From positions 112,693 through 176,692 of the IMG/VR virus record IMGVR_UViG_3300008107_000003: 64,000 nucleotides of DNA; one strand, written 5' to 3'. Below the pieces are notes generated by a model that saw only the letters and a program-made list of their open reading frames with translations, searched no databases and was not told where the DNA came from. Both the position numbers and the translations under genes were made by a program. Positions within the stretch are counted from its first letter, which is position 1, and each line of letters begins with the position of its first letter. Positions 1 to 64,000 of this stretch are shown here, in pieces. This stretch comes from a virus.

Positions 1-726
1 ATCATCTGCGTTTGCTGATAGTGGATCAGGTTGAACTGTATATCTAACTTCTCTAGTTGCGTTAGTAACATCTGTCGATGTATAGTAATCAACTTGTGCC
101 TTACGAATAGTCTTGAAGTCTTCATCTTCTGTTCTGATTGGACCATAATAATAAGTTTTAACATTAAATGACAATGTATAAACTATGGTTCTCCTTTCTG
201 TGAAATCACCCTCATAGTTATCTTCATAGGATACATTCTCTAAAACAACAGGAATATCTTTAGTTTCATCACTGTTAGGAACCATCTTAACAGTCAAGTT
301 GTAATGAGGTTGAAAATGTGGTAAAATTTGTTCTAAGATTTGTAAGGCATCATCTTGATTTTTTGCAATGATACCTAGTTCAAATGATAGATTATATGGA
401 ACAGGCATGTATTGATGCTTCTGTTTATTATTTGCATCAACAACTTTAATTGCTTGAGTTGGAGAAACTTTTCTGCTGCCATCATATGCAAGTCCAGTCA
501 TTTCAAAAGAAATTCTTGGAAGAGTAATTTGAATTTTTTGTGCAGTAATATCAGGTTGCTCTAGAATTCTTGCTAGGAATTTTTGCTTTGGACCATATGC
601 AAGAGGAACTTTCATTACCTCTGTTTTGCTATTTGACGTTCTTCTCAATTGTATATTGTTGAAAAGAGTACCAAAACCAACAATGGTCTTCTTAGTTAAT
701 TCGTGATAAAAATACTGTCCTAACAT
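1..726 (-). CDS. 15: gp15-like proximal tail sheath stabiliser (partial, C-terminus beyond window)
   Basis: Tail-completion protein that in T4 caps the sheath and joins the tail to the neck. Translating the minus strand from the ATG at 726-724 gives 242 codons without a stop, beginning MLGQYFYHELTKKTIVGFG and containing LAYGPKQKFLARI; I recognise this as the cyanophage gp15 form. The ATG shares one base with the stop of the preceding gene (TAATG), so translation is coupled. The order 13-14-15 is exactly that of T4, which supports the call. The 3' end lies outside the window. Confidence 0.88.
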   Translation of the reverse strand, partial: MLGQYFYHELTKKTIVGFGTLFNNIQLRRTSNSKTEVMKVPLAYGPKQKFLARILEQPDITAQKIQITLPRISFEMTGLAYDGSRKVSPTQAIKVVDANNKQKHQYMPVPYNLSFELGIIAKNQDDALQILEQILPHFQPHYNLTVKMVPNSDETKDIPVVLENVSYEDNYEGDFTERRTIVYTLSFNVKTYYYGPIRTEDEDFKTIRKAQVDYYTSTDVTNATREVRYTVQPDPLSANADD

Positions 727-1616
727 TAGAACTTATCTCCCATGTTTCCAATTTCCCCAAAGGGATTTTTCTCCGAAAAATCTAAAATCAGATTTCCCTT
801 AGTCTCAAAATATTTATTCATTGCACCTTCAAAACTATCCATAGCATAACTATCTAGAATTGTTATAGTCCAGTTTGCAGTGTTGTCTGCGTTTTTAACT
901 GCTTCATTATCTTTAAATGTGCCAGTAAGATCTCTAAGTACAAGTTTTCTTGTAGTTGGATTCCAAGAAACAACAACTCCTTGTGCCTGACTAGTCTGAC
1001 CAGTTACAGTCTGACCAGCAACAAAAGTTCCAGTTCCGCCTGCTGACATATTTAGACTTAAACTATAAGCAGATTCATCTTCAACTTCATCAACCTCAGT
1101 AATTCCAGTATCAAGAGTTTCATCACTATATTCAAATAGTTCACATCTCAATTCCCATACATATCCTTTACCTAATGGATAAAATGGGGATTGGTGATCA
1201 ACAAATTTAATTTCAAAAATATCGTTAGACAATGGCATGTAGATTAAGTCACCTTCATTTGGTCTACCCTCTGCAATTAATGTTGCATTATCATCAACCA
1301 AATCTTTAAATCTTTTTCTTGCGATAACAAAAGTTGTCTGCTCAGCAATACGAATTCCAAATTTTGTATATAAATTTCCTTCTCCTTCTAATCCTTGAGC
1401 ATTAGGAAAAAATGCTTCAATTTGGTATGAGGATGAAAATGTTGACATAGCATCTTCACCAAATAAAGAATCATAATTTGCTAAAGTTCTTGGTATGTAA
1501 TATACTTCCATACCAAACATTTTAATTTGTTCTACGACTAGACTTTCTATGAGGTTCTGCTCCCCAGAAGACCCCATAGTAATTCCAGTATTATTGAAGT
1601 ATGGATTTCTTGGCAT
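726..1616 (-). CDS. 14: Neck protein gp14
   Basis: Head-to-tail connector (neck) protein of T4-like phages, acting with gp13 after DNA packaging. The 296-aa product starts MPRNPYFNNTGITMGSSGEQ, typical of cyanophage gp14, and is longer than T4 gp14 (256 aa). The extra length may come from an insert at about residues 190-250 with the pattern GTFVAGQTVTGQTS, VVVSWNPTTRKLVL and GTF, which strongly resembles modules in the giant tail protein and other tail proteins of this window. It lies 4 bp after gp13 and overlaps gp15 by 1 bp. Family identity is secure from motif and synteny; the insert interpretation is my inference. Confidence 0.9.
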   Translation of the reverse strand: MPRNPYFNNTGITMGSSGEQNLIESLVVEQIKMFGMEVYYIPRTLANYDSLFGEDAMSTFSSSYQIEAFFPNAQGLEGEGNLYTKFGIRIAEQTTFVIARKRFKDLVDDNATLIAEGRPNEGDLIYMPLSNDIFEIKFVDHQSPFYPLGKGYVWELRCELFEYSDETLDTGITEVDEVEDESAYSLSLNMSAGGTGTFVAGQTVTGQTSQAQGVVVSWNPTTRKLVLRDLTGTFKDNEAVKNADNTANWTITILDSYAMDSFEGAMNKYFETKGNLILDFSEKNPFGEIGNMGDKF

Positions 1617-1620
1617 ATTC

Positions 1621-2427
1621 TTAACCTATCATATCTAATGGTGGAAGTTCGTATGTCGTTCTTAACTTCTCTTCCAACTTTTCAATTTCAATTAATGCAT
1701 CTTGGAATATTTTATCTCCATTTAAGGTGACGCCACCTGGAAGTTGAACGTTGTTGTATTTGGTTAAGTTCTGACCCCACTGCTTTTTAAATAATGCAGT
1801 GGTATATTCTTTTAACCAAAGATTATTCCAAGCATCAGAAACATCTGCAGGATTTAATGCCCTGTAACAGTCAACTAAAATATAATCTCCTACTCCAATT
1901 TCATCCCAGTTGATGTCCAAATATAATTTTCTATCATGAACATTAAATCTAGTTCTCTTCCACATACTAGCATTAGTAACAAAATCTAAAGTCTCTAAGT
2001 AACTCTTTACCATATAATAATGTAAAACTTGTGCCGAGGTAAAGGCATAGATATCATTTAAGAAAATTTGATATTTAATATTAAAAATGTTTGCAGGTAC
2101 AGCATTTGCAGTACTCAATTGAGTATGAACATCATTAATTCCTAAAATATAATCTGGTACTTCAATGTATGTATTTTGTGTTGAAAAATCAGTTCCAGTA
2201 ATGTTGGTTGCAGTTTTTGCAGCATCTCTCATTTCCTGAGTGAACTGAGTTTTTAGCATCATTCTTTCAGATCCATCTCCATGAAATTGCCAAAAATATT
2301 GCAATGCCATATCAATAAGATCTTCTAGTTGATCATCGGCAACATTAATTTCTAGTACTGGTGCTCCCAATCTACGCAAACACCAAGCTTTTAATTCTGC
2401 TCTGCTAGCTGGTCTATTCGTTGACAT
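1621..2427 (-). CDS. 13: Neck protein gp13
   Basis: Neck/connector protein that with gp14 completes the filled head before tail joining. The 268-aa product begins MSTNRPASRAELKAWCLRRL, followed by GAPVLEINVADDQLEDLID and ALQYFWQFHGDG, the signature N-terminus of cyanophage gp13. T4 gp13 is somewhat longer (309 aa). The minus-strand leader reads TAAGAGGTAACGAAAAATG, with AGAGGT as the ribosome binding site. It lies 13 bp downstream of the fibre gene, so it is probably read from the late promoter at 8571 and from further upstream. Confidence 0.92.
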   Translation of the reverse strand: MSTNRPASRAELKAWCLRRLGAPVLEINVADDQLEDLIDMALQYFWQFHGDGSERMMLKTQFTQEMRDAAKTATNITGTDFSTQNTYIEVPDYILGINDVHTQLSTANAVPANIFNIKYQIFLNDIYAFTSAQVLHYYMVKSYLETLDFVTNASMWKRTRFNVHDRKLYLDINWDEIGVGDYILVDCYRALNPADVSDAWNNLWLKEYTTALFKKQWGQNLTKYNNVQLPGGVTLNGDKIFQDALIEIEKLEEKLRTTYELPPLDMIG

Positions 2428-2440
2428 TTTTCGTTACCTC

Positions 2441-5400
2441 TTATACTGCATCAAATGCATTTGTACTGCTAATTGGATAATTTACTGCTCCACTCGTTAA
2501 AGTTTCACCTCGTAAAAATACTCCACTAATCGCATTTACACTAATAACTGCTGGAGTATTGACTGAATCATATGCAGTAATTGTTGCTGTAGCACCACTA
2601 GTAGATCCAGTTACAGTTGAACCATTAGTATATGTTCCTGATCCCCCACCACCGCTGAATGAAATAGTTGGCGCTGAAGTATAATCTGAACCAGAACTAG
2701 TAATAACTAAACTTGTTACAACTCCACTACTGAGAACTGCAGTAGCAGCTGCCCCTGATCCACCGCCTCCAGTGAATGTTACGGTAGGCGCTGATGTATA
2801 ACCAGAACCTCCAGCAGTAACGTTATATCCAGTAACACCCATACTAATTGTTGAAGATGCAGCGGCAGCAGACCCACCGCCTCCACTAAAGGAAACTGAA
2901 GGTGCAGAAGTGTATCCAGACCCGCCGCCAGTCAATGTTATATTTGAAACATATCCTGTAATTGTCGAGGTTGCAGTAGCACCTGTTCCACCTCCACCAC
3001 TAAAGGAAACAGCAGGAGCAGAAGTATATCCAGAACCTCCAGCGGTAACAGTAACGGAAGAGACATTATAACCAATAGTTGCACTAGCCGTAGCACTTGA
3101 ACCGTCTCCAGTGATTGATACTACAGTTGCGTTAGTATAACCAGAACCACCACTATTAACAGTAATACTTGCAATAGCATATCCTAAAGTTACAGTAGCA
3201 ACTAATCCAGCGCCCCCTGCAACACTAACTGTTGGAGGAAGTGTATAACCTGAACCACCTGCACTTACTGTGATAGCAGTAATTATACCACTTGCATCAG
3301 TTGTTGCTGTAGCAACAGCACCAGATCCACCGCCACCGCCACTAAATGTGACTGGCAGTGTGGAACTTGGAGCATATCCTGCTCCACCATTAGTTACTGC
3401 AATTGTCTTAACAGAACCACTAGAAGCTAAGTTAGCAGTTGCTGTAGCACCAGTACCAATACTGAATGAAACTGAAGGTGCAGTTGTATATCCAGAACCA
3501 CCAGCAGTCACAGTAACACTCTTAACTGCACCTGTACTAGATAGAGTAGACGTTGCAGTAGCACCTGTTCCACCTCCACCAGTAAATCCAACTGAAGGTG
3601 CTGAAGTGTATCCAGAACCGCCACCAGTTACGGATACAGTGTTAACATATACGAATACAGATGCTGTAGCAGATGCTCCAGATCCTCCTCCACCACTAAA
3701 GGAAACTGAAGGTGCTGAAGTGTATCCAGAACCGCCAGATCCTAAAGAAACACTGTTTACTGGTCCACTGATGCTTGAAGTTGCCTTGGCACCAATCGCA
3801 GTAATATTAATCTTCATTCCAGTTGTAGAATCAAGATTATTCAATAAAGCTTCAAATTGATCATATACAGAATTCATCTTATTCTGCATATCACTAATAT
3901 AATCACTAATTTTAGATAAAGTGACACTTGGAATATCTGCAGCAGATAAAGTAGTACCACTTGTTGCTCTACCCTTAGCATCTACAGTAACTTTTGTATA
4001 AGTTCCAGCAGTTACTCCACTATTTGCTAGAGTAGTTGATATTGTTGCATTAGCACTACCATTAAAGTTAGCAGAACCTGTTGCATCTCCAGAAAGCGCA
4101 ATGGTTCTTGTATTTTGTAATGTGGTAGCAGTAGAAGCATTACCAGTTAATGCTGCAGTAATTGTTCCTGCTGTAAAATTACCAGAAGCATCGCGTGCTA
4201 CTAGAGTTGATGCAGTATTTGATGAAGTTGCATTAGTTGCAATAGTTACTGCAGAAGATCCATTATATGAAGTTCCTGTGAGATAAGTTCCAAATGTTAA
4301 AGTATTTAAGTTATTACCTAATGTTACCCCAGAGATTGTATTAGCAGCAAGTTTTGATACTGCAATTGCTGCAGTAGAACTAATATTACTATTACTTACT
4401 ACACCAGCAGAAAGAGTAGTTGCTAGTGCAACGTTTGCACCACCATTGAATGATACCGCTGATGCTGTTACATCACCAGTGATACTGAAGTTTCTAGAAG
4501 TTTGAAGTGTAGTTGCAGTTGTAGAGTTGCCTGATAATGCTCCAGAGAACGTTGTTGAAGAAAGTGTACCTGTAGAAGGATTATATGTTAACTTTGTGCT
4601 GGAAACTTTTGATGGAAGGTCTCCAGTATTTGCCGTTACGAAGGTTAGATAATGAGTACTGTTAGTTGCATTATCATCAGTAATTGTGGTATTTGTAGCA
4701 TTAGTTGCTGTTCCACTCAATGAAGCAGTAATAGTTCCTGCTGTAAAATTACCAGATGCATTTCTCAGTACAAGAGTTGATGCTGTATTTGCAGAAGTTG
4801 CATTTGTACCTAGAGTAACATTTCCAGCAACTCCAGTTGCATTACTAACTGTTAGTCCAGATCCAGCAGTAACATCTACTTGTCTAGTTACTGCAGTTCC
4901 AGATCCAGTTCGAACAATAATACCAGTAGTTGTTAAGTCTCTTAGTGCTACTAAATCCGTGTCTACAATCGATGCTGTTAATGTTACATCTGATCCACCA
5001 TTAACTGAAACACTTCCACTTAAATCGCCACCTAAAGAAAGAGTTCTAGCAGTCTGCCATGTTGACGCAGTTGTTGCGTTTCCTGAGAGTGCAGCAGTGA
5101 TAGTCCCAGCACTAAAGTTTCCAGAAGAATCGCGCACCACAACAGTACTAACAACATTATTTGATGCTGTATCAAGACCATTTAGGAAGTTTGCATTTAA
5201 ATTGTTTACCCTTGTGGTAGAAGCAACAACAAATGGAGCAGTTCCAGTTGTTACAGTTGAAGTTAATTGACCTGAAGTTGTAATTGCCGTGATATTAGTA
5301 AGTGCTCTAGCAGAACTAATTACTTGAGTGTTACCTACAAATAAACCTCTACTATTGACAATATTAACGTGTTGATTGAAGTCCCAAGAAGTTGTTGAGT

Positions 5401-8400
5401 TTGTATATGTAATAGTTTTATCCGTCGCCCCGCGAAGTGTGATTCCTCCACCGTCAGCTGTGGAATCTGTTGGAGAAGCTACACTACCAAGTTCAATATT
5501 TTTATCATCAACTGTAACTGTTGTCGAATTTACAGTTGTTGTAGTGCCATTAACGGTGACGTTACCAGTAACTGTTAGATCACCACCTACAGTTAAGTTT
5601 TGACTTGCTGCTAAGGTTATAGGAGCATTGAATGTTGAAGTAGCATTAACAGTTAAGGTATCAGATGATGCATCACCTAAAGTGGTATTAGCATTAGCAA
5701 CTAGGTTTCCAGATAAAGTAGTTACTCCTGTTACTCCTAATGTTCCTGCAACTGTAGTGTTTCCAGAAGAAGCTTCAACAAAGAATTTAGGACTGGTTAA
5801 TCCTGAGGTTGGATTAACATAAACATTTCCAGTAAAAATACTTCTCTTATCAACTACAAGACCACCATACGAACGTAGTGCTACATCTGTATCACCGTTG
5901 CTATCTGCATCTCTTTGGAAAATAGTACTTGCACTAATGTTTCCTTTAAAGGAAGCAGAACCACTATATGACTGAGCACCAGCAACATCAATATCACCAT
6001 AAACTTTTAAAGTTCCAGCAATTAATACATTTTCTCCAAAAGATGAACCACCTGTTACTCTTAAAGCACCTGCAGCAGTATAGGATGATGGAGTAGTGCT
6101 TGCTGCAGTAGCATTAGTGATGGAAGTTACTCCAGTTACTCCTAAAGTATTATTGACTTGAGTTGCACCATTTAGCGTAACTCCACCAGTAAATGTTGAT
6201 GTACTAGTTACACCTAGAGTACCAGTGATTGTGGCGTTGTTATTAACAATTAATGCAGTTCCTGCTCCAGTTAAAGTTAAGTTACCAGCAATGATACCAG
6301 CATCAGTTCCAGAAACAACCTCAGATGTATTTGTAACTGCACTTAAGAATACATACTTTGATAGATCTGTGTTCCATCCAAAGAACCCTAAACGTGCTTG
6401 AGTATCATAGTATCTAAATTGAACACCGCGATCTTTATTATCATTTGAAGTTGGTGCTGTATCACCATTAATAGTAATAATGGGGTCATCAATTGTTAAG
6501 GTTGTAGCATTAATAGTTCCACTTGCTCCATTTAAAGTAGTATTGCCAGTAACTATTAAGTCTCCACCTACAGTTAAGTTTTGACTTGCTGCTAAAGTTA
6601 CAGGAGCATTAAATGTTGAGGTGGCATTAACAGTTAAGGTATCAGATGATGCATTACCTAAAGTTGAATTGGCCTCGGCAATTAAATTATTTGTTAATGT
6701 TGTAACACCAGTAACACCTAAAGTTCCTGCAATTGTTGTGTTACCTGATGCAGCAATAACGTTAAATTTATTTGTATTGATATTAAAGTTGCCAGTTAAA
6801 TCTAAAATTCCAGCAATATCAGTATTTCCACTAGCAGCAGTAATATTAAATTTATTTGTATTGATAGCAACATCATTGAATAAATTAGTAACTCCTGTTA
6901 CTGAAAGTGCATTATCTACTCCAACACTTCCTTTAACAGTTAGAGTTCCTGCAGTGCTATTATCTTGATTAGGATCAAGAATAATATCTCCAGTTGCACT
7001 TAAAGTATTTGCTGCAAAGCGAATACTTTCTAAAGTTACATAACTATTGGTTGATCCAATAGTAATTTCTTCGTCAGCAGTAATATTTAATAATGCATTT
7101 CCTGCACCAGAGTTAGTTGAGGTAATTGCAAGAGTTCTGTTTGCAGCATTATTACCAGATAGACTTAGTGTAATATTTTCTGCAGATCCTACAGTCAATC
7201 CACCACTCTTAATAAAGGTAATATTTTGACTAAACTCAGATGGAGTATCAACTGACATTTTGGCGTTAGTGCCGCCAACCTCAAACATTCTAGAACCACC
7301 AGAATTAACTTTCAGTTCTGAAATAGTTCTAAAACCATTGTATGTATTAATTTGATCTAGGTCATAATTTGTTGATGTAGTGCCATCATTAAATGTAATT
7401 CTAGAATTCTGAAGTTGTGTGTTATCAACACCACCAGTGGCAATCGTAACATGACCAGCAGCAGTAACTCCAAAATCTTCTTGATCGAATGATGCTAATC
7501 CTTTCTGTGGAGTTACTGAGGAAGCAATAAATTCCCATGAACCTGTTGTTCCACTAGTATGCGTAGGTTGAGTTCCACCAGTAATTGCAGCAACAGCTTG
7601 ATATAGTCTTCCACCATTAACTACTTTATCTCCTCTTGAATATGCAGTAGAAACAGACCATGCAGATGCAGTTGTTCCTGATACTGCAGTTGCGATAGGG
7701 ACTGTTAAAGCTGCAGTAAGTCTTCCCCACTGATCAACAGTAAATTTGGTTGTATTTACTGTTTGTGTGCCTGTACCTACAGATGTGAGACTTTCAGTAT
7801 TATAGTCACCAGCAACAACTGTAGTATTAATTAAATCTAGTGTTGGATTACCTAAAACTCCATTGCCATCAACAACACTAATTCTTCCTGCGGTTCCTGT
7901 AACTGTTCTCATCCCAATAGAACCGTCTGCAGTTTTTGCGTAAATGCCAATGTTGGTATTTTCTGCAATTGCTCTTAAATCTCTATCAAATGGTTGGGCA
8001 GATTGACCTTCAACAGTTCCATCTAGTCCATAACCTTGAATAGTTGTGGGGTTACTAGCATTGATTACACGACCACCAGAATCAACGGTAACTTTTGTAT
8101 ATGTTCCAGTTGCACTTTCATTTGCTGGATTATAGTGTGGTAGAGTACTAATTAATCCAAATTTAGTTGAAATAGTTAAGTTGGCAGAACCATCAAAAGT
8201 TCCAGAACCAACAGAGTCTCCAATTAATGTAATAAGACGAGTATTAGCAAGTCTAGTAGCACTTGCAGCATTTCCAATCAGAGATCCAGTGATAACACCT
8301 GCTGCAAAGTTACCATCAGCATCTCTTTGTACTAATGTATTTGGAGAATTGTCAGTAGCAATTTCTGGCGTAACATATCCCAATAAGTTCCATGGGGTTG

Positions 8401-8524
8401 CACCATCACCGATTTTAAATCTTCGGGTATTAAGTTCAATTCCAATTTCACCTTGAGCCAAAGTGGGATTAGCATTACTCCACTCAGACGAATCACCTCT
8501 TCTTAGTTGTATTCTATTTGCCAT
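2441..8524 (-). CDS. Giant tail fibre / virion structural protein (2027 aa)
   Basis: Probable receptor-binding fibre or a fibre-like baseplate appendage. Residues 1-50 (MANRIQLRRGDSSEW, LAQGEIGIELNTRRFKIGDG) match the N-terminal anchoring domain of major-tropism-determinant-like and many cyanophage fibres. At about 280-340 there is a carbohydrate-binding-like stretch (STAYSRGDKVVNGGRLYQA). The middle is a long series of beta repeats of the NATSTFNAPVTLAASQNLTV and GNATTASTWQTARTL kind. Residues about 1580-1930 hold about ten tandem 31-36-aa repeats (GGSGYTSAPSVSFSGGGGSG). The C-terminus ends in a VTGSTSGATATITAYDS module. It has its own late promoter at 8571-8578 and precedes gp13, where T4 has its fibre genes 12 and wac. 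The exact role is inferred. Confidence 0.8.
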   Translation of the reverse strand: MANRIQLRRGDSSEWSNANPTLAQGEIGIELNTRRFKIGDGATPWNLLGYVTPEIATDNSPNTLVQRDADGNFAAGVITGSLIGNAASATRLANTRLITLIGDSVGSGTFDGSANLTISTKFGLISTLPHYNPANESATGTYTKVTVDSGGRVINASNPTTIQGYGLDGTVEGQSAQPFDRDLRAIAENTNIGIYAKTADGSIGMRTVTGTAGRISVVDGNGVLGNPTLDLINTTVVAGDYNTESLTSVGTGTQTVNTTKFTVDQWGRLTAALTVPIATAVSGTTASAWSVSTAYSRGDKVVNGGRLYQAVAAITGGTQPTHTSGTTGSWEFIASSVTPQKGLASFDQEDFGVTAAGHVTIATGGVDNTQLQNSRITFNDGTTSTNYDLDQINTYNGFRTISELKVNSGGSRMFEVGGTNAKMSVDTPSEFSQNITFIKSGGLTVGSAENITLSLSGNNAANRTLAITSTNSGAGNALLNITADEEITIGSTNSYVTLESIRFAANTLSATGDIILDPNQDNSTAGTLTVKGSVGVDNALSVTGVTNLFNDVAINTNKFNITAASGNTDIAGILDLTGNFNINTNKFNVIAASGNTTIAGTLGVTGVTTLTNNLIAEANSTLGNASSDTLTVNATSTFNAPVTLAASQNLTVGGDLIVTGNTTLNGASGTINATTLTIDDPIITINGDTAPTSNDNKDRGVQFRYYDTQARLGFFGWNTDLSKYVFLSAVTNTSEVVSGTDAGIIAGNLTLTGAGTALIVNNNATITGTLGVTSTSTFTGGVTLNGATQVNNTLGVTGVTSITNATAASTTPSSYTAAGALRVTGGSSFGENVLIAGTLKVYGDIDVAGAQSYSGSASFKGNISASTIFQRDADSNGDTDVALRSYGGLVVDKRSIFTGNVYVNPTSGLTSPKFFVEASSGNTTVAGTLGVTGVTTLSGNLVANANTTLGDASSDTLTVNATSTFNAPITLAASQNLTVGGDLTVTGNVTVNGTTTTVNSTTVTVDDKNIELGSVASPTDSTADGGGITLRGATDKTITYTNSTTSWDFNQHVNIVNSRGLFVGNTQVISSARALTNITAITTSGQLTSTVTTGTAPFVVASTTRVNNLNANFLNGLDTASNNVVSTVVVRDSSGNFSAGTITAALSGNATTASTWQTARTLSLGGDLSGSVSVNGGSDVTLTASIVDTDLVALRDLTTTGIIVRTGSGTAVTRQVDVTAGSGLTVSNATGVAGNVTLGTNATSANTASTLVLRNASGNFTAGTITASLSGTATNATNTTITDDNATNSTHYLTFVTANTGDLPSKVSSTKLTYNPSTGTLSSTTFSGALSGNSTTATTLQTSRNFSITGDVTASAVSFNGGANVALATTLSAGVVSNSNISSTAAIAVSKLAANTISGVTLGNNLNTLTFGTYLTGTSYNGSSAVTIATNATSSNTASTLVARDASGNFTAGTITAALTGNASTATTLQNTRTIALSGDATGSANFNGSANATISTTLANSGVTAGTYTKVTVDAKGRATSGTTLSAADIPSVTLSKISDYISDMQNKMNSVYDQFEALLNNLDSTTGMKINITAIGAKATSSISGPVNSVSLGSGGSGYTSAPSVSFSGGGGSGASATASVFVYVNTVSVTGGGSGYTSAPSVGFTGGGGTGATATSTLSSTGAVKSVTVTAGGSGYTTAPSVSFSIGTGATATANLASSGSVKTIAVTNGGAGYAPSSTLPVTFSGGGGGSGAVATATTDASGIITAITVSAGGSGYTLPPTVSVAGGAGLVATVTLGYAIASITVNSGGSGYTNATVVSITGDGSSATASATIGYNVSSVTVTAGGSGYTSAPAVSFSGGGGTGATATSTITGYVSNITLTGGGSGYTSAPSVSFSGGGGSAAAASSTISMGVTGYNVTAGGSGYTSAPTVTFTGGGGSGAAATAVLSSGVVTSLVITSSGSDYTSAPTISFSGGGGSGTYTNGSTVTGSTSGATATITAYDSVNTPAVISVNAISGVFLRGETLTSGAVNYPISSTNAFDAV
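2641..3760 (-). repeat. Tandem GGSGYT-type repeats encoded in the fibre gene
   Basis: About ten consecutive 93-108-bp units encode the pattern V..GGSGYTSAP.VSFSGGGGSGA.A. The DNA units are also alike: a segment beginning aactgaaggtgc and ending in tccagaaccgcc recurs near 2896, 3595 and 3705. Such tandem DNA is prone to copy-number change by recombination. Confidence 0.85.
5583..5683 (-). repeat. 101-bp dispersed repeat, copy 1 (partner 6564-6664)
   Basis: The 101 bp here and at 6564-6664 align without gaps and differ at only a handful of positions. Both encode the fibre segment SDTLTVNATSTFNAP, then TLAASQNLTVGGDL. This is an internal duplication inside the 2027-aa fibre gene. Confidence 0.85.
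6564..6664 (-). repeat. 101-bp dispersed repeat, copy 2 (partner 5583-5683)
   Basis: Second copy of the near-identical 101-bp segment of the fibre gene; see the copy at 5583-5683. The copies start 981 bp apart in the same orientation and reading frame. Confidence 0.85.
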
Positions 8525-8570
8525 TTGCTCTAGAAATCCTCTACTATATTTCTATAATTAGTCTCTTATG

Positions 8571-8578
8571 TATTTATA
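8571..8578 (-). promoter_or_regulatory. Late promoter TATAAATA
   Basis: The minus strand reads TATAAATA, the perfect T4 late promoter box and a fit to the cyanophage NATAAATA form. It lies 47 bp upstream of the fibre start and just downstream of the terminator of the preceding operon, so it would restart late transcription for the fibre, gp13, gp14 and gp15. Confidence 0.8.
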
Positions 8579-8586
8579 CTATCAAT

Positions 8587-8612
8587 AAAAAAAGGGGAAG
8601 TGTATTTCCCCT
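8587..8612 (-). terminator. Rho-independent terminator
   Basis: On the minus strand a GGGGAA/TTCCCC stem with a 6-nt loop is followed by seven T (8593-8587). It closes the operon ending with the 67-aa gene and separates it from the fibre late promoter 9 bp away. Confidence 0.85.
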
Positions 8613-8622
8613 CACAAACATT

Positions 8623-8826
8623 TCACTCTTCAGATTTTTCCTCTTCCGTTTCTTCGGGTTGATTTAAATAATTTAGTGTTTCAATCGCTCCAGCTAGTTT
8701 CAAAATAGTAATCTCATTTTCTTTAATTTTCTTTGCCAAACCTTCATTTTCTTGAAGTAGTGTATTATACTGTTTGGTAAAATCAGCTAACAGCTCTTCA
8801 GAACTAGTCTTTTCAATTGCCATCAT
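8623..8826 (-). CDS. Small coiled-coil protein (67 aa)
   Basis: Function unknown. The product (MMAIEKTSSEELLADFTKQY) is predicted to be mostly one helix with heptad-like hydrophobics (YNTLLQENEGLAKKIKENEI) and a very acidic tail (EETEEEKSEE). It overlaps the preceding 81-aa gene by 14 bp, and an AAGGAG box lies just before two adjacent ATGs (8826 and 8823); I kept the first. The pairing with another small coiled-coil gene between two giant fibre genes suggests a chaperone or accessory fibre-assembly role (in T4, gp57A and gp38 do this), but that is inference only. It ends 11 bp before a clear terminator. Confidence 0.7.
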   Translation of the reverse strand: MMAIEKTSSEELLADFTKQYNTLLQENEGLAKKIKENEITILKLAGAIETLNYLNQPEETEEEKSEE

Positions 8827-9058
8827 CAGTTCTCCTTAATAATTCTAGTAGTAAATTTTTGATGTCAGAAACATCAGATTGTAACATGTTAACATCACTT
8901 CTCAAATTTTGCAACTCTTTTTTTCTTTTTTGATTTGCTTCATAATTAGACATGTATCTATCATATTCAGTTTTGTCCACATTTAATATTGCACCAGATC
9001 TAGCATCTCTGACAAGACCTGCTTCATCTTCAACGGGTATTAAAAAATCATCATTCAT
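8813..9058 (-). CDS. Conserved small protein with C-terminal coiled coil (81 aa)
   Basis: I recognise the type from cyanophage structural clusters but know no function. The N-terminus (LVRDARSGAILNVDKTEYDRY) is a compact motif recurring in pelagic T4-like phages. Residues 40-78 form a heptad-like helix (LRSDVNMLQSDVSDIKNLLLELL). It starts 2 bp after the stop of the 2404-aa gene and overlaps the next small gene by 14 bp, so all three are translationally linked. A role in assembly or as a minor virion component is plausible from context only. Confidence 0.75.
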   Translation of the reverse strand: MNDDFLIPVEDEAGLVRDARSGAILNVDKTEYDRYMSNYEANQKRKKELQNLRSDVNMLQSDVSDIKNLLLELLRRTDDGN

Positions 9059-9059
9059 T

Positions 9060-12000
9060 TTACGTTGCTAAAGCAATACATCTTAAACTTTCAATAATTG
9101 GTACAATAGCTTGGTTCTTACTCTTCATAATAATTTTTACCTGGAAAGCGGTAAATGCATCACCAGAGAAAGTATATTCATAAGATTTGAACTGAACAGT
9201 CTCTGTCGGAATCACAGTTTTATCTGGATTGCCAGTATTATTAAATAATTTATAACCAATTTGATCTTCTGGAGTAGTAGATCCAGCTGGAATTACTTTA
9301 TATAATACTTTAATGTCTGCATCTGGATGTCTCCAAGCATCAAACATTACCTTGAGAGATTTAGATTGAATTGTCAATCTTGCCAATCTAGTAATATATA
9401 TGGCTGCATTTGGATCACCAACTGCAAGAGTTGCGGTTGAATCAGTCGTTAAATTATTAATTCTATTAGAAGTTGTAATACAACTTAGTCTATCTAAGTC
9501 AATAATTGGAGATAGATATTCACTCTCAGATTGCATAATTGTTTGAATTAACAATGACTTAGCACCATTATTTCTTGCGTTTTCATTAACTTTTGATGCA
9601 ATCAAGTATTGCTTATCCAAATAATTTGAAGTATTTAATTCTACATCAAATAATGTTCCGTCATTAACAAAAGAATTTGTTAGAACAGTTACTCCGTCAT
9701 TAATTGAAGTACCAGTGACAGCATTTAATCTAGATGAAATAGTTGTCTTTGGTACAATTGCTGTCTGAATTTGAGGTGTTATTACTTCAAATGGTACGTT
9801 TTGAGTTGCATAAATTTGTGTGGAACCTCCAGTAATGCCATTAATACCTACTGAATTTGTAACTAAATCATAAGAATCTAAAGTTGGAGCACTAATTTCA
9901 GTGTGTGTTTTATTAATCTCTGTTAGTGGAATACCATCTAAATTATAACACTCAACTACAGTTCCTTGTTCATGTGCAACAGCAATTGTATTTGCAGCTG
10001 CTCTACCTCCAGTCTTAATTGTGATTGTTGTGCCATCAGCACTAATAGCAGAATATTGTAAAATTTCATTTTCAATTTTAATATATCCTGGATTACTTTC
10101 ACTGATAGATAATCCAGCAACTGTTTTGTGGAATGCACTTGCATCAACTACAGACAAAGTAGTATCAGTTGAACTAATACCAGTTTTTAATGAAGTTGGT
10201 GAAATTTCGGAAATCGCTCCAGAAATGGTCACATTATTTAAAGTATCATGCATACCATGATTGCTATGTGCTATAGTAATTTTCCTACTATATGCTGGAT
10301 AAGATGGAGCGACGCTAACATAAGCCGTTCTAGTATCACCAGCATATGTTGGTGTTCCACTAATTGTTCCTGATGCAGCGGATGGTGACGCCTGACTAAT
10401 AGTTTCAGATGCAGTCCAAGTTGCATTAGTTGCAGTGCTATTTGCTCCCAAATATCTAACAACAAGTGTTCTTGTTCCTGCTGTCCAAGATACAACTTCA
10501 GCAATCAATCCACTTGTACCACCAGTTATTGTAGCCCCAGCAACAAAAGTTCCTGTTAAACCAGCAGAATTCAATACTATAGTAGATGTTGCAGAACTAC
10601 TACGAATTGCATACGTTAATGGTGATCCAGTACCTTGGTTAAATGCCCCAACAATATCAGTTACTACTAATTGATTTGGTGTTGTAGTATTATTAAATTC
10701 TTTAATGGTTGCTTGAGCAGCAGCATTACCAACTTGCCTAATTGTAGCACCAGGAGTAAATGTTAAACCTGTAGTATTCAATACTAAAATTTGTTCTGGT
10801 TTATAGGTCTTAATTGCATTCTCTTTAAGATTGAGAATTTGATTGTTGCCAATTCCAAGTTCTGCATTATTAAAGATTGCCGTTCCTTGTGATTTTGTAA
10901 ATTTAGCTCTATAGATATTAAACTTCAAGTCTTCATATTGATCAGCAGTCCACGTTGTTGCGTTCTGAGATTTAAATAGAACACCAGCATATGGCTGTTC
11001 AGAAATAGTTCTACTACCACTGATATCGATATCTCCCATTCTAGAAATCCATACTCTATATTCATTACTATCAGATAACAATACTAAAGAATATTCTACC
11101 CCTTTTTGCAAATAAATTGGAGCTTTAAATCTGAAAGTAGTTGCTAGGGAAGCATTTTCAGAAATTTGAACATCTGATGGATAAATGGTAACATCGGAGA
11201 ATGGTAAAATTTTATTGGATGGATAACCATTTACCATGGTACGAATTTGGCAACTGATAGGAATATTATTATCTCTAGTTGCAAAATATATTTCTGCTTT
11301 AGTTACATATACTCCATCATCTTTATCTACTAGGAATGATTGTGCTAATGGATCATACCATCCAATTTGTCTAACTTCAGTTCTCGTTGATGTGATAGTT
11401 CTTGTATCAGTTACTGTATCCCTGACAATATCAGCATTTCTAACAGCAAGAATATTTTCTTGTACCGTATCTAAAGTTCCAGAAGCACTATAAGTTGTAT
11501 CTGCGGAAGAATCTACAGTTCCAGGAACGTAACTATTAACTGAACTTGTTGTAAATCTGAGAGCTCTAGTTCCCGTTGGCCATCTTGGATTAGTATCTAC
11601 AGATGGACTTGGAATAAAGAAAGTTCCATATAATGTCCCCTTTCTATCACTAATTAATCTTCTATCCTTTACAACTGCTTTAGCACCAGAGGAACCTTGT
11701 AAAATTTCACCTACTTTAATATTTCCATAGAAGTTTGCATTGACTTGAGTTGCCATTGCTTCAGTATCAATATTTAAATATGCAGTTTGAGATGAATATG
11801 TTGAAGGCAATGTACTATCATCATAAGGACTATATACATAACCATCATTTGGTGCCACAACTTTTAATTTTACTCCACTAGATAATCCAGTTACAGTCTC
11901 ACCAATACTAAATGGAATATCATTTGTTCTTGGATCGGTTGCAGCATTTTTAATTAATTCAATTAATTTAGGAGTGCAATATTGTTCGATTGAATTTTCA

Positions 12001-15000
12001 TCAAAGAACCCATAAACTCTCGTTTTTGGCTTCAATCTTTCTACTTCAAATTTAATATTTCTAGAGCGAATATATGGAATTGTTGTTCTAGAAACTAATG
12101 AATCTCCTAAACTCTTATTGTCAATTCTAGGTACAACTTTTGTTCTTACTCCAGTTCTAGCTTGATTTGTAGTTATAGTAAAATCTCTTCTTTCATGCAC
12201 ATATGCGAACCATCCTGTAGGACCTAACCATCTACCTCCACCTAAATTTGTATGCGATATATATGTGCTTGTACCAGTTTGCTTTTCACCAGTCCAAGTT
12301 GTTTCCCAAGCATTCCATTCAATAGGTGCAAATCCATTTTGATCAGTATTTAAATTTCTAGATACTGACGAAAAATCTCCTTCAACATTTTCAATTCTTG
12401 CAGGAAGTCTCTTAGTTTCAATCCAATCATCACTTGATGGAGTTAGATCAATTCTTCCAATATATGCAAATACGTTAAATGGGTTTACATTCTCCTGTCT
12501 TGATGCATATGGTTGTTTAATTAATAATTCATCAGTAAATGGTAAACTTAAAATTGGCCCACTCTTTTGAATATTTGTAGATAATGCACTATTATACTCT
12601 AGAGGAACATTTGTGGTATAATGTGAAGGTCTAAGTTGTCCATTTTTAAAATCTAAGGATGCTTTATATTCTGTACTATTGACATCTCCGATATTATGAG
12701 AAGTAAAATCATCAACTACATATCCATTTTTTAATTTATCGTTGTTGTCATCATCAGTAATTCTCATTGAGTTAGTATCTGCTTCAAGCAAACTCAATGA
12801 AGTGTAATATTCTACTTGATTTAATCTTCTTTCAATAGTTCCAATATCTCGCATTGTATAGCGACGATTATCTTCTTTTTTGAAAATTACATCTCTTTCA
12901 GGATCAAATCCATATGGTTTATGGATAAGAATTCCCAACAACATGGCATTATTAAGTACATCAGGAACATTTGGATTTTCTGCTGATTTTCCTAATACTG
13001 GTTTAAATTCCCCCTCAGAAGTTAGATATAATCTATCAATTCTAGAGAGATAATAACTATAATCACAACGGAAATCAGTATCAGGTTTTGGAATATCAAA
13101 TACTGTTGCTTTTGGATCTGCACTAGTTTGGAACAATCTAGAAGCAAAATCTAGAGACGAACAATTTACAAAAAATGGACTAGCAATTGTTCCTGCACCA
13201 CCAACATCTCTTAATGGCTTAACTGCAGGTCTAAAATCTAAAACATCCCTAAGTTTTTTATCATTAAATTCTGGAATATCTGCATAGTCTAAACCAACAT
13301 ATGACTGAGCACTAAAATAATCACCACTACTTTCATGAGAGAAATAATCAAATACTACTAATAATTGTCTAACTGGCGCAGGGGCATTACTAAATCTTCT
13401 GATTTTACTAATGTTATAGAAGAAACCATTTTGATTTGGATCTAATTCATAATATGAAGTAATATTTTTACTTCCTGCATCAATTGAACCATCTGCATCA
13501 CTCAATAATGCTGAGATATTTTCTCCATTTAGATTAACACCAGTGATCGTTTCTCCAAGATTAAAAGAAGTATTATTTAATGGAATATAACTCAATTTTA
13601 ATGTGGATGAATTGAAATCCACTACTCTTGCTCTGGCACCAGAAACCGTACCATTAATAATACTACCAGTTGCAAAGAATGTACTTTCAACTAAGATACA
13701 AGAAGGAACTCTGGGTACAGCATCATCGGTAGATTCATAGACTGCATGTAATTTATATACATCAGGTATACCTAAACTAATTTCATAGTCTTGAATTCTA
13801 GTTCCATAAAGATTACTATATGATAATCCATATTTTGCAGCATCAGTATTAATATAATTAAATGTAGTCTTTGTTACTTTAAAGACTGTCATTTTAATTG
13901 AGTTCTTAATTTTTCTATTCAGAACATTTTTTGAAACTGCAGCAGTAAGTCTTACAACAGTAGCATTAGCTAATCCAGTTACAGTGATTGTAGAACGTGG
14001 AGTACCTGAAGTATTGAAAGTTGTATTTCCAACGGTGAGATCAATAGTATCTCCAACTGCATAAGTACCAGCTCCACTAATAGCAGTAACAGTTAAGGCA
14101 TGATTACTTCTACCCAAAGGTTCAAATTGCTCATTTTCAGATAGTGAGGTTGCAAAAGACTGACTGACTACGGAAATATTATCAATAGTTCTTCTTACAA
14201 TCATTGATTCATCACTAATTGATCTTACTGCCTGCTTTGGCATATCAGTAATTAAGTCACCATTTTCTTTTGCAACAAATAAATATGGTCTTGCCCTCCT
14301 TGGAGTAAATGCTGTTCCATTAGTAATTCCACTAGTTGCTTCATATGAAGCTGTTTGGGGAACAGTAGTATACGCAAAAACAGTTCCAACATTAATTGCA
14401 GATTGATTTAATCTAGTGACTCTAGCATATGCAGAAGTTGAAGCTCCATAAACAACATCTCCAGGTCTTAGTTCAACAGCAAAATTACTTCCAGTTCCAC
14501 CTTGTATTCTAGTAGTTCCTGTATTAATTGTATAATCAGTACCACTTAAACGTTGAATATCATTTAATACTAAATCAGCAGTCATAATAATAGTAGATGA
14601 CTGATTTTTACATACTACTTGCTTAGAATCAGTCAATTGGTAATTAAATACACCATTACTAGCAGCAATAGTTCCAACAACTCTACCATCAACTTCAAGA
14701 ACTTCACCACTTACAAAGTTTCCTGAAACTTGATATAATTTTATAAGAGTTGATGCACTAACTGCACTTTCAACAAATCCAGTTGCTTTTGAAGTTCTTC
14801 CAACAACTTGAGATCCTAAAGCAATGGTACATGCAGCTTGCGTATTAATAATAGTAAACATTGCTGCATCCATAATATACAGTTTCCAAACTGTGCTAGG
14901 ATCATTAAATGTAGATGCAGTTGAATCATATTCAATGGAAACCGCTCTGGCATATCCGATTAAATTACCAGCAGCATTTCCTTTAGTTACAGTTCCAAGA

Positions 15001-16274
15001 TCTCGTAATTCAATAACGTTATAACTATTCGTTGTAATTCCAGTTCCTGTTATTTGTGGAGAACCCCAAAGATTATTAATCTTAAAGTAATTACCTAATT
15101 CGAAAGGAACAATACCATTTTGAATACTATTATAATCTCTTGGTTTTAATAAATCAATATATTTTGGTATTAATGTTTCGGTCCTATAACCTCTAACATA
15201 TCCTACTCCAGGTCCAACTTCAATCGCATACAAATCATCACTTGGAATGGCTTCCTGTGATGTTTTTTGATTGGAAGTAAATACGCCATCATTAAACCCA
15301 TCATTTAAACTTTCTCTAACTCTAACATCAAAATCATTTACTACATAATCGCCACTTTCTTCATAGGTTCTTAATGCAATGGTTTTTTCAATTTCACTAT
15401 ATGCTGTTTTGTCTACAAACTGTTCTACTTTAGCTTGATTAAGTCTTAGTAGTTCGATGAAATTTTGATCCGCATCGTCATCAACTATTTTTTTGACTAA
15501 AGTAGTTTTAAGTTTTAATCTATGTGCCCCTGGTGCAGAATAATTTGAAGTTCCTACTGAATTATCATTTAAAGATGCATCATCCTCAGAAGTAATAATT
15601 GATTCAGAAATTTCAAGACCAATTCTATATGTTGGATTATTATCATACTGATCTAGAATGATATATTCACTTGGAACATCAACTAAAAATCCCCTAATAA
15701 AATAAACGCCCTGATTAATATATGCTGCTGATCCAACTCCTAATGCGTTAGTTGGAATTAATTGTGCAAAAGGACTTCCTGCCTCAATTAAATTAGATGA
15801 GAATGTAATATCAGATTCGCAAACTAATTGTTCATTTTCTAAAAATGATTTTCTATCTCTATTTGTATCTCCAGATTCTAAATATTTTACATAAAATGTA
15901 ATAAAATCTCTTTCGGATGTATCTGCATCAATACTAAAAAGAACTTTAGCTTTAACCCCACTAGTTACACCACTAATAGTTTTTCCATGTAAAGATTCTC
16001 TATACGCCTCAATAGATGAACCTAAAAATGTTGGCTGTACTAAAATGCAATTTAAGTCGAGGTCATATCCAACTTGACCAGGAATAACCATTGCACCTTC
16101 TTTAAAGAAGTGCTGCCCCATGTTTTCGATCTGATTTTGTAAGATCGATTGCATAGTTGTAAGTTCTCTAGCCTGAATAGGATATCCTGGCCTAAAGAGA
16201 ACTTTATAGTAGTTCTTGGCAGCATCAAAATCGTCATAATATGGGTTTACGTTCAGATTAGTATTCTGTGGCAT
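9060..16274 (-). CDS. DUF4815-type giant tail/baseplate protein (2404 aa)
   Basis: Probable baseplate-attached fibre. The N-terminus (NVNPYYDDFDAAKNYYKVLF, then RPGYPIQARELTTMQSILQN) is the hallmark of the DUF4815 family found in cyanophage tail clusters. The body contains several modules of the form TGxTSGxxAxVxxW...TRTLVVRYLG (about residues 480-530, 880-920 and 1860-1940). A middle section mentions no enzymatic motif I can identify. The C-terminal 400 residues look like a beta-rich head (ITSTRTEVRQIGWYDPLAQS, FLVDKDDGVYVTKAEIYFAT). It lies between gp8 and the two coiled-coil genes, roughly where T4 has genes 9-12. I could not see a dedicated late promoter; it is 18 bp from gp8 and is probably cotranscribed. 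Confidence 0.82.
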   Translation of the reverse strand: MPQNTNLNVNPYYDDFDAAKNYYKVLFRPGYPIQARELTTMQSILQNQIENMGQHFFKEGAMVIPGQVGYDLDLNCILVQPTFLGSSIEAYRESLHGKTISGVTSGVKAKVLFSIDADTSERDFITFYVKYLESGDTNRDRKSFLENEQLVCESDITFSSNLIEAGSPFAQLIPTNALGVGSAAYINQGVYFIRGFLVDVPSEYIILDQYDNNPTYRIGLEISESIITSEDDASLNDNSVGTSNYSAPGAHRLKLKTTLVKKIVDDDADQNFIELLRLNQAKVEQFVDKTAYSEIEKTIALRTYEESGDYVVNDFDVRVRESLNDGFNDGVFTSNQKTSQEAIPSDDLYAIEVGPGVGYVRGYRTETLIPKYIDLLKPRDYNSIQNGIVPFELGNYFKINNLWGSPQITGTGITTNSYNVIELRDLGTVTKGNAAGNLIGYARAVSIEYDSTASTFNDPSTVWKLYIMDAAMFTIINTQAACTIALGSQVVGRTSKATGFVESAVSASTLIKLYQVSGNFVSGEVLEVDGRVVGTIAASNGVFNYQLTDSKQVVCKNQSSTIIMTADLVLNDIQRLSGTDYTINTGTTRIQGGTGSNFAVELRPGDVVYGASTSAYARVTRLNQSAINVGTVFAYTTVPQTASYEATSGITNGTAFTPRRARPYLFVAKENGDLITDMPKQAVRSISDESMIVRRTIDNISVVSQSFATSLSENEQFEPLGRSNHALTVTAISGAGTYAVGDTIDLTVGNTTFNTSGTPRSTITVTGLANATVVRLTAAVSKNVLNRKIKNSIKMTVFKVTKTTFNYINTDAAKYGLSYSNLYGTRIQDYEISLGIPDVYKLHAVYESTDDAVPRVPSCILVESTFFATGSIINGTVSGARARVVDFNSSTLKLSYIPLNNTSFNLGETITGVNLNGENISALLSDADGSIDAGSKNITSYYELDPNQNGFFYNISKIRRFSNAPAPVRQLLVVFDYFSHESSGDYFSAQSYVGLDYADIPEFNDKKLRDVLDFRPAVKPLRDVGGAGTIASPFFVNCSSLDFASRLFQTSADPKATVFDIPKPDTDFRCDYSYYLSRIDRLYLTSEGEFKPVLGKSAENPNVPDVLNNAMLLGILIHKPYGFDPERDVIFKKEDNRRYTMRDIGTIERRLNQVEYYTSLSLLEADTNSMRITDDDNNDKLKNGYVVDDFTSHNIGDVNSTEYKASLDFKNGQLRPSHYTTNVPLEYNSALSTNIQKSGPILSLPFTDELLIKQPYASRQENVNPFNVFAYIGRIDLTPSSDDWIETKRLPARIENVEGDFSSVSRNLNTDQNGFAPIEWNAWETTWTGEKQTGTSTYISHTNLGGGRWLGPTGWFAYVHERRDFTITTNQARTGVRTKVVPRIDNKSLGDSLVSRTTIPYIRSRNIKFEVERLKPKTRVYGFFDENSIEQYCTPKLIELIKNAATDPRTNDIPFSIGETVTGLSSGVKLKVVAPNDGYVYSPYDDSTLPSTYSSQTAYLNIDTEAMATQVNANFYGNIKVGEILQGSSGAKAVVKDRRLISDRKGTLYGTFFIPSPSVDTNPRWPTGTRALRFTTSSVNSYVPGTVDSSADTTYSASGTLDTVQENILAVRNADIVRDTVTDTRTITSTRTEVRQIGWYDPLAQSFLVDKDDGVYVTKAEIYFATRDNNIPISCQIRTMVNGYPSNKILPFSDVTIYPSDVQISENASLATTFRFKAPIYLQKGVEYSLVLLSDSNEYRVWISRMGDIDISGSRTISEQPYAGVLFKSQNATTWTADQYEDLKFNIYRAKFTKSQGTAIFNNAELGIGNNQILNLKENAIKTYKPEQILVLNTTGLTFTPGATIRQVGNAAAQATIKEFNNTTTPNQLVVTDIVGAFNQGTGSPLTYAIRSSSATSTIVLNSAGLTGTFVAGATITGGTSGLIAEVVSWTAGTRTLVVRYLGANSTATNATWTASETISQASPSAASGTISGTPTYAGDTRTAYVSVAPSYPAYSRKITIAHSNHGMHDTLNNVTISGAISEISPTSLKTGISSTDTTLSVVDASAFHKTVAGLSISESNPGYIKIENEILQYSAISADGTTITIKTGGRAAANTIAVAHEQGTVVECYNLDGIPLTEINKTHTEISAPTLDSYDLVTNSVGINGITGGSTQIYATQNVPFEVITPQIQTAIVPKTTISSRLNAVTGTSINDGVTVLTNSFVNDGTLFDVELNTSNYLDKQYLIASKVNENARNNGAKSLLIQTIMQSESEYLSPIIDLDRLSCITTSNRINNLTTDSTATLAVGDPNAAIYITRLARLTIQSKSLKVMFDAWRHPDADIKVLYKVIPAGSTTPEDQIGYKLFNNTGNPDKTVIPTETVQFKSYEYTFSGDAFTAFQVKIIMKSKNQAIVPIIESLRCIALAT

Positions 16275-16292
16275 TTTGTTAATATCCTACTA

Positions 16293-17825
16293 TTAAAATT
16301 CTACAACAACCTTAATGTCTTCGATCTGGTCGTTTGCCCTGGTAATTGACTTTCTATTATCTATATAGAGAACTTGTGCCGAATTTTTCTTTAATTCAGG
16401 CGATGAATATCCAGAAGTGAAACGGGATCCTAGATCATAATCAGTATTATTAATTGTTCTCACAGAAGTGTTTTGTCCAAACTGTACATCTGGAGATGCA
16501 CTAGCACCAGAAGTTAATCCCACAATTGGATTACTTCCTGTAAATAATGATAAACTACCAGAAATTTCAGGATAAATACCATCAACTTTATTTTGATAGT
16601 ATCTTAATACTTTTGTTACTGGGTTCCATGAAACAACTTTTCCTCTTGAAGTAATGGTTTGTCCACCAACTGTTCTTTGTTGCTGGATAGTTTCGTCTGG
16701 TTGGTAATTATTTTGAAAAGTTGGCGAGAAGATAACAGCGTAAGTTCCTGATAAAGTTAAATCTTCAGTTAATTCTTCAGTATTATATTTTTTTGGATTG
16801 ATAATTAATCCAATTCTACGATAATCGTTATCAATTGGAAAGTCTCCAGACCCTTCAGAATATGATAATTTGGTATTTACCATAACTCTATATCCACCAA
16901 GTTCAATATCTGCCTGAGCACCATGTCCACCAACAGGAGGAATAATTACATCAATTTGTCCTCCTGTTCCAGTACCAATACCAGCAATATTTGTAGAATC
17001 TACGGTAATTCTTCCAAAGGAATAACCTGTTCCCCCAGATGTTACTGTAGCTGAGAAGATTTTACCTCCATCGATTGTAATTGAAACTCTACCTCCAGTA
17101 CCGTCTCCATTAATAGGTACGTTCTCATAAGTTCCATTATTATAACCAGCACCAGCAGAAGTAATAACTACAGTATCAATTTCTCCACCAACTGCGTTAC
17201 TAGAAACCACAGTATCATTAATTACAGGCATGTAATCATTTGAGAAAAACTTTAGAACCGATGAAACAGGAATAGTATACATATACTTCCAACGATAACC
17301 ATCAGAGGTTGAAATAACTGAAGTTGACGTTCCTGTTGGTTCTACAGTTGAAGGTTTTCCATTTGGATCCGATGGAGAAGTTCCATTGAAAATGCACTTA
17401 TAAACTTGATATGAAGAGTTGACTACATAAAAATCAGATTCATACAATCTTACAGCACCTGAGGATGCTGTTTTAGTTGGAGAATAATCATGTCTATACA
17501 TATCATATGTGTATCCCAATCCACCTGTAGTTTTTTCAGGAGGAACCCATTCAATTCTTCTTACAACTTGAATAACATCTGATGAAAGAACTCTTTTTAG
17601 AGAGATCATATCATCATAGATATCAGTAAATTCTGAAAAACTATCAATAGCTGCAGGAGGCGTATTTTCATTATCCCATGGTTGAGGTCTTCCAATAAAG
17701 AAATATAATCTATCTCTAGTTGAACCTGCATCTAAATCGCTTTGAGATGCAACTGGTCCCTCTAAAGCTTTGATGAATTTCTTTGCAGAAAATATCCTAA
17801 ATTGATCAGTTAATAGTGCTGACAT
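16293..17825 (-). CDS. 8: Baseplate wedge protein gp8
   Basis: Baseplate wedge subunit. The 510-aa product starts MSALLTDQFRIFSAKKFIKA and contains RLYFFIGRPQPW, VVRRIEWVPPEKTTGG and DGYRWKYMYTIPVSS, all features of cyanophage gp8; T4 gp8 is 334 aa. The extra length includes GGxGY-type beta repeats (about residues 215-290), which closely match a segment of the giant upstream protein, and a GGQTITSRGKVVSWNP module near residue 385. The start is preceded by GGAGGAACGAG on the minus strand. The late promoter at 17848-17855 sits only 22 bp upstream of the ATG. Confidence 0.88.
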   Translation of the reverse strand: MSALLTDQFRIFSAKKFIKALEGPVASQSDLDAGSTRDRLYFFIGRPQPWDNENTPPAAIDSFSEFTDIYDDMISLKRVLSSDVIQVVRRIEWVPPEKTTGGLGYTYDMYRHDYSPTKTASSGAVRLYESDFYVVNSSYQVYKCIFNGTSPSDPNGKPSTVEPTGTSTSVISTSDGYRWKYMYTIPVSSVLKFFSNDYMPVINDTVVSSNAVGGEIDTVVITSAGAGYNNGTYENVPINGDGTGGRVSITIDGGKIFSATVTSGGTGYSFGRITVDSTNIAGIGTGTGGQIDVIIPPVGGHGAQADIELGGYRVMVNTKLSYSEGSGDFPIDNDYRRIGLIINPKKYNTEELTEDLTLSGTYAVIFSPTFQNNYQPDETIQQQRTVGGQTITSRGKVVSWNPVTKVLRYYQNKVDGIYPEISGSLSLFTGSNPIVGLTSGASASPDVQFGQNTSVRTINNTDYDLGSRFTSGYSSPELKKNSAQVLYIDNRKSITRANDQIEDIKVVVEF

Positions 17826-17847
17826 TGTTATTCTCGTTCCTCCATAT

Positions 17848-17855
17848 TATTTATA
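17848..17855 (-). promoter_or_regulatory. Late promoter TATAAATA for gp8
   Basis: Perfect TATAAATA on the minus strand in the 38-bp gap between the 1173-aa gene and gp8. The predicted transcript would have a leader of less than about 20 nt, containing the GGAGGA ribosome binding site. Confidence 0.78.
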
Positions 17856-17863
17856 ACTTAAAT

Positions 17864-20800
17864 TTATAGTGTTGGTTGTTCGATTAGTATGGTTTGATAT
17901 TCAATATCTTTAATTCTGTAAGAAGCTCCAGATAAATTACCAGTTATATTTTCTCCACCTAAAATAGCTTGTACAATAGCTCCAGTTCCTGTTGTATCTC
18001 CTGGATCAGGAACTACAATAACTTCTGGAGGATTTTCTGGATCGTATCCATAACCACCATCAACAATTGTTGTTGAAGTTAATTGATCTAAAGTTAAAGA
18101 TGTTGTAGCTGAAGCTGCAAGAAGACCAGTAGTTTCAATATCTAAAGTTGGCGCAATAGTATATTGTTGTCCAAAATCCATAACCCTAATATCTACAATG
18201 GTAGAATTTTTAGAGAATGTATATAAAGTTCCTACTAGTGGATCCCCAGTATCATATGGTTGTGGAGACTTAACACGCAAAATTTTATTTGTACTATCCC
18301 AAGAAACGACCTCTGCGGTAATACTTGATTGATCTCCAGTGATAATTTCACCTTCTATAAAATCGACATCAATTGTATTTTCTCTAGATTTTAGATATAT
18401 GTCTAAAATTGCGGTATGTTCTATACCTTCATCTAATCCACCTGCTTCCAAAATAGATGCAATAACTGGATTTGGGTGACCATCTTTAATTTTATCTTGA
18501 GTTGTAAGTAGTGTTAGATTTACACCTCCCGTTGTTTCTTCAATACCATATAGTGTTCCTGGTTTACCTCCATCTAAACTAGTATCACCATCGTATTCAG
18601 TACCAGCATTAAATAAATCAGGAATACCATCAACAAATCCATTTACAGGAGTATCCTGAAATGCAAAATTTGATAATACTGAAATTGGATCAGTTAATAA
18701 TGTAACGAATGATCCTATAGTATCTATTAAAATATGAGGTTTTTGTGCTGACGTTGTAAAATCTGATTTACCTGCATCAAATTGTACAACTGTGCTTCGT
18801 TCACTTGCTCTTCCCGCATCAATAAATGCTAGGTCATCTACAATAAAATTAATAAACAATTCACCAGTAGATTGCTTCCAATCGTATACAATTCCCTGCT
18901 TAGCACCAGCAATATTAACAGTCCTGATAATTCTATCACCAATATTAAAAATTAAATCTTCTGGTCTTTCGAGAACAATTCTCTGATCATATCTAAAATT
19001 ATCTCCCCTAACACATCCTGATATAGAATAAGTATCTTTGGTTGTATAAGTAAAAATTTCATTTTCAATATAAAATTTTCCACTACCCGAAAAGGGATCT
19101 GTGGGATTAATATAAATTGTAGTATCAGATCTACCAACATCTTTAAGTAGACCAGCTAAAAATCTACTGCCAGAATTTAAATATTGTCTATTTCTATTAA
19201 CTCTTTTTAATCTTGCCTTTCTGGTTAAAACTATTTTTGGTGCGGTAGTATACCCTTTTCCACCAGAGGTAATATTTACATTCGTTAGTTCTCCATTAGA
19301 AACATCAATTGTTGCTTTTGCACCAACACCATTACCACCTTCAAAAATAAGATAAGGTGGTATATCATAGTATTCTCCAGGATCTGTAATTTGAATACTA
19401 GAAACATATCCAGCATTATCTACATTAATTTTTCCTGCAGCACCAATTCCACCACCACCTTGTATTATAAGACCAACATCTCCCTCAGTATAATTTTTGC
19501 CAGGATTAATAATACTTAAAGAAGTAACACTATTAGTTGATACAGATGCAGATGCCCCATTTCCTCCAAATCCACTAATATTAACTGTTGTTGGGCCAAA
19601 ATATTCATCACCTTGAGATACTAATTGAATATAAGATATCGCTCCATCAGAAATATTTGCTATAGCTACTGCTGGAGTAGTTGGATTGCCACCTGAAATT
19701 TCTAGTGTTGGTGGAGAAGTATAACCTCCTCCCCTATTGATAATTTGTATCTCAACTACTTTTCCAGCTAAAACAACAGCACTTAAAACTGCTCCAACAC
19801 CGCCGCCCCCGTTCGCAACAACTGTTGGTTCGGACTGATATCCAGAACCTTGATCAGTGATAGTTATTGTAGAGATTACTTTATCAGATCGTAAAATAGG
19901 TTTAGCATTTGCACCATATCCTTGTGTTGCTGCAGCACCTGTACCAACAGGTGTTGATAAAATTTCAACTCTTAATGGATCATAACCTGCGCCACTATTA
20001 ATTACTTTTACTGCAACAATTTTATCTTTGAATATAATTGGTTCTAACACTGCAGGAACACTTGGATTTCCAGCATTCGCAATTCTTAAAATTGGAGGAT
20101 TACTTACATCATATCCAGAGCCAGCATTTACAACATCTACACTATCAATTCCATTTTCAGTATTAAATGAAGGAATTAATACTGCTCCACTTCCAGGAGT
20201 TAATACTGTGGGATCTTCACCAAGTTCAACTGGCGATCCATAGTATGTTGGGCCTATTACATATGGATATGTAGGAGTTGTTAGTGAGTTATTAAATGTT
20301 GTAAAATATGCATATGTTCCGTTAGGAAAATCTGGAGTAACACAATATCTTCCATTATGCTGATCTAAATCACCATATCCCAAAACCCATTCATAATCCT
20401 GTACATATTGTCCAGCTTGTCTTATAATTGGTAAAATTTGTTGATTTGGTGGAGTAGTATTAATAGGATTAATAATATAATATAAATTGTATGAACTTGT
20501 TGTTGGTGCTACTGGAGGAACTTTGAAAAATACTTTTATAATGTATTCTCCAGGAGATAATCTTTGAACGATACTTTCATCTTTATCTCCTCCAAAAACC
20601 GAGTTTGCGATTGGGAAACCTGTTGAAGTTTGGAGCTCTAGATCAACATCAATTGCGCCTGGATTTAAATCAAGTGTGATAGAAACTACTGATGTTGAAG
20701 ATACTATAAATCTATAGAATTTTTCTACTCCATCAATACTACTAATAATACTCTCTTGGAATTCTATTCTTTGATAAGGTAATGGCGTTACAATTGGCAG

Positions 20801-21385
20801 AGGATTTTTTAATCTATAACTTGTAGATAAAACTTTTACACCAGAATTTATATTTGTTGGATCTGTATAACCAACAGGACCATATATGGGATACCCATCT
20901 AATGCCACACCCAAAATTTTAGAATGTCCATCTTCATGATATAAATCATCATTATAGTAATTTCCTCTACTCAGTTCTTTGTCAACTTCACTCCAACCAT
21001 TCCAACCTTTTCCTGTATTGTAATGGTATACATTATTTTCATCTGGATATCCATCATATTGATCTTTACCAGTAATAAAAGAACTATGCATTTTATCATA
21101 GTTAAATCCAGCTGGAGGTAGAGGAGCTCCTTGTTGACCAGCATTAGGTGAATATATTGGCACACCATTCATTGCAAATCCAACAATTTTATAAGATGTT
21201 GGAACAGAAATCGAAGAAGGAATATTAACTCCCCCTCTATAAATTATTGTCTGATCAAAACTTTGTTCCTCAACAGTACTTGTGTTGTTTGCATTAGGAA
21301 ATGCTCCAATCGAATGTAGTGGTAATCCATTCGATTGGATTCTCATAAAACTGTTATTATTTTCGAATGTAAAGGTGCCTGCCAT
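17864..21385 (-). CDS. YHYH-domain virion structural protein (1173 aa)
   Basis: Probable tail/baseplate protein. Residues about 65-180 carry YHYH-family motifs (NNVYHYNTGKGW, VALDGYPIYGPVGYTDPTN), and near 340 a related segment (HNGRYCVTPDFPNGTYAYF) recurs in the giant protein. Residues about 212-305 resemble a bacterial pre-peptidase C-terminal (PPC) beta-sandwich (DGVEKFYRFIVSS, IDVDLELQTSTG, LSPGEYIIKVFF). About ten GGxGY beta-repeats follow (roughly 410-735 and near the end), and a TAEVVSWDSTNKILRV module lies near residue 1030. It sits between the gp7-position giant and gp8 and has its own late promoter. The role is inferred from context; the YHYH fold's function in phages is not known to me. 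Confidence 0.78.
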   Translation of the reverse strand: MAGTFTFENNNSFMRIQSNGLPLHSIGAFPNANNTSTVEEQSFDQTIIYRGGVNIPSSISVPTSYKIVGFAMNGVPIYSPNAGQQGAPLPPAGFNYDKMHSSFITGKDQYDGYPDENNVYHYNTGKGWNGWSEVDKELSRGNYYNDDLYHEDGHSKILGVALDGYPIYGPVGYTDPTNINSGVKVLSTSYRLKNPLPIVTPLPYQRIEFQESIISSIDGVEKFYRFIVSSTSVVSITLDLNPGAIDVDLELQTSTGFPIANSVFGGDKDESIVQRLSPGEYIIKVFFKVPPVAPTTSSYNLYYIINPINTTPPNQQILPIIRQAGQYVQDYEWVLGYGDLDQHNGRYCVTPDFPNGTYAYFTTFNNSLTTPTYPYVIGPTYYGSPVELGEDPTVLTPGSGAVLIPSFNTENGIDSVDVVNAGSGYDVSNPPILRIANAGNPSVPAVLEPIIFKDKIVAVKVINSGAGYDPLRVEILSTPVGTGAAATQGYGANAKPILRSDKVISTITITDQGSGYQSEPTVVANGGGGVGAVLSAVVLAGKVVEIQIINRGGGYTSPPTLEISGGNPTTPAVAIANISDGAISYIQLVSQGDEYFGPTTVNISGFGGNGASASVSTNSVTSLSIINPGKNYTEGDVGLIIQGGGGIGAAGKINVDNAGYVSSIQITDPGEYYDIPPYLIFEGGNGVGAKATIDVSNGELTNVNITSGGKGYTTAPKIVLTRKARLKRVNRNRQYLNSGSRFLAGLLKDVGRSDTTIYINPTDPFSGSGKFYIENEIFTYTTKDTYSISGCVRGDNFRYDQRIVLERPEDLIFNIGDRIIRTVNIAGAKQGIVYDWKQSTGELFINFIVDDLAFIDAGRASERSTVVQFDAGKSDFTTSAQKPHILIDTIGSFVTLLTDPISVLSNFAFQDTPVNGFVDGIPDLFNAGTEYDGDTSLDGGKPGTLYGIEETTGGVNLTLLTTQDKIKDGHPNPVIASILEAGGLDEGIEHTAILDIYLKSRENTIDVDFIEGEIITGDQSSITAEVVSWDSTNKILRVKSPQPYDTGDPLVGTLYTFSKNSTIVDIRVMDFGQQYTIAPTLDIETTGLLAASATTSLTLDQLTSTTIVDGGYGYDPENPPEVIVVPDPGDTTGTGAIVQAILGGENITGNLSGASYRIKDIEYQTILIEQPTL

Positions 21386-21402
21386 TACTCTACTCTTTCC
21401 TT

Positions 21403-21410
21403 TATTTATT
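21403..21410 (-). promoter_or_regulatory. Late promoter AATAAATA
   Basis: The minus strand reads AATAAATA, matching the cyanophage late consensus NATAAATA, 17 bp upstream of the 1173-aa gene start and inside the 33-bp gap after the giant gene. An AAAGGAAAGAG ribosome binding site follows. Confidence 0.65.
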
Positions 21411-21418
21411 TCTAAAAG

Positions 21419-24400
21419 TTATTCTTCATCTAGACCAAAATCACCAAATACATTACCAGTGCCTAATAATAAAGTTGAATTTGGTAATTCTACTGTAGCA
21501 GCAATTACTTCAGGGTCTCTATAACCATAACCACCATCAACAAGATTGACCGATGATACACCTACTAATGCTTTTAATTGTCCATCAAATCCACCAGTTG
21601 AAGTTACAACAACTTCTGGTCTAGATGTGTATCCAGATCCACCAGCACTAATTTGTGTTTCTGAAATTAGTCCCTTAGAAATTACTGCCGTTAATACTGC
21701 AGATTTACCATATACAGGTCCATCATAATTGTATGTCACGAGAGAATTTGAAGATTCAATAACAGCAACTGTTCTGTCTTCTGTCTCACCCTCAATTGAT
21801 AAAATATCATCAGTTTCAACTTCAGGAACTACAACATCTTGTACAACGTCAGCATCAGAACCAATATATGCAAATCCAATAAATTGACTTCCAGTTCTAG
21901 GAACTTCAGTGAAATTAATTCTAGAACCACTTAAATCATAACCTTCTCCAGCTTTTTGGATGACACCATTCATGGAAACAATGATATTATTATCAGGTTT
22001 TGTTAATGCAGAAGATCCCTCTGTAACTGTTAATGAGTAGAAAGAATTATTTCGCTTAAGGTTAAAGCTAGATCTTAATGAATCAAATTCAAACGAGATA
22101 TCATCTAAAATTCTAAGCTTACCTAAGTAAGTTCCAACGAAACTGGAACCGAATTGAGGAGCTTCGTAGAATGTAATTTTATCACTAAATGTAATGTAAG
22201 AAATGCCTGGTTGTTGTAAAATTCCATTAACAAATATTAATACATAACCTTCAGTATTTGGGAAGTATTGTATTCCATTATTATATGTTAAATCAAATGT
22301 TGTTTGAACTCCATCAAAACCACGGAAATACCTATCTACTTTACCAAGAACCTGGGTAGTTTTACTGTTATATGAAACATAACCACCACTAGATGTAATC
22401 CTACAATAATCATTAAAATTGCCCACTACTGAAGTTAAGAATAATTGTTTTGTTGAACCAACTAAAACAACCTTATTAATTGTTGCATATGAATATTGAT
22501 TATTATATACTTCTTCTAGAGATACAATGGTTGCTTTTCCAATTACATTTTGAGTTGTAGTATTTTTATTTGCAATCAATGCTCCCTTATCAAAAGTTGT
22601 ATATGTTATAGTTGAAGGAACATTTGCATAATCAGTAAGAATACTGATGTATAAATCAACTAAAGTATTGATGGTGCTTCTAACAGTAGCACAAGAATTA
22701 ATATTATATGCTGTTGGATAAGCATCATCATATAACACTTCATCATTAAATACTTGATCAACTGCTGCATAATAATTTGCTAACTCATGTCTAGCATTTT
22801 GATAGGATGTTGGTACTGGAATATTATTAATTACATAAGGTAGTAATGTTTTTAGATATGTTAAACCTGCAATACTTTGCGATTCTTCACCAGCAATTCC
22901 ATTAGTAATGAAAGTGCCAGTCACTGCATCATAATAATATAATGCACTATTCACAACTTTACTATTTCCACCGTATCTTACGTTATGAGCGATTGCATCA
23001 ATCCAGTATTTAATATCTCTTTCACACTTGACTTCATTTGTTGACCAAGTACCTACTGTCTCTGTAGGAACACTAGATGTATTTCCTGCATTAAGAGCAG
23101 TTGTCATAATCGCGGTAAGAGTAGTAATTGCACTTTGAACTTGTGTGCATGAAGATGAGTTTTGGTTTGAACCTGTTGTAGGATCTGCAGAAATTGTTAA
23201 ATCCTGAACAGGAGTTAATCCTGTATATGTTCCAGTTGGTAAAGTATTAGTAATCGCTGCCTTCATCAAATCTCTTGCATAATTAAATGCTGCAACAGAT
23301 TGCGTTACTTCTCCCGCTAAACCATTAGTTAGAAGGGTTGTAGCGTTGCTAAAGTAGTATAAAGTATTAGTTCTAGTATTTTGATTTCCTCCATCATACA
23401 GGTCATTAGCAACCCCTTTGATGAAGTATTCTAGATCTCTCTTACACTTGTTTTCACCTGTTGTCCAAGTTCCAACATTTCTCTTTGGTAGATTAATTAG
23501 ACTACCATCTGTTAAAATGCCAGTAAGAATTGCAGTTAATGATGTAATAGCACTTTGGACGTTCGAACATGAATTTGTGTTAGTATTTGAACCTGTTGAA
23601 GGATCTGCGGTAATTGTTAAATCTGTAGTTGGTAAGTTGTTTGTTATAGCAAGTTTGCATAGATCTCTAACTTGATTAAATGCATAAATTGACTGAGTTA
23701 GTTCTCCTACTAATCCATTAGATAATAATCCACCCGTTGCTTGATCAAAGTATGCAATAGTTGCATCATAGATATTTGCATTACCACCATCATAAAGATC
23801 ATTAGCAATCGCATCAATTACATAACCAAGATCTCTACGACACTTAGTTTGATCATTATTGGGGAAAACAAATGTTGGATAGGCAGCAATTAAATTATTG
23901 ATGGTAGTATCAATAATATACTGTCTATTTTTCTTGATTAGAGTTCCAGCATCTTTAAATCTATTTACCGAAGAAGATGGTAACCAATAATCTTGTGATG
24001 TTGGTGTACCAGGATACATAAAGTCTGGATACGTTGCCTTAATATAACCAGTAGTTTCCTCAATGATATAATCACTGTTTGCATAAATTAAATTACTAGC
24101 ATCCTTAAATCTACTTACAGATGAAGAAGGAGAATAATCACTTTGCGATGCTGGGGTTCCTGGGAACTCAAAGTCTGGATATTGACTCTTAATATATCCA
24201 CTAACTTCTTTTGCAATAAAATCTTTATTTGAGATTAAAAGATTTGATGCATCAATATGTGTTCCATCAATACCGATTTCAGTATTTGGTGAGTTGATAG
24301 GCAATACGGTATTTTGTGTGTCAGTATGATAGAACTCAACTCTTCTTGATAGTTTAGTAACAGTTCCATAATTTATTGTAGGACTGTCACCAACTACAAT

Positions 24401-27400
24401 ACTTCTAACTGCAAATAGTCTACCAGCAGTAATTTCAACTAAATTATCTAGATTTAATACATTAGTAGTTGGATTCCAACTAGTAACATATGCATTTGCA
24501 ACTTCTTGAGATTGACTATCTAACAATTTGACAAAATCATTTTCTGCAAATGTTCCACTAATACCATTTTCAAAATAAGCTTCAGCATATTCAGTTTCAT
24601 TAATACCAACAATAGTGCTTTCATCTCCAGTCTTAGTTTCTGAAATTTCATCAATTAGTGAAATACTATCTCCAATATCAAAATCTGCTAATGATTGATC
24701 AACATCAACCGTCATTTTATTAATTTTTCCTGAAATAACAGTATCACCAGCTGTTAGTGATACTGTTTGACCCTCTTCAACTACTGTAATAATAACTTCA
24801 TTATCCGAAGAATTAACTGTTTGTGATTCATAAAAATAACCTTCGATATTTTCTGTGTCTAAAGTTAATTTTCCACCTGTGTTTGATATAATTGGGGCAC
24901 TATTATATAATGATTGATCGAGAGTTGCATCTGCACCAGAAGTTAATCCAGTAAAATATTCACCGTCCTCAATCTGAGAACTAATATCAATTAATTTTAA
25001 TCTATTAGTAGAACCGACTAATACGGTTGCAATAGAACCACTTACATTACCTTCAATGATATCATCAACATCAAATGCACCAGATGTAATTATAACATCC
25101 AAGAATAGTGTATTATTTACTACTTCATAACCATAAATTTCAGCAGTTCCAGATTGTGTAGTGTTTGTAATTTCTTCATTAGTGAACTCTGCCTCAACAG
25201 GACTATTTTCCACATCAAATTCTACAGGTATGCGAGTATAAATTTTCTTAACCTTTGCGGTTCTTTCTATTATTGAAGTAACTTCTGCAATACTACCGCT
25301 AGATTGACCATATACATAATTTCCAAGAGTTATTCCACCAATAACAGGATTTGGTAGTATACGAGTTCCATAATTAGGAGATGGTAGGGAAACACCATAA
25401 GTTTTTGTGACATTTAATGCCAAATACTGTGGAGATGATAATGTTGAAGTTAATATTAAAGTTTCCGCAGTAACTTTAGTTGTTGGACCAGCACTAACCG
25501 AGATATTTGGATCTGTATATGCATAGAATGTTGTCAATGGTGAAGGAGATACAAGTGTTTCATTAATTGCTGAAATTGTATAATCTCTAGCTTTGTTGTA
25601 TGCAGCATTAGTAGCAGTAACATTTTTGTATATGAATGATGTTACTGCAGTTCCTGACGAATTTAAATATGCTGATACATAATTCACTATTCCAGAATTT
25701 CCGTTAGTTAATAAATCATAAACTAAAGCATCAACATAATCATCGAGTGCTGCTTTCGCGTTTGTAATTTCACTTGCAGATAAATTTAAAGTTGTATAAG
25801 TATTGGTAATAAATTTATGTGTTTCAGATACTATATACTCCTTATTATAAAGAGCAAGTTTAGAAGCATCTTGATAGTTTTGTCCTGCTGGTCTCAAGAA
25901 AGCAATCATAATATCGTATAAAGTCGCAATAGCAGACTTAACATTCGCACATCCACCAACATCATTTGTAATTGTATAATCTCTTACTGGATAACTTATT
26001 GGTGTTACAGTTTGATATTGTGCTGTATAAATTTCATTATTAATTACTTTTTGTGCCAACTCTTTAATTTTTTGTAAAGTTACAATCGTAGGTAGTAACT
26101 CATTTTTGACTGAAGTAATTGATACTCCATCAGCAAGATAGAATTTTAATCCATCAATAGTATAACCTTGTCCTCCAGTCAATAGATCTAAAATTACTGC
26201 ATCGATTAGCAGTTTCATATCTCTTTCACACTTAGATTGACCAGCAGCCCCGCTGGGGAATGTTAATGCATTATATTGAACATTATTTAACGTATATTTA
26301 AATTGACTGATTGTATATGCAACTGCTTCTTTAGCAATAAAATCTCTATTGAACCAGAGTAAATTGCAAGCATCTCTATATCTTTGTGCTGTAGGAGCAA
26401 GAACATCATTAATAACACCCCATAGATAATCAATTCTTGAAGCAATAGCATCTGCATCAGATTCAATGTTAGTACCTAAGGTACTAATAGGTCTTTCTAA
26501 AGTAAATTGAGCATCATAATCAACTAATGTATTCAGTACAGCTTTTTTGCAAAGATCTCTAACAAAGAAGTGTGCATGTAAACTTTGTAGAAGTTGACCA
26601 ACTCCAAATTGCTGTGCTTCTCCTGGTTGATAAAGATAACGAATTTGCTCGTTAGATGAAATATATGCTTTTGCAGCAGAAATTGAATAATAATCTCCAC
26701 CAGAAGATAAATCTTGTGCAACTGCAGTAATTAATAATTGCAAATCTCTTCTGCAAGTACTTGTTCCAGATAGGTTATTGCCAACATCTCCTGGTATTTG
26801 GAAATCTTCATAATAATATTTTAATTCATTCGATGCTTCTTCTGAAATAAACAATGAATTTTTCAAGATAACATCTGCAGCTTCTCTGTATGAATTTAAA
26901 GAACTATCAAATGCATCAGTGTAAACAATATTCTGAGCATTGATTACTTGCTTTGCCAGAATTGGAACAGTGATTTTTTCAGATACTTCTGCTGTAGTGT
27001 AACTAGTTGGTAAAATGATATTTGAGTTGTTAGTACCGTTAAAATTAAACAATACTAATGTATACGAGTCTTGAACAAACTCAGAAGAAGGTACTGCAAA
27101 ATTATTAGTATATCTTGCATTTGTTGAAATGCGAAGATCATCAATGTAACCAGTAAATCCTGTAGAAACGTTTTGGTATGAGTTGCCAATAGTCAAAGGT
27201 CTATTTGCGTAAGTGCGAGTATCGGAGAATGAAGTCGCAACACCAACACCGTTTACATAAATTTGAACTTGAGTGTTATTTTTAACAACTGCAACATGTG
27301 ACCAACTATTGAGTGAAGCTGTAGCGGTGGTGGTCCAATCTGTAGCATTATATCTAACAGTAATTGTGCCAGTAGAATTTCTTAATATAGTTAATGCACC

Positions 27401-30400
27401 TGCATCAGATCCACTATTTCTAAAGTCAAGGAACGTCTGAGTTGCCGCTGTAGTTGGATAAATCCAACATTCAGTTGTCCAATTTCCAGATCCAAGATTA
27501 AATTTTTCAGTATCATTAATATATACCCAATCACTAGAACCTAAGGTTCTTAATGATGCACTACCAAATTTAAAGAATGTAGTATTTAAACGAGATGTAG
27601 ATCCATTGACATTAATTTTCCAGTTAGAAATAGTTTCCCCAAGTGTAAATGAACCTGTAATTGGTCCTGTATAAATTGTTCTAACTGAAGGATCACTATT
27701 TAATAGTGTAGTCTCTGCACCAGAAGTTAATCCATAAATTTTGGATGATCCTCCGATTACTGGGAAGTATGTTAATCCGCTAATATTTTTATATGAAAGT
27801 TTGCTACTATATAAAGTTTCTCCTTCTGTAAAATTGCCTGTTTTACCATTTACTGATAGTTTGATAGATGTGATAGTTTCATCCATTTCAAAATTGTTAG
27901 CATTTAATGCTGTATATTCAATTACATTATCTTCAATTGATTGATATTCAATAAAGTTTGTATTTACAGAAACAGTATCATCATTAATATCTACTAACTT
28001 AGCAGAAGATTCGCTAATATCATCAACTACAACGTTTGGATTTTCTGGATCGACAATTCTATTAAATACTAATCCATTAAATGTTGTTCCAGAATTAATT
28101 TGTAATGGTGCGCCATCATTAACTGGAATTCCAGTTACAGGATCTCTGTATGCCCCAAGGGCAGTAATTTTTACAATTTGTCCACTGCTCTTTCCATAGA
28201 TATAATCACCACTAACAAGAGCAAATAATCCATTTGGATTTTGAGGTGTTCCTGTAATTTTACTTAATACAAGGCGATCATCAATTTGTCTAAATGATAT
28301 TGGTAATCCTGTAGTGTTTAAACATGGTTTATTAACAACAATTTCAGTGAAGCTAATAACCTCAACTACTTTTGTATCTTCATCAATTCCAGGTCCAGAA
28401 ACTTCAGCACCGACAACAATTAAAGGTCTTGTAGGTGGATAAGATACATTAGGTAAAGTTTCTAATCCATTTGCTAATCCATTAGTTAGGATTGCCATAG
28501 ATGTAGCAATTGCTGATGCTTGTGATGCACATGATGGATTTGTATCATCATCTGGTACTCCTAGGTTGGGGAATGGAGCACCTACAGGTTGTGAAATTGG
28601 AGCACTATCAGTATAATACTTACCACTCTGCATAACAAAATCTAAATTGCCAGATCCTGATGGAACGGATGTTGTTAATTGTACTTTTGTGCTATCTATA
28701 ATTTTAAATACCTTGGTATTATTTGGAATTCCAGTTCCAGTAACTGTCATTCCTTCAATTACATTAACGGTACTTTGATCAACTAGTGTAATTGTTGAAG
28801 TACCATTTCTAATAACATTTAATTTTACTTTCCAACTACGCATTGCAGCAATAGCAAGATTTCTTGCATAATTGAATGCATCAATAGTTTCTTCTAATTG
28901 ATTGTTAATATGAACAAGAGTTGATCCTCTATAATATGCCTCAGTAGATTCAATAATTCTATAATTTCCACCATACTCTAAATCGTCAGCAATTGCAGAA
29001 ATTACATATCCAATATCTCTTGCACAAGTTTGATCACTTACAGGAATTACTAAGTCTGGATATTTTGCTTTCACATATCCTAAAGCTTCTTGAGCAATAA
29101 AGGTAGAATTTAATCTAAGACCATTAGCAGCATCTGCATTAACACCATTTTGTCCAGTTACAATACCTGTAGTGGTTGAAGATGGAAGTTTAATAGTAGT
29201 TGAACCAAATCCTTGCTGTGTAGTTCCATTTTGTGCAATATAAGTGATTGGTGTTGTACCATTAATTACACAAGGATCTAAAGCAAAAATAGTTACGTTA
29301 CTGTCTTCAACAAGAGCATCCTTACCATTTAGATTTAATACAGTTTCATCCTTGGTGAAAATAGTCGATGGATTTGTAACATCTGACCAATTACCAGGAT
29401 TTCTTAGTGGAAGAGAACTTAGATTTGCTTGCTGAATACAAGTTGTTAAAATTGTTACTAGAGTAGAAAGTGAATTTCTTACGTCTGTGCAACCAAAAGG
29501 ATTGGTATTTGAAGAATTTCCTTGTTCTGGTGAAGGATCTGCAATAATACTTAGATCTTTAACTGTTAATTGATTATTTGCAGCTTGACCTGCCCAATAA
29601 GCAACTTTTTGGAAACCGTAAATACTCTGTACTTCTTCTCCAACTAATCCATTTGCAAGAGGACTACCATCAGCAGTAAAGTAATACTTAGTATTATCCC
29701 AAATATTTGAATTACCGCCACTAGAAATATCTGCTGCTAAAGCAGTTGTAATATAACCCATGTCTCTCTTGCACTTCAATTCTCCAGGAGAATAAGGAGA
29801 ATTACTAATAATTGTTCCAGGTAGTCCATTCAAGTTGCCATTTGTAAGAGCAGTAGTTAGATACAATGACAATGTAGTAATTGTACTTCTAACATTAGCA
29901 CATGAAGTTGCACTAGTATTTGATCCTGTCGCAGGATCAGCAGTGATATTAAGATCCTTAAATCCTAACTGATTAGTAACAGCTTGGATCATTAGATCTC
30001 TAGCTTGATTAAATGCATAGACTGATTGAGTTTGCTCACCTAATACACCATTAGTAATTAATGCACCCTGAGATGTAAAGTATGCCTTAATAGCAGTGAT
30101 AGTATTGATATTGTTACCATCGTATAAATCTTGAGAAATAGCATCTACAATATAACCAATATCTCTCTTACATTTTGCTTTTGCTGCAAGCACTGATGGA
30201 CTTTGTAGTTCTGGTAATGCAGTAAGTGTTCCCGCTTGTAAAGTGCTTGTCAAAATTAATACTAAAGTACTAATTGTTGATTGTACATCAGTACATGCAT
30301 TTGGATTTCCAGATTGCAAATTAGATTCTAATACGTCCCCAACTCCTTCTACAGCTGGACCTGCAGAAATTGAAAGATCTTTATTATACAGTTGATTAGT

Positions 30401-33400
30401 TGCTGCTTTCTTCATCATGTCACGAGCCATATTGAAGGCAACTACAGATTGATCAACTTCTCCATTTACACCATTACTAATTAATGTAGTTCCTGCAGTA
30501 TTAAAGTATGCTTTAGTTGCAGTGATTGTTGAAGCATTTCCACCAATTCCAATGTCACTTGCAATAGCATCAACAATATAACCAATGTCTCTACGGCACT
30601 TATTTTCACCAGTATTAAATGAACTTGTTCCTTCTGATGGCAGTGTAGCAACACTTGAAGTGGAAATTGCAGTTGTGACAATAGCAGTTAGAGTGTCAAT
30701 TGCTGTTCTAACATTAGCACAAGAATTTGGACTTACATTACTTTGAGTTAAAGGATCTTCAGTTAAAGTTAAATCTTTAGTGTATAGTTGATTAGTTACC
30801 GCCTTCTTCATCATATCACGAGCCATGTTGAAGGATACTACAGATTGTGCAGTTTCTCCGACTAGTCCATTTGAAATAGGAGTTCCTTTGTTGAAATATT
30901 GTAAAACAAACTTTCTACTATACTTATTGTTCTCTAAGAATACATCTAGAGAAATAGCATCAATGAAATACTTAATGTCTCTTAGGCACTTAGATTTGCC
31001 AGCTACATATGATCCAGAATTTTCCGTAGGTAAACTTTCAATTCCTCCAGTTCCAAATACAGTAGTTATGACACCAATTAATGTATCAATCGCACTTTGA
31101 ACGTTTGCACAAGAATCAATACTTACATTACTGTTTGTTGCACTATCCGCAGTTAAAGTTAAATCTTTTACATATAATTGATTAGTTACCGCTTTCTTCA
31201 TCATATTACGAGCCTGGTTAAATGCTGAAATTGATTGTGCATATTCACCAAGTAGTCCATTTGTTAATGGTTGACCATTAACAAAATATTGCTGTGCAAA
31301 TTTTCTAGTATACTTGTTTCCAAGCATGAATACATCTAGAGATACTGCATCTACCAAGTAACCAAGATCTCTACGACACTTCAATTCATTAGTCTGATAT
31401 GAACCAGCATTTTCGATTGGTAGTAGATTTAAATCTCTAGCAATTAATGTTGTTGTAATTAGATTGGTTAAATTGTCGATTGATGTTCTAACATTTGCAC
31501 ATGATTGTGGAGATTGATTTGAACCGATTAATGGATCTGGGGTTAAACTTAAATCTTTCACATATAATTGATTAGTAATAGCTGATTTCATCATATCACG
31601 AGCCATATTGAAAGCAACTATTGCTTGATCTTCTTCATCTTGAATACCATTTGTTATAGGTGTGGTTGTAGCTGAGAAATACTGCTCTACAAATTTTCTA
31701 CTATATTTGTTTCCTTCTAAGAAAATATCTAAAGAAACAGCATCGATAAAGTGACCAATATCTCTACGGCACTTTAATTCATTAACATTATATTGACCAG
31801 CATTTTCAGATGGTAGACTACTAATTGATCCACTACCCAACGCAGTAGTTGCGATTAAAGATAGGTTATCAATTAGTGTTCTTACATTAGCGCATGAGTT
31901 TGTATTTGTATTTGATCCTGTGTCTGGGTCTGGTGTTATAGTTAAATCTTTAATAGTTAGTTGATTAGTTAATGCCCTCTTCATCAGAGTTCTAGCCTGA
32001 TTGAATGCTTCAACAGAAGCTAACTCCTCTCCAACTAAACCATTAATAATTGGAACACCATTATTAAAGTACTGTAGAACAAATTGTCTTGTATATTTAT
32101 TTCCTTCTAAGAACACATCTAGAGAAACAGCATCAACAAAATAACCAATATCTCTCTTGCACTTCAACTCTGTTGCCGCAGCTGCAGGATATACATTTAA
32201 CATGTTATTCCATGCAGTCAGTACAATTTCTGTCTTGTTTAGTTGAATTAAACGATATGCATCATTAAATCTACTATGAGTATCACTTCTGGTATCACCT
32301 GGGAAATAGAAATCTTCAAACTGGACTGCAATCTCTGCCAGAGATCTATCTGCAATTTCGTCTCTATTTTGCTGAATTAGACGATAAGCATCATTAAATC
32401 TACTTGAAGAATTAGATTGAGGATCTCCAGGAAATACAAAATCTGGGTGCTCAATTGCTACTTGAGCAAGAGATTTATCTAAAATTTCATCTTTATTCTG
32501 TTGGATTAGACGATAAGCATCATTAAATCTACTTTGAGCATCTGTTGTTTGATCACCAGGGAATACAAAATCAGGATATTGAGTAGCAATCTCTGCAATA
32601 GATCTATCTGCAATTTCATCTCTATTCTGTTGAATTAGACGATAGGCATCATTAAATCTACTATGAGTATCTGATTGTACATCTCCTGGATAATAAAAAT
32701 CTGGATATTGAACAGCAATTTCAGCAAGGGATCTATCAAGAATTTCTGCTCTATTTGCAAGAATTAAGTTCTTAGCATCTAGATATCTATTTGAAACTAG
32801 TGGTTCAATTCCAACAGTTGAACCTGGATCAGCACCAAAAGTAAATGTTGGGAATTGTGTTTGAATTCTTGCAGATGCAGTATCAATAATTTCTTGGCGA
32901 TTTGCTTGGATTAAACGATAACCATCTTTAAATCTATAAGAATTGGTAGGAGCTCCTGGATATACAAAGTCTGGATAGTTTGCAAAAATATAGGATTGTT
33001 GATCAGCAAATGCCTCCTTAACAACCTCATCTTTGTTTGCAACAATTAGTTCACTTGCATTTCTGTATCTTCCGATTGATGGATGATTAAGATTTTGAAT
33101 TCTTGAAATAGTTGCGATTAATCCAGTAGATGAAGCTCTGATTTCTTCTAATTCAATAAATTCATCATAACCTGTTTGAGTGCTTGGAACATAATTACTT
33201 ACTGTTAGTTTAGTAATACCATTTAAGTTTGTAATTGTGTGATCGGTTGTCTTTCCAAGTCTATTAGTTCCTAGTGTAGTAATATCAATTCCAACTCCAC
33301 CTAAAGCATTTGCATAAGTATTTGCTAGTTTAATTCTAGATTCATCCACTCTGATTACATATAAGGTAATGTTGCCAGCTGGAATAGGATCTAGAGGAAT

Positions 33401-36400
33401 TACACCTACAGGTACTGTATAACGAACTTCTGTGCCTGTAACAAATGAGTGCTTTCCAATAGTAATTGTATTGCTTAAAATATCAACAACTTGGGATGAA
33501 GATCCATCAAATGAAACTGATGGTAAGACACTTTCAGAACTAATTACTGAAGCTCTAACTTTTGAAGTTTGACCAACAATAGTACGTCCTAAATCAGGAA
33601 TAACCCCTGCAATATTCTCAATCCAAATTTCGGATTGGAATACCTTATCAATTTCAATCTGAACGTATTTTACAGTTGTCGCAGGTTGTGGAGGATCTGA
33701 AAATACAATACCTTGAACAGTTTTGGTAATTGTTTGATTGGGATTATCAGGATCAGGTTCTGTAATTTGTAGACCATTAACAATTGTATATGCTTTTCCA
33801 GGAGCTTGAACAATTCCATTTAAACTAATCAAAAGTTTATCAGCACTAACAATTGAATTTGTACCATTAATTGTTAATGGGAATGCAGTTCTAGTTCCAT
33901 CAAATAAACTAGAAATATCATCAAATTCTTGAACAGTTGAAGTAATAATTTGTTCAGATGAAGTAAGTCTCTTACTTCTGAATATAACAACCGAATTGTC
34001 AAATTCACTATATCTTGGTTCTACAATAGCAAATGATTCTACAGTATTGAGGTCTGCAATTTCACCAACACTTACACTTCTAGTAACTTCAATTGAAGGA
34101 TCATTTTTTCTAGTTTCTTGTACACTATCTAAGACTAGTTCTCCAAAAACTTGGAATCCAGCTGGATGAGTGTTTTTCTTTATGCTATCTCTCCACTTAG
34201 AAATTACAACTTTACTCTTAATAGCATAGGAGAAATTTTGATAATAATAACTATCTTGTAATCTTTGAATAATTTCACTTGGTTTTCCAGTATCATCTGC
34301 AAATTTTCCAGATGTTTGTGTTACCGCATTGATATTTAAAACACCTCTAGCTCTAGAGATATTATCAATAATTCCACTAGACTTCGATACTAATCCTGTT
34401 ACTTTTTGCCCTTCAATGAATTCACCGCTATAATTTTCTAACTTTAGAAGTCTTGGACCAGTTTGCCAACCATTATTTTTAGATACATATCCAAATGCAG
34501 TTTGTTCAGATAATGAATTGCCCTGATATACATATTCATCAGATAAAAATCTAGCTGTTTCAACTATAGCTTCTGCTGTTCCACCAAAACTTTCTGTGAA
34601 TATAATTAATCTTCCATTTCCACTATTAATTAATGTAATTGCATCTCCAATTTCAGCTCCTTGTGGAGTTAATGCTATTTTTAGTTGATCTGCATCTAAA
34701 GAATTTTCAGATCCTGCAATTGCATAATATGTCTGAGTTGTAGATAATCTACCAAAACTTGATAATGGCAATTCTGGAGTTCCAATAGTTGTAGTTCCTT
34801 CAACGGCAGCAAAAGATATTTCTGCACCATTTGGAATTCCATGAGGTGATGAGAATTGTAAGTAATTTAGATCAACGTTAACTACAAATGTGAAAGAAGA
34901 TTTAAGTGCAACATCTGGAGCTGATGAATATCCAGTTCCAGGATTCTTGATTTCAATTGCAGAAATTCTGCCATTTTTAATAACAGCTTCAGCTTCTGCT
35001 CCCACTCCTCCACCACCTGTAATAATAACAGCAGGTGCAACAGTATATCCACTACCAGGGTCAGTTACATTGATTGATCTTAAAATACTTGTATTTAATA
35101 ACTGTAAGTTTACAGGGAAGTTAATCTCTGGTTTTAATGTATAATCATGAGAGTAATCAAATCCAAAGTTATTATTTTTTAATTTTTTAATTTTTCCAAT
35201 ATTAGTACCCTTCAAATATAATGAAGATCCCGATCCTCTAGGTGGAATAATTACATTAATTTTTCCACCACCACCTTGTAATTGTGGTCCTAAAATACCA
35301 TCAATACCTTCAATATCAATTGATCCAAATGTATAACCTTTTCCAGCACTAGTTAAAGATGCTGAGGTGATCTTACCAGTTTCATTTCCAGGTTCTCCTT
35401 CCAAGGTAACTTCAAGTTCAATAAATCCACCAACTCCGTCACCAATAATAGGAATCTTTGTATATACACCAGGTTCATATTCAGTTCCTTGATTTTCAAT
35501 TTGTATTCTTTCAATGGTTCTTACTGCGCTAATATCTGTAACGACTGGTAATTTCTTATAAAATCCTCCAGGACTTACAAATTCAATATCTGCAATTGGA
35601 CCATCAGCTGTTGTTGAAGTAGTGACATATGAAGTATTTTCTGCAATAGCAGGACCTTCTGGTTCAAAAGGTAATTGAATCGAGAATTTATAATCACCAC
35701 TGGTAACAGTTCCACCAGAAGTAGAATAAACTTTAAATTTGCCTGCATATGGAGTTGATCTCACAATTGCATATGCATTTTCAGTAACTGGAGATTCATC
35801 TCCCAGGTGTGAAGGATCAAAATAATATGTAATACTAGACGCTAAGTTATCCACTTTAAAGGTCACTTTTGGTGAACTTCCAGCAGCATCAATACCAGGA
35901 GTTCCAATTCTAATAATATTGTTGAATGAATATTCAATTCTGTTTAAACTATCTCTTGAGAAAGATAGGAAATAACCTAAATTTGATGGATGACTTAAAT
36001 CGAAGTTGTATTGATGACCATAGATAAAATTAAGTACAGGAGACTTTGCGTAAATAATAATTCCACTAGCAGCTGCAGGATTAGATGTTGCATCTGCTGG
36101 TAAATTAAATGTGAAACTTCTACTTGAAATAATATCATTAACTGAAAAACTTCCATCATATTCACTTGGAGAACCTACGCTCCCATTACCTTCAATAAAG
36201 ATAATATTATCTCTATTCAAATAGTGTGCTGTTTGAGTACCAACATAAACTTGATTAGTAGCAGAAATTCCAGATGGAATAATTCTAATAATTTTATCTA
36301 CAGTTGTAATAACTGTGATGTTCTTAACAAGTCCTAATCCAGATATAGTTAAAGTTGTTTTTTCTGTACCAGCAGGACTGGTATTCAATGAAATCTGAGT

Positions 36401-39400
36401 TACATCTAGAGAAATTAGAGAATTTTTAAAGTAATTAGATGTTGTTTGAGTTCCAATATATTCCCAAGTTATAGTGCCATCAGCAGCAGTACCTGATACA
36501 TGTGTTGGAGCAGTAGATCCTGATGTTCCAGATACTGTAGAGCGATATACTAGTCCAGTAGTAGTATTCTTAACATACTGATCTGCCGAATAAGATGTAT
36601 TACCAGTCCAATTTGTTACACTGTATAATTCATTAATTAAAATATAATAAATTCCTTCAGCAAAATCCTTAAATCTTGCAGCATCATCATTTGGAATTTT
36701 TAGAGTAAATGTTCCTGCAGTACCAACTCCAGGAGTTACTGTTGTTGTTGCAGAAGTGGTTGTTAAACTCCAAAATACGGTTGATTGATTTGCAACTTCA
36801 TATACTCTTTCTCCTGCAACAAATAGACCATTGTAATTTTCAACAACTAGTGTCCTTGTTCCAGAGTTCCAAGAAGTAACTACAGCGGTCGATCCGCTGG
36901 TAGCACCTTTTACCTTGTTACCAACAGTAAAGTCACCAGTTCCACCTGCTTGGAAATTTAGTTGCGTTTTAAAACTATAAAGTCTATATTCTTTAATTTC
37001 ATTTACATCATTAATATTATCTGAAACTAACTCTGATAACTCAGTTATAGTTGTTTGATCACTAAAATTAGTTGCATCAGTATTATATGCTACGTACACA
37101 TACTTATTTACAGTATCTACTTTTGTAATAACTGCATTCTGAGTTTTTAATCCAGTTGCATATACCTTTTCAGAAATAGTTGCACCTGGAGTAAAGTTTG
37201 CAGATTGATTTAATGTAAATCTCTTAACATTTCTAAATTTGGTTGGAATAGTATTTCTAATATAAAATTTACTACCTTTCTTACAATTAACTTTTAACTT
37301 AATACCACCTGGGGTAGGAATAGTAGCAGTTCTAGATGCCCAAGTATTTACTGATGATGAGCAAGTTACATAGTCTGATTGTAAATTTGAATTTAATTCA
37401 TTAAAGTCAAGAATAGTTGCGTTATCAACTCCAGGAATATAATCCTGTATATCAATTGAAGTATCTTGAACTGTGGATTGAGACCACGCAGAAGCACTAC
37501 TGTAAATATAATTGTAGGTATAACTTACAGTAGTTACTGTAGCAGTTCCACTAGGTCCAGTAATAGTCATTCCTGGATAGATTATTGCGCTAGGTGAAGT
37601 TAATGTAAGTGTTAACACTGCTCCAACACCAAATCCCGATAAACTATACGCTGACACTGCAGCTGATCCACCTGTATATGTAATAGTTTGGTTGTTGGCA
37701 AAGGATCCAGAAACAATAGTTGCAACAATATTTGCAAAAGTACTGTTGTAATTACCTAATTTATTTGCTTCTCTATTTTTATCAATTTTAATTAAAATTC
37801 CTTCTTTTGGTACAATAATTCCAGAGGAAAATTGATTGACTGTTGCTGTTACTTGTTGTCCAGTTAATGATGATCCAGTATATCTTGCATATGGAGAAAG
37901 TCTAAATTCATCCACATATCCATTTAGAGGTTGAGTTGCTCCATTAGCAGATCCGATATAAATTGGATTTGGAGTCGATACAGTAGTTGCAGTAGATGAG
38001 TTAATAATTCTAACACCATTTAGATATACATAATAATTTAAATTTTCTTTAACTAATGCAATATGATGCCATGTATCAGATGTAAATGCGTTGGATGAAG
38101 AATTGCCTAAATTTTCGGCACTTCCTGTTCCTCTAAGTTGTAAATTAATAACTCCTGTTGCACGAGTATATCTTAGAGTAATATGGTTTGTAGATCCAAC
38201 ATTACCACATGAGAAAAGAACTGGAGTAGTGCCTCCTGTAGATCCAGATCTGAAAAATCCCTCCAGAGTAAAATTGGTATTTGACATTAAATTGCCAATC
38301 GGCGTTGATGCTGCAGGAATTGAGAATGCATCTGTAGAACCACTTGGAATGTAAAGAGATGCAGTTCCATGCTTAAATTCTGCAGTACTAATTGTAGATG
38401 CTCCTCCGAAGGTAACACCGTTTCTCTTATTGAAACTTGAGTCTACTACAGAAGTGGAACCATTTACACCATCAAAATGATATAGTATGAAAGTATCTGA
38501 ATTATAAGCACTATATCCAGATACTAAAGTATCTCCCGATGCATCTCCATGAACAGATGTTGGATAGAATGAAAATCCTTTTGTTGTAGAGCTATTAGCA
38601 TTTTCCGAAGCAAATAATTTACTATTTGAAACTAAATCTCCATCATAACTCAATTTAATTTGATATGAATATACTTCACTATCTGTAGTAACACTTGTTA
38701 AAATTTGTATTTGTCCAAAAATATCAATATTTGATGAAACATATCTTGTCTCTACTGCTGCAACATCCGTACATGAGAATGCTTTATGCCATCTTAAAGT
38801 TATAGTATCATATCCTGTATTGGGATATTCTATTTCATTTGCATTAATAGACATTACTGCAAATTGAGATGCTCCACTGTAATTATAAGTGATGATAATA
38901 TCATCAAATTCATTAATTCTAAGGGATACATCACTGACATCACTAACACAAGTAATATCCTTTATGAAATGTAAATCAATTGCTCGTGTACTTTCATTCC
39001 AACTTGCCTTGCCATAAAGTATATTAGTTGGAGCATTTGGAGTTATAATATCCAAAACTTCTCCAGTAAAATGAATATTGTCTTTGCTATCTATAGCAAT
39101 AGATGTAATTTTTTCACTATATCCACCAAGAGAAATTTTTCTTCTCTTAATAACATCTCCATCATTTCTTAAGAATACAAGATAAGCATCCTGTGGAGAT
39201 ACTGAATTAGTATTTGTATATCCTGCAACGAATAAATCACCATTTTTATCTGCAGCAATTCCAGTGATTGTATCTTGCCTAATAGCACCGCTAACACCAG
39301 ATATTTCTTTTTGCCAAGTTAATGTGCATACAAGACCAGTAGAATTTTCAGTGTACTTTGCAATCACAATATCTGGATTAAATTGTGTTGTAGTATTTGG

Positions 39401-42400
39401 TTTTGTTTGACCAACTACAAAAATTTCTTGTCCTTTAACAATAATTTTTTGGAAATCAGCATAACGTAAACCTTGACCTGGATATGGAGATGATAAACTC
39501 TTTTGCCAAATTAAAGTGCCACTATCATTGTATTTTGCCATGATAGCAACAATATTTCCATTAGAATCTGCTGCCTTACCACAAATATAATAATATTTTT
39601 CTGAAGTTCCAAATATATCATTAATTACGACATTATTATATTGTGTCCAGTGTTTCGCAAAGAAATAATTAGTTTTCTTGTAAATCTGTGGGTGTGAAAT
39701 TATTAATCTAGGATCAAAAGTATATGAATTACCAGAATTAATAATATTAACTTTTTCAATTACTCCTGTAGATTGCAATACTGGTTCTACAATTGCATCA
39801 GAACCATCTCCAGAAATTTCAATAGATGGAGGAATGTCAGAATTATAACCAGTACCAGGTTGTACAATGTCTAATTTTTCAATACCATCAATAACTCTCA
39901 CTTTATAATCCTTTTGATTTTGGATCATAATAGGTGTAGTATCAACAAAAACAGTATCTCCAACTTGTAAATTATGTTCTAAATTAGTTGAAGTACCACC
40001 ATCATTTTCAGTACAAGTAATTGTTCCGATTGGAGTATCTCCATCAGATCCACCCAAAGCAAAAGTATATGCACTGATCGTTTTTCCTTCCACTTTAGAA
40101 ATACGAGCAGAAACTCCATACCCATCAGTATCAGTTTCATCAAATACTAATTTGTCTCCTACCTTGTAATTATTTCCAGCATTTTCAATTACATAACCAT
40201 CAATTTTTGCGGATTCAAATTTAGTAGTAGTATCAATTTCAATATCTACTCTAGATTCTTCTCTAACTGATGGGAAATAGTCATATAAACCAATTACATC
40301 TTCTTGTCTATAAGATGGAATTGCATCAGATAATTCTGCAATAGTGTCTCCAAGAAGTGCATTTGATAAACCAAAAGTAATTCTATCACCAGGTTCTAAG
40401 ATACCTATATCAGATAGATATACCCAATTAACACCTCCATCATTATAACCAGATCTTACTGTTGGTTGACTAGCACCAGAAATTGCAGTATTAGAACATC
40501 TATATAATTTACCAGTATTAAATCCGTCTCCATCCGAATATACTATTTGCCCTGCGGTGTATTGTGTATTTGGTTCCCAACGACCTGCCTCTTTAGTATA
40601 TGCATAATATCTTAAAGATATAGTATTTTCGATTGGATCATATAAATTAACTATTGCTTTAATTTGTCTACTTAATGTAGTACCAATTGTTCTCGTTGAA
40701 GTAATTATACTATTTTCAGTAAAATTACCAACAACATTAGCTAATTCATATGCAATATTAATAAATCCACTTTGATCACTATCTTCTACTTCAAATGTTA
40801 AAAGTTCCCCATCTTCAGTAATATAATCCCCAACAATACCAAATGTTGTTCTGTCTAAATCAGTATCAACATTTTCAAAAGGATCCCTAAATCTTACAAC
40901 GTCTAGTGGGAGATATGCTTGAATTGAATCTGCAGATAAATTCCAAGCATCAACTTGAGAATAATATTTTGGACCAATAACATATGGGAAAGTAGGAATA
41001 CCTTGCAAATTATCTAGATTTGTAGTATCTTCTACTATAGTTACAAAGTATGCATATGTTCCTTCTGGGAATTCTGGGGTTTTGCAAAATCTTCCGTTAT
41101 ATTCATCTAAGGTTCCCAAATTATAAGAGAATTCATAATCTTGGATAAATGATCCAGCTGGATATTCCGAGAGAAGTGGTCCGTCAATTCTTTCTGGAGA
41201 AGAAGATGTTAGGCTATCTAGCAACTTGTAACTAGATACCATTCTTTCAATAATACTCTTATCATCTGTAGGGTCGGAATAACCATATGGTCCATAAATC
41301 GGACTACCATCATAAGCCCAACCTAAGATAGGAGAATGTACTAAACCTTCAATTTTTTCTGCTACTTGTCCATTTCTAATTTCTAAGTTATCTCCTAAAA
41401 CATATCTCAATTGTCTTGGGTCAGACAAATGAGCATAATCTCCACCAAATTGATTATTTAATCCAGAGAACACATATCCTCTAGATGCATCTAGTTGCTT
41501 TTCAAATGCATAGTTGAATATCCATTCAAATACCTTACATTCAAATCTTGCACCAGATCCAACAGATTTTAGAACAATTTGAGTTGATCCTTGATTATAA
41601 TTAATACCTCTGTTTAAAATTTCAATATTCAGAACTTTACCAATAGAATCTCCAGAAGTCGAAATAATTGCTCTTGCCTTAGCACCAAAACCATCTCCAT
41701 AAATTTCAACTTCTGGTGGAGAAGTATATCCAATACCAGCATTAATAACCGCAATAGATACAATTCTACCATTATTAACAATAGCTAATGCTTCAGCACC
41801 TCTTCCACTAGAAACTTCAATGGTTGGTGCTGCAATATATCCTTCTCCATAATTAGTGACATTAATATTTTGAATTGGTCCCCTAACTGAAGCATATGCT
41901 GAAGCACCATCGCCACCGCCACCAGAAATACTAATAGTTGGAGTTGAAGTATAACCTTCTCCACCAAAATCAACAAGAATTTTACTTAGTTTATTGTTAG
42001 TAATAACTGCAGTAGCGGATGCACCTGATCCACCTCCTCCAACGATTGAAATTAGAGGTTGGGAAGTATATCCATCTCCAGCATTTTCAACAATAATTTC
42101 CGTAATAGAACCATTTACAACAACATCAGCAGCTGCGCCTGATCCACCACCGCCAGTAAATACAATATTTGGTGGATTTCCTGCATCATAACCACCACCA
42201 TTATCCAAAATTTTAATATCACTTAGTTTACCATATTTTAATGATTCGCTGGATTTATAGTTCCAAACAGATACTCCATTAATCCAAGAACCTACTGCTC
42301 CTGGAGCAGTATCAGTCTTAACTGAAATTGTGTTCTGTGTTCTTGGGAATCTCTTTAAATATCTTTGATTACCTGGAAGAAGTGCCGTACCAACAAAGGG

Positions 42401-45400
42401 TCCAATCTTATAACTTGGAATTCCTGTAGAAGCTACATAAACATAATTATCATTAAAATATACGTTTTGTACGTTGCTTGTATAAAGTTGAACAGAATTG
42501 TTAATTGAAATGTTATCGCTCTTACCTTTATTAAGATCAATTGATACTAATAGTTTTCCAACAGGTAATGTATTAGGATCTCCACTTGCAGGTAATGTAT
42601 ATGTAAATGTAGTATCTGAAATAGATGTTACAGTATATGTCCCATTATATAAAATAGGAGCTGCTCCATAAATTGTAACTTGATCACCAACTAAAAGACC
42701 ATGTTTTCTAGTTGTTGTAACTTTTGCTGTTGTATACCCAATACCTTCAGGAACAATACTAGATGCTTCAATTAGTTTTTTAACATTATATAACCATGTA
42801 TTAATAAGAGTATCTGTTGTTGTTGCTCCAATTTTAGTGATATTTAATTTATCCCCAGAAAGATAATATCTTCCAGTATCAACAAGTTCAGTACTACCAG
42901 CCTCAACAATTCCATAAATTTTCAAAACTACTTCTTGTTGAGTTCCTTTATTTGCATAAACAAAGAAATTAGATTGCACAGAAGAAGCAGCTTGATGTTC
43001 ATCTGCTAATCCATTTAATCCTCTGGTACATTCTAAAAATTGATTTAGTGTTTTTTCTTTATATGAAATTAATTCTCCATTGATTAGAATTTGACCATTC
43101 TTTTCGGGCCATCCAATAGTAGAATCTACAGTAATTACACTATCTGTAGTAGTAATTTTTTCACTAAGTTTGGTAGTGTATGGAACTACAAAATTTCCAA
43201 CTAAAGATTCTTTAGAAATTACAAGTTCAATGACACTACTATCAACTACATTAATATTAATATAATTTTCTACTAATGCTGCAGCATATTGAACATTAGT
43301 ATCGATTGGATCCTCAAGTTGTTCAATTAGAGCATCTTTTAAATTTTCTATCTGACCAGATATCAAATTTACACGAACAACAGTATCCACAGACCATGTA
43401 GCTGCAGATGGTTTAATAATCTGGTCTTTTGGATAAGAAACATCAATTTTTTCATTAAAAAGAATTCTGAAAAAATATGAAATAGAATTTTTTGTACCTT
43501 TAGAAGAATAAAACTCTTTGATAGTTTTAATAAACTGTGGTACACTAATTGTTGAAAAGTCTAATGTTGGGAAATATGGAGCAAATTCCTCAATAAATTT
43601 TTGAATAATTCTTCTATAGAATAAAGTATCTAAACTTTTTACTTCAGTACCTGCTTTATGAGTTGCTGCTAAAGATTGTTTTTCAGATTTAAATAACGCA
43701 TTTCCTTTTGCATCATAATCATATATGCCACTGACGCCTCTCTTACAATTTACCAATTTTGATTTAGTGTACTCTGTACCCTTCTCAATAACTCTAAAAC
43801 CTGTAATTTCATCAAAACCAATATCACAAGATGCCTTTGCAAATGGAGGCGCTGCGATTACGACAGTTGGTGGATTGAATGGATCATATCCTTCACCAAA
43901 ATTAGTAATATTAATATCTGTAATTACACCATTAAATACTGTTGCTTCTGCGGTTGCATTTACTAAAGTTTTATCTCGTAGAGCAAATCCATTATCTCCA
44001 ATTCTTGTATCTACAATATACACACTTGGAGGAACTTCATATCCAGATCCTCCACTTAATAGTTGTATTTGCGTTACTTGACCATCAGAGTTGACAATAA
44101 CATCAAGTACTTGAGCACCTACAGGATCAATAATTTCAACTCTTGGTGGATTTGTATCACTATATTCTCTACCACCAGATACAACGTTTACTCCAATAAC
44201 TTCGCCTTCAGTATTTAAAGTTGTGGTTAAAATTGCTTTTACTCCAGAAGAAGTTCCTGGAGCATCAACATAAACTTTTGGTGGTGTAGTATAGTTAGCA
44301 CCTGAAGAACTTAAAGTTACAGATGTAATAGATCCATTAGTAACAGTAACTGTATCAACTCTAGCTCCACCAGGATTTACAAAAGATAATCTAGGAATAT
44401 TAATGTAACCACTTCCACTTTCGGTAATTAGAATATTGCTAACTTTTCCTTCATTATTTACTATTGCTTTTGCTTTTGCGGCAATTCCATTTTCAGGAGC
44501 TTCAATTACAATTTTTGGGGGGTTTGTAGATTCATATCCTTGCCCTGGATCGAGTAAATTAATGGATTTTACTCCACCAATCAATGCCAGTGCTGTTCCA
44601 CCTTTTCCTGAAGAAGATTCTATTGTAACTTTAGGTGTAAATTTAGACGTATAACCAGATCCGCCAGAAGTAACATTAATATTTTCTAGTTCACCAAAAT
44701 CATTAATTACTGAAATTGCAGAAGCACCACTTCCTGTAGATTGAATTAATTGCTCACTTTCAACATAGGTCATCCAAAAATCAGCACCAGCTGCAGGAGC
44801 TTGCTTAAAGATAATAGTAGATCCTTGGATAGTAAATCCATCCTCTTCCTGAGAATATGCAGTTAAAAGCTTTTTCCCAACAGATACGTTTGCAAAAATA
44901 TCACTTACAGGAACATAAGGTTGATTATTTAATTTTAATTCAAACAAAGTTTTGACACCATTAAATTGAGATTTAATGTCATCTATAAACACAACTTCAT
45001 CTAAACTATATCCTTTCAAATAGAAAATAGAACATGTGGAAGAATCATCATTTAATTGTCTTGCTCTCGGTGCGGTTGCAAAAACAATAGTATCACCTAC
45101 AACTGTAAAATCAATTCCTGGCTTCAAATATTCATTATATACTTTTACAATTAAATGATATGCAGATGTTGGGGTAACTGTTAAACCAGAAGAAACTAAA
45201 TTAAAAATTGTTGTGGTGCCATCATACAAGAAAAATGCATTAGCACATTCTTGCCACTTATTTCTATATTCAGTTAAACTTAAAGAATCTGATAGTACTA
45301 CTTTTGGTGATTTTTGCACACCGCTATAATAAATGACTTCATCATCAATTAATACACTTCCATCAGTATCAATGAATGAATCTGTACTTTGTACTACAAT

Positions 45401-45643
45401 ATCAGTAGAATTACTTGCCGCATCTTCAAGTAAAATAGAAGTATCTTGAAGTGATTGTTTAGTATAAAAATCAACATCAAAATATTCAACTAGTTGGTTG
45501 AGTATATTATATGATAGTCCCGTTTTCTCTTGAGATTTATAATAAGTCTCAAAGAATTTTTCAAACAGAGGATAATTTTCTCTGATGAAAGATGGTAACT
45601 GTGAATTGATACTAAAAGATGCTTTATTTAATTCCTTTGACAT
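21419..45643 (-). CDS. Giant modular baseplate/tail protein in the gp7 position (8074 aa)
   Basis: One open reading frame of 24,225 bp. It occupies the T4 gene 7 slot (25-6-[7]-8), so it is probably the cyanophage gp7-like wedge/fibre protein; T4 gp7 is 1032 aa. Visible modules, in order: N-terminal FIRENYPLFEKFFETYYKSQ (about 18-37); beta units with NG..PG patterns (120-300); GGSGYT repeats (315-595 and 1145-1345); FIKTIKEFYSSKGTKNSISY (about 705); YHYH motif DGSPIYGPYGY (about 1445); carbohydrate-binding-like TQYTAGQIVYSDGDGF (about 1690); propeller-like region (2015-2370); LamG-like domains (2375-2590 and 6008-6200); gp8-like segment (3361-3491); seven 42-aa helical repeats (about 4192-4488); arrays of cysteine-pair modules (about 4490-5420 and 7130-7680); C-terminal VNGILQQPG beta units. 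It lies 12 bp after gp6. No frameshift or stop interrupts it. Confidence 0.85.
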   Translation of the reverse strand: MSKELNKASFSINSQLPSFIRENYPLFEKFFETYYKSQEKTGLSYNILNQLVEYFDVDFYTKQSLQDTSILLEDAASNSTDIVVQSTDSFIDTDGSVLIDDEVIYYSGVQKSPKVVLSDSLSLTEYRNKWQECANAFFLYDGTTTIFNLVSSGLTVTPTSAYHLIVKVYNEYLKPGIDFTVVGDTIVFATAPRARQLNDDSSTCSIFYLKGYSLDEVVFIDDIKSQFNGVKTLFELKLNNQPYVPVSDIFANVSVGKKLLTAYSQEEDGFTIQGSTIIFKQAPAAGADFWMTYVESEQLIQSTGSGASAISVINDFGELENINVTSGGSGYTSKFTPKVTIESSSGKGGTALALIGGVKSINLLDPGQGYESTNPPKIVIEAPENGIAAKAKAIVNNEGKVSNILITESGSGYINIPRLSFVNPGGARVDTVTVTNGSITSVTLSSSGANYTTPPKVYVDAPGTSSGVKAILTTTLNTEGEVIGVNVVSGGREYSDTNPPRVEIIDPVGAQVLDVIVNSDGQVTQIQLLSGGSGYEVPPSVYIVDTRIGDNGFALRDKTLVNATAEATVFNGVITDINITNFGEGYDPFNPPTVVIAAPPFAKASCDIGFDEITGFRVIEKGTEYTKSKLVNCKRGVSGIYDYDAKGNALFKSEKQSLAATHKAGTEVKSLDTLFYRRIIQKFIEEFAPYFPTLDFSTISVPQFIKTIKEFYSSKGTKNSISYFFRILFNEKIDVSYPKDQIIKPSAATWSVDTVVRVNLISGQIENLKDALIEQLEDPIDTNVQYAAALVENYININVVDSSVIELVISKESLVGNFVVPYTTKLSEKITTTDSVITVDSTIGWPEKNGQILINGELISYKEKTLNQFLECTRGLNGLADEHQAASSVQSNFFVYANKGTQQEVVLKIYGIVEAGSTELVDTGRYYLSGDKLNITKIGATTTDTLINTWLYNVKKLIEASSIVPEGIGYTTAKVTTTRKHGLLVGDQVTIYGAAPILYNGTYTVTSISDTTFTYTLPASGDPNTLPVGKLLVSIDLNKGKSDNISINNSVQLYTSNVQNVYFNDNYVYVASTGIPSYKIGPFVGTALLPGNQRYLKRFPRTQNTISVKTDTAPGAVGSWINGVSVWNYKSSESLKYGKLSDIKILDNGGGYDAGNPPNIVFTGGGGSGAAADVVVNGSITEIIVENAGDGYTSQPLISIVGGGGSGASATAVITNNKLSKILVDFGGEGYTSTPTISISGGGGDGASAYASVRGPIQNINVTNYGEGYIAAPTIEVSSGRGAEALAIVNNGRIVSIAVINAGIGYTSPPEVEIYGDGFGAKARAIISTSGDSIGKVLNIEILNRGINYNQGSTQIVLKSVGSGARFECKVFEWIFNYAFEKQLDASRGYVFSGLNNQFGGDYAHLSDPRQLRYVLGDNLEIRNGQVAEKIEGLVHSPILGWAYDGSPIYGPYGYSDPTDDKSIIERMVSSYKLLDSLTSSSPERIDGPLLSEYPAGSFIQDYEFSYNLGTLDEYNGRFCKTPEFPEGTYAYFVTIVEDTTNLDNLQGIPTFPYVIGPKYYSQVDAWNLSADSIQAYLPLDVVRFRDPFENVDTDLDRTTFGIVGDYITEDGELLTFEVEDSDQSGFINIAYELANVVGNFTENSIITSTRTIGTTLSRQIKAIVNLYDPIENTISLRYYAYTKEAGRWEPNTQYTAGQIVYSDGDGFNTGKLYRCSNTAISGASQPTVRSGYNDGGVNWVYLSDIGILEPGDRITFGLSNALLGDTIAELSDAIPSYRQEDVIGLYDYFPSVREESRVDIEIDTTTKFESAKIDGYVIENAGNNYKVGDKLVFDETDTDGYGVSARISKVEGKTISAYTFALGGSDGDTPIGTITCTENDGGTSTNLEHNLQVGDTVFVDTTPIMIQNQKDYKVRVIDGIEKLDIVQPGTGYNSDIPPSIEISGDGSDAIVEPVLQSTGVIEKVNIINSGNSYTFDPRLIISHPQIYKKTNYFFAKHWTQYNNVVINDIFGTSEKYYYICGKAADSNGNIVAIMAKYNDSGTLIWQKSLSSPYPGQGLRYADFQKIIVKGQEIFVVGQTKPNTTTQFNPDIVIAKYTENSTGLVCTLTWQKEISGVSGAIRQDTITGIAADKNGDLFVAGYTNTNSVSPQDAYLVFLRNDGDVIKRRKISLGGYSEKITSIAIDSKDNIHFTGEVLDIITPNAPTNILYGKASWNESTRAIDLHFIKDITCVSDVSDVSLRINEFDDIIITYNYSGASQFAVMSINANEIEYPNTGYDTITLRWHKAFSCTDVAAVETRYVSSNIDIFGQIQILTSVTTDSEVYSYQIKLSYDGDLVSNSKLFASENANSSTTKGFSFYPTSVHGDASGDTLVSGYSAYNSDTFILYHFDGVNGSTSVVDSSFNKRNGVTFGGASTISTAEFKHGTASLYIPSGSTDAFSIPAASTPIGNLMSNTNFTLEGFFRSGSTGGTTPVLFSCGNVGSTNHITLRYTRATGVINLQLRGTGSAENLGNSSSNAFTSDTWHHIALVKENLNYYVYLNGVRIINSSTATTVSTPNPIYIGSANGATQPLNGYVDEFRLSPYARYTGSSLTGQQVTATVNQFSSGIIVPKEGILIKIDKNREANKLGNYNSTFANIVATIVSGSFANNQTITYTGGSAAVSAYSLSGFGVGAVLTLTLTSPSAIIYPGMTITGPSGTATVTTVSYTYNYIYSSASAWSQSTVQDTSIDIQDYIPGVDNATILDFNELNSNLQSDYVTCSSSVNTWASRTATIPTPGGIKLKVNCKKGSKFYIRNTIPTKFRNVKRFTLNQSANFTPGATISEKVYATGLKTQNAVITKVDTVNKYVYVAYNTDATNFSDQTTITELSELVSDNINDVNEIKEYRLYSFKTQLNFQAGGTGDFTVGNKVKGATSGSTAVVTSWNSGTRTLVVENYNGLFVAGERVYEVANQSTVFWSLTTTSATTTVTPGVGTAGTFTLKIPNDDAARFKDFAEGIYYILINELYSVTNWTGNTSYSADQYVKNTTTGLVYRSTVSGTSGSTAPTHVSGTAADGTITWEYIGTQTTSNYFKNSLISLDVTQISLNTSPAGTEKTTLTISGLGLVKNITVITTVDKIIRIIPSGISATNQVYVGTQTAHYLNRDNIIFIEGNGSVGSPSEYDGSFSVNDIISSRSFTFNLPADATSNPAAASGIIIYAKSPVLNFIYGHQYNFDLSHPSNLGYFLSFSRDSLNRIEYSFNNIIRIGTPGIDAAGSSPKVTFKVDNLASSITYYFDPSHLGDESPVTENAYAIVRSTPYAGKFKVYSTSGGTVTSGDYKFSIQLPFEPEGPAIAENTSYVTTSTTADGPIADIEFVSPGGFYKKLPVVTDISAVRTIERIQIENQGTEYEPGVYTKIPIIGDGVGGFIELEVTLEGEPGNETGKITSASLTSAGKGYTFGSIDIEGIDGILGPQLQGGGGKINVIIPPRGSGSSLYLKGTNIGKIKKLKNNNFGFDYSHDYTLKPEINFPVNLQLLNTSILRSINVTDPGSGYTVAPAVIITGGGGVGAEAEAVIKNGRISAIEIKNPGTGYSSAPDVALKSSFTFVVNVDLNYLQFSSPHGIPNGAEISFAAVEGTTTIGTPELPLSSFGRLSTTQTYYAIAGSENSLDADQLKIALTPQGAEIGDAITLINSGNGRLIIFTESFGGTAEAIVETARFLSDEYVYQGNSLSEQTAFGYVSKNNGWQTGPRLLKLENYSGEFIEGQKVTGLVSKSSGIIDNISRARGVLNINAVTQTSGKFADDTGKPSEIIQRLQDSYYYQNFSYAIKSKVVISKWRDSIKKNTHPAGFQVFGELVLDSVQETRKNDPSIEVTRSVSVGEIADLNTVESFAIVEPRYSEFDNSVVIFRSKRLTSSEQIITSTVQEFDDISSLFDGTRTAFPLTINGTNSIVSADKLLISLNGIVQAPGKAYTIVNGLQITEPDPDNPNQTITKTVQGIVFSDPPQPATTVKYVQIEIDKVFQSEIWIENIAGVIPDLGRTIVGQTSKVRASVISSESVLPSVSFDGSSSQVVDILSNTITIGKHSFVTGTEVRYTVPVGVIPLDPIPAGNITLYVIRVDESRIKLANTYANALGGVGIDITTLGTNRLGKTTDHTITNLNGITKLTVSNYVPSTQTGYDEFIELEEIRASSTGLIATISRIQNLNHPSIGRYRNASELIVANKDEVVKEAFADQQSYIFANYPDFVYPGAPTNSYRFKDGYRLIQANRQEIIDTASARIQTQFPTFTFGADPGSTVGIEPLVSNRYLDAKNLILANRAEILDRSLAEIAVQYPDFYYPGDVQSDTHSRFNDAYRLIQQNRDEIADRSIAEIATQYPDFVFPGDQTTDAQSRFNDAYRLIQQNKDEILDKSLAQVAIEHPDFVFPGDPQSNSSSRFNDAYRLIQQNRDEIADRSLAEIAVQFEDFYFPGDTRSDTHSRFNDAYRLIQLNKTEIVLTAWNNMLNVYPAAAATELKCKRDIGYFVDAVSLDVFLEGNKYTRQFVLQYFNNGVPIINGLVGEELASVEAFNQARTLMKRALTNQLTIKDLTITPDPDTGSNTNTNSCANVRTLIDNLSLIATTALGSGSISSLPSENAGQYNVNELKCRRDIGHFIDAVSLDIFLEGNKYSRKFVEQYFSATTTPITNGIQDEEDQAIVAFNMARDMMKSAITNQLYVKDLSLTPDPLIGSNQSPQSCANVRTSIDNLTNLITTTLIARDLNLLPIENAGSYQTNELKCRRDLGYLVDAVSLDVFMLGNKYTRKFAQQYFVNGQPLTNGLLGEYAQSISAFNQARNMMKKAVTNQLYVKDLTLTADSATNSNVSIDSCANVQSAIDTLIGVITTVFGTGGIESLPTENSGSYVAGKSKCLRDIKYFIDAISLDVFLENNKYSRKFVLQYFNKGTPISNGLVGETAQSVVSFNMARDMMKKAVTNQLYTKDLTLTEDPLTQSNVSPNSCANVRTAIDTLTAIVTTAISTSSVATLPSEGTSSFNTGENKCRRDIGYIVDAIASDIGIGGNASTITATKAYFNTAGTTLISNGVNGEVDQSVVAFNMARDMMKKAATNQLYNKDLSISAGPAVEGVGDVLESNLQSGNPNACTDVQSTISTLVLILTSTLQAGTLTALPELQSPSVLAAKAKCKRDIGYIVDAISQDLYDGNNINTITAIKAYFTSQGALITNGVLGEQTQSVYAFNQARDLMIQAVTNQLGFKDLNITADPATGSNTSATSCANVRSTITTLSLYLTTALTNGNLNGLPGTIISNSPYSPGELKCKRDMGYITTALAADISSGGNSNIWDNTKYYFTADGSPLANGLVGEEVQSIYGFQKVAYWAGQAANNQLTVKDLSIIADPSPEQGNSSNTNPFGCTDVRNSLSTLVTILTTCIQQANLSSLPLRNPGNWSDVTNPSTIFTKDETVLNLNGKDALVEDSNVTIFALDPCVINGTTPITYIAQNGTTQQGFGSTTIKLPSSTTTGIVTGQNGVNADAANGLRLNSTFIAQEALGYVKAKYPDLVIPVSDQTCARDIGYVISAIADDLEYGGNYRIIESTEAYYRGSTLVHINNQLEETIDAFNYARNLAIAAMRSWKVKLNVIRNGTSTITLVDQSTVNVIEGMTVTGTGIPNNTKVFKIIDSTKVQLTTSVPSGSGNLDFVMQSGKYYTDSAPISQPVGAPFPNLGVPDDDTNPSCASQASAIATSMAILTNGLANGLETLPNVSYPPTRPLIVVGAEVSGPGIDEDTKVVEVISFTEIVVNKPCLNTTGLPISFRQIDDRLVLSKITGTPQNPNGLFALVSGDYIYGKSSGQIVKITALGAYRDPVTGIPVNDGAPLQINSGTTFNGLVFNRIVDPENPNVVVDDISESSAKLVDINDDTVSVNTNFIEYQSIEDNVIEYTALNANNFEMDETITSIKLSVNGKTGNFTEGETLYSSKLSYKNISGLTYFPVIGGSSKIYGLTSGAETTLLNSDPSVRTIYTGPITGSFTLGETISNWKINVNGSTSRLNTTFFKFGSASLRTLGSSDWVYINDTEKFNLGSGNWTTECWIYPTTAATQTFLDFRNSGSDAGALTILRNSTGTITVRYNATDWTTTATASLNSWSHVAVVKNNTQVQIYVNGVGVATSFSDTRTYANRPLTIGNSYQNVSTGFTGYIDDLRISTNARYTNNFAVPSSEFVQDSYTLVLFNFNGTNNSNIILPTSYTTAEVSEKITVPILAKQVINAQNIVYTDAFDSSLNSYREAADVILKNSLFISEEASNELKYYYEDFQIPGDVGNNLSGTSTCRRDLQLLITAVAQDLSSGGDYYSISAAKAYISSNEQIRYLYQPGEAQQFGVGQLLQSLHAHFFVRDLCKKAVLNTLVDYDAQFTLERPISTLGTNIESDADAIASRIDYLWGVINDVLAPTAQRYRDACNLLWFNRDFIAKEAVAYTISQFKYTLNNVQYNALTFPSGAAGQSKCERDMKLLIDAVILDLLTGGQGYTIDGLKFYLADGVSITSVKNELLPTIVTLQKIKELAQKVINNEIYTAQYQTVTPISYPVRDYTITNDVGGCANVKSAIATLYDIMIAFLRPAGQNYQDASKLALYNKEYIVSETHKFITNTYTTLNLSASEITNAKAALDDYVDALVYDLLTNGNSGIVNYVSAYLNSSGTAVTSFIYKNVTATNAAYNKARDYTISAINETLVSPSPLTTFYAYTDPNISVSAGPTTKVTAETLILTSTLSSPQYLALNVTKTYGVSLPSPNYGTRILPNPVIGGITLGNYVYGQSSGSIAEVTSIIERTAKVKKIYTRIPVEFDVENSPVEAEFTNEEITNTTQSGTAEIYGYEVVNNTLFLDVIITSGAFDVDDIIEGNVSGSIATVLVGSTNRLKLIDISSQIEDGEYFTGLTSGADATLDQSLYNSAPIISNTGGKLTLDTENIEGYFYESQTVNSSDNEVIITVVEEGQTVSLTAGDTVISGKINKMTVDVDQSLADFDIGDSISLIDEISETKTGDESTIVGINETEYAEAYFENGISGTFAENDFVKLLDSQSQEVANAYVTSWNPTTNVLNLDNLVEITAGRLFAVRSIVVGDSPTINYGTVTKLSRRVEFYHTDTQNTVLPINSPNTEIGIDGTHIDASNLLISNKDFIAKEVSGYIKSQYPDFEFPGTPASQSDYSPSSSVSRFKDASNLIYANSDYIIEETTGYIKATYPDFMYPGTPTSQDYWLPSSSVNRFKDAGTLIKKNRQYIIDTTINNLIAAYPTFVFPNNDQTKCRRDLGYVIDAIANDLYDGGNANIYDATIAYFDQATGGLLSNGLVGELTQSIYAFNQVRDLCKLAITNNLPTTDLTITADPSTGSNTNTNSCSNVQSAITSLTAILTGILTDGSLINLPKRNVGTWTTGENKCKRDLEYFIKGVANDLYDGGNQNTRTNTLYYFSNATTLLTNGLAGEVTQSVAAFNYARDLMKAAITNTLPTGTYTGLTPVQDLTISADPTTGSNQNSSSCTQVQSAITTLTAIMTTALNAGNTSSVPTETVGTWSTNEVKCERDIKYWIDAIAHNVRYGGNSKVVNSALYYYDAVTGTFITNGIAGEESQSIAGLTYLKTLLPYVINNIPVPTSYQNARHELANYYAAVDQVFNDEVLYDDAYPTAYNINSCATVRSTINTLVDLYISILTDYANVPSTITYTTFDKGALIANKNTTTQNVIGKATIVSLEEVYNNQYSYATINKVVLVGSTKQLFLTSVVGNFNDYCRITSSGGYVSYNSKTTQVLGKVDRYFRGFDGVQTTFDLTYNNGIQYFPNTEGYVLIFVNGILQQPGISYITFSDKITFYEAPQFGSSFVGTYLGKLRILDDISFEFDSLRSSFNLKRNNSFYSLTVTEGSSALTKPDNNIIVSMNGVIQKAGEGYDLSGSRINFTEVPRTGSQFIGFAYIGSDADVVQDVVVPEVETDDILSIEGETEDRTVAVIESSNSLVTYNYDGPVYGKSAVLTAVISKGLISETQISAGGSGYTSRPEVVVTSTGGFDGQLKALVGVSSVNLVDGGYGYRDPEVIAATVELPNSTLLLGTGNVFGDFGLDEE
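22610..24265 (-). repeat. Second array of helical-repeat plus cysteine-pair modules in the giant gene
   Basis: Three helical units of the RFKDASNLIYANSDYIIEET type, each ending YPDFxxPG, are followed by three modules that begin KCRRDLGYVIDAIANDL, KCKRDLEYFIKGVANDL and KCERDIKYWIDAIAHNV. The first two of these contain SNTNTNSCSNVQSAI or SNQNSSSCTQVQSAI. This is a diverged copy of the array at 29390-33071. Confidence 0.85.
29390..32180 (-). repeat. Array of seven ~130-aa cysteine-pair modules in the giant gene
   Basis: Seven consecutive coding units of about 390-430 bp. Each starts KCxRDIGYxVDAxSxD, continues with an N-x-T or GNKYxRxF helix, then GLxGE...AFNxARxxMxxAxTNQL and KDLxIxxDPxTxSN, then SCANVRxxIxxL, and ends near LPxExxG. 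Each unit therefore carries two invariant cysteines about 85-95 residues apart. The first cysteine codons lie near 32164, 31772, 31380, 30990, 30600, 30175 and 29773. Confidence 0.88.
32180..33071 (-). repeat. Seven tandem ~42-aa helical repeats in the giant gene
   Basis: Coding units of about 129 bp with the consensus RFNDAYRLIQQNRDEIADRS, then AEIAxQYPDFxFPGDxxSDxxS. Units 3-6 are close to identical at the protein level; the first two and the last are diverged. The last unit runs directly into the first cysteine-pair module, and single copies precede other cysteine modules further downstream, so the two repeats form a composite building block. Confidence 0.88.
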
Positions 45644-45655
45644 TTCTTCCCCTTA

Positions 45656-47671
45656 TTAGAAGCAAGTACTATCTGATGTAAGCGTTGGCACTGTGACCGT
45701 TAAATCAACCGTATTAGTAATTGGTGCAACTTCAGCAATGATATTAGGATCTAAGAATGAGAAATCAAGATTGACACCAACTGGAGATACATTCACATCT
45801 GGATATGTAATATTTAATACGGTTCCTGGGTCAGGAGTTAAAATAGTACCAATATTTGATGGTATTGCTGTGACAGTAATTGTCCCATTAGATACTACAT
45901 TTATTGGTGCTTTCGTTATATTTATAGATCCAAAACACATCTTTCCTGTTGAATAATCGACAAATCCTGCCTTCTTATTAGTGTATACTTTTTTTGCATT
46001 TTCTAAGTAATATACTCTAAGATTCCCATAACCATCATCCTCAAAATATTGAGGAGTAGTTGGTAGATCTTTAGTATAAAATACAGAACTTCTTACTACG
46101 CTTGGCAAAACTGCTGAACAAGTTGGATCTAAAGTACCCAACAAATTATCAACACTATCACCAAGGATACCGCCAAGTCCAGCATTTACTTGATAAAAAG
46201 GATTTCCAAAATTTAAACAATAAGTTTCAATCTGATCGAAGTTTGGAGAAAATCTTCTTGATATTGATAATTGAGCTTGCGTTGATTCGAATGCTTTATT
46301 GGAGTCATCAATTGACTTTATTAACTTAGATAATTGAAAATTATTATTGAATTGATTTAGTCCTTCCTGTTTAGCAAATTCTTTAATGATATCATTGATA
46401 TTAGTTTCTAAATCACTTTCAGATAAATTAGTTTTATATGATTGATAATAAGTTAATGATCTTAAGTTTATGTACATTACATCTGCATCCAATACTTCAA
46501 TATCAATAGATGCCATTGAATAGTTTCTTAAATCTTTAACAATTGTTTTCTTAGTTAAATTGTTTAGTTTCGTTCCTGTTTTAGTACGAATGACAAGATA
46601 AACTTTTCCATATACAGGTGGAGAAACAGTTTCTCCACCATATGCAACCACTGATTCAATATTTGCATATACTTTTCTTGCAAGAGTTTCATAATCTGTT
46701 GCTGTAACTGCTCTATACTGTGTAGAATAATATCTTGGTGCTATGAATTTGATGGATTCTAATGTTTCTTCATCACTACCAAACTGTGATTTATCATTTG
46801 TTGTTAGTATACAACTTGATAGAGATATTACCCTATCAAAAGAATCCAAGACTTTTCCTAAAAATACAAACTCAACAATATCATTTGCTGGAGCTCCATT
46901 TGTTTTAATATATTGCAATTCAACAAGTTCATTATTTGATAGTTCTCTCCCCACAATACCATCACCAAAAATAATTTCATATCTCTTATCTTCTGTTTCT
47001 TGTAAGAAATAATTTCTTGATGATGCATCAATTTCAGTAATATTTTCAGCAAGAGTGTAAAGATCTACTTGTTGTGATTGTTTATTCGCTCTTATCTGAA
47101 CTCTAAGCGTAGAGGTATCAACTTTATCATTTGGGATAATGTATTTTTGATCTTGATTTTTGTTTACAAGGTAATTAAAAGTTAATAAAGATCCTTCATA
47201 TATGATAAAAGCATTAAAAGTTGCCGTCCCATCAATATTATTAACAGTTGTGGAGATATTATCAGGAATTACAAAAGTATATGATGTTCCATCAGTTCCA
47301 GTGCCACTAGCAACCAGACCTTTATATAAAGTTATAAATGTTGGAAATTCTCCATTATTCCCCTTTTCAGTCTGAACTACTAACTTAACACAAGCTTTTG
47401 CTGCAACAATTGATCTTGGAGTATAATTTAGTAGTTTTGCAAGACTTACTACATTATCTCTGATTGTTGAACTACTTAAAAATAGTTCATTTACACTCAT
47501 ATTTGCATTAAATGCAGTATAATAAGTGTTATATGCTAACATGTCTAGCATATATGACAATGTAGAACCAGTAAAATCGTAATCTGTGAACTCTTCTTTG
47601 GTTCTCAGATAAGATTTTATGGATTCTCTAATCTCAAAAAAGTCTAAGGCAGTAAGATTTGAAGGAAGCAT
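45656..47671 (-). CDS. 6: Baseplate wedge protein gp6
   Basis: Core baseplate wedge subunit that in T4 forms the dimeric inner ring. The 671-aa product (T4: 660 aa) begins MLPSNLTALDFFEIRESIKS, with TGSTLSYMLDMLAYNTYYTA, typical of gp6-like (baseplate J-like) proteins; VRTSLTYY-like residues near 410 and a FRDNLV-like element support this. The start ATG overlaps the gp25 stop by 1 bp. It lies between gp25 and the giant gene in T4 order, cotranscribed from the GATAAATA late promoter at 48363. Confidence 0.92.
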   Translation of the reverse strand: MLPSNLTALDFFEIRESIKSYLRTKEEFTDYDFTGSTLSYMLDMLAYNTYYTAFNANMSVNELFLSSSTIRDNVVSLAKLLNYTPRSIVAAKACVKLVVQTEKGNNGEFPTFITLYKGLVASGTGTDGTSYTFVIPDNISTTVNNIDGTATFNAFIIYEGSLLTFNYLVNKNQDQKYIIPNDKVDTSTLRVQIRANKQSQQVDLYTLAENITEIDASSRNYFLQETEDKRYEIIFGDGIVGRELSNNELVELQYIKTNGAPANDIVEFVFLGKVLDSFDRVISLSSCILTTNDKSQFGSDEETLESIKFIAPRYYSTQYRAVTATDYETLARKVYANIESVVAYGGETVSPPVYGKVYLVIRTKTGTKLNNLTKKTIVKDLRNYSMASIDIEVLDADVMYINLRSLTYYQSYKTNLSESDLETNINDIIKEFAKQEGLNQFNNNFQLSKLIKSIDDSNKAFESTQAQLSISRRFSPNFDQIETYCLNFGNPFYQVNAGLGGILGDSVDNLLGTLDPTCSAVLPSVVRSSVFYTKDLPTTPQYFEDDGYGNLRVYYLENAKKVYTNKKAGFVDYSTGKMCFGSINITKAPINVVSNGTITVTAIPSNIGTILTPDPGTVLNITYPDVNVSPVGVNLDFSFLDPNIIAEVAPITNTVDLTVTVPTLTSDSTCF

Positions 47672-48105
47672 TATTCAGCTCTCTTTAAAATGAAGTCTAT
47701 TGATTGAACTATTGGTTGTCCTACAATTGTATAGGTTATTTCAACGTCCAACTCATTACTATCTTCATAACCAGTAACAATCACATCAGAAATAATTATT
47801 CTCGAATCAAAATTATTAACAGTATTTATGATCTCATCCCTAATTTCTGTGACTAAAATGGGATCTAGAGGTTCAAATAATAAATTATATACTTTACTAC
47901 CAACATTAGGTTGAAATAGTTTTGTGCCAAGACCAGTTAAAACTAAATTTTTGATAGCATTTTTTATAGCTTCTTCATTTTTTAATGAAATTGCATCTTT
48001 AGTTGAGTAATTCACGCCTAAAGACATAGCAATATCTCTAAATGCTTTGCTCGTTAGAGTACCAGAAGCTGAATATCTATCAAATTTTTCTGATCTTACG
48101 GTCAT
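47671..48105 (-). CDS. 25: Baseplate wedge protein gp25
   Basis: GPW/gp25 family wedge protein, the tail-proximal sheath initiator contact in contractile tails. The 144-aa product (T4: 132 aa) carries the family core: DAIKNAIKNLVLT-like helix (residues 45-57), LFQPNVGSKVYNLLFEPLDP (around 62-82) and the terminal beta hairpin with ELDVEITYTIVG. It lies 1 bp from the 64-aa gene and overlaps gp6 by 1 bp. Confidence 0.93.
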   Translation of the reverse strand: MTVRSEKFDRYSASGTLTSKAFRDIAMSLGVNYSTKDAISLKNEEAIKNAIKNLVLTGLGTKLFQPNVGSKVYNLLFEPLDPILVTEIRDEIINTVNNFDSRIIISDVIVTGYEDSNELDVEITYTIVGQPIVQSIDFILKRAE

Positions 48106-48106
48106 T

Positions 48107-48301
48107 TTATTCGTGCCATCTCTCTACGAAATCATCAAATCCATATGAACCACCGCAAGGTCTAGAATAACGGTCTTCTGGCACATTATATCTAAAAGAT
48201 TTTAGGTATCTTTCGCTACCATAATCAGTTATTAGGCATTTTGTACCTAAATCTTCATACATTATATCAAAATTACGATCTGGATTTGGGGAAATTGCCA
48301 T
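48107..48301 (-). CDS. Small protein at the head of the gp25 operon (64 aa)
   Basis: Unknown function. The frame is open upstream, but a strong AAAGGAGCAAAA sequence immediately precedes the internal ATG at 48301, giving MAISPNPDRNFDIMYEDLGT; I chose this start. The product is tyrosine- and arginine-rich (DYGSERYLKSFRYNVPEDRY) and ends FDDFVERWHE. It is the first gene after the late promoter at 48363 and is tightly coupled to gp25 (1 bp), so a late, baseplate-related role is likely. I recall similar short genes next to cyanophage gp25 but know no name. Confidence 0.72.
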   Translation of the reverse strand: MAISPNPDRNFDIMYEDLGTKCLITDYGSERYLKSFRYNVPEDRYSRPCGGSYGFDDFVERWHE

Positions 48302-48362
48302 TTTTGCTCCTTTCGAACTGATTTTCACCAGAACTTTTAAGGGAGGTTGCTATCTCCATCAT

Positions 48363-48370
48363 TATTTATC
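48363..48370 (-). promoter_or_regulatory. Late promoter GATAAATA for the gp25-gp6 operon
   Basis: The minus strand reads GATAAATA (NATAAATA consensus), 62 bp upstream of the 64-aa gene start and just past the terminator of the embedded small gene. It is the natural promoter for the gp25, gp6 and giant-gene transcript. Confidence 0.65.
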
Positions 48371-48385
48371 ACTGTTTTTGGCATG

Positions 48386-48412
48386 AAAAAAGGTATCTGA
48401 ATTCAGATACCC
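48386..48412 (-). terminator. Rho-independent terminator of the 48-aa gene
   Basis: A perfect palindrome (GGTATCTGAATTCAGATACC, 48392-48411) followed on the minus strand by six T. It lies 10 bp after the stop of the 48-aa gene and before the gp25 late promoter. Confidence 0.88.
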
Positions 48413-48421
48413 TTAAAAATA

Positions 48422-48568
48422 TTAATTTCCTTGCCCACGATAACGCTTTTTGCGTCCATTGCGTGAGGTTGCTGCCAAATTTGTATTTTTACTACGTCCC
48501 TGACTAGTAATTTTTGGTTTACCAGGAACATAATTTGTCTTAACTAGACCAATTTTTGATTTTGCCAT
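48422..48568 (-). CDS. Tiny basic protein (48 aa), monocistronic
   Basis: The minus strand encodes MAKSKIGLVKTNYVPGKPKI, continuing with arginine/lysine-rich sequence and ending RKKRYRGQGN. About a third of the residues are basic and there is no acidic cluster, suggesting nucleic-acid or ribosome binding; this is inference. I recall closely similar peptides in many cyanomyoviruses, without known function. It has a sigma70-type promoter (48592-48620) overlapping the end of the PAAR gene and its own terminator, so it is transcribed independently of the surrounding late genes. Confidence 0.8.
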   Translation of the reverse strand: MAKSKIGLVKTNYVPGKPKITSQGRSKNTNLAATSRNGRKKRYRGQGN

Positions 48569-48591
48569 ATAAAAAACCTAAAGACTATAAG

Positions 48592-48620
48592 ATTTTACCA
48601 TAAATTTTTGAAAATGTCAA
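48592..48620 (-). promoter_or_regulatory. Sigma70-type promoter (TTGACA-17-TAAAAT)
   Basis: On the minus strand, TTGACA at 48620-48615, a 17-bp spacer, then TAAAAT at 48597-48592. The start codon of the 48-aa gene is 24 bp downstream of the -10. It lacks the upstream box seen in the early cassettes of the 54-62 kb region. Confidence 0.75.
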
Positions 48621-49189
48621 TCCCCAACAAAGACATCTACGGCACCTCCACCAATTAAACTTAAACAACCAACATGCATACCATTTAAAGGATCACCAAC
48701 TCGACATAATCGTTTTTTATTTACAAATACACTCTTTCCAGTTGATACTGCTTTTCTTTCATGACCAATGCCATTCTTATCTTCTACTACTAATGATACA
48801 CTACAATTGCATGTGGTAGGTGGTGTTGTGGGGGGATTACCTGGACAAGTAGTAATCACAGTATTCATTGTTGGCGATATATGATATGTCAATAAGTCTT
48901 GATCCAGAATAGGTACAATTTTATTAATTAATACTACTCCTTGTAAAGCAGATCCTACAACTGCTGGAGGCATAGGCACAAGTGGAGTTGGCGGCCAATA
49001 GCATTGAGCATTTTTTTGCACTAATGGAAGCTTAATTGCTGGATCCCCACAAGCGGCTGTGAGGCATAATGAACTCTGAGTAGGATGTTGTGCTAAAGGA
49101 CCGCCAGCAGCAGCGCCTATTCCATGCCCAGTACAAGATCCTCTATAAATTCCTGCAGGTTTTTTTAAACTACATGCTTCTGCTGCCAT
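48617..49189 (-). CDS. PAAR-like tail spike tip protein (190 aa)
   Basis: Probable sharpening tip of the central tail spike. The C-terminal third has a PAAR-repeat pattern (GKSVFVNKKRLCRVGDPL, residues 151-168, then GMHVG and GGAVDVFVGD), and an N-terminal RGSCTGHG and a central ALQGVVLINKIVPILD fit the same fold. Histidines (22, 103, 172) and many cysteines could hold the metal of the tip. A proline/threonine-rich insert (about 117-127) interrupts the domain. It lies directly after the 716-aa protein and before the baseplate genes; T4 gp5.4 is a PAAR protein of the same role. Confidence 0.75.
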   Translation of the reverse strand: MAAEACSLKKPAGIYRGSCTGHGIGAAAGGPLAQHPTQSSLCLTAACGDPAIKLPLVQKNAQCYWPPTPLVPMPPAVVGSALQGVVLINKIVPILDQDLLTYHISPTMNTVITTCPGNPPTTPPTTCNCSVSLVVEDKNGIGHERKAVSTGKSVFVNKKRLCRVGDPLNGMHVGCLSLIGGGAVDVFVGD

Positions 49190-49201
49190 ATTTTACTCCT
49201 A

Positions 49202-51352
49202 TTAATTGCAGATTGCTGGAAATGGATTGCCATATGCATTAACTGTTTGACCCCATAATACTGCTTCATTTGAAAAATTATGATGAATACCAATTGTGCC
49301 ACTAATTGTATAGTCTACGCATCCTGTGCCACTATAAGATGTAGTTACAGTTGAATATGTTGCTCCACCTGTATATGGTGTTGTTCCAACCCCTGTGACC
49401 GTTCCAGCGCAAGCTGGTGACGTTCCCGTAAAGGTACTAAAAATATTTATAGGTCCATTAGCAGAAACAGTTAATGTACTTCCACTTACACTCAATACAG
49501 TAGCTATAGTTCCATTATTGAATGTTAGAGTTTGATTTATTGCATTACTACCAGAAGTTAATGATACTGTAATTGATGTAGATACTGCTCCAATACAAGT
49601 TGAACAGTTATCGTTAGTAACGTCTACTACCATAGTGACATTTATACTGGCAGTCTCTCTAGAATCTGGAGAATAATCAATCATATTATATTTTGTATCA
49701 CTTGTAGCACAAGGAAGATCAAACCAAGATCCAACAGTACTATAAACTTTTCTAGCTCTTACTGATACAGTTTTACTTTCATCATCACTAATTGCTTGAT
49801 AATAACTATCATTAGCAGAATTTGAACCAGGAACAACTTGATCAGTATAGATTTTACCTAACTTTGGTACTGTATCTGTTAATGTTTTAGATACACTTGG
49901 ATCAATATACTGAGGTTTTATTTTTTCAGCAAGATCTTTTCTCAATCCTGTTCTGCCAACTCTTCTAGTTTTTATTTCAATTGGATCTTCTTCAACAGTG
50001 AATGGTGGAATACCATATTCAACCTTAATCTCACTATATCCAGGTTCAAGCCTTTCTAAGAATTCTTCTTTAGAATAACCATAATAGTTTCTTGCATTAG
50101 GAGTTGCATCATAAGCATTTAAAAATTCTTTATGGATTTCTTTTGCATCTCTTTTTTCTGATGCGATATCTATCCTTGTTTGATTTGTTGATGAAACAAA
50201 AGCAGCTGGTGGTGATGCATCAAGATATCCAGATCCAGGATATACGACTTTAACAGATAATAGACTACCACCTACCCATTGCCCTTCCAATTTTGCAAAA
50301 TCCCCACCAGTATTGGGTGGATCAATACCAATTGGAGGACGATTATTTAATTTATCAAATCCAGATCCACCAGTGATTACTGTTACTCCAGTTACATATC
50401 CATTTACTACTGATACTGATAATTCAGGTTCAATAACTTCACCCCAAGGATATCCATTTTCAACAGTTGCTTTCGTATACCAAATAGTTTTATTTCTAAA
50501 TTCATATAATCCAACAAGTACACATTTATCTGTAATTCCTTTTCCTGCTTTGACTGTTGCTGTAGCTGTAGCAGATGAAATTGATTGATTATATGTAAAA
50601 TTAGATCCAGATCCACTCAAGTAAAGTACATGCATATTGATGGATGTATCAGTTGTAAAGACCTGTGATATTGTCCATCCATTGATTACTTGACCGACTT
50701 GAAAACGAGTTGCAGCGGTGCCACCATAACCATTCGAATAAGTAATAGCAACTCTTAGATCATTTGTACCTACAGTTCTAATTAATGGAAATGGATCTTT
50801 TTCTCCTGCATCAGTTAATTTGCCATCTGTAGTAGTATAAGTTAATCCTACACTTATGGGAGGACATAAAACACCAGTTCCAGGAGTTGTAATCTTTGTT
50901 GCTCCATTACAACCATAGTAACCTTTAGTAAGTGTGGTAGCAGTCGTTCCCCCTGTAGGAGGAGCTCCCCCAACACCAGGAGTTGCACCAGTTGTAGTAC
51001 TGCTAGTAGTAGTTTGCAAACATGGCCATCCACCTACATGAGATGATAAGTCCCACAGATAATACCACCATTGTGAAGATTCGATTGGAGTAAAACTCAA
51101 TGCTGAAGGTGCTGCATCAAACACTCTTGAACGAATAGTTCCAGTTCCACCAGAATAGGTATCATCAACATATGGATAAACGACACAATCCGTTTCATGT
51201 CCTGGATATGGATCATACCCATAACGAGTGTACAAACTCTCTGGAGACATTACTTTAGTGATTGCAATACCACTTGAATAAGCTACACCAGTATAGGTAA
51301 ATCCATTACTTGTGAATGTTCCGTTACTAGGTACAACGCATGTCGCAACCAT
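49202..51352 (-). CDS. Probable virion structural protein, cysteine-containing (716 aa)
   Basis: I do not recognise a named family. The product starts MVATCVVPSNGTFTSNGFTY and includes YTRYGYDPYPGHETDCVVYP, two GGSGF or GSGY beta-repeats (about 330-385), a helical acidic middle (REKRDAKEIHKEFLNAYDAT-like region, about 400-470) and a cysteine-containing beta-rich C-terminus (VVDVTNDNCSTCIG, YTISGTIGIHHNFSNE). The GGSGY units are shared with the tail proteins downstream. It lies 12 bp upstream of the PAAR gene, so it may be part of the central spike or its carrier; this is inferred from context only. Confidence 0.65.
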   Translation of the reverse strand: MVATCVVPSNGTFTSNGFTYTGVAYSSGIAITKVMSPESLYTRYGYDPYPGHETDCVVYPYVDDTYSGGTGTIRSRVFDAAPSALSFTPIESSQWWYYLWDLSSHVGGWPCLQTTTSSTTTGATPGVGGAPPTGGTTATTLTKGYYGCNGATKITTPGTGVLCPPISVGLTYTTTDGKLTDAGEKDPFPLIRTVGTNDLRVAITYSNGYGGTAATRFQVGQVINGWTISQVFTTDTSINMHVLYLSGSGSNFTYNQSISSATATATVKAGKGITDKCVLVGLYEFRNKTIWYTKATVENGYPWGEVIEPELSVSVVNGYVTGVTVITGGSGFDKLNNRPPIGIDPPNTGGDFAKLEGQWVGGSLLSVKVVYPGSGYLDASPPAAFVSSTNQTRIDIASEKRDAKEIHKEFLNAYDATPNARNYYGYSKEEFLERLEPGYSEIKVEYGIPPFTVEEDPIEIKTRRVGRTGLRKDLAEKIKPQYIDPSVSKTLTDTVPKLGKIYTDQVVPGSNSANDSYYQAISDDESKTVSVRARKVYSTVGSWFDLPCATSDTKYNMIDYSPDSRETASINVTMVVDVTNDNCSTCIGAVSTSITVSLTSGSNAINQTLTFNNGTIATVLSVSGSTLTVSANGPINIFSTFTGTSPACAGTVTGVGTTPYTGGATYSTVTTSYSGTGCVDYTISGTIGIHHNFSNEAVLWGQTVNAYGNPFPAICN

Positions 51353-51354
51353 TA

Positions 51355-51555
51355 CTACTTGCCGCTATCAAATATAATTTCTTCAATCCTATTTAGTCTG
51401 GCATAGATGGCATCTAGTGCTTCAGCAAGATAGATATGTTTACTACTACCAGGAGGTCGATACTGCAAACTCTCCTTGGTAATGACTGGAATATTCCCTA
51501 CAACAACTCGTAGATCTTCCAATCCCTTTTTAATCTCTGCTACTTGTTCTTCCAT
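51355..51555 (-). CDS. Small protein, possible coiled coil (66 aa)
   Basis: Unknown function. The frame extends upstream, but the ATG at 51555 overlaps the TGA of the 2OG-oxygenase-like gene (TGATG) and has TTGGAG 8 bp before it, so I start at MEEQVAEIKKGLEDLRVVVG. The middle has KHIYLAEALDAIYARLNRIE, an amphipathic helix pattern. It lies 2 bp upstream of the 716-aa gene and could be its assembly partner; that is speculative. Confidence 0.65.
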   Translation of the reverse strand: MEEQVAEIKKGLEDLRVVVGNIPVITKESLQYRPPGSSKHIYLAEALDAIYARLNRIEEIIFDSGK

Positions 51556-52229
51556 CAGTTTTTTACTCCAATTAAAGAATAACGTGGTTCGTTCACATAC
51601 CAATCTCTCTCAAGAAACGCGGAATGAAACAGATTTCCATCGTAGATAACGAGACGATTATACTTCATTTCCGAAAGATAATACATACACCACTTATCAT
51701 CCTCAACAATAGTCTCCCATTCCGTTTCTTTATCAGAACTATTCTTAACTGCACTCTCAATTTCTGCCTGAATCGCGGCGGGGGTCCTTTTCCAGTTAGT
51801 ATATAACTTCTTATACGCATAAAATCCCGTGCCACCTTGACAATCCTGATTTAACCAAAGATTTGCTACGGTATCAGTATAGTCTACATGCGGGAGATTA
51901 TTCCTAAATCGCGCAGGCATACTGCCAGAATAGATGTTAGTTGCCCAGGTAAAGAAGGTTTCTTCTCTAAAGAAATCATTCAGAAAGTTGTTGATATTAT
52001 ACAACCAACCTCTCGTAATATGTTGACGACTACCTGGTGATAAATCAAAGTTAAACTCTGAGTTAATAAACGCAGGGAAATACTCAAGGAACTCCCTACA
52101 ATCTTCAGGGTGGGAGAGGAAGTCATCAAAATAATACCAGTCAGCACCTAACACACTCTCTTTGTAGAAAGTATGTTTGGGATTAATCTGAGTGGCATGA
52201 TCAACAAATGCTTTTGATAAAAAATTCAT
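51555..52229 (-). CDS. 2OG-Fe(II) oxygenase-like protein (DUF6445-like, 224 aa)
   Basis: Probable Fe(II)/2-oxoglutarate-dependent dioxygenase or a relative. The double-stranded beta-helix motifs are visible: HxD at H114-V-D116 (NNLPHVDYTD), LWLNQDCQGGTGFYAY (125-139), the distal histidine at H202 (GNLFHSAF) and the 2OG-binding arginine at R216 (EPRYSL). This order and spacing fit the superfamily and resemble DUF6445 proteins as I recall them. Substrate is unknown; prolyl or nucleic-acid hydroxylation are both possible. It sits between AbrB-like genes and structural genes, overlapping both neighbours by a few bases, so it is coexpressed with virion components. Confidence 0.72.
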   Translation of the reverse strand: MNFLSKAFVDHATQINPKHTFYKESVLGADWYYFDDFLSHPEDCREFLEYFPAFINSEFNFDLSPGSRQHITRGWLYNINNFLNDFFREETFFTWATNIYSGSMPARFRNNLPHVDYTDTVANLWLNQDCQGGTGFYAYKKLYTNWKRTPAAIQAEIESAVKNSSDKETEWETIVEDDKWCMYYLSEMKYNRLVIYDGNLFHSAFLERDWYVNEPRYSLIGVKN

Positions 52230-52387
52230 TCTTCAACTTTTGTTAAAATAATAGTGTCTTCATCAAGTGAATATGAGATAACATCGCCTTCTAACCATCC
52301 CAATTCTTCAATGAGATCATCTGGTAATTTTACAAATAAATCTCCACTATCGTCTTCTTCTAAATTAAGTGTATATTTTTTTGACAT
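52226..52387 (-). CDS. AbrB/MazE-like small protein 1 (53 aa)
   Basis: Reads MSKKYTLNLEEDDSGDLFVK, then LPDDLIEELGWLEGDVISYS and a closing IILTKVEE strand. The pattern beta strand, LPxxLxxELGWxEGD, strand is that of the SpoVT-AbrB swapped-hairpin DNA-binding fold (as in MazE antitoxins). No toxin partner is visible nearby. It overlaps the oxygenase start by ATGA and has AGGAGATCTT just upstream. A transcription-regulator role is inferred. Confidence 0.65.
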   Translation of the reverse strand: MSKKYTLNLEEDDSGDLFVKLPDDLIEELGWLEGDVISYSLDEDTIILTKVEE

Positions 52388-52395
52388 AAGATCTC

Positions 52396-52629
52396 CTAAA
52401 AATCGTCGATTTTTAAAGTGACGGTCTTACAATCATAATCTATCATGAATAAGATTTCCTTATTGTCTAACCATTCTAGTTTTTCTAGAATGTCTTTTGG
52501 TATCATGGTTAATAACTCATCATCCTCAGTATAACAATATGCAATCTTATCTGTTAGATTATTTAATTCTTCCTCTGTTACACTAGTATCTTTTACTTCT
52601 ACTGAACTAATATCAATTGTTTCATCCAT
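52396..52629 (-). CDS. AbrB/MazE-like small protein 2 (77 aa)
   Basis: A second protein of the same apparent fold, with an extra acidic N-terminal extension (about residues 1-30: MDETIDISSVEVKDTSVTEE). The core reads ELLTMIPKDILEKLEWLDNK, then ILFMIDYDCKTVTLKI, parallel to the LPDDLIEELGWLEGD core of the next gene 8 bp downstream. A tandem duplication is likely. The ATG follows the stop of the 55-aa gene by 1 bp. Regulator function is inferred. Confidence 0.6.
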   Translation of the reverse strand: MDETIDISSVEVKDTSVTEEELNNLTDKIAYCYTEDDELLTMIPKDILEKLEWLDNKEILFMIDYDCKTVTLKIDDF

Positions 52630-52630
52630 A

Positions 52631-52798
52631 TCAAATACTCCATACTGTCTGTAGTTTTAATTCTACTAAAAGTTCACCTGCCTGTCCAGAGACATCAGGA
52701 TCTACATGAGTATTCTCTGTTTGTTCTAGAAGAGAAAACAGATAATCTAATTCTTTCTGAGATAACGTAATGTTATGAAGTTTAATTTTCTTTGTCAT
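52631..52798 (-). CDS. Small helical protein (55 aa)
   Basis: MTKKIKLHNITLSQKELDYL, continuing with a helix FSLLEQTENT and ELLVELKLQTVW. The pattern of an N-terminal strand followed by a helix with LSxxELxxL is common in small phage regulators, but I do not recognise a family. It is tightly packed between the signal-peptide gene and the AbrB-like pair. Confidence 0.6.
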   Translation of the reverse strand: MTKKIKLHNITLSQKELDYLFSLLEQTENTHVDPDVSGQAGELLVELKLQTVWSI

Positions 52799-52800
52799 GA

Positions 52801-53208
52801 TTAGTTACAAACTGAAGATCCAAGTGCAAAACCAAGAGGTAATGACCATCGAAGCGCCTCGTTTTTACTCAACGCCCCAGCAATTGCAGCACCATATGCC
52901 CCACTAGTGAGACTATTGCACTTTCGTTGCTGTTGTATATATGGAGGATTTTGTGGAATTTGTTGAGGATAATAACCCTGAGATCTACAGGGAACTCTCT
53001 CTACTCCATACGATACACGCCCTGGCACCCAGTTGCCATATGGATCGTAGAACCCAGGAGAATACCTCTCAGTAGGGATCTCGACCATGCATCCAGTGTG
53101 ATAGTACCCCCCAGTGTTATAGTTCCTCATTTGTGCATTTGCAGGGGTCATCAACCCTACAGACCCAAAAATTACCGCGAAAAAAATTTTGAAATCCTTG
53201 ATTGCCAT
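52801..53208 (-). CDS. Exported protein with signal peptide and glycine-zipper C-terminus (135 aa)
   Basis: The frame is open further upstream (to a TTG), but the ATG at 53208 has CAGGGGAAAAACACAA before it and begins a classical signal peptide: MAIKDFKIFFAVIFGSVGLM, then TPANA with a likely cleavage before Q. The mature part is rich in Tyr, Pro and Gln (GFYDPYGNWVPGRV, YYPQQIPQNPPYIQQQ) and ends in a small-residue zipper (SGAYGAAIAGALSKNEALRW, LPLGFALGSSVCN). This suggests a protein placed in the host periplasm or envelope. Function unknown; possible superinfection or envelope modifier (inference). Confidence 0.7.
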   Translation of the reverse strand: MAIKDFKIFFAVIFGSVGLMTPANAQMRNYNTGGYYHTGCMVEIPTERYSPGFYDPYGNWVPGRVSYGVERVPCRSQGYYPQQIPQNPPYIQQQRKCNSLTSGAYGAAIAGALSKNEALRWSLPLGFALGSSVCN

Positions 53209-53262
53209 TTGTGTTTTTCCCCTGAGAGTACAATTGAAAGACATTCTTGTAGACACATCCAA

Positions 53263-53494
53263 ATATAACTGATCTCTTCTATGAATGTCGTCTTTGTAGA
53301 CATCTGTTACCTACGAAAAAATTTTTGATTATCGATATATTTAGAGGGTGCTTTAGGGACCGTTATAGATTACATAGGACCCGAAAGATTATATAAAGGG
53401 GGGGTATATACTGCCTCTAAGTATAACTAACTCCTCTGCCTCTGTGTATAACTCAGAGGGGCACAGATGCCCCTCCAAGATCACTCTAACTCAT
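53263..53494 (-). other. Non-coding gap with direct repeat and stem-loops
   Basis: About 230 bp without a gene I can support. An 18-bp direct repeat, ctgcctctaagtataact (53411-53428) and ctgcctctgtgtataact (53436-53453), lies 7 bp apart edge to edge. A GAGGGGCA/TGCCCCTC stem (about 53456-53475) follows the stop of the 50-aa gene but has no T-run. A long upstream leader for the signal-peptide gene is possible. Confidence 0.6.
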
Positions 53495-53647
53495 TCAGAA
53501 GTCGATATATTCCAGAGTGGGAACATTGCCCTCAGAGGTATTCTCAGAGGTGCTCACACTGTCAGAGGTGAGGGAATCGAGAATAGAGAGAATTTCCTCC
53601 CCGTTGTTACCTTGGCGCAGCATCGAGATCATCACTTGCTTAGACAT
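53495..53647 (-). CDS. Small conserved protein (50 aa)
   Basis: MSKQVMISMLRQGNNGEEIL, then SILDSLTSDS and an acidic Ser/Thr-rich tail ending LEYIDF. I recall similar MSKQVMIxMLRQGNNGxxIL peptides encoded by many cyanomyoviruses and cyanobacterial phages; no function known. The helical N-terminal half and acidic tail suggest a binding partner or inhibitor. It stands alone between the DUF7249-like gene and the repeat-containing gap. Confidence 0.72.
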   Translation of the reverse strand: MSKQVMISMLRQGNNGEEILSILDSLTSDSVSTSENTSEGNVPTLEYIDF

Positions 53648-53726
53648 AATGTGTTCGGTTCGTTGTTAGTTAGTGTGTGTTTGAAGAGGTATATTTAGTG
53701 ACCCCATCTCTCCAGGGTCAGATATA

Positions 53727-54005
53727 TCAGAGATCTTGCATCATTTCATTCATTTCGTCGGCATTGATCTTAGGATCGTTCCACTTAACGCCGTCCTTTG
53801 TTTTAACAAGATGGCGACCAATTTGCCCATCAATCATACAACGAACAAACTTATCCCAAGGCGTTTCGTTATCACCACAGAACTCAACACATGCTTTGGC
53901 AGTGTTATAGAGAAACTCATCATTGCCAATCCACAGTGCTACATTCCAGGTCTCATAATTTGCCCAACCGTTGTAACCTTTGTCGATGGTGTTGGTGATA
54001 GTCAT
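53727..54005 (-). CDS. NYETWNVALWI-family protein (DUF7249-like, 92 aa)
   Basis: Reads MTITNTIDKGYNGWANYETW, NVALWIGNDEFLYNTAKACV and KFVRCMIDGQ. The GWANYETWNVALWI motif marks a widespread phage/plasmid family of unknown function (DUF7249 as I recall, unchecked). It is the first gene after an early promoter cassette (54051-54079) and ends 79 bp before the 50-aa gene. No catalytic residues are obvious. Confidence 0.8.
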   Translation of the reverse strand: MTITNTIDKGYNGWANYETWNVALWIGNDEFLYNTAKACVEFCGDNETPWDKFVRCMIDGQIGRHLVKTKDGVKWNDPKINADEMNEMMQDL

Positions 54006-54050
54006 TTGAGGTGATTTGTGTGTGGGGTCTCTCTCAACCCCTGTGATAGT

Positions 54051-54079
54051 AGTATGGCAGCAAATGGGGGGAAAGTCAA
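54051..54079 (-). promoter_or_regulatory. Early promoter cassette (TTGACT-17-CATACT)
   Basis: Minus strand TTGACT at 54079-54074, 17 bp, CATACT at 54056-54051. Upstream box ATAAGCAGCACTGATA lies at 54104-54089, exactly 9 bp before the -35. It drives the DUF7249-like gene. Confidence 0.78.
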
Positions 54080-54090
54080 GGGGTTATCTA

Positions 54091-54294
54091 TCAGTGCTGC
54101 TTATGGGTCAAATAAGAGGGTCTGATAGGTATATTTTGTGTGGGTCTGGGTAAAATCACTTGACAAGTCGATAAATAACTGCTAAGGTCTACATCAACTC
54201 CGCCTATTTTCTGATCATTCTCTCTATACACATCACGAACATATATTTTTTTAGGTATTTCTTTTTCCACAACTTTTTCCACAGAAATTAACAC
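54091..54294 (-). CDS. Doubtful ORF (67 aa, GTG start)
   Basis: Starts at GTG (54294), overlapping the stop of the 41-aa gene by 7 bp, with no ATG alternative: (V)LISVEKVVEKEIPKKIYVR, then DVYRENDQKIGGVDVDLSSY. Its last codons run through the conserved promoter box, which weakens the case. The lysine/glutamate-rich start could be real. Kept at low confidence because it fills the gap between the 41-aa gene and the promoter. Confidence 0.28.
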   Translation of the reverse strand: MLISVEKVVEKEIPKKIYVRDVYRENDQKIGGVDVDLSSYLSTCQVILPRPTQNIPIRPSYLTHKQH

Positions 54295-54413
54295 AAATTG
54301 TGGAAAACTTCCGCAACTAACATAGAAACATAGTTTTCCACATCCGCATCATCTAGAAACAAAAGTTCTTCTAACACGATTTCATCTAGTGGGAGATCTT
54401 CAGAGAATGACAT
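54288..54413 (-). CDS. Tiny acidic protein (41 aa)
   Basis: MSFSEDLPLDEIVLEELLFL, then DDADVENYVSMLVAEVFHNL and C. The ATG at 54413 overlaps the end of the 92-aa gene by 14 bp. It is strongly acidic and amphipathic, a common profile for phage inhibitors or mimics, but no family is recognised. Confidence 0.5.
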   Translation of the reverse strand: MSFSEDLPLDEIVLEELLFLDDADVENYVSMLVAEVFHNLC

Positions 54414-54678
54414 CAGGATCAGCACCAACAGATTTAATCATTTCAGAGACATCTTCATCATCATAGTATAAACGAAGTTCTGCAATCAGTTCATCTTGTT
54501 CTAGTCCTGAGACATTATTTACAATCGTATCGAATACAAATTGTTCCATCGTTTTCATGTCCATGCTATCAACCAACTGAGTTGCATAGTTATCAACGAG
54601 GTCAGAGAGTTGTGCTTCGGTCAGCATAGTTTTAGAGGGTTCAGATTTAAGGACTTCAATGTAAAGATCTTCAGTCAT
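54400..54678 (-). CDS. Acidic conserved hypothetical protein (92 aa)
   Basis: MTEDLYIEVLKSEPSKTMLT, then EAQLSDLVDNYATQLVDSMD, ending VGADPDVIL. All-helical and acidic; conserved in type among cyanomyoviruses to my recollection, function unknown. It is in the operon started by the cassette at 55271-55299 and overlaps neighbours on both sides. Confidence 0.72.
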   Translation of the reverse strand: MTEDLYIEVLKSEPSKTMLTEAQLSDLVDNYATQLVDSMDMKTMEQFVFDTIVNNVSGLEQDELIAELRLYYDDEDVSEMIKSVGADPDVIL

Positions 54679-54775
54679 CTTTCTTCTTAGTTGTTGAATT
54701 GTGAGAAAAAAGTATAGGACGAATCTGTTTAGTATTGGTGCGAATTGCGTTTGTTTGACGTTGTTGACGGGACAT
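54671..54775 (-). CDS. Tiny basic peptide (34 aa)
   Basis: MSRQQRQTNAIRTNTKQIRP, then ILFSHNSTTKKKDD. Lys/Arg/Gln-rich. It starts 3 bp after the membrane-protein gene's stop and overlaps the next start by 8 bp, the same tight packing as genuine neighbours. Too short for any family assignment. Confidence 0.45.
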   Translation of the reverse strand: MSRQQRQTNAIRTNTKQIRPILFSHNSTTKKKDD

Positions 54776-54777
54776 GA

Positions 54778-54927
54778 TTAGTTGCCTTGAATGATGTCAG
54801 CAGCAGTGTGAAGTACCTCTCCTGTTGTATATCGTACCGAGGGATTGAAGATAAACAACAGGAGGAAGATTAGACCTAGAACTTTCATCTTATCAGGTGA
54901 CTTGAAAGTGAGAGTTTTAGAGGACAT
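54778..54927 (-). CDS. Small membrane protein (49 aa)
   Basis: I start at the ATG at 54927, 3 bp after the previous stop, rather than the longer frame that overlaps the 104-aa gene: MSSKTLTFKSPDKMKVLGLI, then FLLLFIFNPSV, one transmembrane helix (about residues 15-30), then RYTTGEVLHTAADIIQGN. An internal MKVLGLI start is possible. Short membrane proteins with a terminal TADxxxxxAD-like helix are frequent in cyanophages; function unknown. Confidence 0.62.
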   Translation of the reverse strand: MSSKTLTFKSPDKMKVLGLIFLLLFIFNPSVRYTTGEVLHTAADIIQGN

Positions 54928-54929
54928 CT

Positions 54930-55244
54930 TCAGTTCAGACGCATACCAGAGAAGAAAGGAATCGTCATGCCATTGTAACGAATGAACCACTTAAAGTCTT
55001 TCTGAAAGACATACTCACCAGGGCAACCATGCTCGGCAAGAATAGCATTGAGGCGGGACTTTGTGGTAACAGTTTGCCAACCACCATCGAAAAGTTCAAT
55101 CCAAGTTTCACCAATGCGAGCGATCAGATTACCATGCAGGTACACATCGCTGGAGTTAGTATAAGAAATGACTTCGGTATTCTTACACTTCCAATCTTTG
55201 CCGTTGGTGATAGCAGTGTTCATTTGGCGTTCGATTTGGCGCAT
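54930..55244 (-). CDS. Conserved hypothetical protein (104 aa)
   Basis: First gene after the cassette at 55271-55299. Sequence includes MRQIERQMNTAITNGKDWKC, DVYLHGNLIARIGETWIELF and DGGWQTVTTKSRLNAILAEH; the last block is a recurrent motif of a small cyanophage family, function unknown to me. The ATG at 55244 follows the shared leader with its GGAAACG ribosome binding site. Confidence 0.78.
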   Translation of the reverse strand: MRQIERQMNTAITNGKDWKCKNTEVISYTNSSDVYLHGNLIARIGETWIELFDGGWQTVTTKSRLNAILAEHGCPGEYVFQKDFKWFIRYNGMTIPFFSGMRLN

Positions 55245-55270
55245 TTGAGGCGTTTCCTGATTACCTTGTA

Positions 55271-55299
55271 AGGATAGAACGGATCGGGCAGAAAGTCAA
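55271..55299 (-). promoter_or_regulatory. Early promoter cassette (TTGACT-17-TATCCT)
   Basis: TTGACT at 55299-55294, 17 bp, TATCCT at 55276-55271; upstream box ATAAGCAACACTAATC at 55324-55309, 9 bp from the -35. The leader ACAAGGTAATCAGGAAACG precedes the 104-aa gene. Confidence 0.88.
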
Positions 55300-55342
55300 G
55301 CGTTTTGAGATTAGTGTTGCTTATCAGACTGATTAGCAACGA

Positions 55343-55510
55343 TTATCGATTCTTATATTGACAATCAGGGGAAAACTCTTTAATCTGTTCGCAGATTTGT
55401 GCCTGACGTTGTTTGTATGCATCAAACATTTTGTTATCACGTTGGATCAGAAATACGTTCCAACCGAGAATAGCAGCAAATGCAAGTGTGGCGTAAAGAT
55501 AGAGTTTCAT
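55343..55510 (-). CDS. Small membrane-anchored or exported protein (55 aa)
   Basis: MKLYLYATLAFAAILGWNVF, then LIQRDNKMFDAYKQRQAQIC, ending EFSPDCQYKNR. The N-terminal hydrophobic stretch (residues 3-21) is a signal anchor; the tail has two cysteines (40 and 50) that could pair outside the membrane. It is the last gene of the operon begun at 56341. Function unknown. Confidence 0.68.
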   Translation of the reverse strand: MKLYLYATLAFAAILGWNVFLIQRDNKMFDAYKQRQAQICEQIKEFSPDCQYKNR

Positions 55511-55529
55511 GATTCAATTTAGAATTAAA

Positions 55530-55802
55530 TTAAACGAGGCAAAGTGCAGGAGCAGGTTGAACCAAATAGGAGAAACGTGTTGCCGTTACAGATGCACCAG
55601 CAAGACCAATCTCATCTACAATCTCCCACTCATCTTCCATCTCACGAATTACAACATAACCGAAAGTTCCTGCGATTGGCATTTGCTCAAGACCACAACG
55701 TTCTGCCTGTCGTTGAGTGCTAAAACGCTCTTTACGATTCCACCAACCGAGACGATTTACGTCTTCAGAAGGTCCGAAACTGATGCAAATGTATTCAGGC
55801 AT
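55530..55802 (-). CDS. Conserved hypothetical protein (90 aa)
   Basis: MPEYICISFGPSEDVNRLGW, then RFSTQRQAERCGLEQM and EDEWEIVDEIGLAGASV. An alpha/beta small domain; not recognised. It follows the 53-aa gene by 3 bp in the operon starting at 56341. Confidence 0.68.
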   Translation of the reverse strand: MPEYICISFGPSEDVNRLGWWNRKERFSTQRQAERCGLEQMPIAGTFGYVVIREMEDEWEIVDEIGLAGASVTATRFSYLVQPAPALCLV

Positions 55803-55805
55803 GAT

Positions 55806-55967
55806 TTACACAGAAGGAGTAACGTTGATCTCTTTAATGTTCAACCCACAGAGTTGATTGTAGACCCGATTGAGAATAAGTTTGTCGGCGGTCTTTGCCT
55901 TTGATTTCTCATACCAAATGGTCACACATCCATCGTAGGTCTCAACACGAACACGATAGTTTTTCAT
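55806..55967 (-). CDS. Small protein (53 aa)
   Basis: MKNYRVRVETYDGCVTIWYE, then KSKAKTADKLILNRVYNQLC, ending INVTPSV. Strand-rich N-terminus and a K-rich helix; similar short MKxYRVxVE proteins are frequent in cyanophages (recollection). It has an ATGA overlap with the upstream 60-aa gene. Confidence 0.62.
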   Translation of the reverse strand: MKNYRVRVETYDGCVTIWYEKSKAKTADKLILNRVYNQLCGLNIKEINVTPSV

Positions 55968-56146
55968 GCGTTGTCGATTAGATCTTGTTCAATCTGGTGA
56001 AGTGTACTTACTGTCCAGTTCTCAGGATTACCATGAGGAGCATACAGTTGACTATAGCGAAGACCATAAAGATCAGGATTTAGATGTTGCAACTGTTCAA
56101 GAGTTTCAGCGATCTTAACGCTGATTTGGTGTTGATAATCACTCAT
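55964..56146 (-). CDS. Small protein (60 aa)
   Basis: MSDYQHQISVKIAETLEQLQ, then HLNPDLYGLRYSQLYAPHGN and VSTLHQIEQDLIDNA. Helical; unknown. Overlaps the next gene by ATGA and lies 3 bp after the 54-aa gene. Confidence 0.62.
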   Translation of the reverse strand: MSDYQHQISVKIAETLEQLQHLNPDLYGLRYSQLYAPHGNPENWTVSTLHQIEQDLIDNA

Positions 56147-56149
56147 GAT

Positions 56150-56314
56150 TCAGTAGTTAGAAACAACGGTGAAGATGATGCCAGTTTCGTTATAACGAAG
56201 AGTCACATCACAGTAATACTCTTCAGACAGATTGTAGGCGAGATCGTATGCCTTATCCATGTCAGTGGTAGTGTTCTCCCACGGTGCAGCGGGGCAAAGA
56301 ACATCAACTCGCAT
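56150..56314 (-). CDS. Small protein (54 aa)
   Basis: MRVDVLCPAAPWENTTTDMD, then KAYDLAYNLSEEYYCDVTLR, ending IIFTVVSNY. Immediately downstream of the cassette at 56341; the leader AATCAGGAAACGAAACAA supplies the ribosome binding site. An alpha/beta fold is likely; function unknown. Confidence 0.65.
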   Translation of the reverse strand: MRVDVLCPAAPWENTTTDMDKAYDLAYNLSEEYYCDVTLRYNETGIIFTVVSNY

Positions 56315-56340
56315 TTGTTTCGTTTCCTGATTACCTTGTA

Positions 56341-56369
56341 AGGATAGGACGGATCACGCCAAAAGTCAA
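56341..56369 (-). promoter_or_regulatory. Early promoter cassette (TTGACT-17-TATCCT)
   Basis: TTGACT at 56369-56364, 17 bp, TATCCT at 56346-56341; upstream box ATAAGCAACACTAATC at 56394-56379, 9 bp from the -35. The box overlaps the stop codon of the 79-aa gene. It shares the leader ACAAGGTAATCAGGAAACG with the cassettes at 55271 and 59860. Confidence 0.88.
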
Positions 56370-56390
56370 GCGTTTTGAGATTAGTGTTGC

Positions 56391-56630
56391 TTATCGAAGA
56401 ATGTGCCGATAATCAATTTCCCTAATCAACCAACCTGATTGTGTTGCAATCTCTTCGCACAGTTCGTATGCTATATCAGCATCATCTGCATCGTTGTTTA
56501 GATCTAACTCAAAGATCTGTCCAATATAACGAGAGGGCAAAAACTCTTCAGTTTCAAGTTGATCTTGCTCACTCCAATCGTCATCATCAAGTGAACAATC
56601 AAATGCGATGTCAGTAACTTGAACTTGCAT
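56391..56630 (-). CDS. Acidic hypothetical protein (79 aa)
   Basis: MQVQVTDIAFDCSLDDDDWS, then LELDLNNDADDADIAYELCE-like acidic sequence and IATQSGWLIREIDYRHILR. About 20 Asp/Glu residues; could be a DNA mimic, but that is speculation. Its stop TAA lies inside the upstream box of the next promoter cassette. Confidence 0.68.
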   Translation of the reverse strand: MQVQVTDIAFDCSLDDDDWSEQDQLETEEFLPSRYIGQIFELDLNNDADDADIAYELCEEIATQSGWLIREIDYRHILR

Positions 56631-56632
56631 GA

Positions 56633-56761
56633 TTATTTGCGGAGAGGAGAATTGAAATAACGACGGAAAGCAGTAACAAGAATGATACCCGTCGAAATAA
56701 CACCAACGAGACCAAGGAAGGTAACAGCATCGCCGCTGAAAGTGTAAGTATCAGGGTTCAT
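56633..56761 (-). CDS. Tiny membrane protein (42 aa)
   Basis: MNPDTYTFSGDAVTFLGLVG, then VISTGIILVTAFRRYFNSPL and RK. One clear transmembrane helix (about residues 12-32) followed by a positively charged end, giving an N-out orientation. TGATG overlap with the upstream gene. The size and position resemble small photosystem-type subunits, but the sequence does not match one I know. Confidence 0.6.
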   Translation of the reverse strand: MNPDTYTFSGDAVTFLGLVGVISTGIILVTAFRRYFNSPLRK

Positions 56762-57003
56762 CAAAGTCCTCCTGCTTGATTAACAAATGATTTAGCATCG
56801 CAAACTGTATCAAAGTATGCGATAGTTTCAAGATCAACAGCAGCAGCACCTGCAGCGAGATCTATATTCTTTACCTTACGAAGTTCGAATCCTTCGAGAA
56901 CACCACCATAAATCTCACCAATATATTGTCCATCGAGAAAGATCCATTCTTGATAGTTAGGATCTGCCATGTTGCGCTCGTATGCAATAGAATTGTTGTT
57001 CAT
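56761..57003 (-). CDS. Hypothetical protein (80 aa)
   Basis: The frame opens at a TTG, but the ATG at 57003 (MNNNSIAYERNMADPNYQEW) is the natural start, 5 bp after the upstream stop. Continues IFLDGQYIGEIYGGVLEGFE and an alanine-rich stretch AAGAAAVDLE; ends FVNQAGGL. Not recognised. Confidence 0.65.
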   Translation of the reverse strand: MNNNSIAYERNMADPNYQEWIFLDGQYIGEIYGGVLEGFELRKVKNIDLAAGAAAVDLETIAYFDTVCDAKSFVNQAGGL

Positions 57004-57008
57004 GATAA

Positions 57009-57155
57009 TCAACCTTGAGAAGCGTAGGACATCATTGCAATCACTTTATCGTACAGTTTCTCTACATCAACACCAACAGTTTCGGACACTTCTTGCCAAT
57101 CATCATGAAAAGTGATAAGATCAGCGATTGCGGAAAGTTCGTCTGGAGTGAACAT
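57009..57155 (-). CDS. Small protein (48 aa)
   Basis: MFTPDELSAIADLITFHDDW, then QEVSETVGVDVEKLYDKVIA and MMSYASQG. Helical, acidic; first gene after the cassette at 57179. A similar short MFTPxELxxIxxL pattern is common in cyanophage small genes by recollection; function unknown. Confidence 0.65.
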   Translation of the reverse strand: MFTPDELSAIADLITFHDDWQEVSETVGVDVEKLYDKVIAMMSYASQG

Positions 57156-57178
57156 TTGTTTTCTTTGCTTACCTTGTA

Positions 57179-57207
57179 AGGATAGAACGGATTGCGGGAA
57201 AAGTCAA
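57179..57207 (-). promoter_or_regulatory. Early promoter cassette (TTGACT-17-TATCCT)
   Basis: TTGACT at 57207-57202, 17 bp, TATCCT at 57184-57179; upstream box ATAAGAAACGCTAATC at 57232-57217, 9 bp from the -35. The leader ACAAGGTAAGCAAAGAAAAC is a variant of the shared one. Confidence 0.87.
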
Positions 57208-57255
57208 GCGTTTTGAGATTAGCGTTTCTTATGGGTTAGATAAGAGACTCAAATG

Positions 57256-57834
57256 TCAGTTTTCCAGCATTTCAGTGATAATAGGACCGAGCACATCTTG
57301 AAAGAAAGTGAAGAACTCAGTAGACGTAAATGGTACGTTTCCAAGTGTATCAATCATCCAATTTACACCATACACAGTGATACCTTTCTTGCCATACTTC
57401 TTGATCACACTAGTCGGAACTTCAGCAATACAGGGCACAAAATACCCAAACTGCACAGGCAAATTATACTTTGCTTCCACTGCTTCCTTTACATCGAGCA
57501 CCTTCTGATTAGATGCTGGATTCTTCTCACTATCGAAGTTCAGATTACACTTGCTTTCAAGATATTGAATTGCACCACTTTTAGCAAAGAGATGATCTAA
57601 CTGACGCTCACGCCCATTTACATCAATTCGATTGCTTTCTTCGATGAGATTAACTGAACAATCGCTAATTACCTTGTTCCAGAAGATTTCAAGTTGATTG
57701 CCTAATTGAATGAGCACACCATTTTGTGATACTTTATCACCCAATCCTGCTGCTGCCAGCAAATAACTTTCCGTCTTTTTACGCTCAATTTGCAACACCA
57801 AGGGAAGCAGATTGTCAGTGAGATAGTTGTTCAT
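57256..57834 (-). CDS. Putative PD-(D/E)XK-fold nuclease (192 aa)
   Basis: The product carries an arrangement typical of restriction-endonuclease-like nucleases: GRERQLDHLFA (D80) followed twelve residues later by QYLESKCNLNFDSEK with E93-x-K95, on what looks like adjacent beta strands, and upstream helices with acidic residues (E49, E66) for the active site. I recognise no exact family and see no methyltransferase partner in the window, so a restriction system is not indicated; host-DNA degradation or repair is more likely. It is second in a two-gene operon behind the 40-aa acidic gene and the cassette at 58003. Confidence 0.6.
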   Translation of the reverse strand: MNNYLTDNLLPLVLQIERKKTESYLLAAAGLGDKVSQNGVLIQLGNQLEIFWNKVISDCSVNLIEESNRIDVNGRERQLDHLFAKSGAIQYLESKCNLNFDSEKNPASNQKVLDVKEAVEAKYNLPVQFGYFVPCIAEVPTSVIKKYGKKGITVYGVNWMIDTLGNVPFTSTEFFTFFQDVLGPIITEMLEN

Positions 57835-57855
57835 TTGTGGTGATAATGAGGGTTT

Positions 57856-57978
57856 TCAGTCGTTCCAATACTCATCATATTCTTCTTCCGACATAGCAAA
57901 CACCTTTGCAATCTCTTCACGATCTTCTTCACTAATGTCGAAGATTTCGCCTTGCATGTCAGCAATTTCGTCCCACAT
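57856..57978 (-). CDS. Tiny acidic protein (40 aa)
   Basis: MWDEIADMQGEIFDISEEDR, then EEIAKVFAMSEEEYDEYWND. About 16 Asp/Glu against two basic residues, helical. It is the first gene after the cassette at 58003 and directly precedes the putative nuclease gene (21 bp), so it might modulate that enzyme, a speculation from position. Confidence 0.62.
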   Translation of the reverse strand: MWDEIADMQGEIFDISEEDREEIAKVFAMSEEEYDEYWND

Positions 57979-58002
57979 GTGCTTTGTTTCGATTACTTTG
58001 TA

Positions 58003-58031
58003 ATGATAGAACGGATTGCCCCAAAAGTCAA
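58003..58031 (-). promoter_or_regulatory. Early promoter cassette (TTGACT-17-TATCAT)
   Basis: TTGACT at 58031-58026, 17 bp, TATCAT at 58008-58003; upstream box ATAAGCAACACTGATC at 58056-58041, 9 bp from the -35. It drives the 40-aa gene and the putative nuclease. Confidence 0.87.
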
Positions 58032-58059
58032 CCCCTGAAAGATCAGTGTTGCTTATGGG

Positions 58060-58953
58060 TCACCATGCCTTTGCCAAGTTAAAGTTATTGAAACTAAAGA
58101 CTTGACGATTGACTAGTTTGAGCGTACCATAATCGTTCGACATCACATAACCTTCGTGATCCGCAATTTGTCCATCAATATAACAGCAAACTCCGTATTC
58201 AGGAATAATCAAGTTCATGAAATCTTGCTTGATAGACATAATCATGCGGTAAAATGCGAACAATGCGACATCATAACCAGTTTCTTCCGCAAGTGCTGCG
58301 GGGTCAATATCTTTGCCTTCACGAATATAACGATTGAGCACAATCTTGAGATCTTTTGCTTGCTTTTCAGTCACAAAATCAACAGCAGCAGACAAGAACA
58401 TTGCACTGCAAACTTTACGTTGCAGTGCAACATTTGCAATAGGATCTACCTGAGCACCAAACTTGACAAAATAGACTTTATCATTGCTGATCAGTTCAGG
58501 TACATCAAACGATGCAACTACATCACGAAGATTATCACCAGTGTACGAAGTATGGCAAGCAATGATAAACTGTTGCTTGATGATATTGTCAAACTTATAG
58601 GTGATAGTATTAGGGCGATAGGTATCATCACCACCGAAACCAATAAAATCACCTTGCACAATACCTTTGATGCGAGGCAGACAATCAAATGCTACATGCA
58701 AAATATCAGCAACTTTACCCTCATGGTTAGCATCAATCAACTCATGAGAATAGTTGATCTTGATTTTCTTTTTATTGAAGACAGATTTAGTACCAACGAA
58801 GAACTTTCCAGTTTCAGGATCAGTGCCAAACACAATAGCAGGAGCACCATCCCATTTGATGCTAACTTTGCCAGAATGAGTGAACCAATCCAGCACTGAC
58901 ATATCGCCAGTGAGAATAAGATCTTCAGGATGTTCGAGATGGGTGTTTTTCAT
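58060..58953 (-). CDS. Ligase-like nucleotidyltransferase superfamily protein (297 aa)
   Basis: Motifs fit the covalent nucleotidyltransferase (DNA/RNA ligase and capping enzyme) fold. Motif I is K33-W-D-G in KVSIKWDGAPAIVFG, with K33 the candidate adenylylated lysine. A strand-rich segment GKFFVGTKSVFNKK follows (about 49-62). QGDFIGFGGDD (100-110) could stand for motif III. H266-EGYVM is a motif IV-like E-G-x-V, and GTLKLVNR (276-283) is a motif V-like KLVN. No OB-fold C-domain is evident, so the activity (ligation, or another nucleotidyl transfer) is open. It is monocistronic behind its own cassette at 58960. Confidence 0.65.
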   Translation of the reverse strand: MKNTHLEHPEDLILTGDMSVLDWFTHSGKVSIKWDGAPAIVFGTDPETGKFFVGTKSVFNKKKIKINYSHELIDANHEGKVADILHVAFDCLPRIKGIVQGDFIGFGGDDTYRPNTITYKFDNIIKQQFIIACHTSYTGDNLRDVVASFDVPELISNDKVYFVKFGAQVDPIANVALQRKVCSAMFLSAAVDFVTEKQAKDLKIVLNRYIREGKDIDPAALAEETGYDVALFAFYRMIMSIKQDFMNLIIPEYGVCCYIDGQIADHEGYVMSNDYGTLKLVNRQVFSFNNFNLAKAW

Positions 58954-58959
58954 GCTTTA

Positions 58960-58988
58960 AGTATGGCACACAATCAGGCAAAAGTCAA
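58960..58988 (-). promoter_or_regulatory. Early promoter cassette (TTGACT-17-CATACT)
   Basis: TTGACT at 58988-58983, 17 bp, CATACT at 58965-58960; upstream box ATAAGCAACGCTGATC at 59013-58998, 9 bp from the -35. The -10 is only 6 bp from the ligase-like start at 58953, so the mRNA would be nearly leaderless or a slightly downstream start is used. Confidence 0.82.
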
Positions 58989-59012
58989 CCCCTGAATGAT
59001 CAGCGTTGCTTA

Positions 59013-59288
59013 TCAGACAGAATAGGTCAACTTATCTTTTAACTTTTGCATCGCACTGTAGGGTGTAGTTTTATTCAGATCAACTACACTTCCAACGGTT
59101 GTGCTATTCTTTGGTGCGTGGAATTGTTTTGTCTTGGTGTTGTAGAATCCCCAGATACAACGACATTCATCACCCAAATTGTAATCAAACCTACGATCAA
59201 AATAAATCCAGATTGCAATAACATTGCTCTTAAAGTCTGTGCGCTCATAGTGATAACCTTCGGGTGCTTTATGAAATAATAGTTTCAT
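59013..59288 (-). CDS. Conserved hypothetical protein (91 aa)
   Basis: MKLLFHKAPEGYHYERTDFK, then SNVIAIWIYFDRRFDY and CIWGFYNTKTKQFHAPKNST. The IWGFYNTKTKQFxAPxNSTTVG block is one I associate with cyanomyovirus small proteins of unknown role. ATGA overlap with the upstream 47-aa gene; the stop lies inside the next promoter box. Confidence 0.74.
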   Translation of the reverse strand: MKLLFHKAPEGYHYERTDFKSNVIAIWIYFDRRFDYNLGDECRCIWGFYNTKTKQFHAPKNSTTVGSVVDLNKTTPYSAMQKLKDKLTYSV

Positions 59289-59428
59289 GTGAATACTGCT
59301 GTAACTCCTATCACTTTAGCAGTAGGATTGCGAGCAAGTGCAGTACGCTTAGCATCAGCATAATCTCGTGCTTCAACTATCTCATCGAACACTTTGCCAG
59401 CAACATATAACTGAACTTTGCACTTCAT
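59285..59428 (-). CDS. Small protein (47 aa)
   Basis: MKCKVQLYVAGKVFDEIVEA, then RDYADAKRTALARNPTAKVI and GVTAVFT. Beta-alpha-beta pattern (strand, helix AxAKRTALARNP, strand). Common short cyanophage protein by recollection; function unknown. Overlaps both neighbours by 4 bp. Confidence 0.7.
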   Translation of the reverse strand: MKCKVQLYVAGKVFDEIVEARDYADAKRTALARNPTAKVIGVTAVFT

Positions 59429-59607
59429 CGTGTTTGATTACGATACTTTCTCTTGACATATTTGCTCACAATATTATCAATCACAGGATACCATGGTTCT
59501 TTATTGCTAGGGTATCCAAGTTGCCGTGCTTCAGTGAGCAACATCATGATGCAGTTCTCTTCTTCTTGAGTGAGATTGAGGTAATTGATAATACTAGTTT
59601 CAATCAT
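59425..59607 (-). CDS. Hypothetical protein (60 aa)
   Basis: MIETSIINYLNLTQEEENCI, then MMLLTEARQLGYPSNKEPWY and NIVSKYVKRKYRNQTR. Helical with a basic end; not recognised. One-bp overlap with the 76-aa gene. Confidence 0.65.
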   Translation of the reverse strand: MIETSIINYLNLTQEEENCIMMLLTEARQLGYPSNKEPWYPVIDNIVSKYVKRKYRNQTR

Positions 59608-59837
59608 CAGTAGTGTGCTTCAGAGTAATCGAGTTGTGCAGAGTATTCTGCAATTTTATCGAAACACTTTTTACGCATTTCGGTATCAGCACCTTGCATA
59701 AATGAGAAGCAATACTTCATACGCTGTTCAGGATGTGCATTGATGCGAGCAATCTCTGCCTTCGATTTGTTGTATGCGGCATTATATGCAAACATTTCAC
59801 GATCTTCGATGCTCATGGTGTGAAACTTGCGGTTCAT
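59607..59837 (-). CDS. Hypothetical protein (76 aa)
   Basis: MNRKFHTMSIEDREMFAYNA, then AYNKSKAEIARINAHPEQRM and CFSFMQGADTEMRKKCF. All helical. First gene of the operon begun at the cassette 59860; the leader AATCAGGAAACGAC lies directly before the ATG. Function unknown. Confidence 0.68.
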   Translation of the reverse strand: MNRKFHTMSIEDREMFAYNAAYNKSKAEIARINAHPEQRMKYCFSFMQGADTEMRKKCFDKIAEYSAQLDYSEAHY

Positions 59838-59859
59838 GTCGTTTCCTGATTACCTTGTA

Positions 59860-59888
59860 ATAATAAGGCAAAAGGGGGCAGATGTCAA
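59860..59888 (-). promoter_or_regulatory. Early promoter cassette (TTGACA-17-TATTAT)
   Basis: TTGACA at 59888-59883, 17 bp, TATTAT at 59865-59860, close to ideal sigma70. Upstream box ATAAGTAACGCTGATC at 59913-59898, 9 bp from the -35. It shares the ACAAGGTAATCAGGAAACG leader. Confidence 0.9.
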
Positions 59889-59930
59889 CCCCCTATTGAT
59901 CAGCGTTACTTATGAGTATGATAAAGTATT

Positions 59931-60053
59931 TTAATATGTCATATTGTCATCAATTCTATAGTCTTCAGGATCACCGATGGTATCATCTTCCATCACATCA
60001 TCAATCCAATCACGATTAAGTTCATCGCATTGAATGTCATCAAAAATGTTCAT
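59931..60053 (-). CDS. Tiny acidic protein (40 aa)
   Basis: MNIFDDIQCDELNRDWIDDV, then MEDDTIGDPEDYRIDDNMTY. Fifteen Asp/Glu residues. ATGA overlap with the basic 43-aa gene upstream. Unknown function. Confidence 0.55.
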   Translation of the reverse strand: MNIFDDIQCDELNRDWIDDVMEDDTIGDPEDYRIDDNMTY

Positions 60054-60181
60054 GATTGTTTCTTTAATTTCTGAATAAATTGGTTACGTTGTTTCTTGAG
60101 TTGACGTGTTCGAGCAGAACGTTTAGGAGATTTATCGTTTCTCCCTTGTTTTCTCGGTGTTTCGTGTGATTTGAGGTGCAT
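60050..60181 (-). CDS. Tiny basic protein (43 aa)
   Basis: MHLKSHETPRKQGRNDKSPK, then RSARTRQLKKQRNQFIQKLK and KQS. About 16 Lys/Arg residues; presumably a nucleic-acid binder. It lies between two very acidic neighbours and 5 bp after the 49-aa gene. Confidence 0.55.
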   Translation of the reverse strand: MHLKSHETPRKQGRNDKSPKRSARTRQLKKQRNQFIQKLKKQS

Positions 60182-60186
60182 TGTTC

Positions 60187-60336
60187 TTACTCATAGTCAT
60201 AATCTATGATATAATCTATACTATAATCATCATATTCAATTTCATATTCTTCATCTGTTATGATTGGTTCTCTAAACTCTTTAACCCATTCAGAGAGAGA
60301 TACTGTTGTAGAATACGGATTGAACTTGTTATACAT
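60187..60336 (-). CDS. Small acidic tyrosine-rich protein (49 aa)
   Basis: MYNKFNPYSTTVSLSEWVKE, then FREPIITDEEYEIEYDDYSI and DYIIDYDYE. The second half is nearly all Asp, Glu, Tyr and Ile, with no positive charge after Arg22. It lies 10 bp after the basic 58-aa gene. Unknown. Confidence 0.55.
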   Translation of the reverse strand: MYNKFNPYSTTVSLSEWVKEFREPIITDEEYEIEYDDYSIDYIIDYDYE

Positions 60337-60346
60337 GAGTTAGTCC

Positions 60347-60523
60347 TCAACGTTGATAATCTTCTTCAGAGAACTCATCATAGATCTTTTCTAGTTTTCG
60401 TTGGCGATTATTCTGTTTTTTAACATCATAACTGAACTCATCATGGAAACGAAACCTAGTAGAAACTTTGTTTCGATGTGACTTTGGAGTATAGTCACTG
60501 TTACGACGGAAAGTTTTACCCAT
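60347..60523 (-). CDS. Small basic protein (58 aa)
   Basis: MGKTFRRNSDYTPKSHRNKV, then STRFRFHDEFSYDVKKQNNR and an acidic end EFSEEDYQR. Lys/Arg-rich N-terminal half; first gene downstream of the TTGACA-17-TATGAT promoter at 60596. Unknown function; nucleic-acid contact is inferred from charge only. Confidence 0.58.
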   Translation of the reverse strand: MGKTFRRNSDYTPKSHRNKVSTRFRFHDEFSYDVKKQNNRQRKLEKIYDEFSEEDYQR

Positions 60524-60595
60524 GTTTAATGTGATTTAAGCAATGTAAAGTACAATTTATTTAGACGACATGCAATCATTTTTGATTGCCTAGAC

Positions 60596-60624
60596 ATCAT
60601 AGACCTCTTGCCAGTTGTTGTCAA
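60596..60624 (-). promoter_or_regulatory. Sigma70-type promoter (TTGACA-17-TATGAT)
   Basis: TTGACA at 60624-60619, 17 bp, TATGAT at 60601-60596, nearly consensus, in the 123-bp gap downstream of the helicase gene. It lacks the ATAAGCAAC box. It would drive the four alternating basic/acidic small genes down to 59931. Confidence 0.78.
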
Positions 60625-60646
60625 TAGGTCCAGTTTGGAAAGTGGA

Positions 60647-61894
60647 TCAGCGGGTTGCCACACTGATAGCAGGCAGACCTTGCACGAAGATGGTGTCAAC
60701 AACCCCTTGCAATCTCTTGGCAATAGCACTACCATAGTTGGTGAACACTGGCACGATCACACTACCAAACTGTTTGCGATACAGATGACATGCACCTGCA
60801 GGAATACGACCAGCAGCAATATCCTTGGCATCATCTTTGTCCATACGGATAACACGACCGACAGTTTGTGCCATCTCGATGATAGGCATTTGACGCAACA
60901 TGATGCAGTTGGTGAGACCAGGAACGTTGATACCTTCGGAAAGAATACTATAGTGAAGGAGCACAAACTTCTTGGATTTGTCTTTGCCCCACTCAGTCAG
61001 AGTGTCAAAGAACTTCTCACGATTGACCTTGGTACGATTAACATAGGCACCGTGCTTAGAAGTGATGTGAAGGATGCCAAATCCACGCTCTTCAAGTTCC
61101 CTAAGAATGTCAGAGTTAGTGAGCATGTTCCACATCACTTTGGTGCTGGGAGCAGCAACGAGCACCTTAGGATTGCCCTCCAGAGTGTCAAGAATGTCAA
61201 CAATCATGTTACGATCTGCCTCAGCAGCAGTACGCTTATCACGGGTGATGTCTACTTTGTAGGTATCAACTTGTGGAGGAATGATGCAACCAGTGTCAAT
61301 CAGTTCTTTAGCAGCAACGTTGTGAATAATGTTGCCGTAGATGCTAACGTTGTTCATGCCGTTAGCATTAGGATTGGTATGATGTTTGGGAGTTGCAGTG
61401 AAGAAATACTTGCTATCTGCAGACATCGAAGTAGCAGCAACAGCAATAAAGTGAGACTTTTGAGTAGAATTGTGTGCCTCGTCGAAGTATGCTACATCAA
61501 CATTCACACCAGCATCAACAACACGACCCAGAGAATGATAGGTAGTGAAGATGATACGATTGGTGCCTGCATGTTGAGTAACCCAATCCGCAATCTTGTC
61601 GGATTTGGTAGTAGAATAGTGATGTGTCTCACCACTATGAACGTGCATCACATTTGCAGAGGTGATAAACTCAAGAAACTCTGCAGAGAGTTGCTCAGCA
61701 AGCAGAATACGAGGTGCTACAACAACAGCAACCTGACCAGGATTCTGCACAAAACGTTGCAGCAAGTTCATGATCATAACAAGAGTTTTCCCACCACCAG
61801 TAGGAAAAATAATTTGCCCAATATCGTGCTGGTTCATTGCATCGAGAGCACGAGATTGATGTAGACGTAATTTCATAACAAAGTCGATCACCAT
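60647..61894 (-). CDS. SF2 DEAH-type DNA helicase (415 aa)
   Basis: Superfamily 2 helicase/translocase. Walker A is PTGGGKT (residues 31-37), motif II FDEAH (137-141), motif III FFTATP (164-169), motif V-like SEGINVPGLTNC (319-330) and motif VI QTVGRVIR (343-350). The N-terminal LHQSRALDAM is the usual Q-like lead-in of this family (RecQ/UvsW-like DEXH helicases). It resembles T4 UvsW in type, but the spacing is not that of UvsW and I do not assign the name. The frame starts at ATG 61894, close to the predicted transcription start; the alternative ATG at 61876 (MKLRLHQ) may be the real one. Confidence 0.85.
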   Translation of the reverse strand: MVIDFVMKLRLHQSRALDAMNQHDIGQIIFPTGGGKTLVMIMNLLQRFVQNPGQVAVVVAPRILLAEQLSAEFLEFITSANVMHVHSGETHHYSTTKSDKIADWVTQHAGTNRIIFTTYHSLGRVVDAGVNVDVAYFDEAHNSTQKSHFIAVAATSMSADSKYFFTATPKHHTNPNANGMNNVSIYGNIIHNVAAKELIDTGCIIPPQVDTYKVDITRDKRTAAEADRNMIVDILDTLEGNPKVLVAAPSTKVMWNMLTNSDILRELEERGFGILHITSKHGAYVNRTKVNREKFFDTLTEWGKDKSKKFVLLHYSILSEGINVPGLTNCIMLRQMPIIEMAQTVGRVIRMDKDDAKDIAAGRIPAGACHLYRKQFGSVIVPVFTNYGSAIAKRLQGVVDTIFVQGLPAISVATR

Positions 61895-61897
61895 GTA

Positions 61898-61926
61898 AAT
61901 ATCCCATAAAAAAGAGGGTTTGTCAA
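61898..61926 (-). promoter_or_regulatory. Early promoter (TTGACA-17-GATATT)
   Basis: TTGACA at 61926-61921, 17 bp, GATATT at 61903-61898. A degenerate form of the upstream box is 9 bp upstream (61951-61936, about 10 of 16 positions). It drives the helicase. Confidence 0.72.
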
Positions 61927-61946
61927 CCCCCTATTGATCAGTAAAA

Positions 61947-62645
61947 CTAATCATCAACATTAAATATCTTTATCAAATCTTGCTTTTCATCATATTTTCC
62001 CATTAATTTATCATTTATGCTACACCATTGTAGCAGTTTATCCTCACAAAAATATGCTTCTTCTCCATATTTTTGTCTTAGCATTTCTTCGTAACTATCA
62101 TATGAACTTCGTCTGTACATATAATGACCATACAAATGCGTTTCTAATCTATGGCAGATTACACACAACTGTTCGCAATTCTTCAACTCTAATTGAAGTT
62201 TTTCATATAATTTTTTCTTTTTATTAGGATCGTCTACACGATACCATTCCCTAATAAGATTTGATACATTATCTGTTTTTTTATTTCTATCAATATGGTT
62301 CCACTCAAATAATTTTATAATATATTCATATTGTTCAATTTCAGTTAAATCTTTAAACTCTGGATATACTTTAATTGCATCTTCAATAGCAAGAAATCCA
62401 TTACGATGATACCTACATTTGGGATTTTCACAACCAATGGTTAACCAGTCTTTGTTAATTTCATACAGTCGTTTAGGTCTTTCAGACCTAATTACTGCAC
62501 GACGGTTTCTCTCTCGTATTCTTTGTGCAATATACTTATTCCTGTCTATGAGATGAGAACCTCTCTGACTTGTTTTATATATTTTACCATTAGGAAGTGG
62601 ATCACCTGCCATACCAGGTTGACCCCAAATATTTAATATTGTCAT
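61947..62645 (-). CDS. HNH-type nuclease (232 aa)
   Basis: Probable HNH endonuclease, possibly mobile (homing-type). The H-N-H-like core is WNHIDRNKKTDN (N116-H-I-D119), then VSNLIREWYR, followed by CEQLCVICHRLETH (C157, C161, C164, H165, H170), with an additional pair C72/C77 in GCENPKCRYH. The N-terminal part is basic (RIRERNRRAVIRSERPKRL) and could bind DNA. It sits in the operon that starts at the promoter near 63114 and shows the lowest GC of its neighbours to the eye. It is not inside another gene, so it is not an obvious intron or intein element. Confidence 0.75.
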   Translation of the reverse strand: MTILNIWGQPGMAGDPLPNGKIYKTSQRGSHLIDRNKYIAQRIRERNRRAVIRSERPKRLYEINKDWLTIGCENPKCRYHRNGFLAIEDAIKVYPEFKDLTEIEQYEYIIKLFEWNHIDRNKKTDNVSNLIREWYRVDDPNKKKKLYEKLQLELKNCEQLCVICHRLETHLYGHYMYRRSSYDSYEEMLRQKYGEEAYFCEDKLLQWCSINDKLMGKYDEKQDLIKIFNVDD

Positions 62646-62654
62646 ATGAGTTTA

Positions 62655-62924
62655 TTATTTTTTATTTTGTTTTTTTATAATTTCATTAATTTTTTTAATT
62701 TCTTCTTTTCCAAAATATTCATGGTGAGTAACTTCATACTCTAATCCATGTTTGCCAGCATCGAACCATTCAGCATATTCTTCATAAATTGCCTTAGCAT
62801 TGCCAGAATAATAATCAACTAAAGATTGTCTTTTTAACTTGTGAGAATGTGCCTCAAGATCAATCATTCGTGCGCCCATCGTCATGAATGTTTCTTTAAC
62901 AGCATCATAAAGTGCTTTTTCCAT
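62655..62924 (-). CDS. Hypothetical helical protein (89 aa)
   Basis: MEKALYDAVKETFMTMGARM, then IDLEAHSHKLKRQSLVDYYS and a Lys-rich end KKINEIIKKQNKK. Nearly all helix; not recognised. It lies between the 53-aa gene (6 bp) and the HNH gene (9 bp) in the same operon. Confidence 0.65.
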   Translation of the reverse strand: MEKALYDAVKETFMTMGARMIDLEAHSHKLKRQSLVDYYSGNAKAIYEEYAEWFDAGKHGLEYEVTHHEYFGKEEIKKINEIIKKQNKK

Positions 62925-62930
62925 AATTAA

Positions 62931-63092
62931 TTACCTACTGAAGTCGTTTTTAAGTTTTAATGCAATTTCATTTGTCTCATCAATGTGACCTAGGTATGCA
63001 TTTACTAGATTTAGAATAAAGTTTTGTTCTGGTATTGTAAAATACAAACGACGATTTGGAACCCAAACATTAGATTGTTTTGTTTCTGGCAT
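62931..63092 (-). CDS. Small protein (53 aa)
   Basis: MPETKQSNVWVPNRRLYFTI, then PEQNFILNLVNAYLGHIDET and NEIALKLKNDFSR. Compact helix after a short strand; not recognised. First gene behind the promoter at 63114. Confidence 0.62.
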   Translation of the reverse strand: MPETKQSNVWVPNRRLYFTIPEQNFILNLVNAYLGHIDETNEIALKLKNDFSR

Positions 63093-63113
63093 GGTTGATT
63101 GAAGATAGTAGGT

Positions 63114-63142
63114 ACAGTAGCATGAAAAAGGGAACTTGTCAA
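63114..63142 (-). promoter_or_regulatory. Early promoter (TTGACA-17-TACTGT)
   Basis: TTGACA at 63142-63137, 17 bp, TACTGT at 63119-63114. The same GGGG motif precedes the -35 as in several cassettes, but the upstream box is not recognisable. It drives the 53-aa, 89-aa and HNH genes. Confidence 0.68.
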
Positions 63143-63149
63143 CCCCCCT

Positions 63150-63371
63150 TCAATAAACATCATTGGGGGATGGAAAGTCCGCCATCATAGTATAATTTAT
63201 GAGTGCATCAATTTGTGCTTGCAATCTGTTCTCCATTTCATAGAGAGCATTAGTTGTTTCAACATTTTCTTGTTCCAGATATTTGACACGTTCTTCTAAT
63301 TCATTTACCTTTTCAGTAAGTTGTTTGACTAGTAAATTAAGTGTGTTCATATCAATAATTTGTTGGTCCAT
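63150..63371 (-). CDS. Coiled-coil protein (73 aa)
   Basis: The frame begins at a TTG; I start at the ATG at 63371: MDQQIIDMNTLNLLVKQLTE, then KVNELEERVKYLEQENVETT, a strong heptad coiled coil over about residues 10-60, ending MMADFPSPNDVY. Coding overlaps the 58-aa gene by 20 bp. Likely an oligomeric small protein; function unknown. Confidence 0.68.
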   Translation of the reverse strand: MDQQIIDMNTLNLLVKQLTEKVNELEERVKYLEQENVETTNALYEMENRLQAQIDALINYTMMADFPSPNDVY

Positions 63372-63528
63372 CAAATTGTGTCATGTCACCCTTACCCGCC
63401 AAAGATTTAGATAACAACTGTGCATATGTTTCCATATATGCTGGATCAAAGGATTGCATATTACTTTTTTTAATACAATCTCTCATTTCTTTGAGTTGTT
63501 TCCATTCTTGTTCGGTCATGTCTGTCAT
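63352..63528 (-). CDS. Small protein (58 aa)
   Basis: MTDMTEQEWKQLKEMRDCIK, then KSNMQSFDPAYMETYAQLLS and KSLAGKGDMTQFDGPTNY. Helical; I recall closely similar cyanophage peptides with the QEWKQLKEMRDCI motif. Start at 63528; MTEQEWK three codons later is an alternative. Confidence 0.68.
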   Translation of the reverse strand: MTDMTEQEWKQLKEMRDCIKKSNMQSFDPAYMETYAQLLSKSLAGKGDMTQFDGPTNY

Positions 63529-63552
63529 GAGTTCCGCTTGAGTTACAATAGT

Positions 63553-63580
63553 ATATTATCAGGAAAGCAACACAAATCAA
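63553..63580 (-). promoter_or_regulatory. Candidate promoter (TTGATT-16-TAATAT)
   Basis: TTGATT at 63580-63575, 16 bp, TAATAT at 63558-63553 in the 65-bp gap upstream of the 58-aa gene. It has no conserved upstream box. Confidence 0.42.
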
Positions 63581-63593
63581 GAAATCTTAATGT

Positions 63594-63893
63594 TTAATAC
63601 AGATTGCTGTAACATTCCGCAACATAATCATTTTTAATAAGTTTATGTCTTTCAATGTATTTGTGTACATGTGATTCATGCGAGAACCAGCACACTTTTT
63701 TACCCTTTTCTTCTTTATGTTCAATACGATAAGGGAATGTTTCATATGGAAACTTATTCAAATCATTCGTAGGTTTGATGATTTGAGTATTCTCTACTTT
63801 CTTCACCCTAGTTTTGGGTGTAATTGGTTGTTTTTTTGGTGCTTTCTTCTTTGCTGCTGGTTTAGTCTCTTCAGTTTTCTTTACTCGGGGCAT
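63594..63893 (-). CDS. Lysine-rich N-terminal protein (99 aa)
   Basis: Residues 1-35 are Lys/Pro/Ala-rich (PRVKKTEETKPAAKKKAPKK), a flexible basic tail that could contact nucleic acid; the rest is a small domain (FPYETFPYRIEHKEEKGKKV, CWFSHESHVHKYIERHKLIK). I recall a conserved cyanophage family with the ending HKYIERHxLI but no function. Its ATG overlaps the stop of the upstream partial frame (TGATG). Confidence 0.7.
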   Translation of the reverse strand: MPRVKKTEETKPAAKKKAPKKQPITPKTRVKKVENTQIIKPTNDLNKFPYETFPYRIEHKEEKGKKVCWFSHESHVHKYIERHKLIKNDYVAECYSNLY

Positions 63894-64000
63894 CAGCGTC
63901 CTGTCACATCGGTGTGGTCCTGTATCCTACCATATCTGAAGTGGATTTGCAACCTGGGCCAGTCTTCCCATGCTCCTTTCCAATTAGCAGGATACACTTC
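63893..64000 (-). CDS. C-terminal end of an upstream gene (partial, 35 codons)
   Basis: The minus strand from the window edge is open for 35 codons (EVYPANWKGAWEDWPRLQIH, ending DHTDVTGR) and its TGA overlaps the next ATG by 1 bp (TGATG), as for many genuine neighbours here. The Trp-rich composition looks protein-like, but the fragment is too short to identify. Confidence 0.4.
   Translation of the reverse strand, partial: EVYPANWKGAWEDWPRLQIHFRYGRIQDHTDVTGR
63924..63952 (-). promoter_or_regulatory. Candidate promoter (TTGCAA-17-TAGGAT)
   Basis: TTGCAA at 63952-63947, 17 bp, TAGGAT at 63929-63924 on the minus strand, 30 bp before the 99-aa gene. It lies inside the partial upstream frame, so either is possible. 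Confidence 0.4.

Follow-up and report, generated by a model that had tools for sequence, protein, structure and literature searches.

What does a reading frame of 8074 codons encode when it lies in the baseplate gene cluster of a cyanophage, at the position that gene 7 holds in T4? The window analysed here is the whole stretch of 64,000 nucleotides, which forms the final 64 kb of an IMG/VR virus record of 176,692 bp, and the frame runs from 21419 to 45643 on its minus strand, as do all window features given below. The reading favoured here, with a probability of about 0.75 when any role for bilins is left out of it, is that the gene encodes a giant wedge protein at the gp7 position, anchored in the wedge, extended into an outer appendage, and carrying 14 domains homologous to phycobiliproteins. 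A preliminary description of the locus dwelt on the length and position of the gene and missed these domains, which are its most unusual content.

The frame and its relatives

The claim that the frame is uninterrupted is confirmed. It is a single ATG-initiated ORF of 8074 amino acids, with a G+C content by codon position (about 0.44/0.42/0.13) that is steady in every 800-codon block, whereas the other five frames contain 358-1022 stops across the same region, and, given the base composition, a stretch of this length would be free of stops with a probability of about 10^-287. A second contig of 68,760 bp, IMGVR_UViG_3300008108_000042, matches the window without a single difference along 27,001 bp, the whole ORF included. 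As a check by independent assembly the second contig bears out the frame, being base-identical with neither stop nor frameshift, though its reads may be the same as those of the window's record. An assembly artefact was rejected on the strength of this identical contig and of the existence of full-length homologues. The computed mass of the protein is 873 kDa, and six copies would total 5.2 MDa.

Homologues are widespread among cyanophages. A tblastn search with residues 1-800 retrieved 473 phage records, 294 of which cover at least 80% of the query, and the last 399 residues retrieved 305; the matches come almost entirely from phages of Synechococcus or Prochlorococcus. Annotated genomes place the homologue after gp25 and gp6 and ahead of gp9/YHYH/gp8, with checked frames of 5422 amino acids in S-CREM1, 6198 in S-ShM2, 6273 in S-CAM22, 6283 in QB2, 6483 in Syn19 (Syn19_088), 6603 in S-TIM4 (ORF_101) and 6817 in ACG-2014d, and the PHROG 701 profile has 6136 columns. 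The window's gene has the homologous N- and C-terminal regions of this Kyanoviridae group (phrog_701 and related families) in one frame downstream of gp6, and is best described as a baseplate or virion protein at the gp7 position. It shares with the giants of PHROG 701/19630/2885 (Syn19_088, ACG-2014d, S-TIM4 ORF_101) the place after gp6, a YHYH domain, GSGY repeats, terminal domains at about 46-53% identity and some phycobiliprotein-like units, of which the window's giant has 14 and each GenBank giant examined about 4-6. The homologue in Syn19 bears the label T4-GC969, and mass spectrometry of S-SM1 virions has detected a T4-GC969 product (PMC3037559).

The exceptional size stressed in the preliminary description is not borne out by a comparison of the ORFs downstream of gp6 in related records. 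The two ends share a single unbroken frame in 39 IMG/VR records, at lengths of 5355-8458 amino acids (median 6721), and the window's giant falls within this range; six of the 39 exceed 8074 amino acids, the longest at 8458, and the notion that it is the longest known phage protein was rejected. Because homologues occur throughout annotated relatives and IMG/VR records, the giant gene here is a trait of an already known family, and size alone is not news.

Gene order and modules

A homologue of gp6 (45656..47671; 671 amino acids; phrog_219, E 1.5e-202) lies directly upstream of the giant, preceded by a 144-residue protein (47671..48105) assigned to the gp25 position by size and by synteny with the annotated gp25 of relatives. 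The location between gp6 and the gp8 side holds, but there is no contact with gp8: a YHYH wedge protein of 1173 amino acids (17864..21385; phrog_708) intervenes, as in relatives, before the gp8 homologue (16293..17825; 510 amino acids; phrog_438).

Other genes of the cluster deserve brief mention. A structural protein of 2027 amino acids (2441-8524) begins with an Mtd_N-like region (PF18454, E 4e-12) and contains many of the GSGY repeats also seen in the giant. A DUF4815/VrlC-type protein of 2404 amino acids (9060-16274; phrog_358) makes a second giant in this cluster, and a 190-residue protein (48617-49189) occupies the place where relatives have an annotated PAAR-type protein.

The suggestion that the protein grew by addition of modules is supported by its composition. 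A conserved N-terminal region, delimited by alignment and repeat map (residues 1-740; 43424..45643), contains GSGY beta repeats at about residues 300-640 and is followed by a YHYH domain (residues 1400-1536; 41036..41446; PF14240, E 2e-28) and a LamG/ConA-like domain (residues 2446-2587; 37883..38308; PF13385, E 1.8e-18). A second LamG domain (residues 6035-6177; 27113..27541; PF13385, E 8.6e-22) lies among the phycobiliprotein-like arrays, and an SBBP repeat is also present. Self-comparison reveals repeats of about 43 and about 130 amino acids within residues 4190-7670, beyond which a conserved C-terminal domain (residues 7677-8050; 21494..22615) is shared at about 50% identity with 286 phage records.

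Relation to T4 gp7

T4 gp7 has 1032 amino acids, and the giant is eight times longer. When eight N-termini of the family were compared with T4 gp7 by hhalign, residues 708-737 of the giant (43433..43522) aligned with gp7 residues 731-760 (probability 73, E 3e-5), a stretch of 30 residues centred on the motif FYS(S/T)KG, which reads FYSSKGT here and is also picked up by PF23786 (Baseplate_wedge). Through the FYSxKG segment T4 gp7 independently matches phrog_26741, 2885 and 17744, the first two of which the giant matches as well. The N-terminal search proposed in the preliminary description gave a match that is short yet consistent. The Pfam models Gp7_helical, Gp7_5th and Gp7_6th, present in T4 gp7, were undetected in the giant at E 0.01. 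An AlphaFold2 model of residues 1-1100 (pLDDT 77, pTM 0.56) gave no convincing Foldseek match, the T4 gp7 chain ranking 22 with a probability of 0.03.

The likeness to T4 gp7 consists of the gene order gp6-X-(...)-gp8 and, tentatively, the FYSxKG helix segment, and the difference, besides length, of the absence of detectable domains V and VI and of the helical Pfam model. The proposal of a gp7-like N-terminus, made from sequence and synteny, stands as far as position and the 30-residue match go, but not for the Pfam domains of T4 gp7. It might be argued instead that the giant is an additional structural or fibre protein of cyanophages and that another gene, such as that of the YHYH protein, serves as gp7. 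The missing Pfam domains favour such an arrangement, as does the fact that in S-ShM2 and S-CAM22 a different neighbouring CDS is annotated gp7; the S-ShM2 product, however, matches only YHYH-type families and has no link to T4 gp7, whereas the giant shares the helix segment with T4 gp7 both in hhalign and through common PHROG profiles. Homologues of the giant bear the gp7 annotation in P-SSM4 and P-HM2, and in P-HM2 the annotated gp7 (4454 amino acids) lies immediately before gp8, and therefore no other candidate for gp7 exists between them. A giant that is not the equivalent of gp7 is accordingly judged improbable. By position and core motif the giant reads as gp7-like, which falls short of proof that it is gp7, and it is likely to be anchored in a gp7-like manner, with a long appendage on the outside. 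A gp7-like helix bundle in the first 740 residues or so would hold the protein in the wedge. The remainder would extend outwards, with phycobiliprotein-like domains, LamG domains and beta repeats as possible modules of the appendage near the side of host contact.

As a separate point of annotation, the S-ShM2 CDS labelled gp7 (23940-25661 of the locus excerpt) encodes a YHYH-domain protein, and the label looks wrong.

Phycobiliprotein-like domains

Phycobiliproteins are the coloured proteins with which the cyanobacterial hosts harvest light. Between residues of about 4190 and 7670 of the giant, a domain of phycobiliprotein type, both in sequence and in predicted fold, occurs 14 times. The Pfam Phycobilisome family PF00502 matches the second half of the protein at E 2.3e-14, a value that is the sum of weak matches, and no single unit passes the Pfam cut-off. 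Because single-unit Pfam scans were mostly empty, profile methods were used; phmmer searches of single unit sequences directly against the PDB likewise gave no useful match. A profile built solely from phage sequences, the alignment of 37 units, found C-phycocyanin alpha as its best PDB match (E 9.9e-9, chain residues 39-104); in all, 159 distinct sequences scored E 10 or lower, and the 60 matches listed were phycobiliproteins without exception. Compared by hhalign with phycocyanin alignments from cyanobacterial genomes, the same profile scored a probability of 95.6 (E 1.1e-8) for the alpha subunit and 93.6 (E 2.1e-7) for the beta subunit; the loci in these alignments, fetched with a beta-phycocyanin query, are real records.

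One unit, residues 7228-7399, was modelled with AlphaFold2 from phage rows and no templates (pLDDT 91, pTM 0.89). Every one of the 50 PDB matches listed by Foldseek for this model is a phycobiliprotein at a probability of 1.00, with TM scores up to 0.69 over about 155-165 columns, the full domain. The model is not wholly independent evidence, since AlphaFold was trained on phycobiliproteins. Significant sequence similarity is limited to helices B-E, about 65 residues, and the C-terminal half is matched by fold alone, in a predicted model with the globin-like fold of phycobiliproteins. The N-terminal X/Y helices of phycobiliproteins are absent from the units, which start at about phycocyanin residue 39.

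Both the weak Pfam scores of single units and the short span of sequence similarity could be taken to mean that an unrelated helical fold has converged on phycobiliproteins, its CxRD motif resembling theirs by chance. Convergence is nevertheless a very remote prospect, as two sequence methods agree at E of about 1e-8 with no other family among the 60 PDB matches listed, the order and spacing of the helices agree with phycobiliproteins, and the predicted fold matches over the whole domain. Profile comparison and predicted fold together show the units to be homologous to phycobiliproteins. They resemble C-phycocyanin and phycoerythrin in helices B-E by sequence, in the whole fold by model, in the Cys84-x-Arg-Asp87 motif and in a cysteine near the position of beta-Cys153/155; they differ in lacking the X/Y helices and in standing in tandem or nested arrays within one virion polypeptide, and their binding of bilin is only putative.

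The repeat units were absent from the plasmid collection searched. A literature search, with most subscription papers beyond its reach, found no account of such domains in cyanophages; the arrays are apparently undescribed, although PF00502 may be marked in proteins of this kind by automated domain databases.

Arrays of split units

Each unit consists of a helix-B part (b) and an E-to-H part (E), which were modelled by separate HMMs. The order in the window is bbbbbbbEEEEEEE, bE, bEbEbE, bbbEEE, which makes 14 b and 14 E parts in arrays of 7+7, 3+3 and four of 1+1. Seven helix-B-like segments of 43 amino acids, b1-b7, at a spacing of 129 nt (residues 4189-4492; 32168..33079), precede seven E-H units with the CxRD motif, E1-E7, delimited by HMM and repeat comparison (residues 4493-5415; 29399..32167). 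HMM matches then place one complete unit with an insert at residues 5497-5745 (28409..29155), three complete units at residues 6246-6745 (25409..26908), and the bbbEEE array, which includes the modelled unit, at residues 7128-7670 (22634..24262).

Elsewhere bbbEEE occurs in S-CAM3, S-RIM32 and S-RIM44 and bbbbEEEE in S-PM2, whereas the 7+7 array of the window's 8074-residue giant was unseen in the other phages examined. All six runs of at least three b parts are followed by an equal run of E parts, although the three S-CAM3/S-RIM arrays are probably orthologous. Such b^nE^n order would arise most simply if one whole domain had been inserted into another's b-E loop. Each E-H unit would be completed by one helix-B segment, probably in the nesting b(b(bE)E)E, which successive insertions into older domains would be expected to produce. 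Similarity among b and among E parts fits a nested pairing (r 0.55) better than a parallel one (r 0.09), and the parallel arrangement was set aside on this poorer fit; the nested pairing ranks 166th of 5040 pairings, and its advantage is suggestive. If nested, the arrays would be an unusual case of repeated domain-in-domain insertion.

The same units, in 3+3 and 4+4 arrays, occur in PHROG 4527/5342 proteins annotated 'short tail fibre' (S-PM2d088, ACG-2014i_028, S-RIM44_035), which differ from the giant in being a different gene at another place in the genome, often adjoining cpeT. ACG-2014f, a phage without CpeT, has degenerate units (180600-181700, 189500-190700) that keep CKRD/CARD, with two b segments and then two E parts at a distance of about 9 kb within a single frame of 3973 amino acids.

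Conserved cysteines and CpeT

At motif level the residues that bind bilin in phycobiliproteins, Cys84, Arg86 and Asp87, are kept as CxRD at the chromophore position in 13 of the 14 window units. The fetched loci yielded 182 distinct units, in which these positions hold Cys in 84%, Arg in 44% and Asp in 90% of cases. A second cysteine lies just before the last helix, about where beta-Cys153/155 lies, although the alignment of C132 with beta-Cys153 is not significant by sequence alone. CpeT is a T-type bilin lyase homologous to CpcT, the lyase for Cys153 of the beta subunit (PMC10452541).

A CpeT frame is present at 54585-55010 of the full record of the window's phage, in whose genome no Fe-bilin reductase was found. 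CpeT scores over the Pfam cut-off in all 18 other repeat-bearing records tested, giving 19/19 with the window's genome, as against none of seven genomes without repeats (P-SSM2, S-SSM7, Bellamy, S-CRM01, S-N03, P-SSP7, T4); ACG-2014f, with a few degenerate units and no CpeT, stands outside this tally. Fisher's test restricted to cyanomyoviruses, of which five are repeat-free, gives p 1e-4 uncorrected for shared ancestry. In ACG-2014e/h/i/j, S-CAM1/3/4, S-RIM32/44, Syn1, S-WAM2, S-RSM4, S-H9-1/2 and several Sf phages the short-tail-fibre gene that bears the repeats has cpeT upstream of it, no more than about 5 kb away; where annotation was read, one to three genes and some tRNAs separate the two. 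cpeT lies away from that gene in the window's phage, S-PM2, S-WAM1, P-HM2 and others.

With so few repeat-free cyanomyoviruses in the comparison and phylogeny uncontrolled, CpeT and the repeats might co-occur only through a single gain in one phage clade, and the tail-fibre/cpeT synteny might likewise be inherited; such an origin, with no functional link, is credible at somewhat under even odds. Against it, the association spans different genera and hosts, holds though the domain occupies two different genes (the gp7-type giant and the short-tail-fibre type), and fits the case of ACG-2014f, which is without CpeT and whose units are all degenerate.

For the units themselves a purely structural role has about an even chance: a stable helical module captured from the host would have been copied repeatedly to serve as a stiff spacer or an adhesion unit, its two cysteines disulphide-bonded, and CpeT would act only on host phycoerythrin, as is usually assumed. 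The units do share their protein with the ordinary fibre modules LamG, YHYH and GSGY, cpeT does not adjoin the giant in the window's phage, and family-wide retention of Arg86 is low. C132 also never occurs without C41, which fits a disulphide: among 129 units 98 have both, 20 have C41 only, none has C132 only and 11 have neither. Yet those 20 units with C41 only speak against a role in disulphides alone, the conservation of D87 argues against a purely structural one, and CpeT tracks the domain in the genomes tested, among them P-HM2 of the phycobilisome-less Prochlorococcus. The CpeT association favours bilin over disulphide, and it is tentatively proposed that the conserved cysteines carry bilins attached by the phage CpeT, which would make the virion appendage a chromoprotein, the least certain step of the model.

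Light-dependent adsorption

Adsorption is light-dependent for several cyanomyoviruses, and Prochlorococcus, the host genus of P-HM2, is without phycobilisomes (PMC2984593). Darkness prevents adsorption of P-HM2 but not infection by the podovirus P-SSP7 (PMC7112961). The domain and cpeT occur together in S-PM2 and in P-HM2, and P-SSP7 has neither. S-PM2 is reportedly among the phages with light-dependent adsorption described by Jia et al. 2010, a study cited in PMC9229316 and PMC7112961. With two positives and one negative, the correspondence between domain, cpeT and light-dependent adsorption is a lead only, and the domains may be relevant to the attachment of some cyanophages in light alone. 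That the baseplate and tail-fibre proteins are viral chromoproteins, loaded by CpeT with covalent bilins and acting as a light sensor on the particle that underlies light-dependent adsorption, is on present evidence doubtful. If true, the chromoprotein reading would give phage CpeT a substrate, even in phages of phycobilisome-less Prochlorococcus, and would link three puzzles, namely the target of CpeT, the bilin genes in phages of phycobilisome-less hosts and attachment only in light, each of which is testable with the existing isolates S-PM2, P-HM2 and Syn19.

Some further observations concern the cpeT loci. The tail-fibre gene with phycobiliprotein-like units that lies just downstream of cpeT in many cyanomyoviruses, as at 5425-18624 of one locus excerpt, is 10-12 kb long. 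The CpeT of the window's phage is divergent, with about 160 amino acids (54543-55025 of the full record, minus strand), and lies about 80 kb from the giant. Near it (4028-6100, minus strand, of an excerpt in which cpeT occupies 9544-10026) is an ORF of 690 amino acids with a signal-peptide-like start and Thr/Ser repeats, which looks like an outer-membrane or adhesin-like protein.
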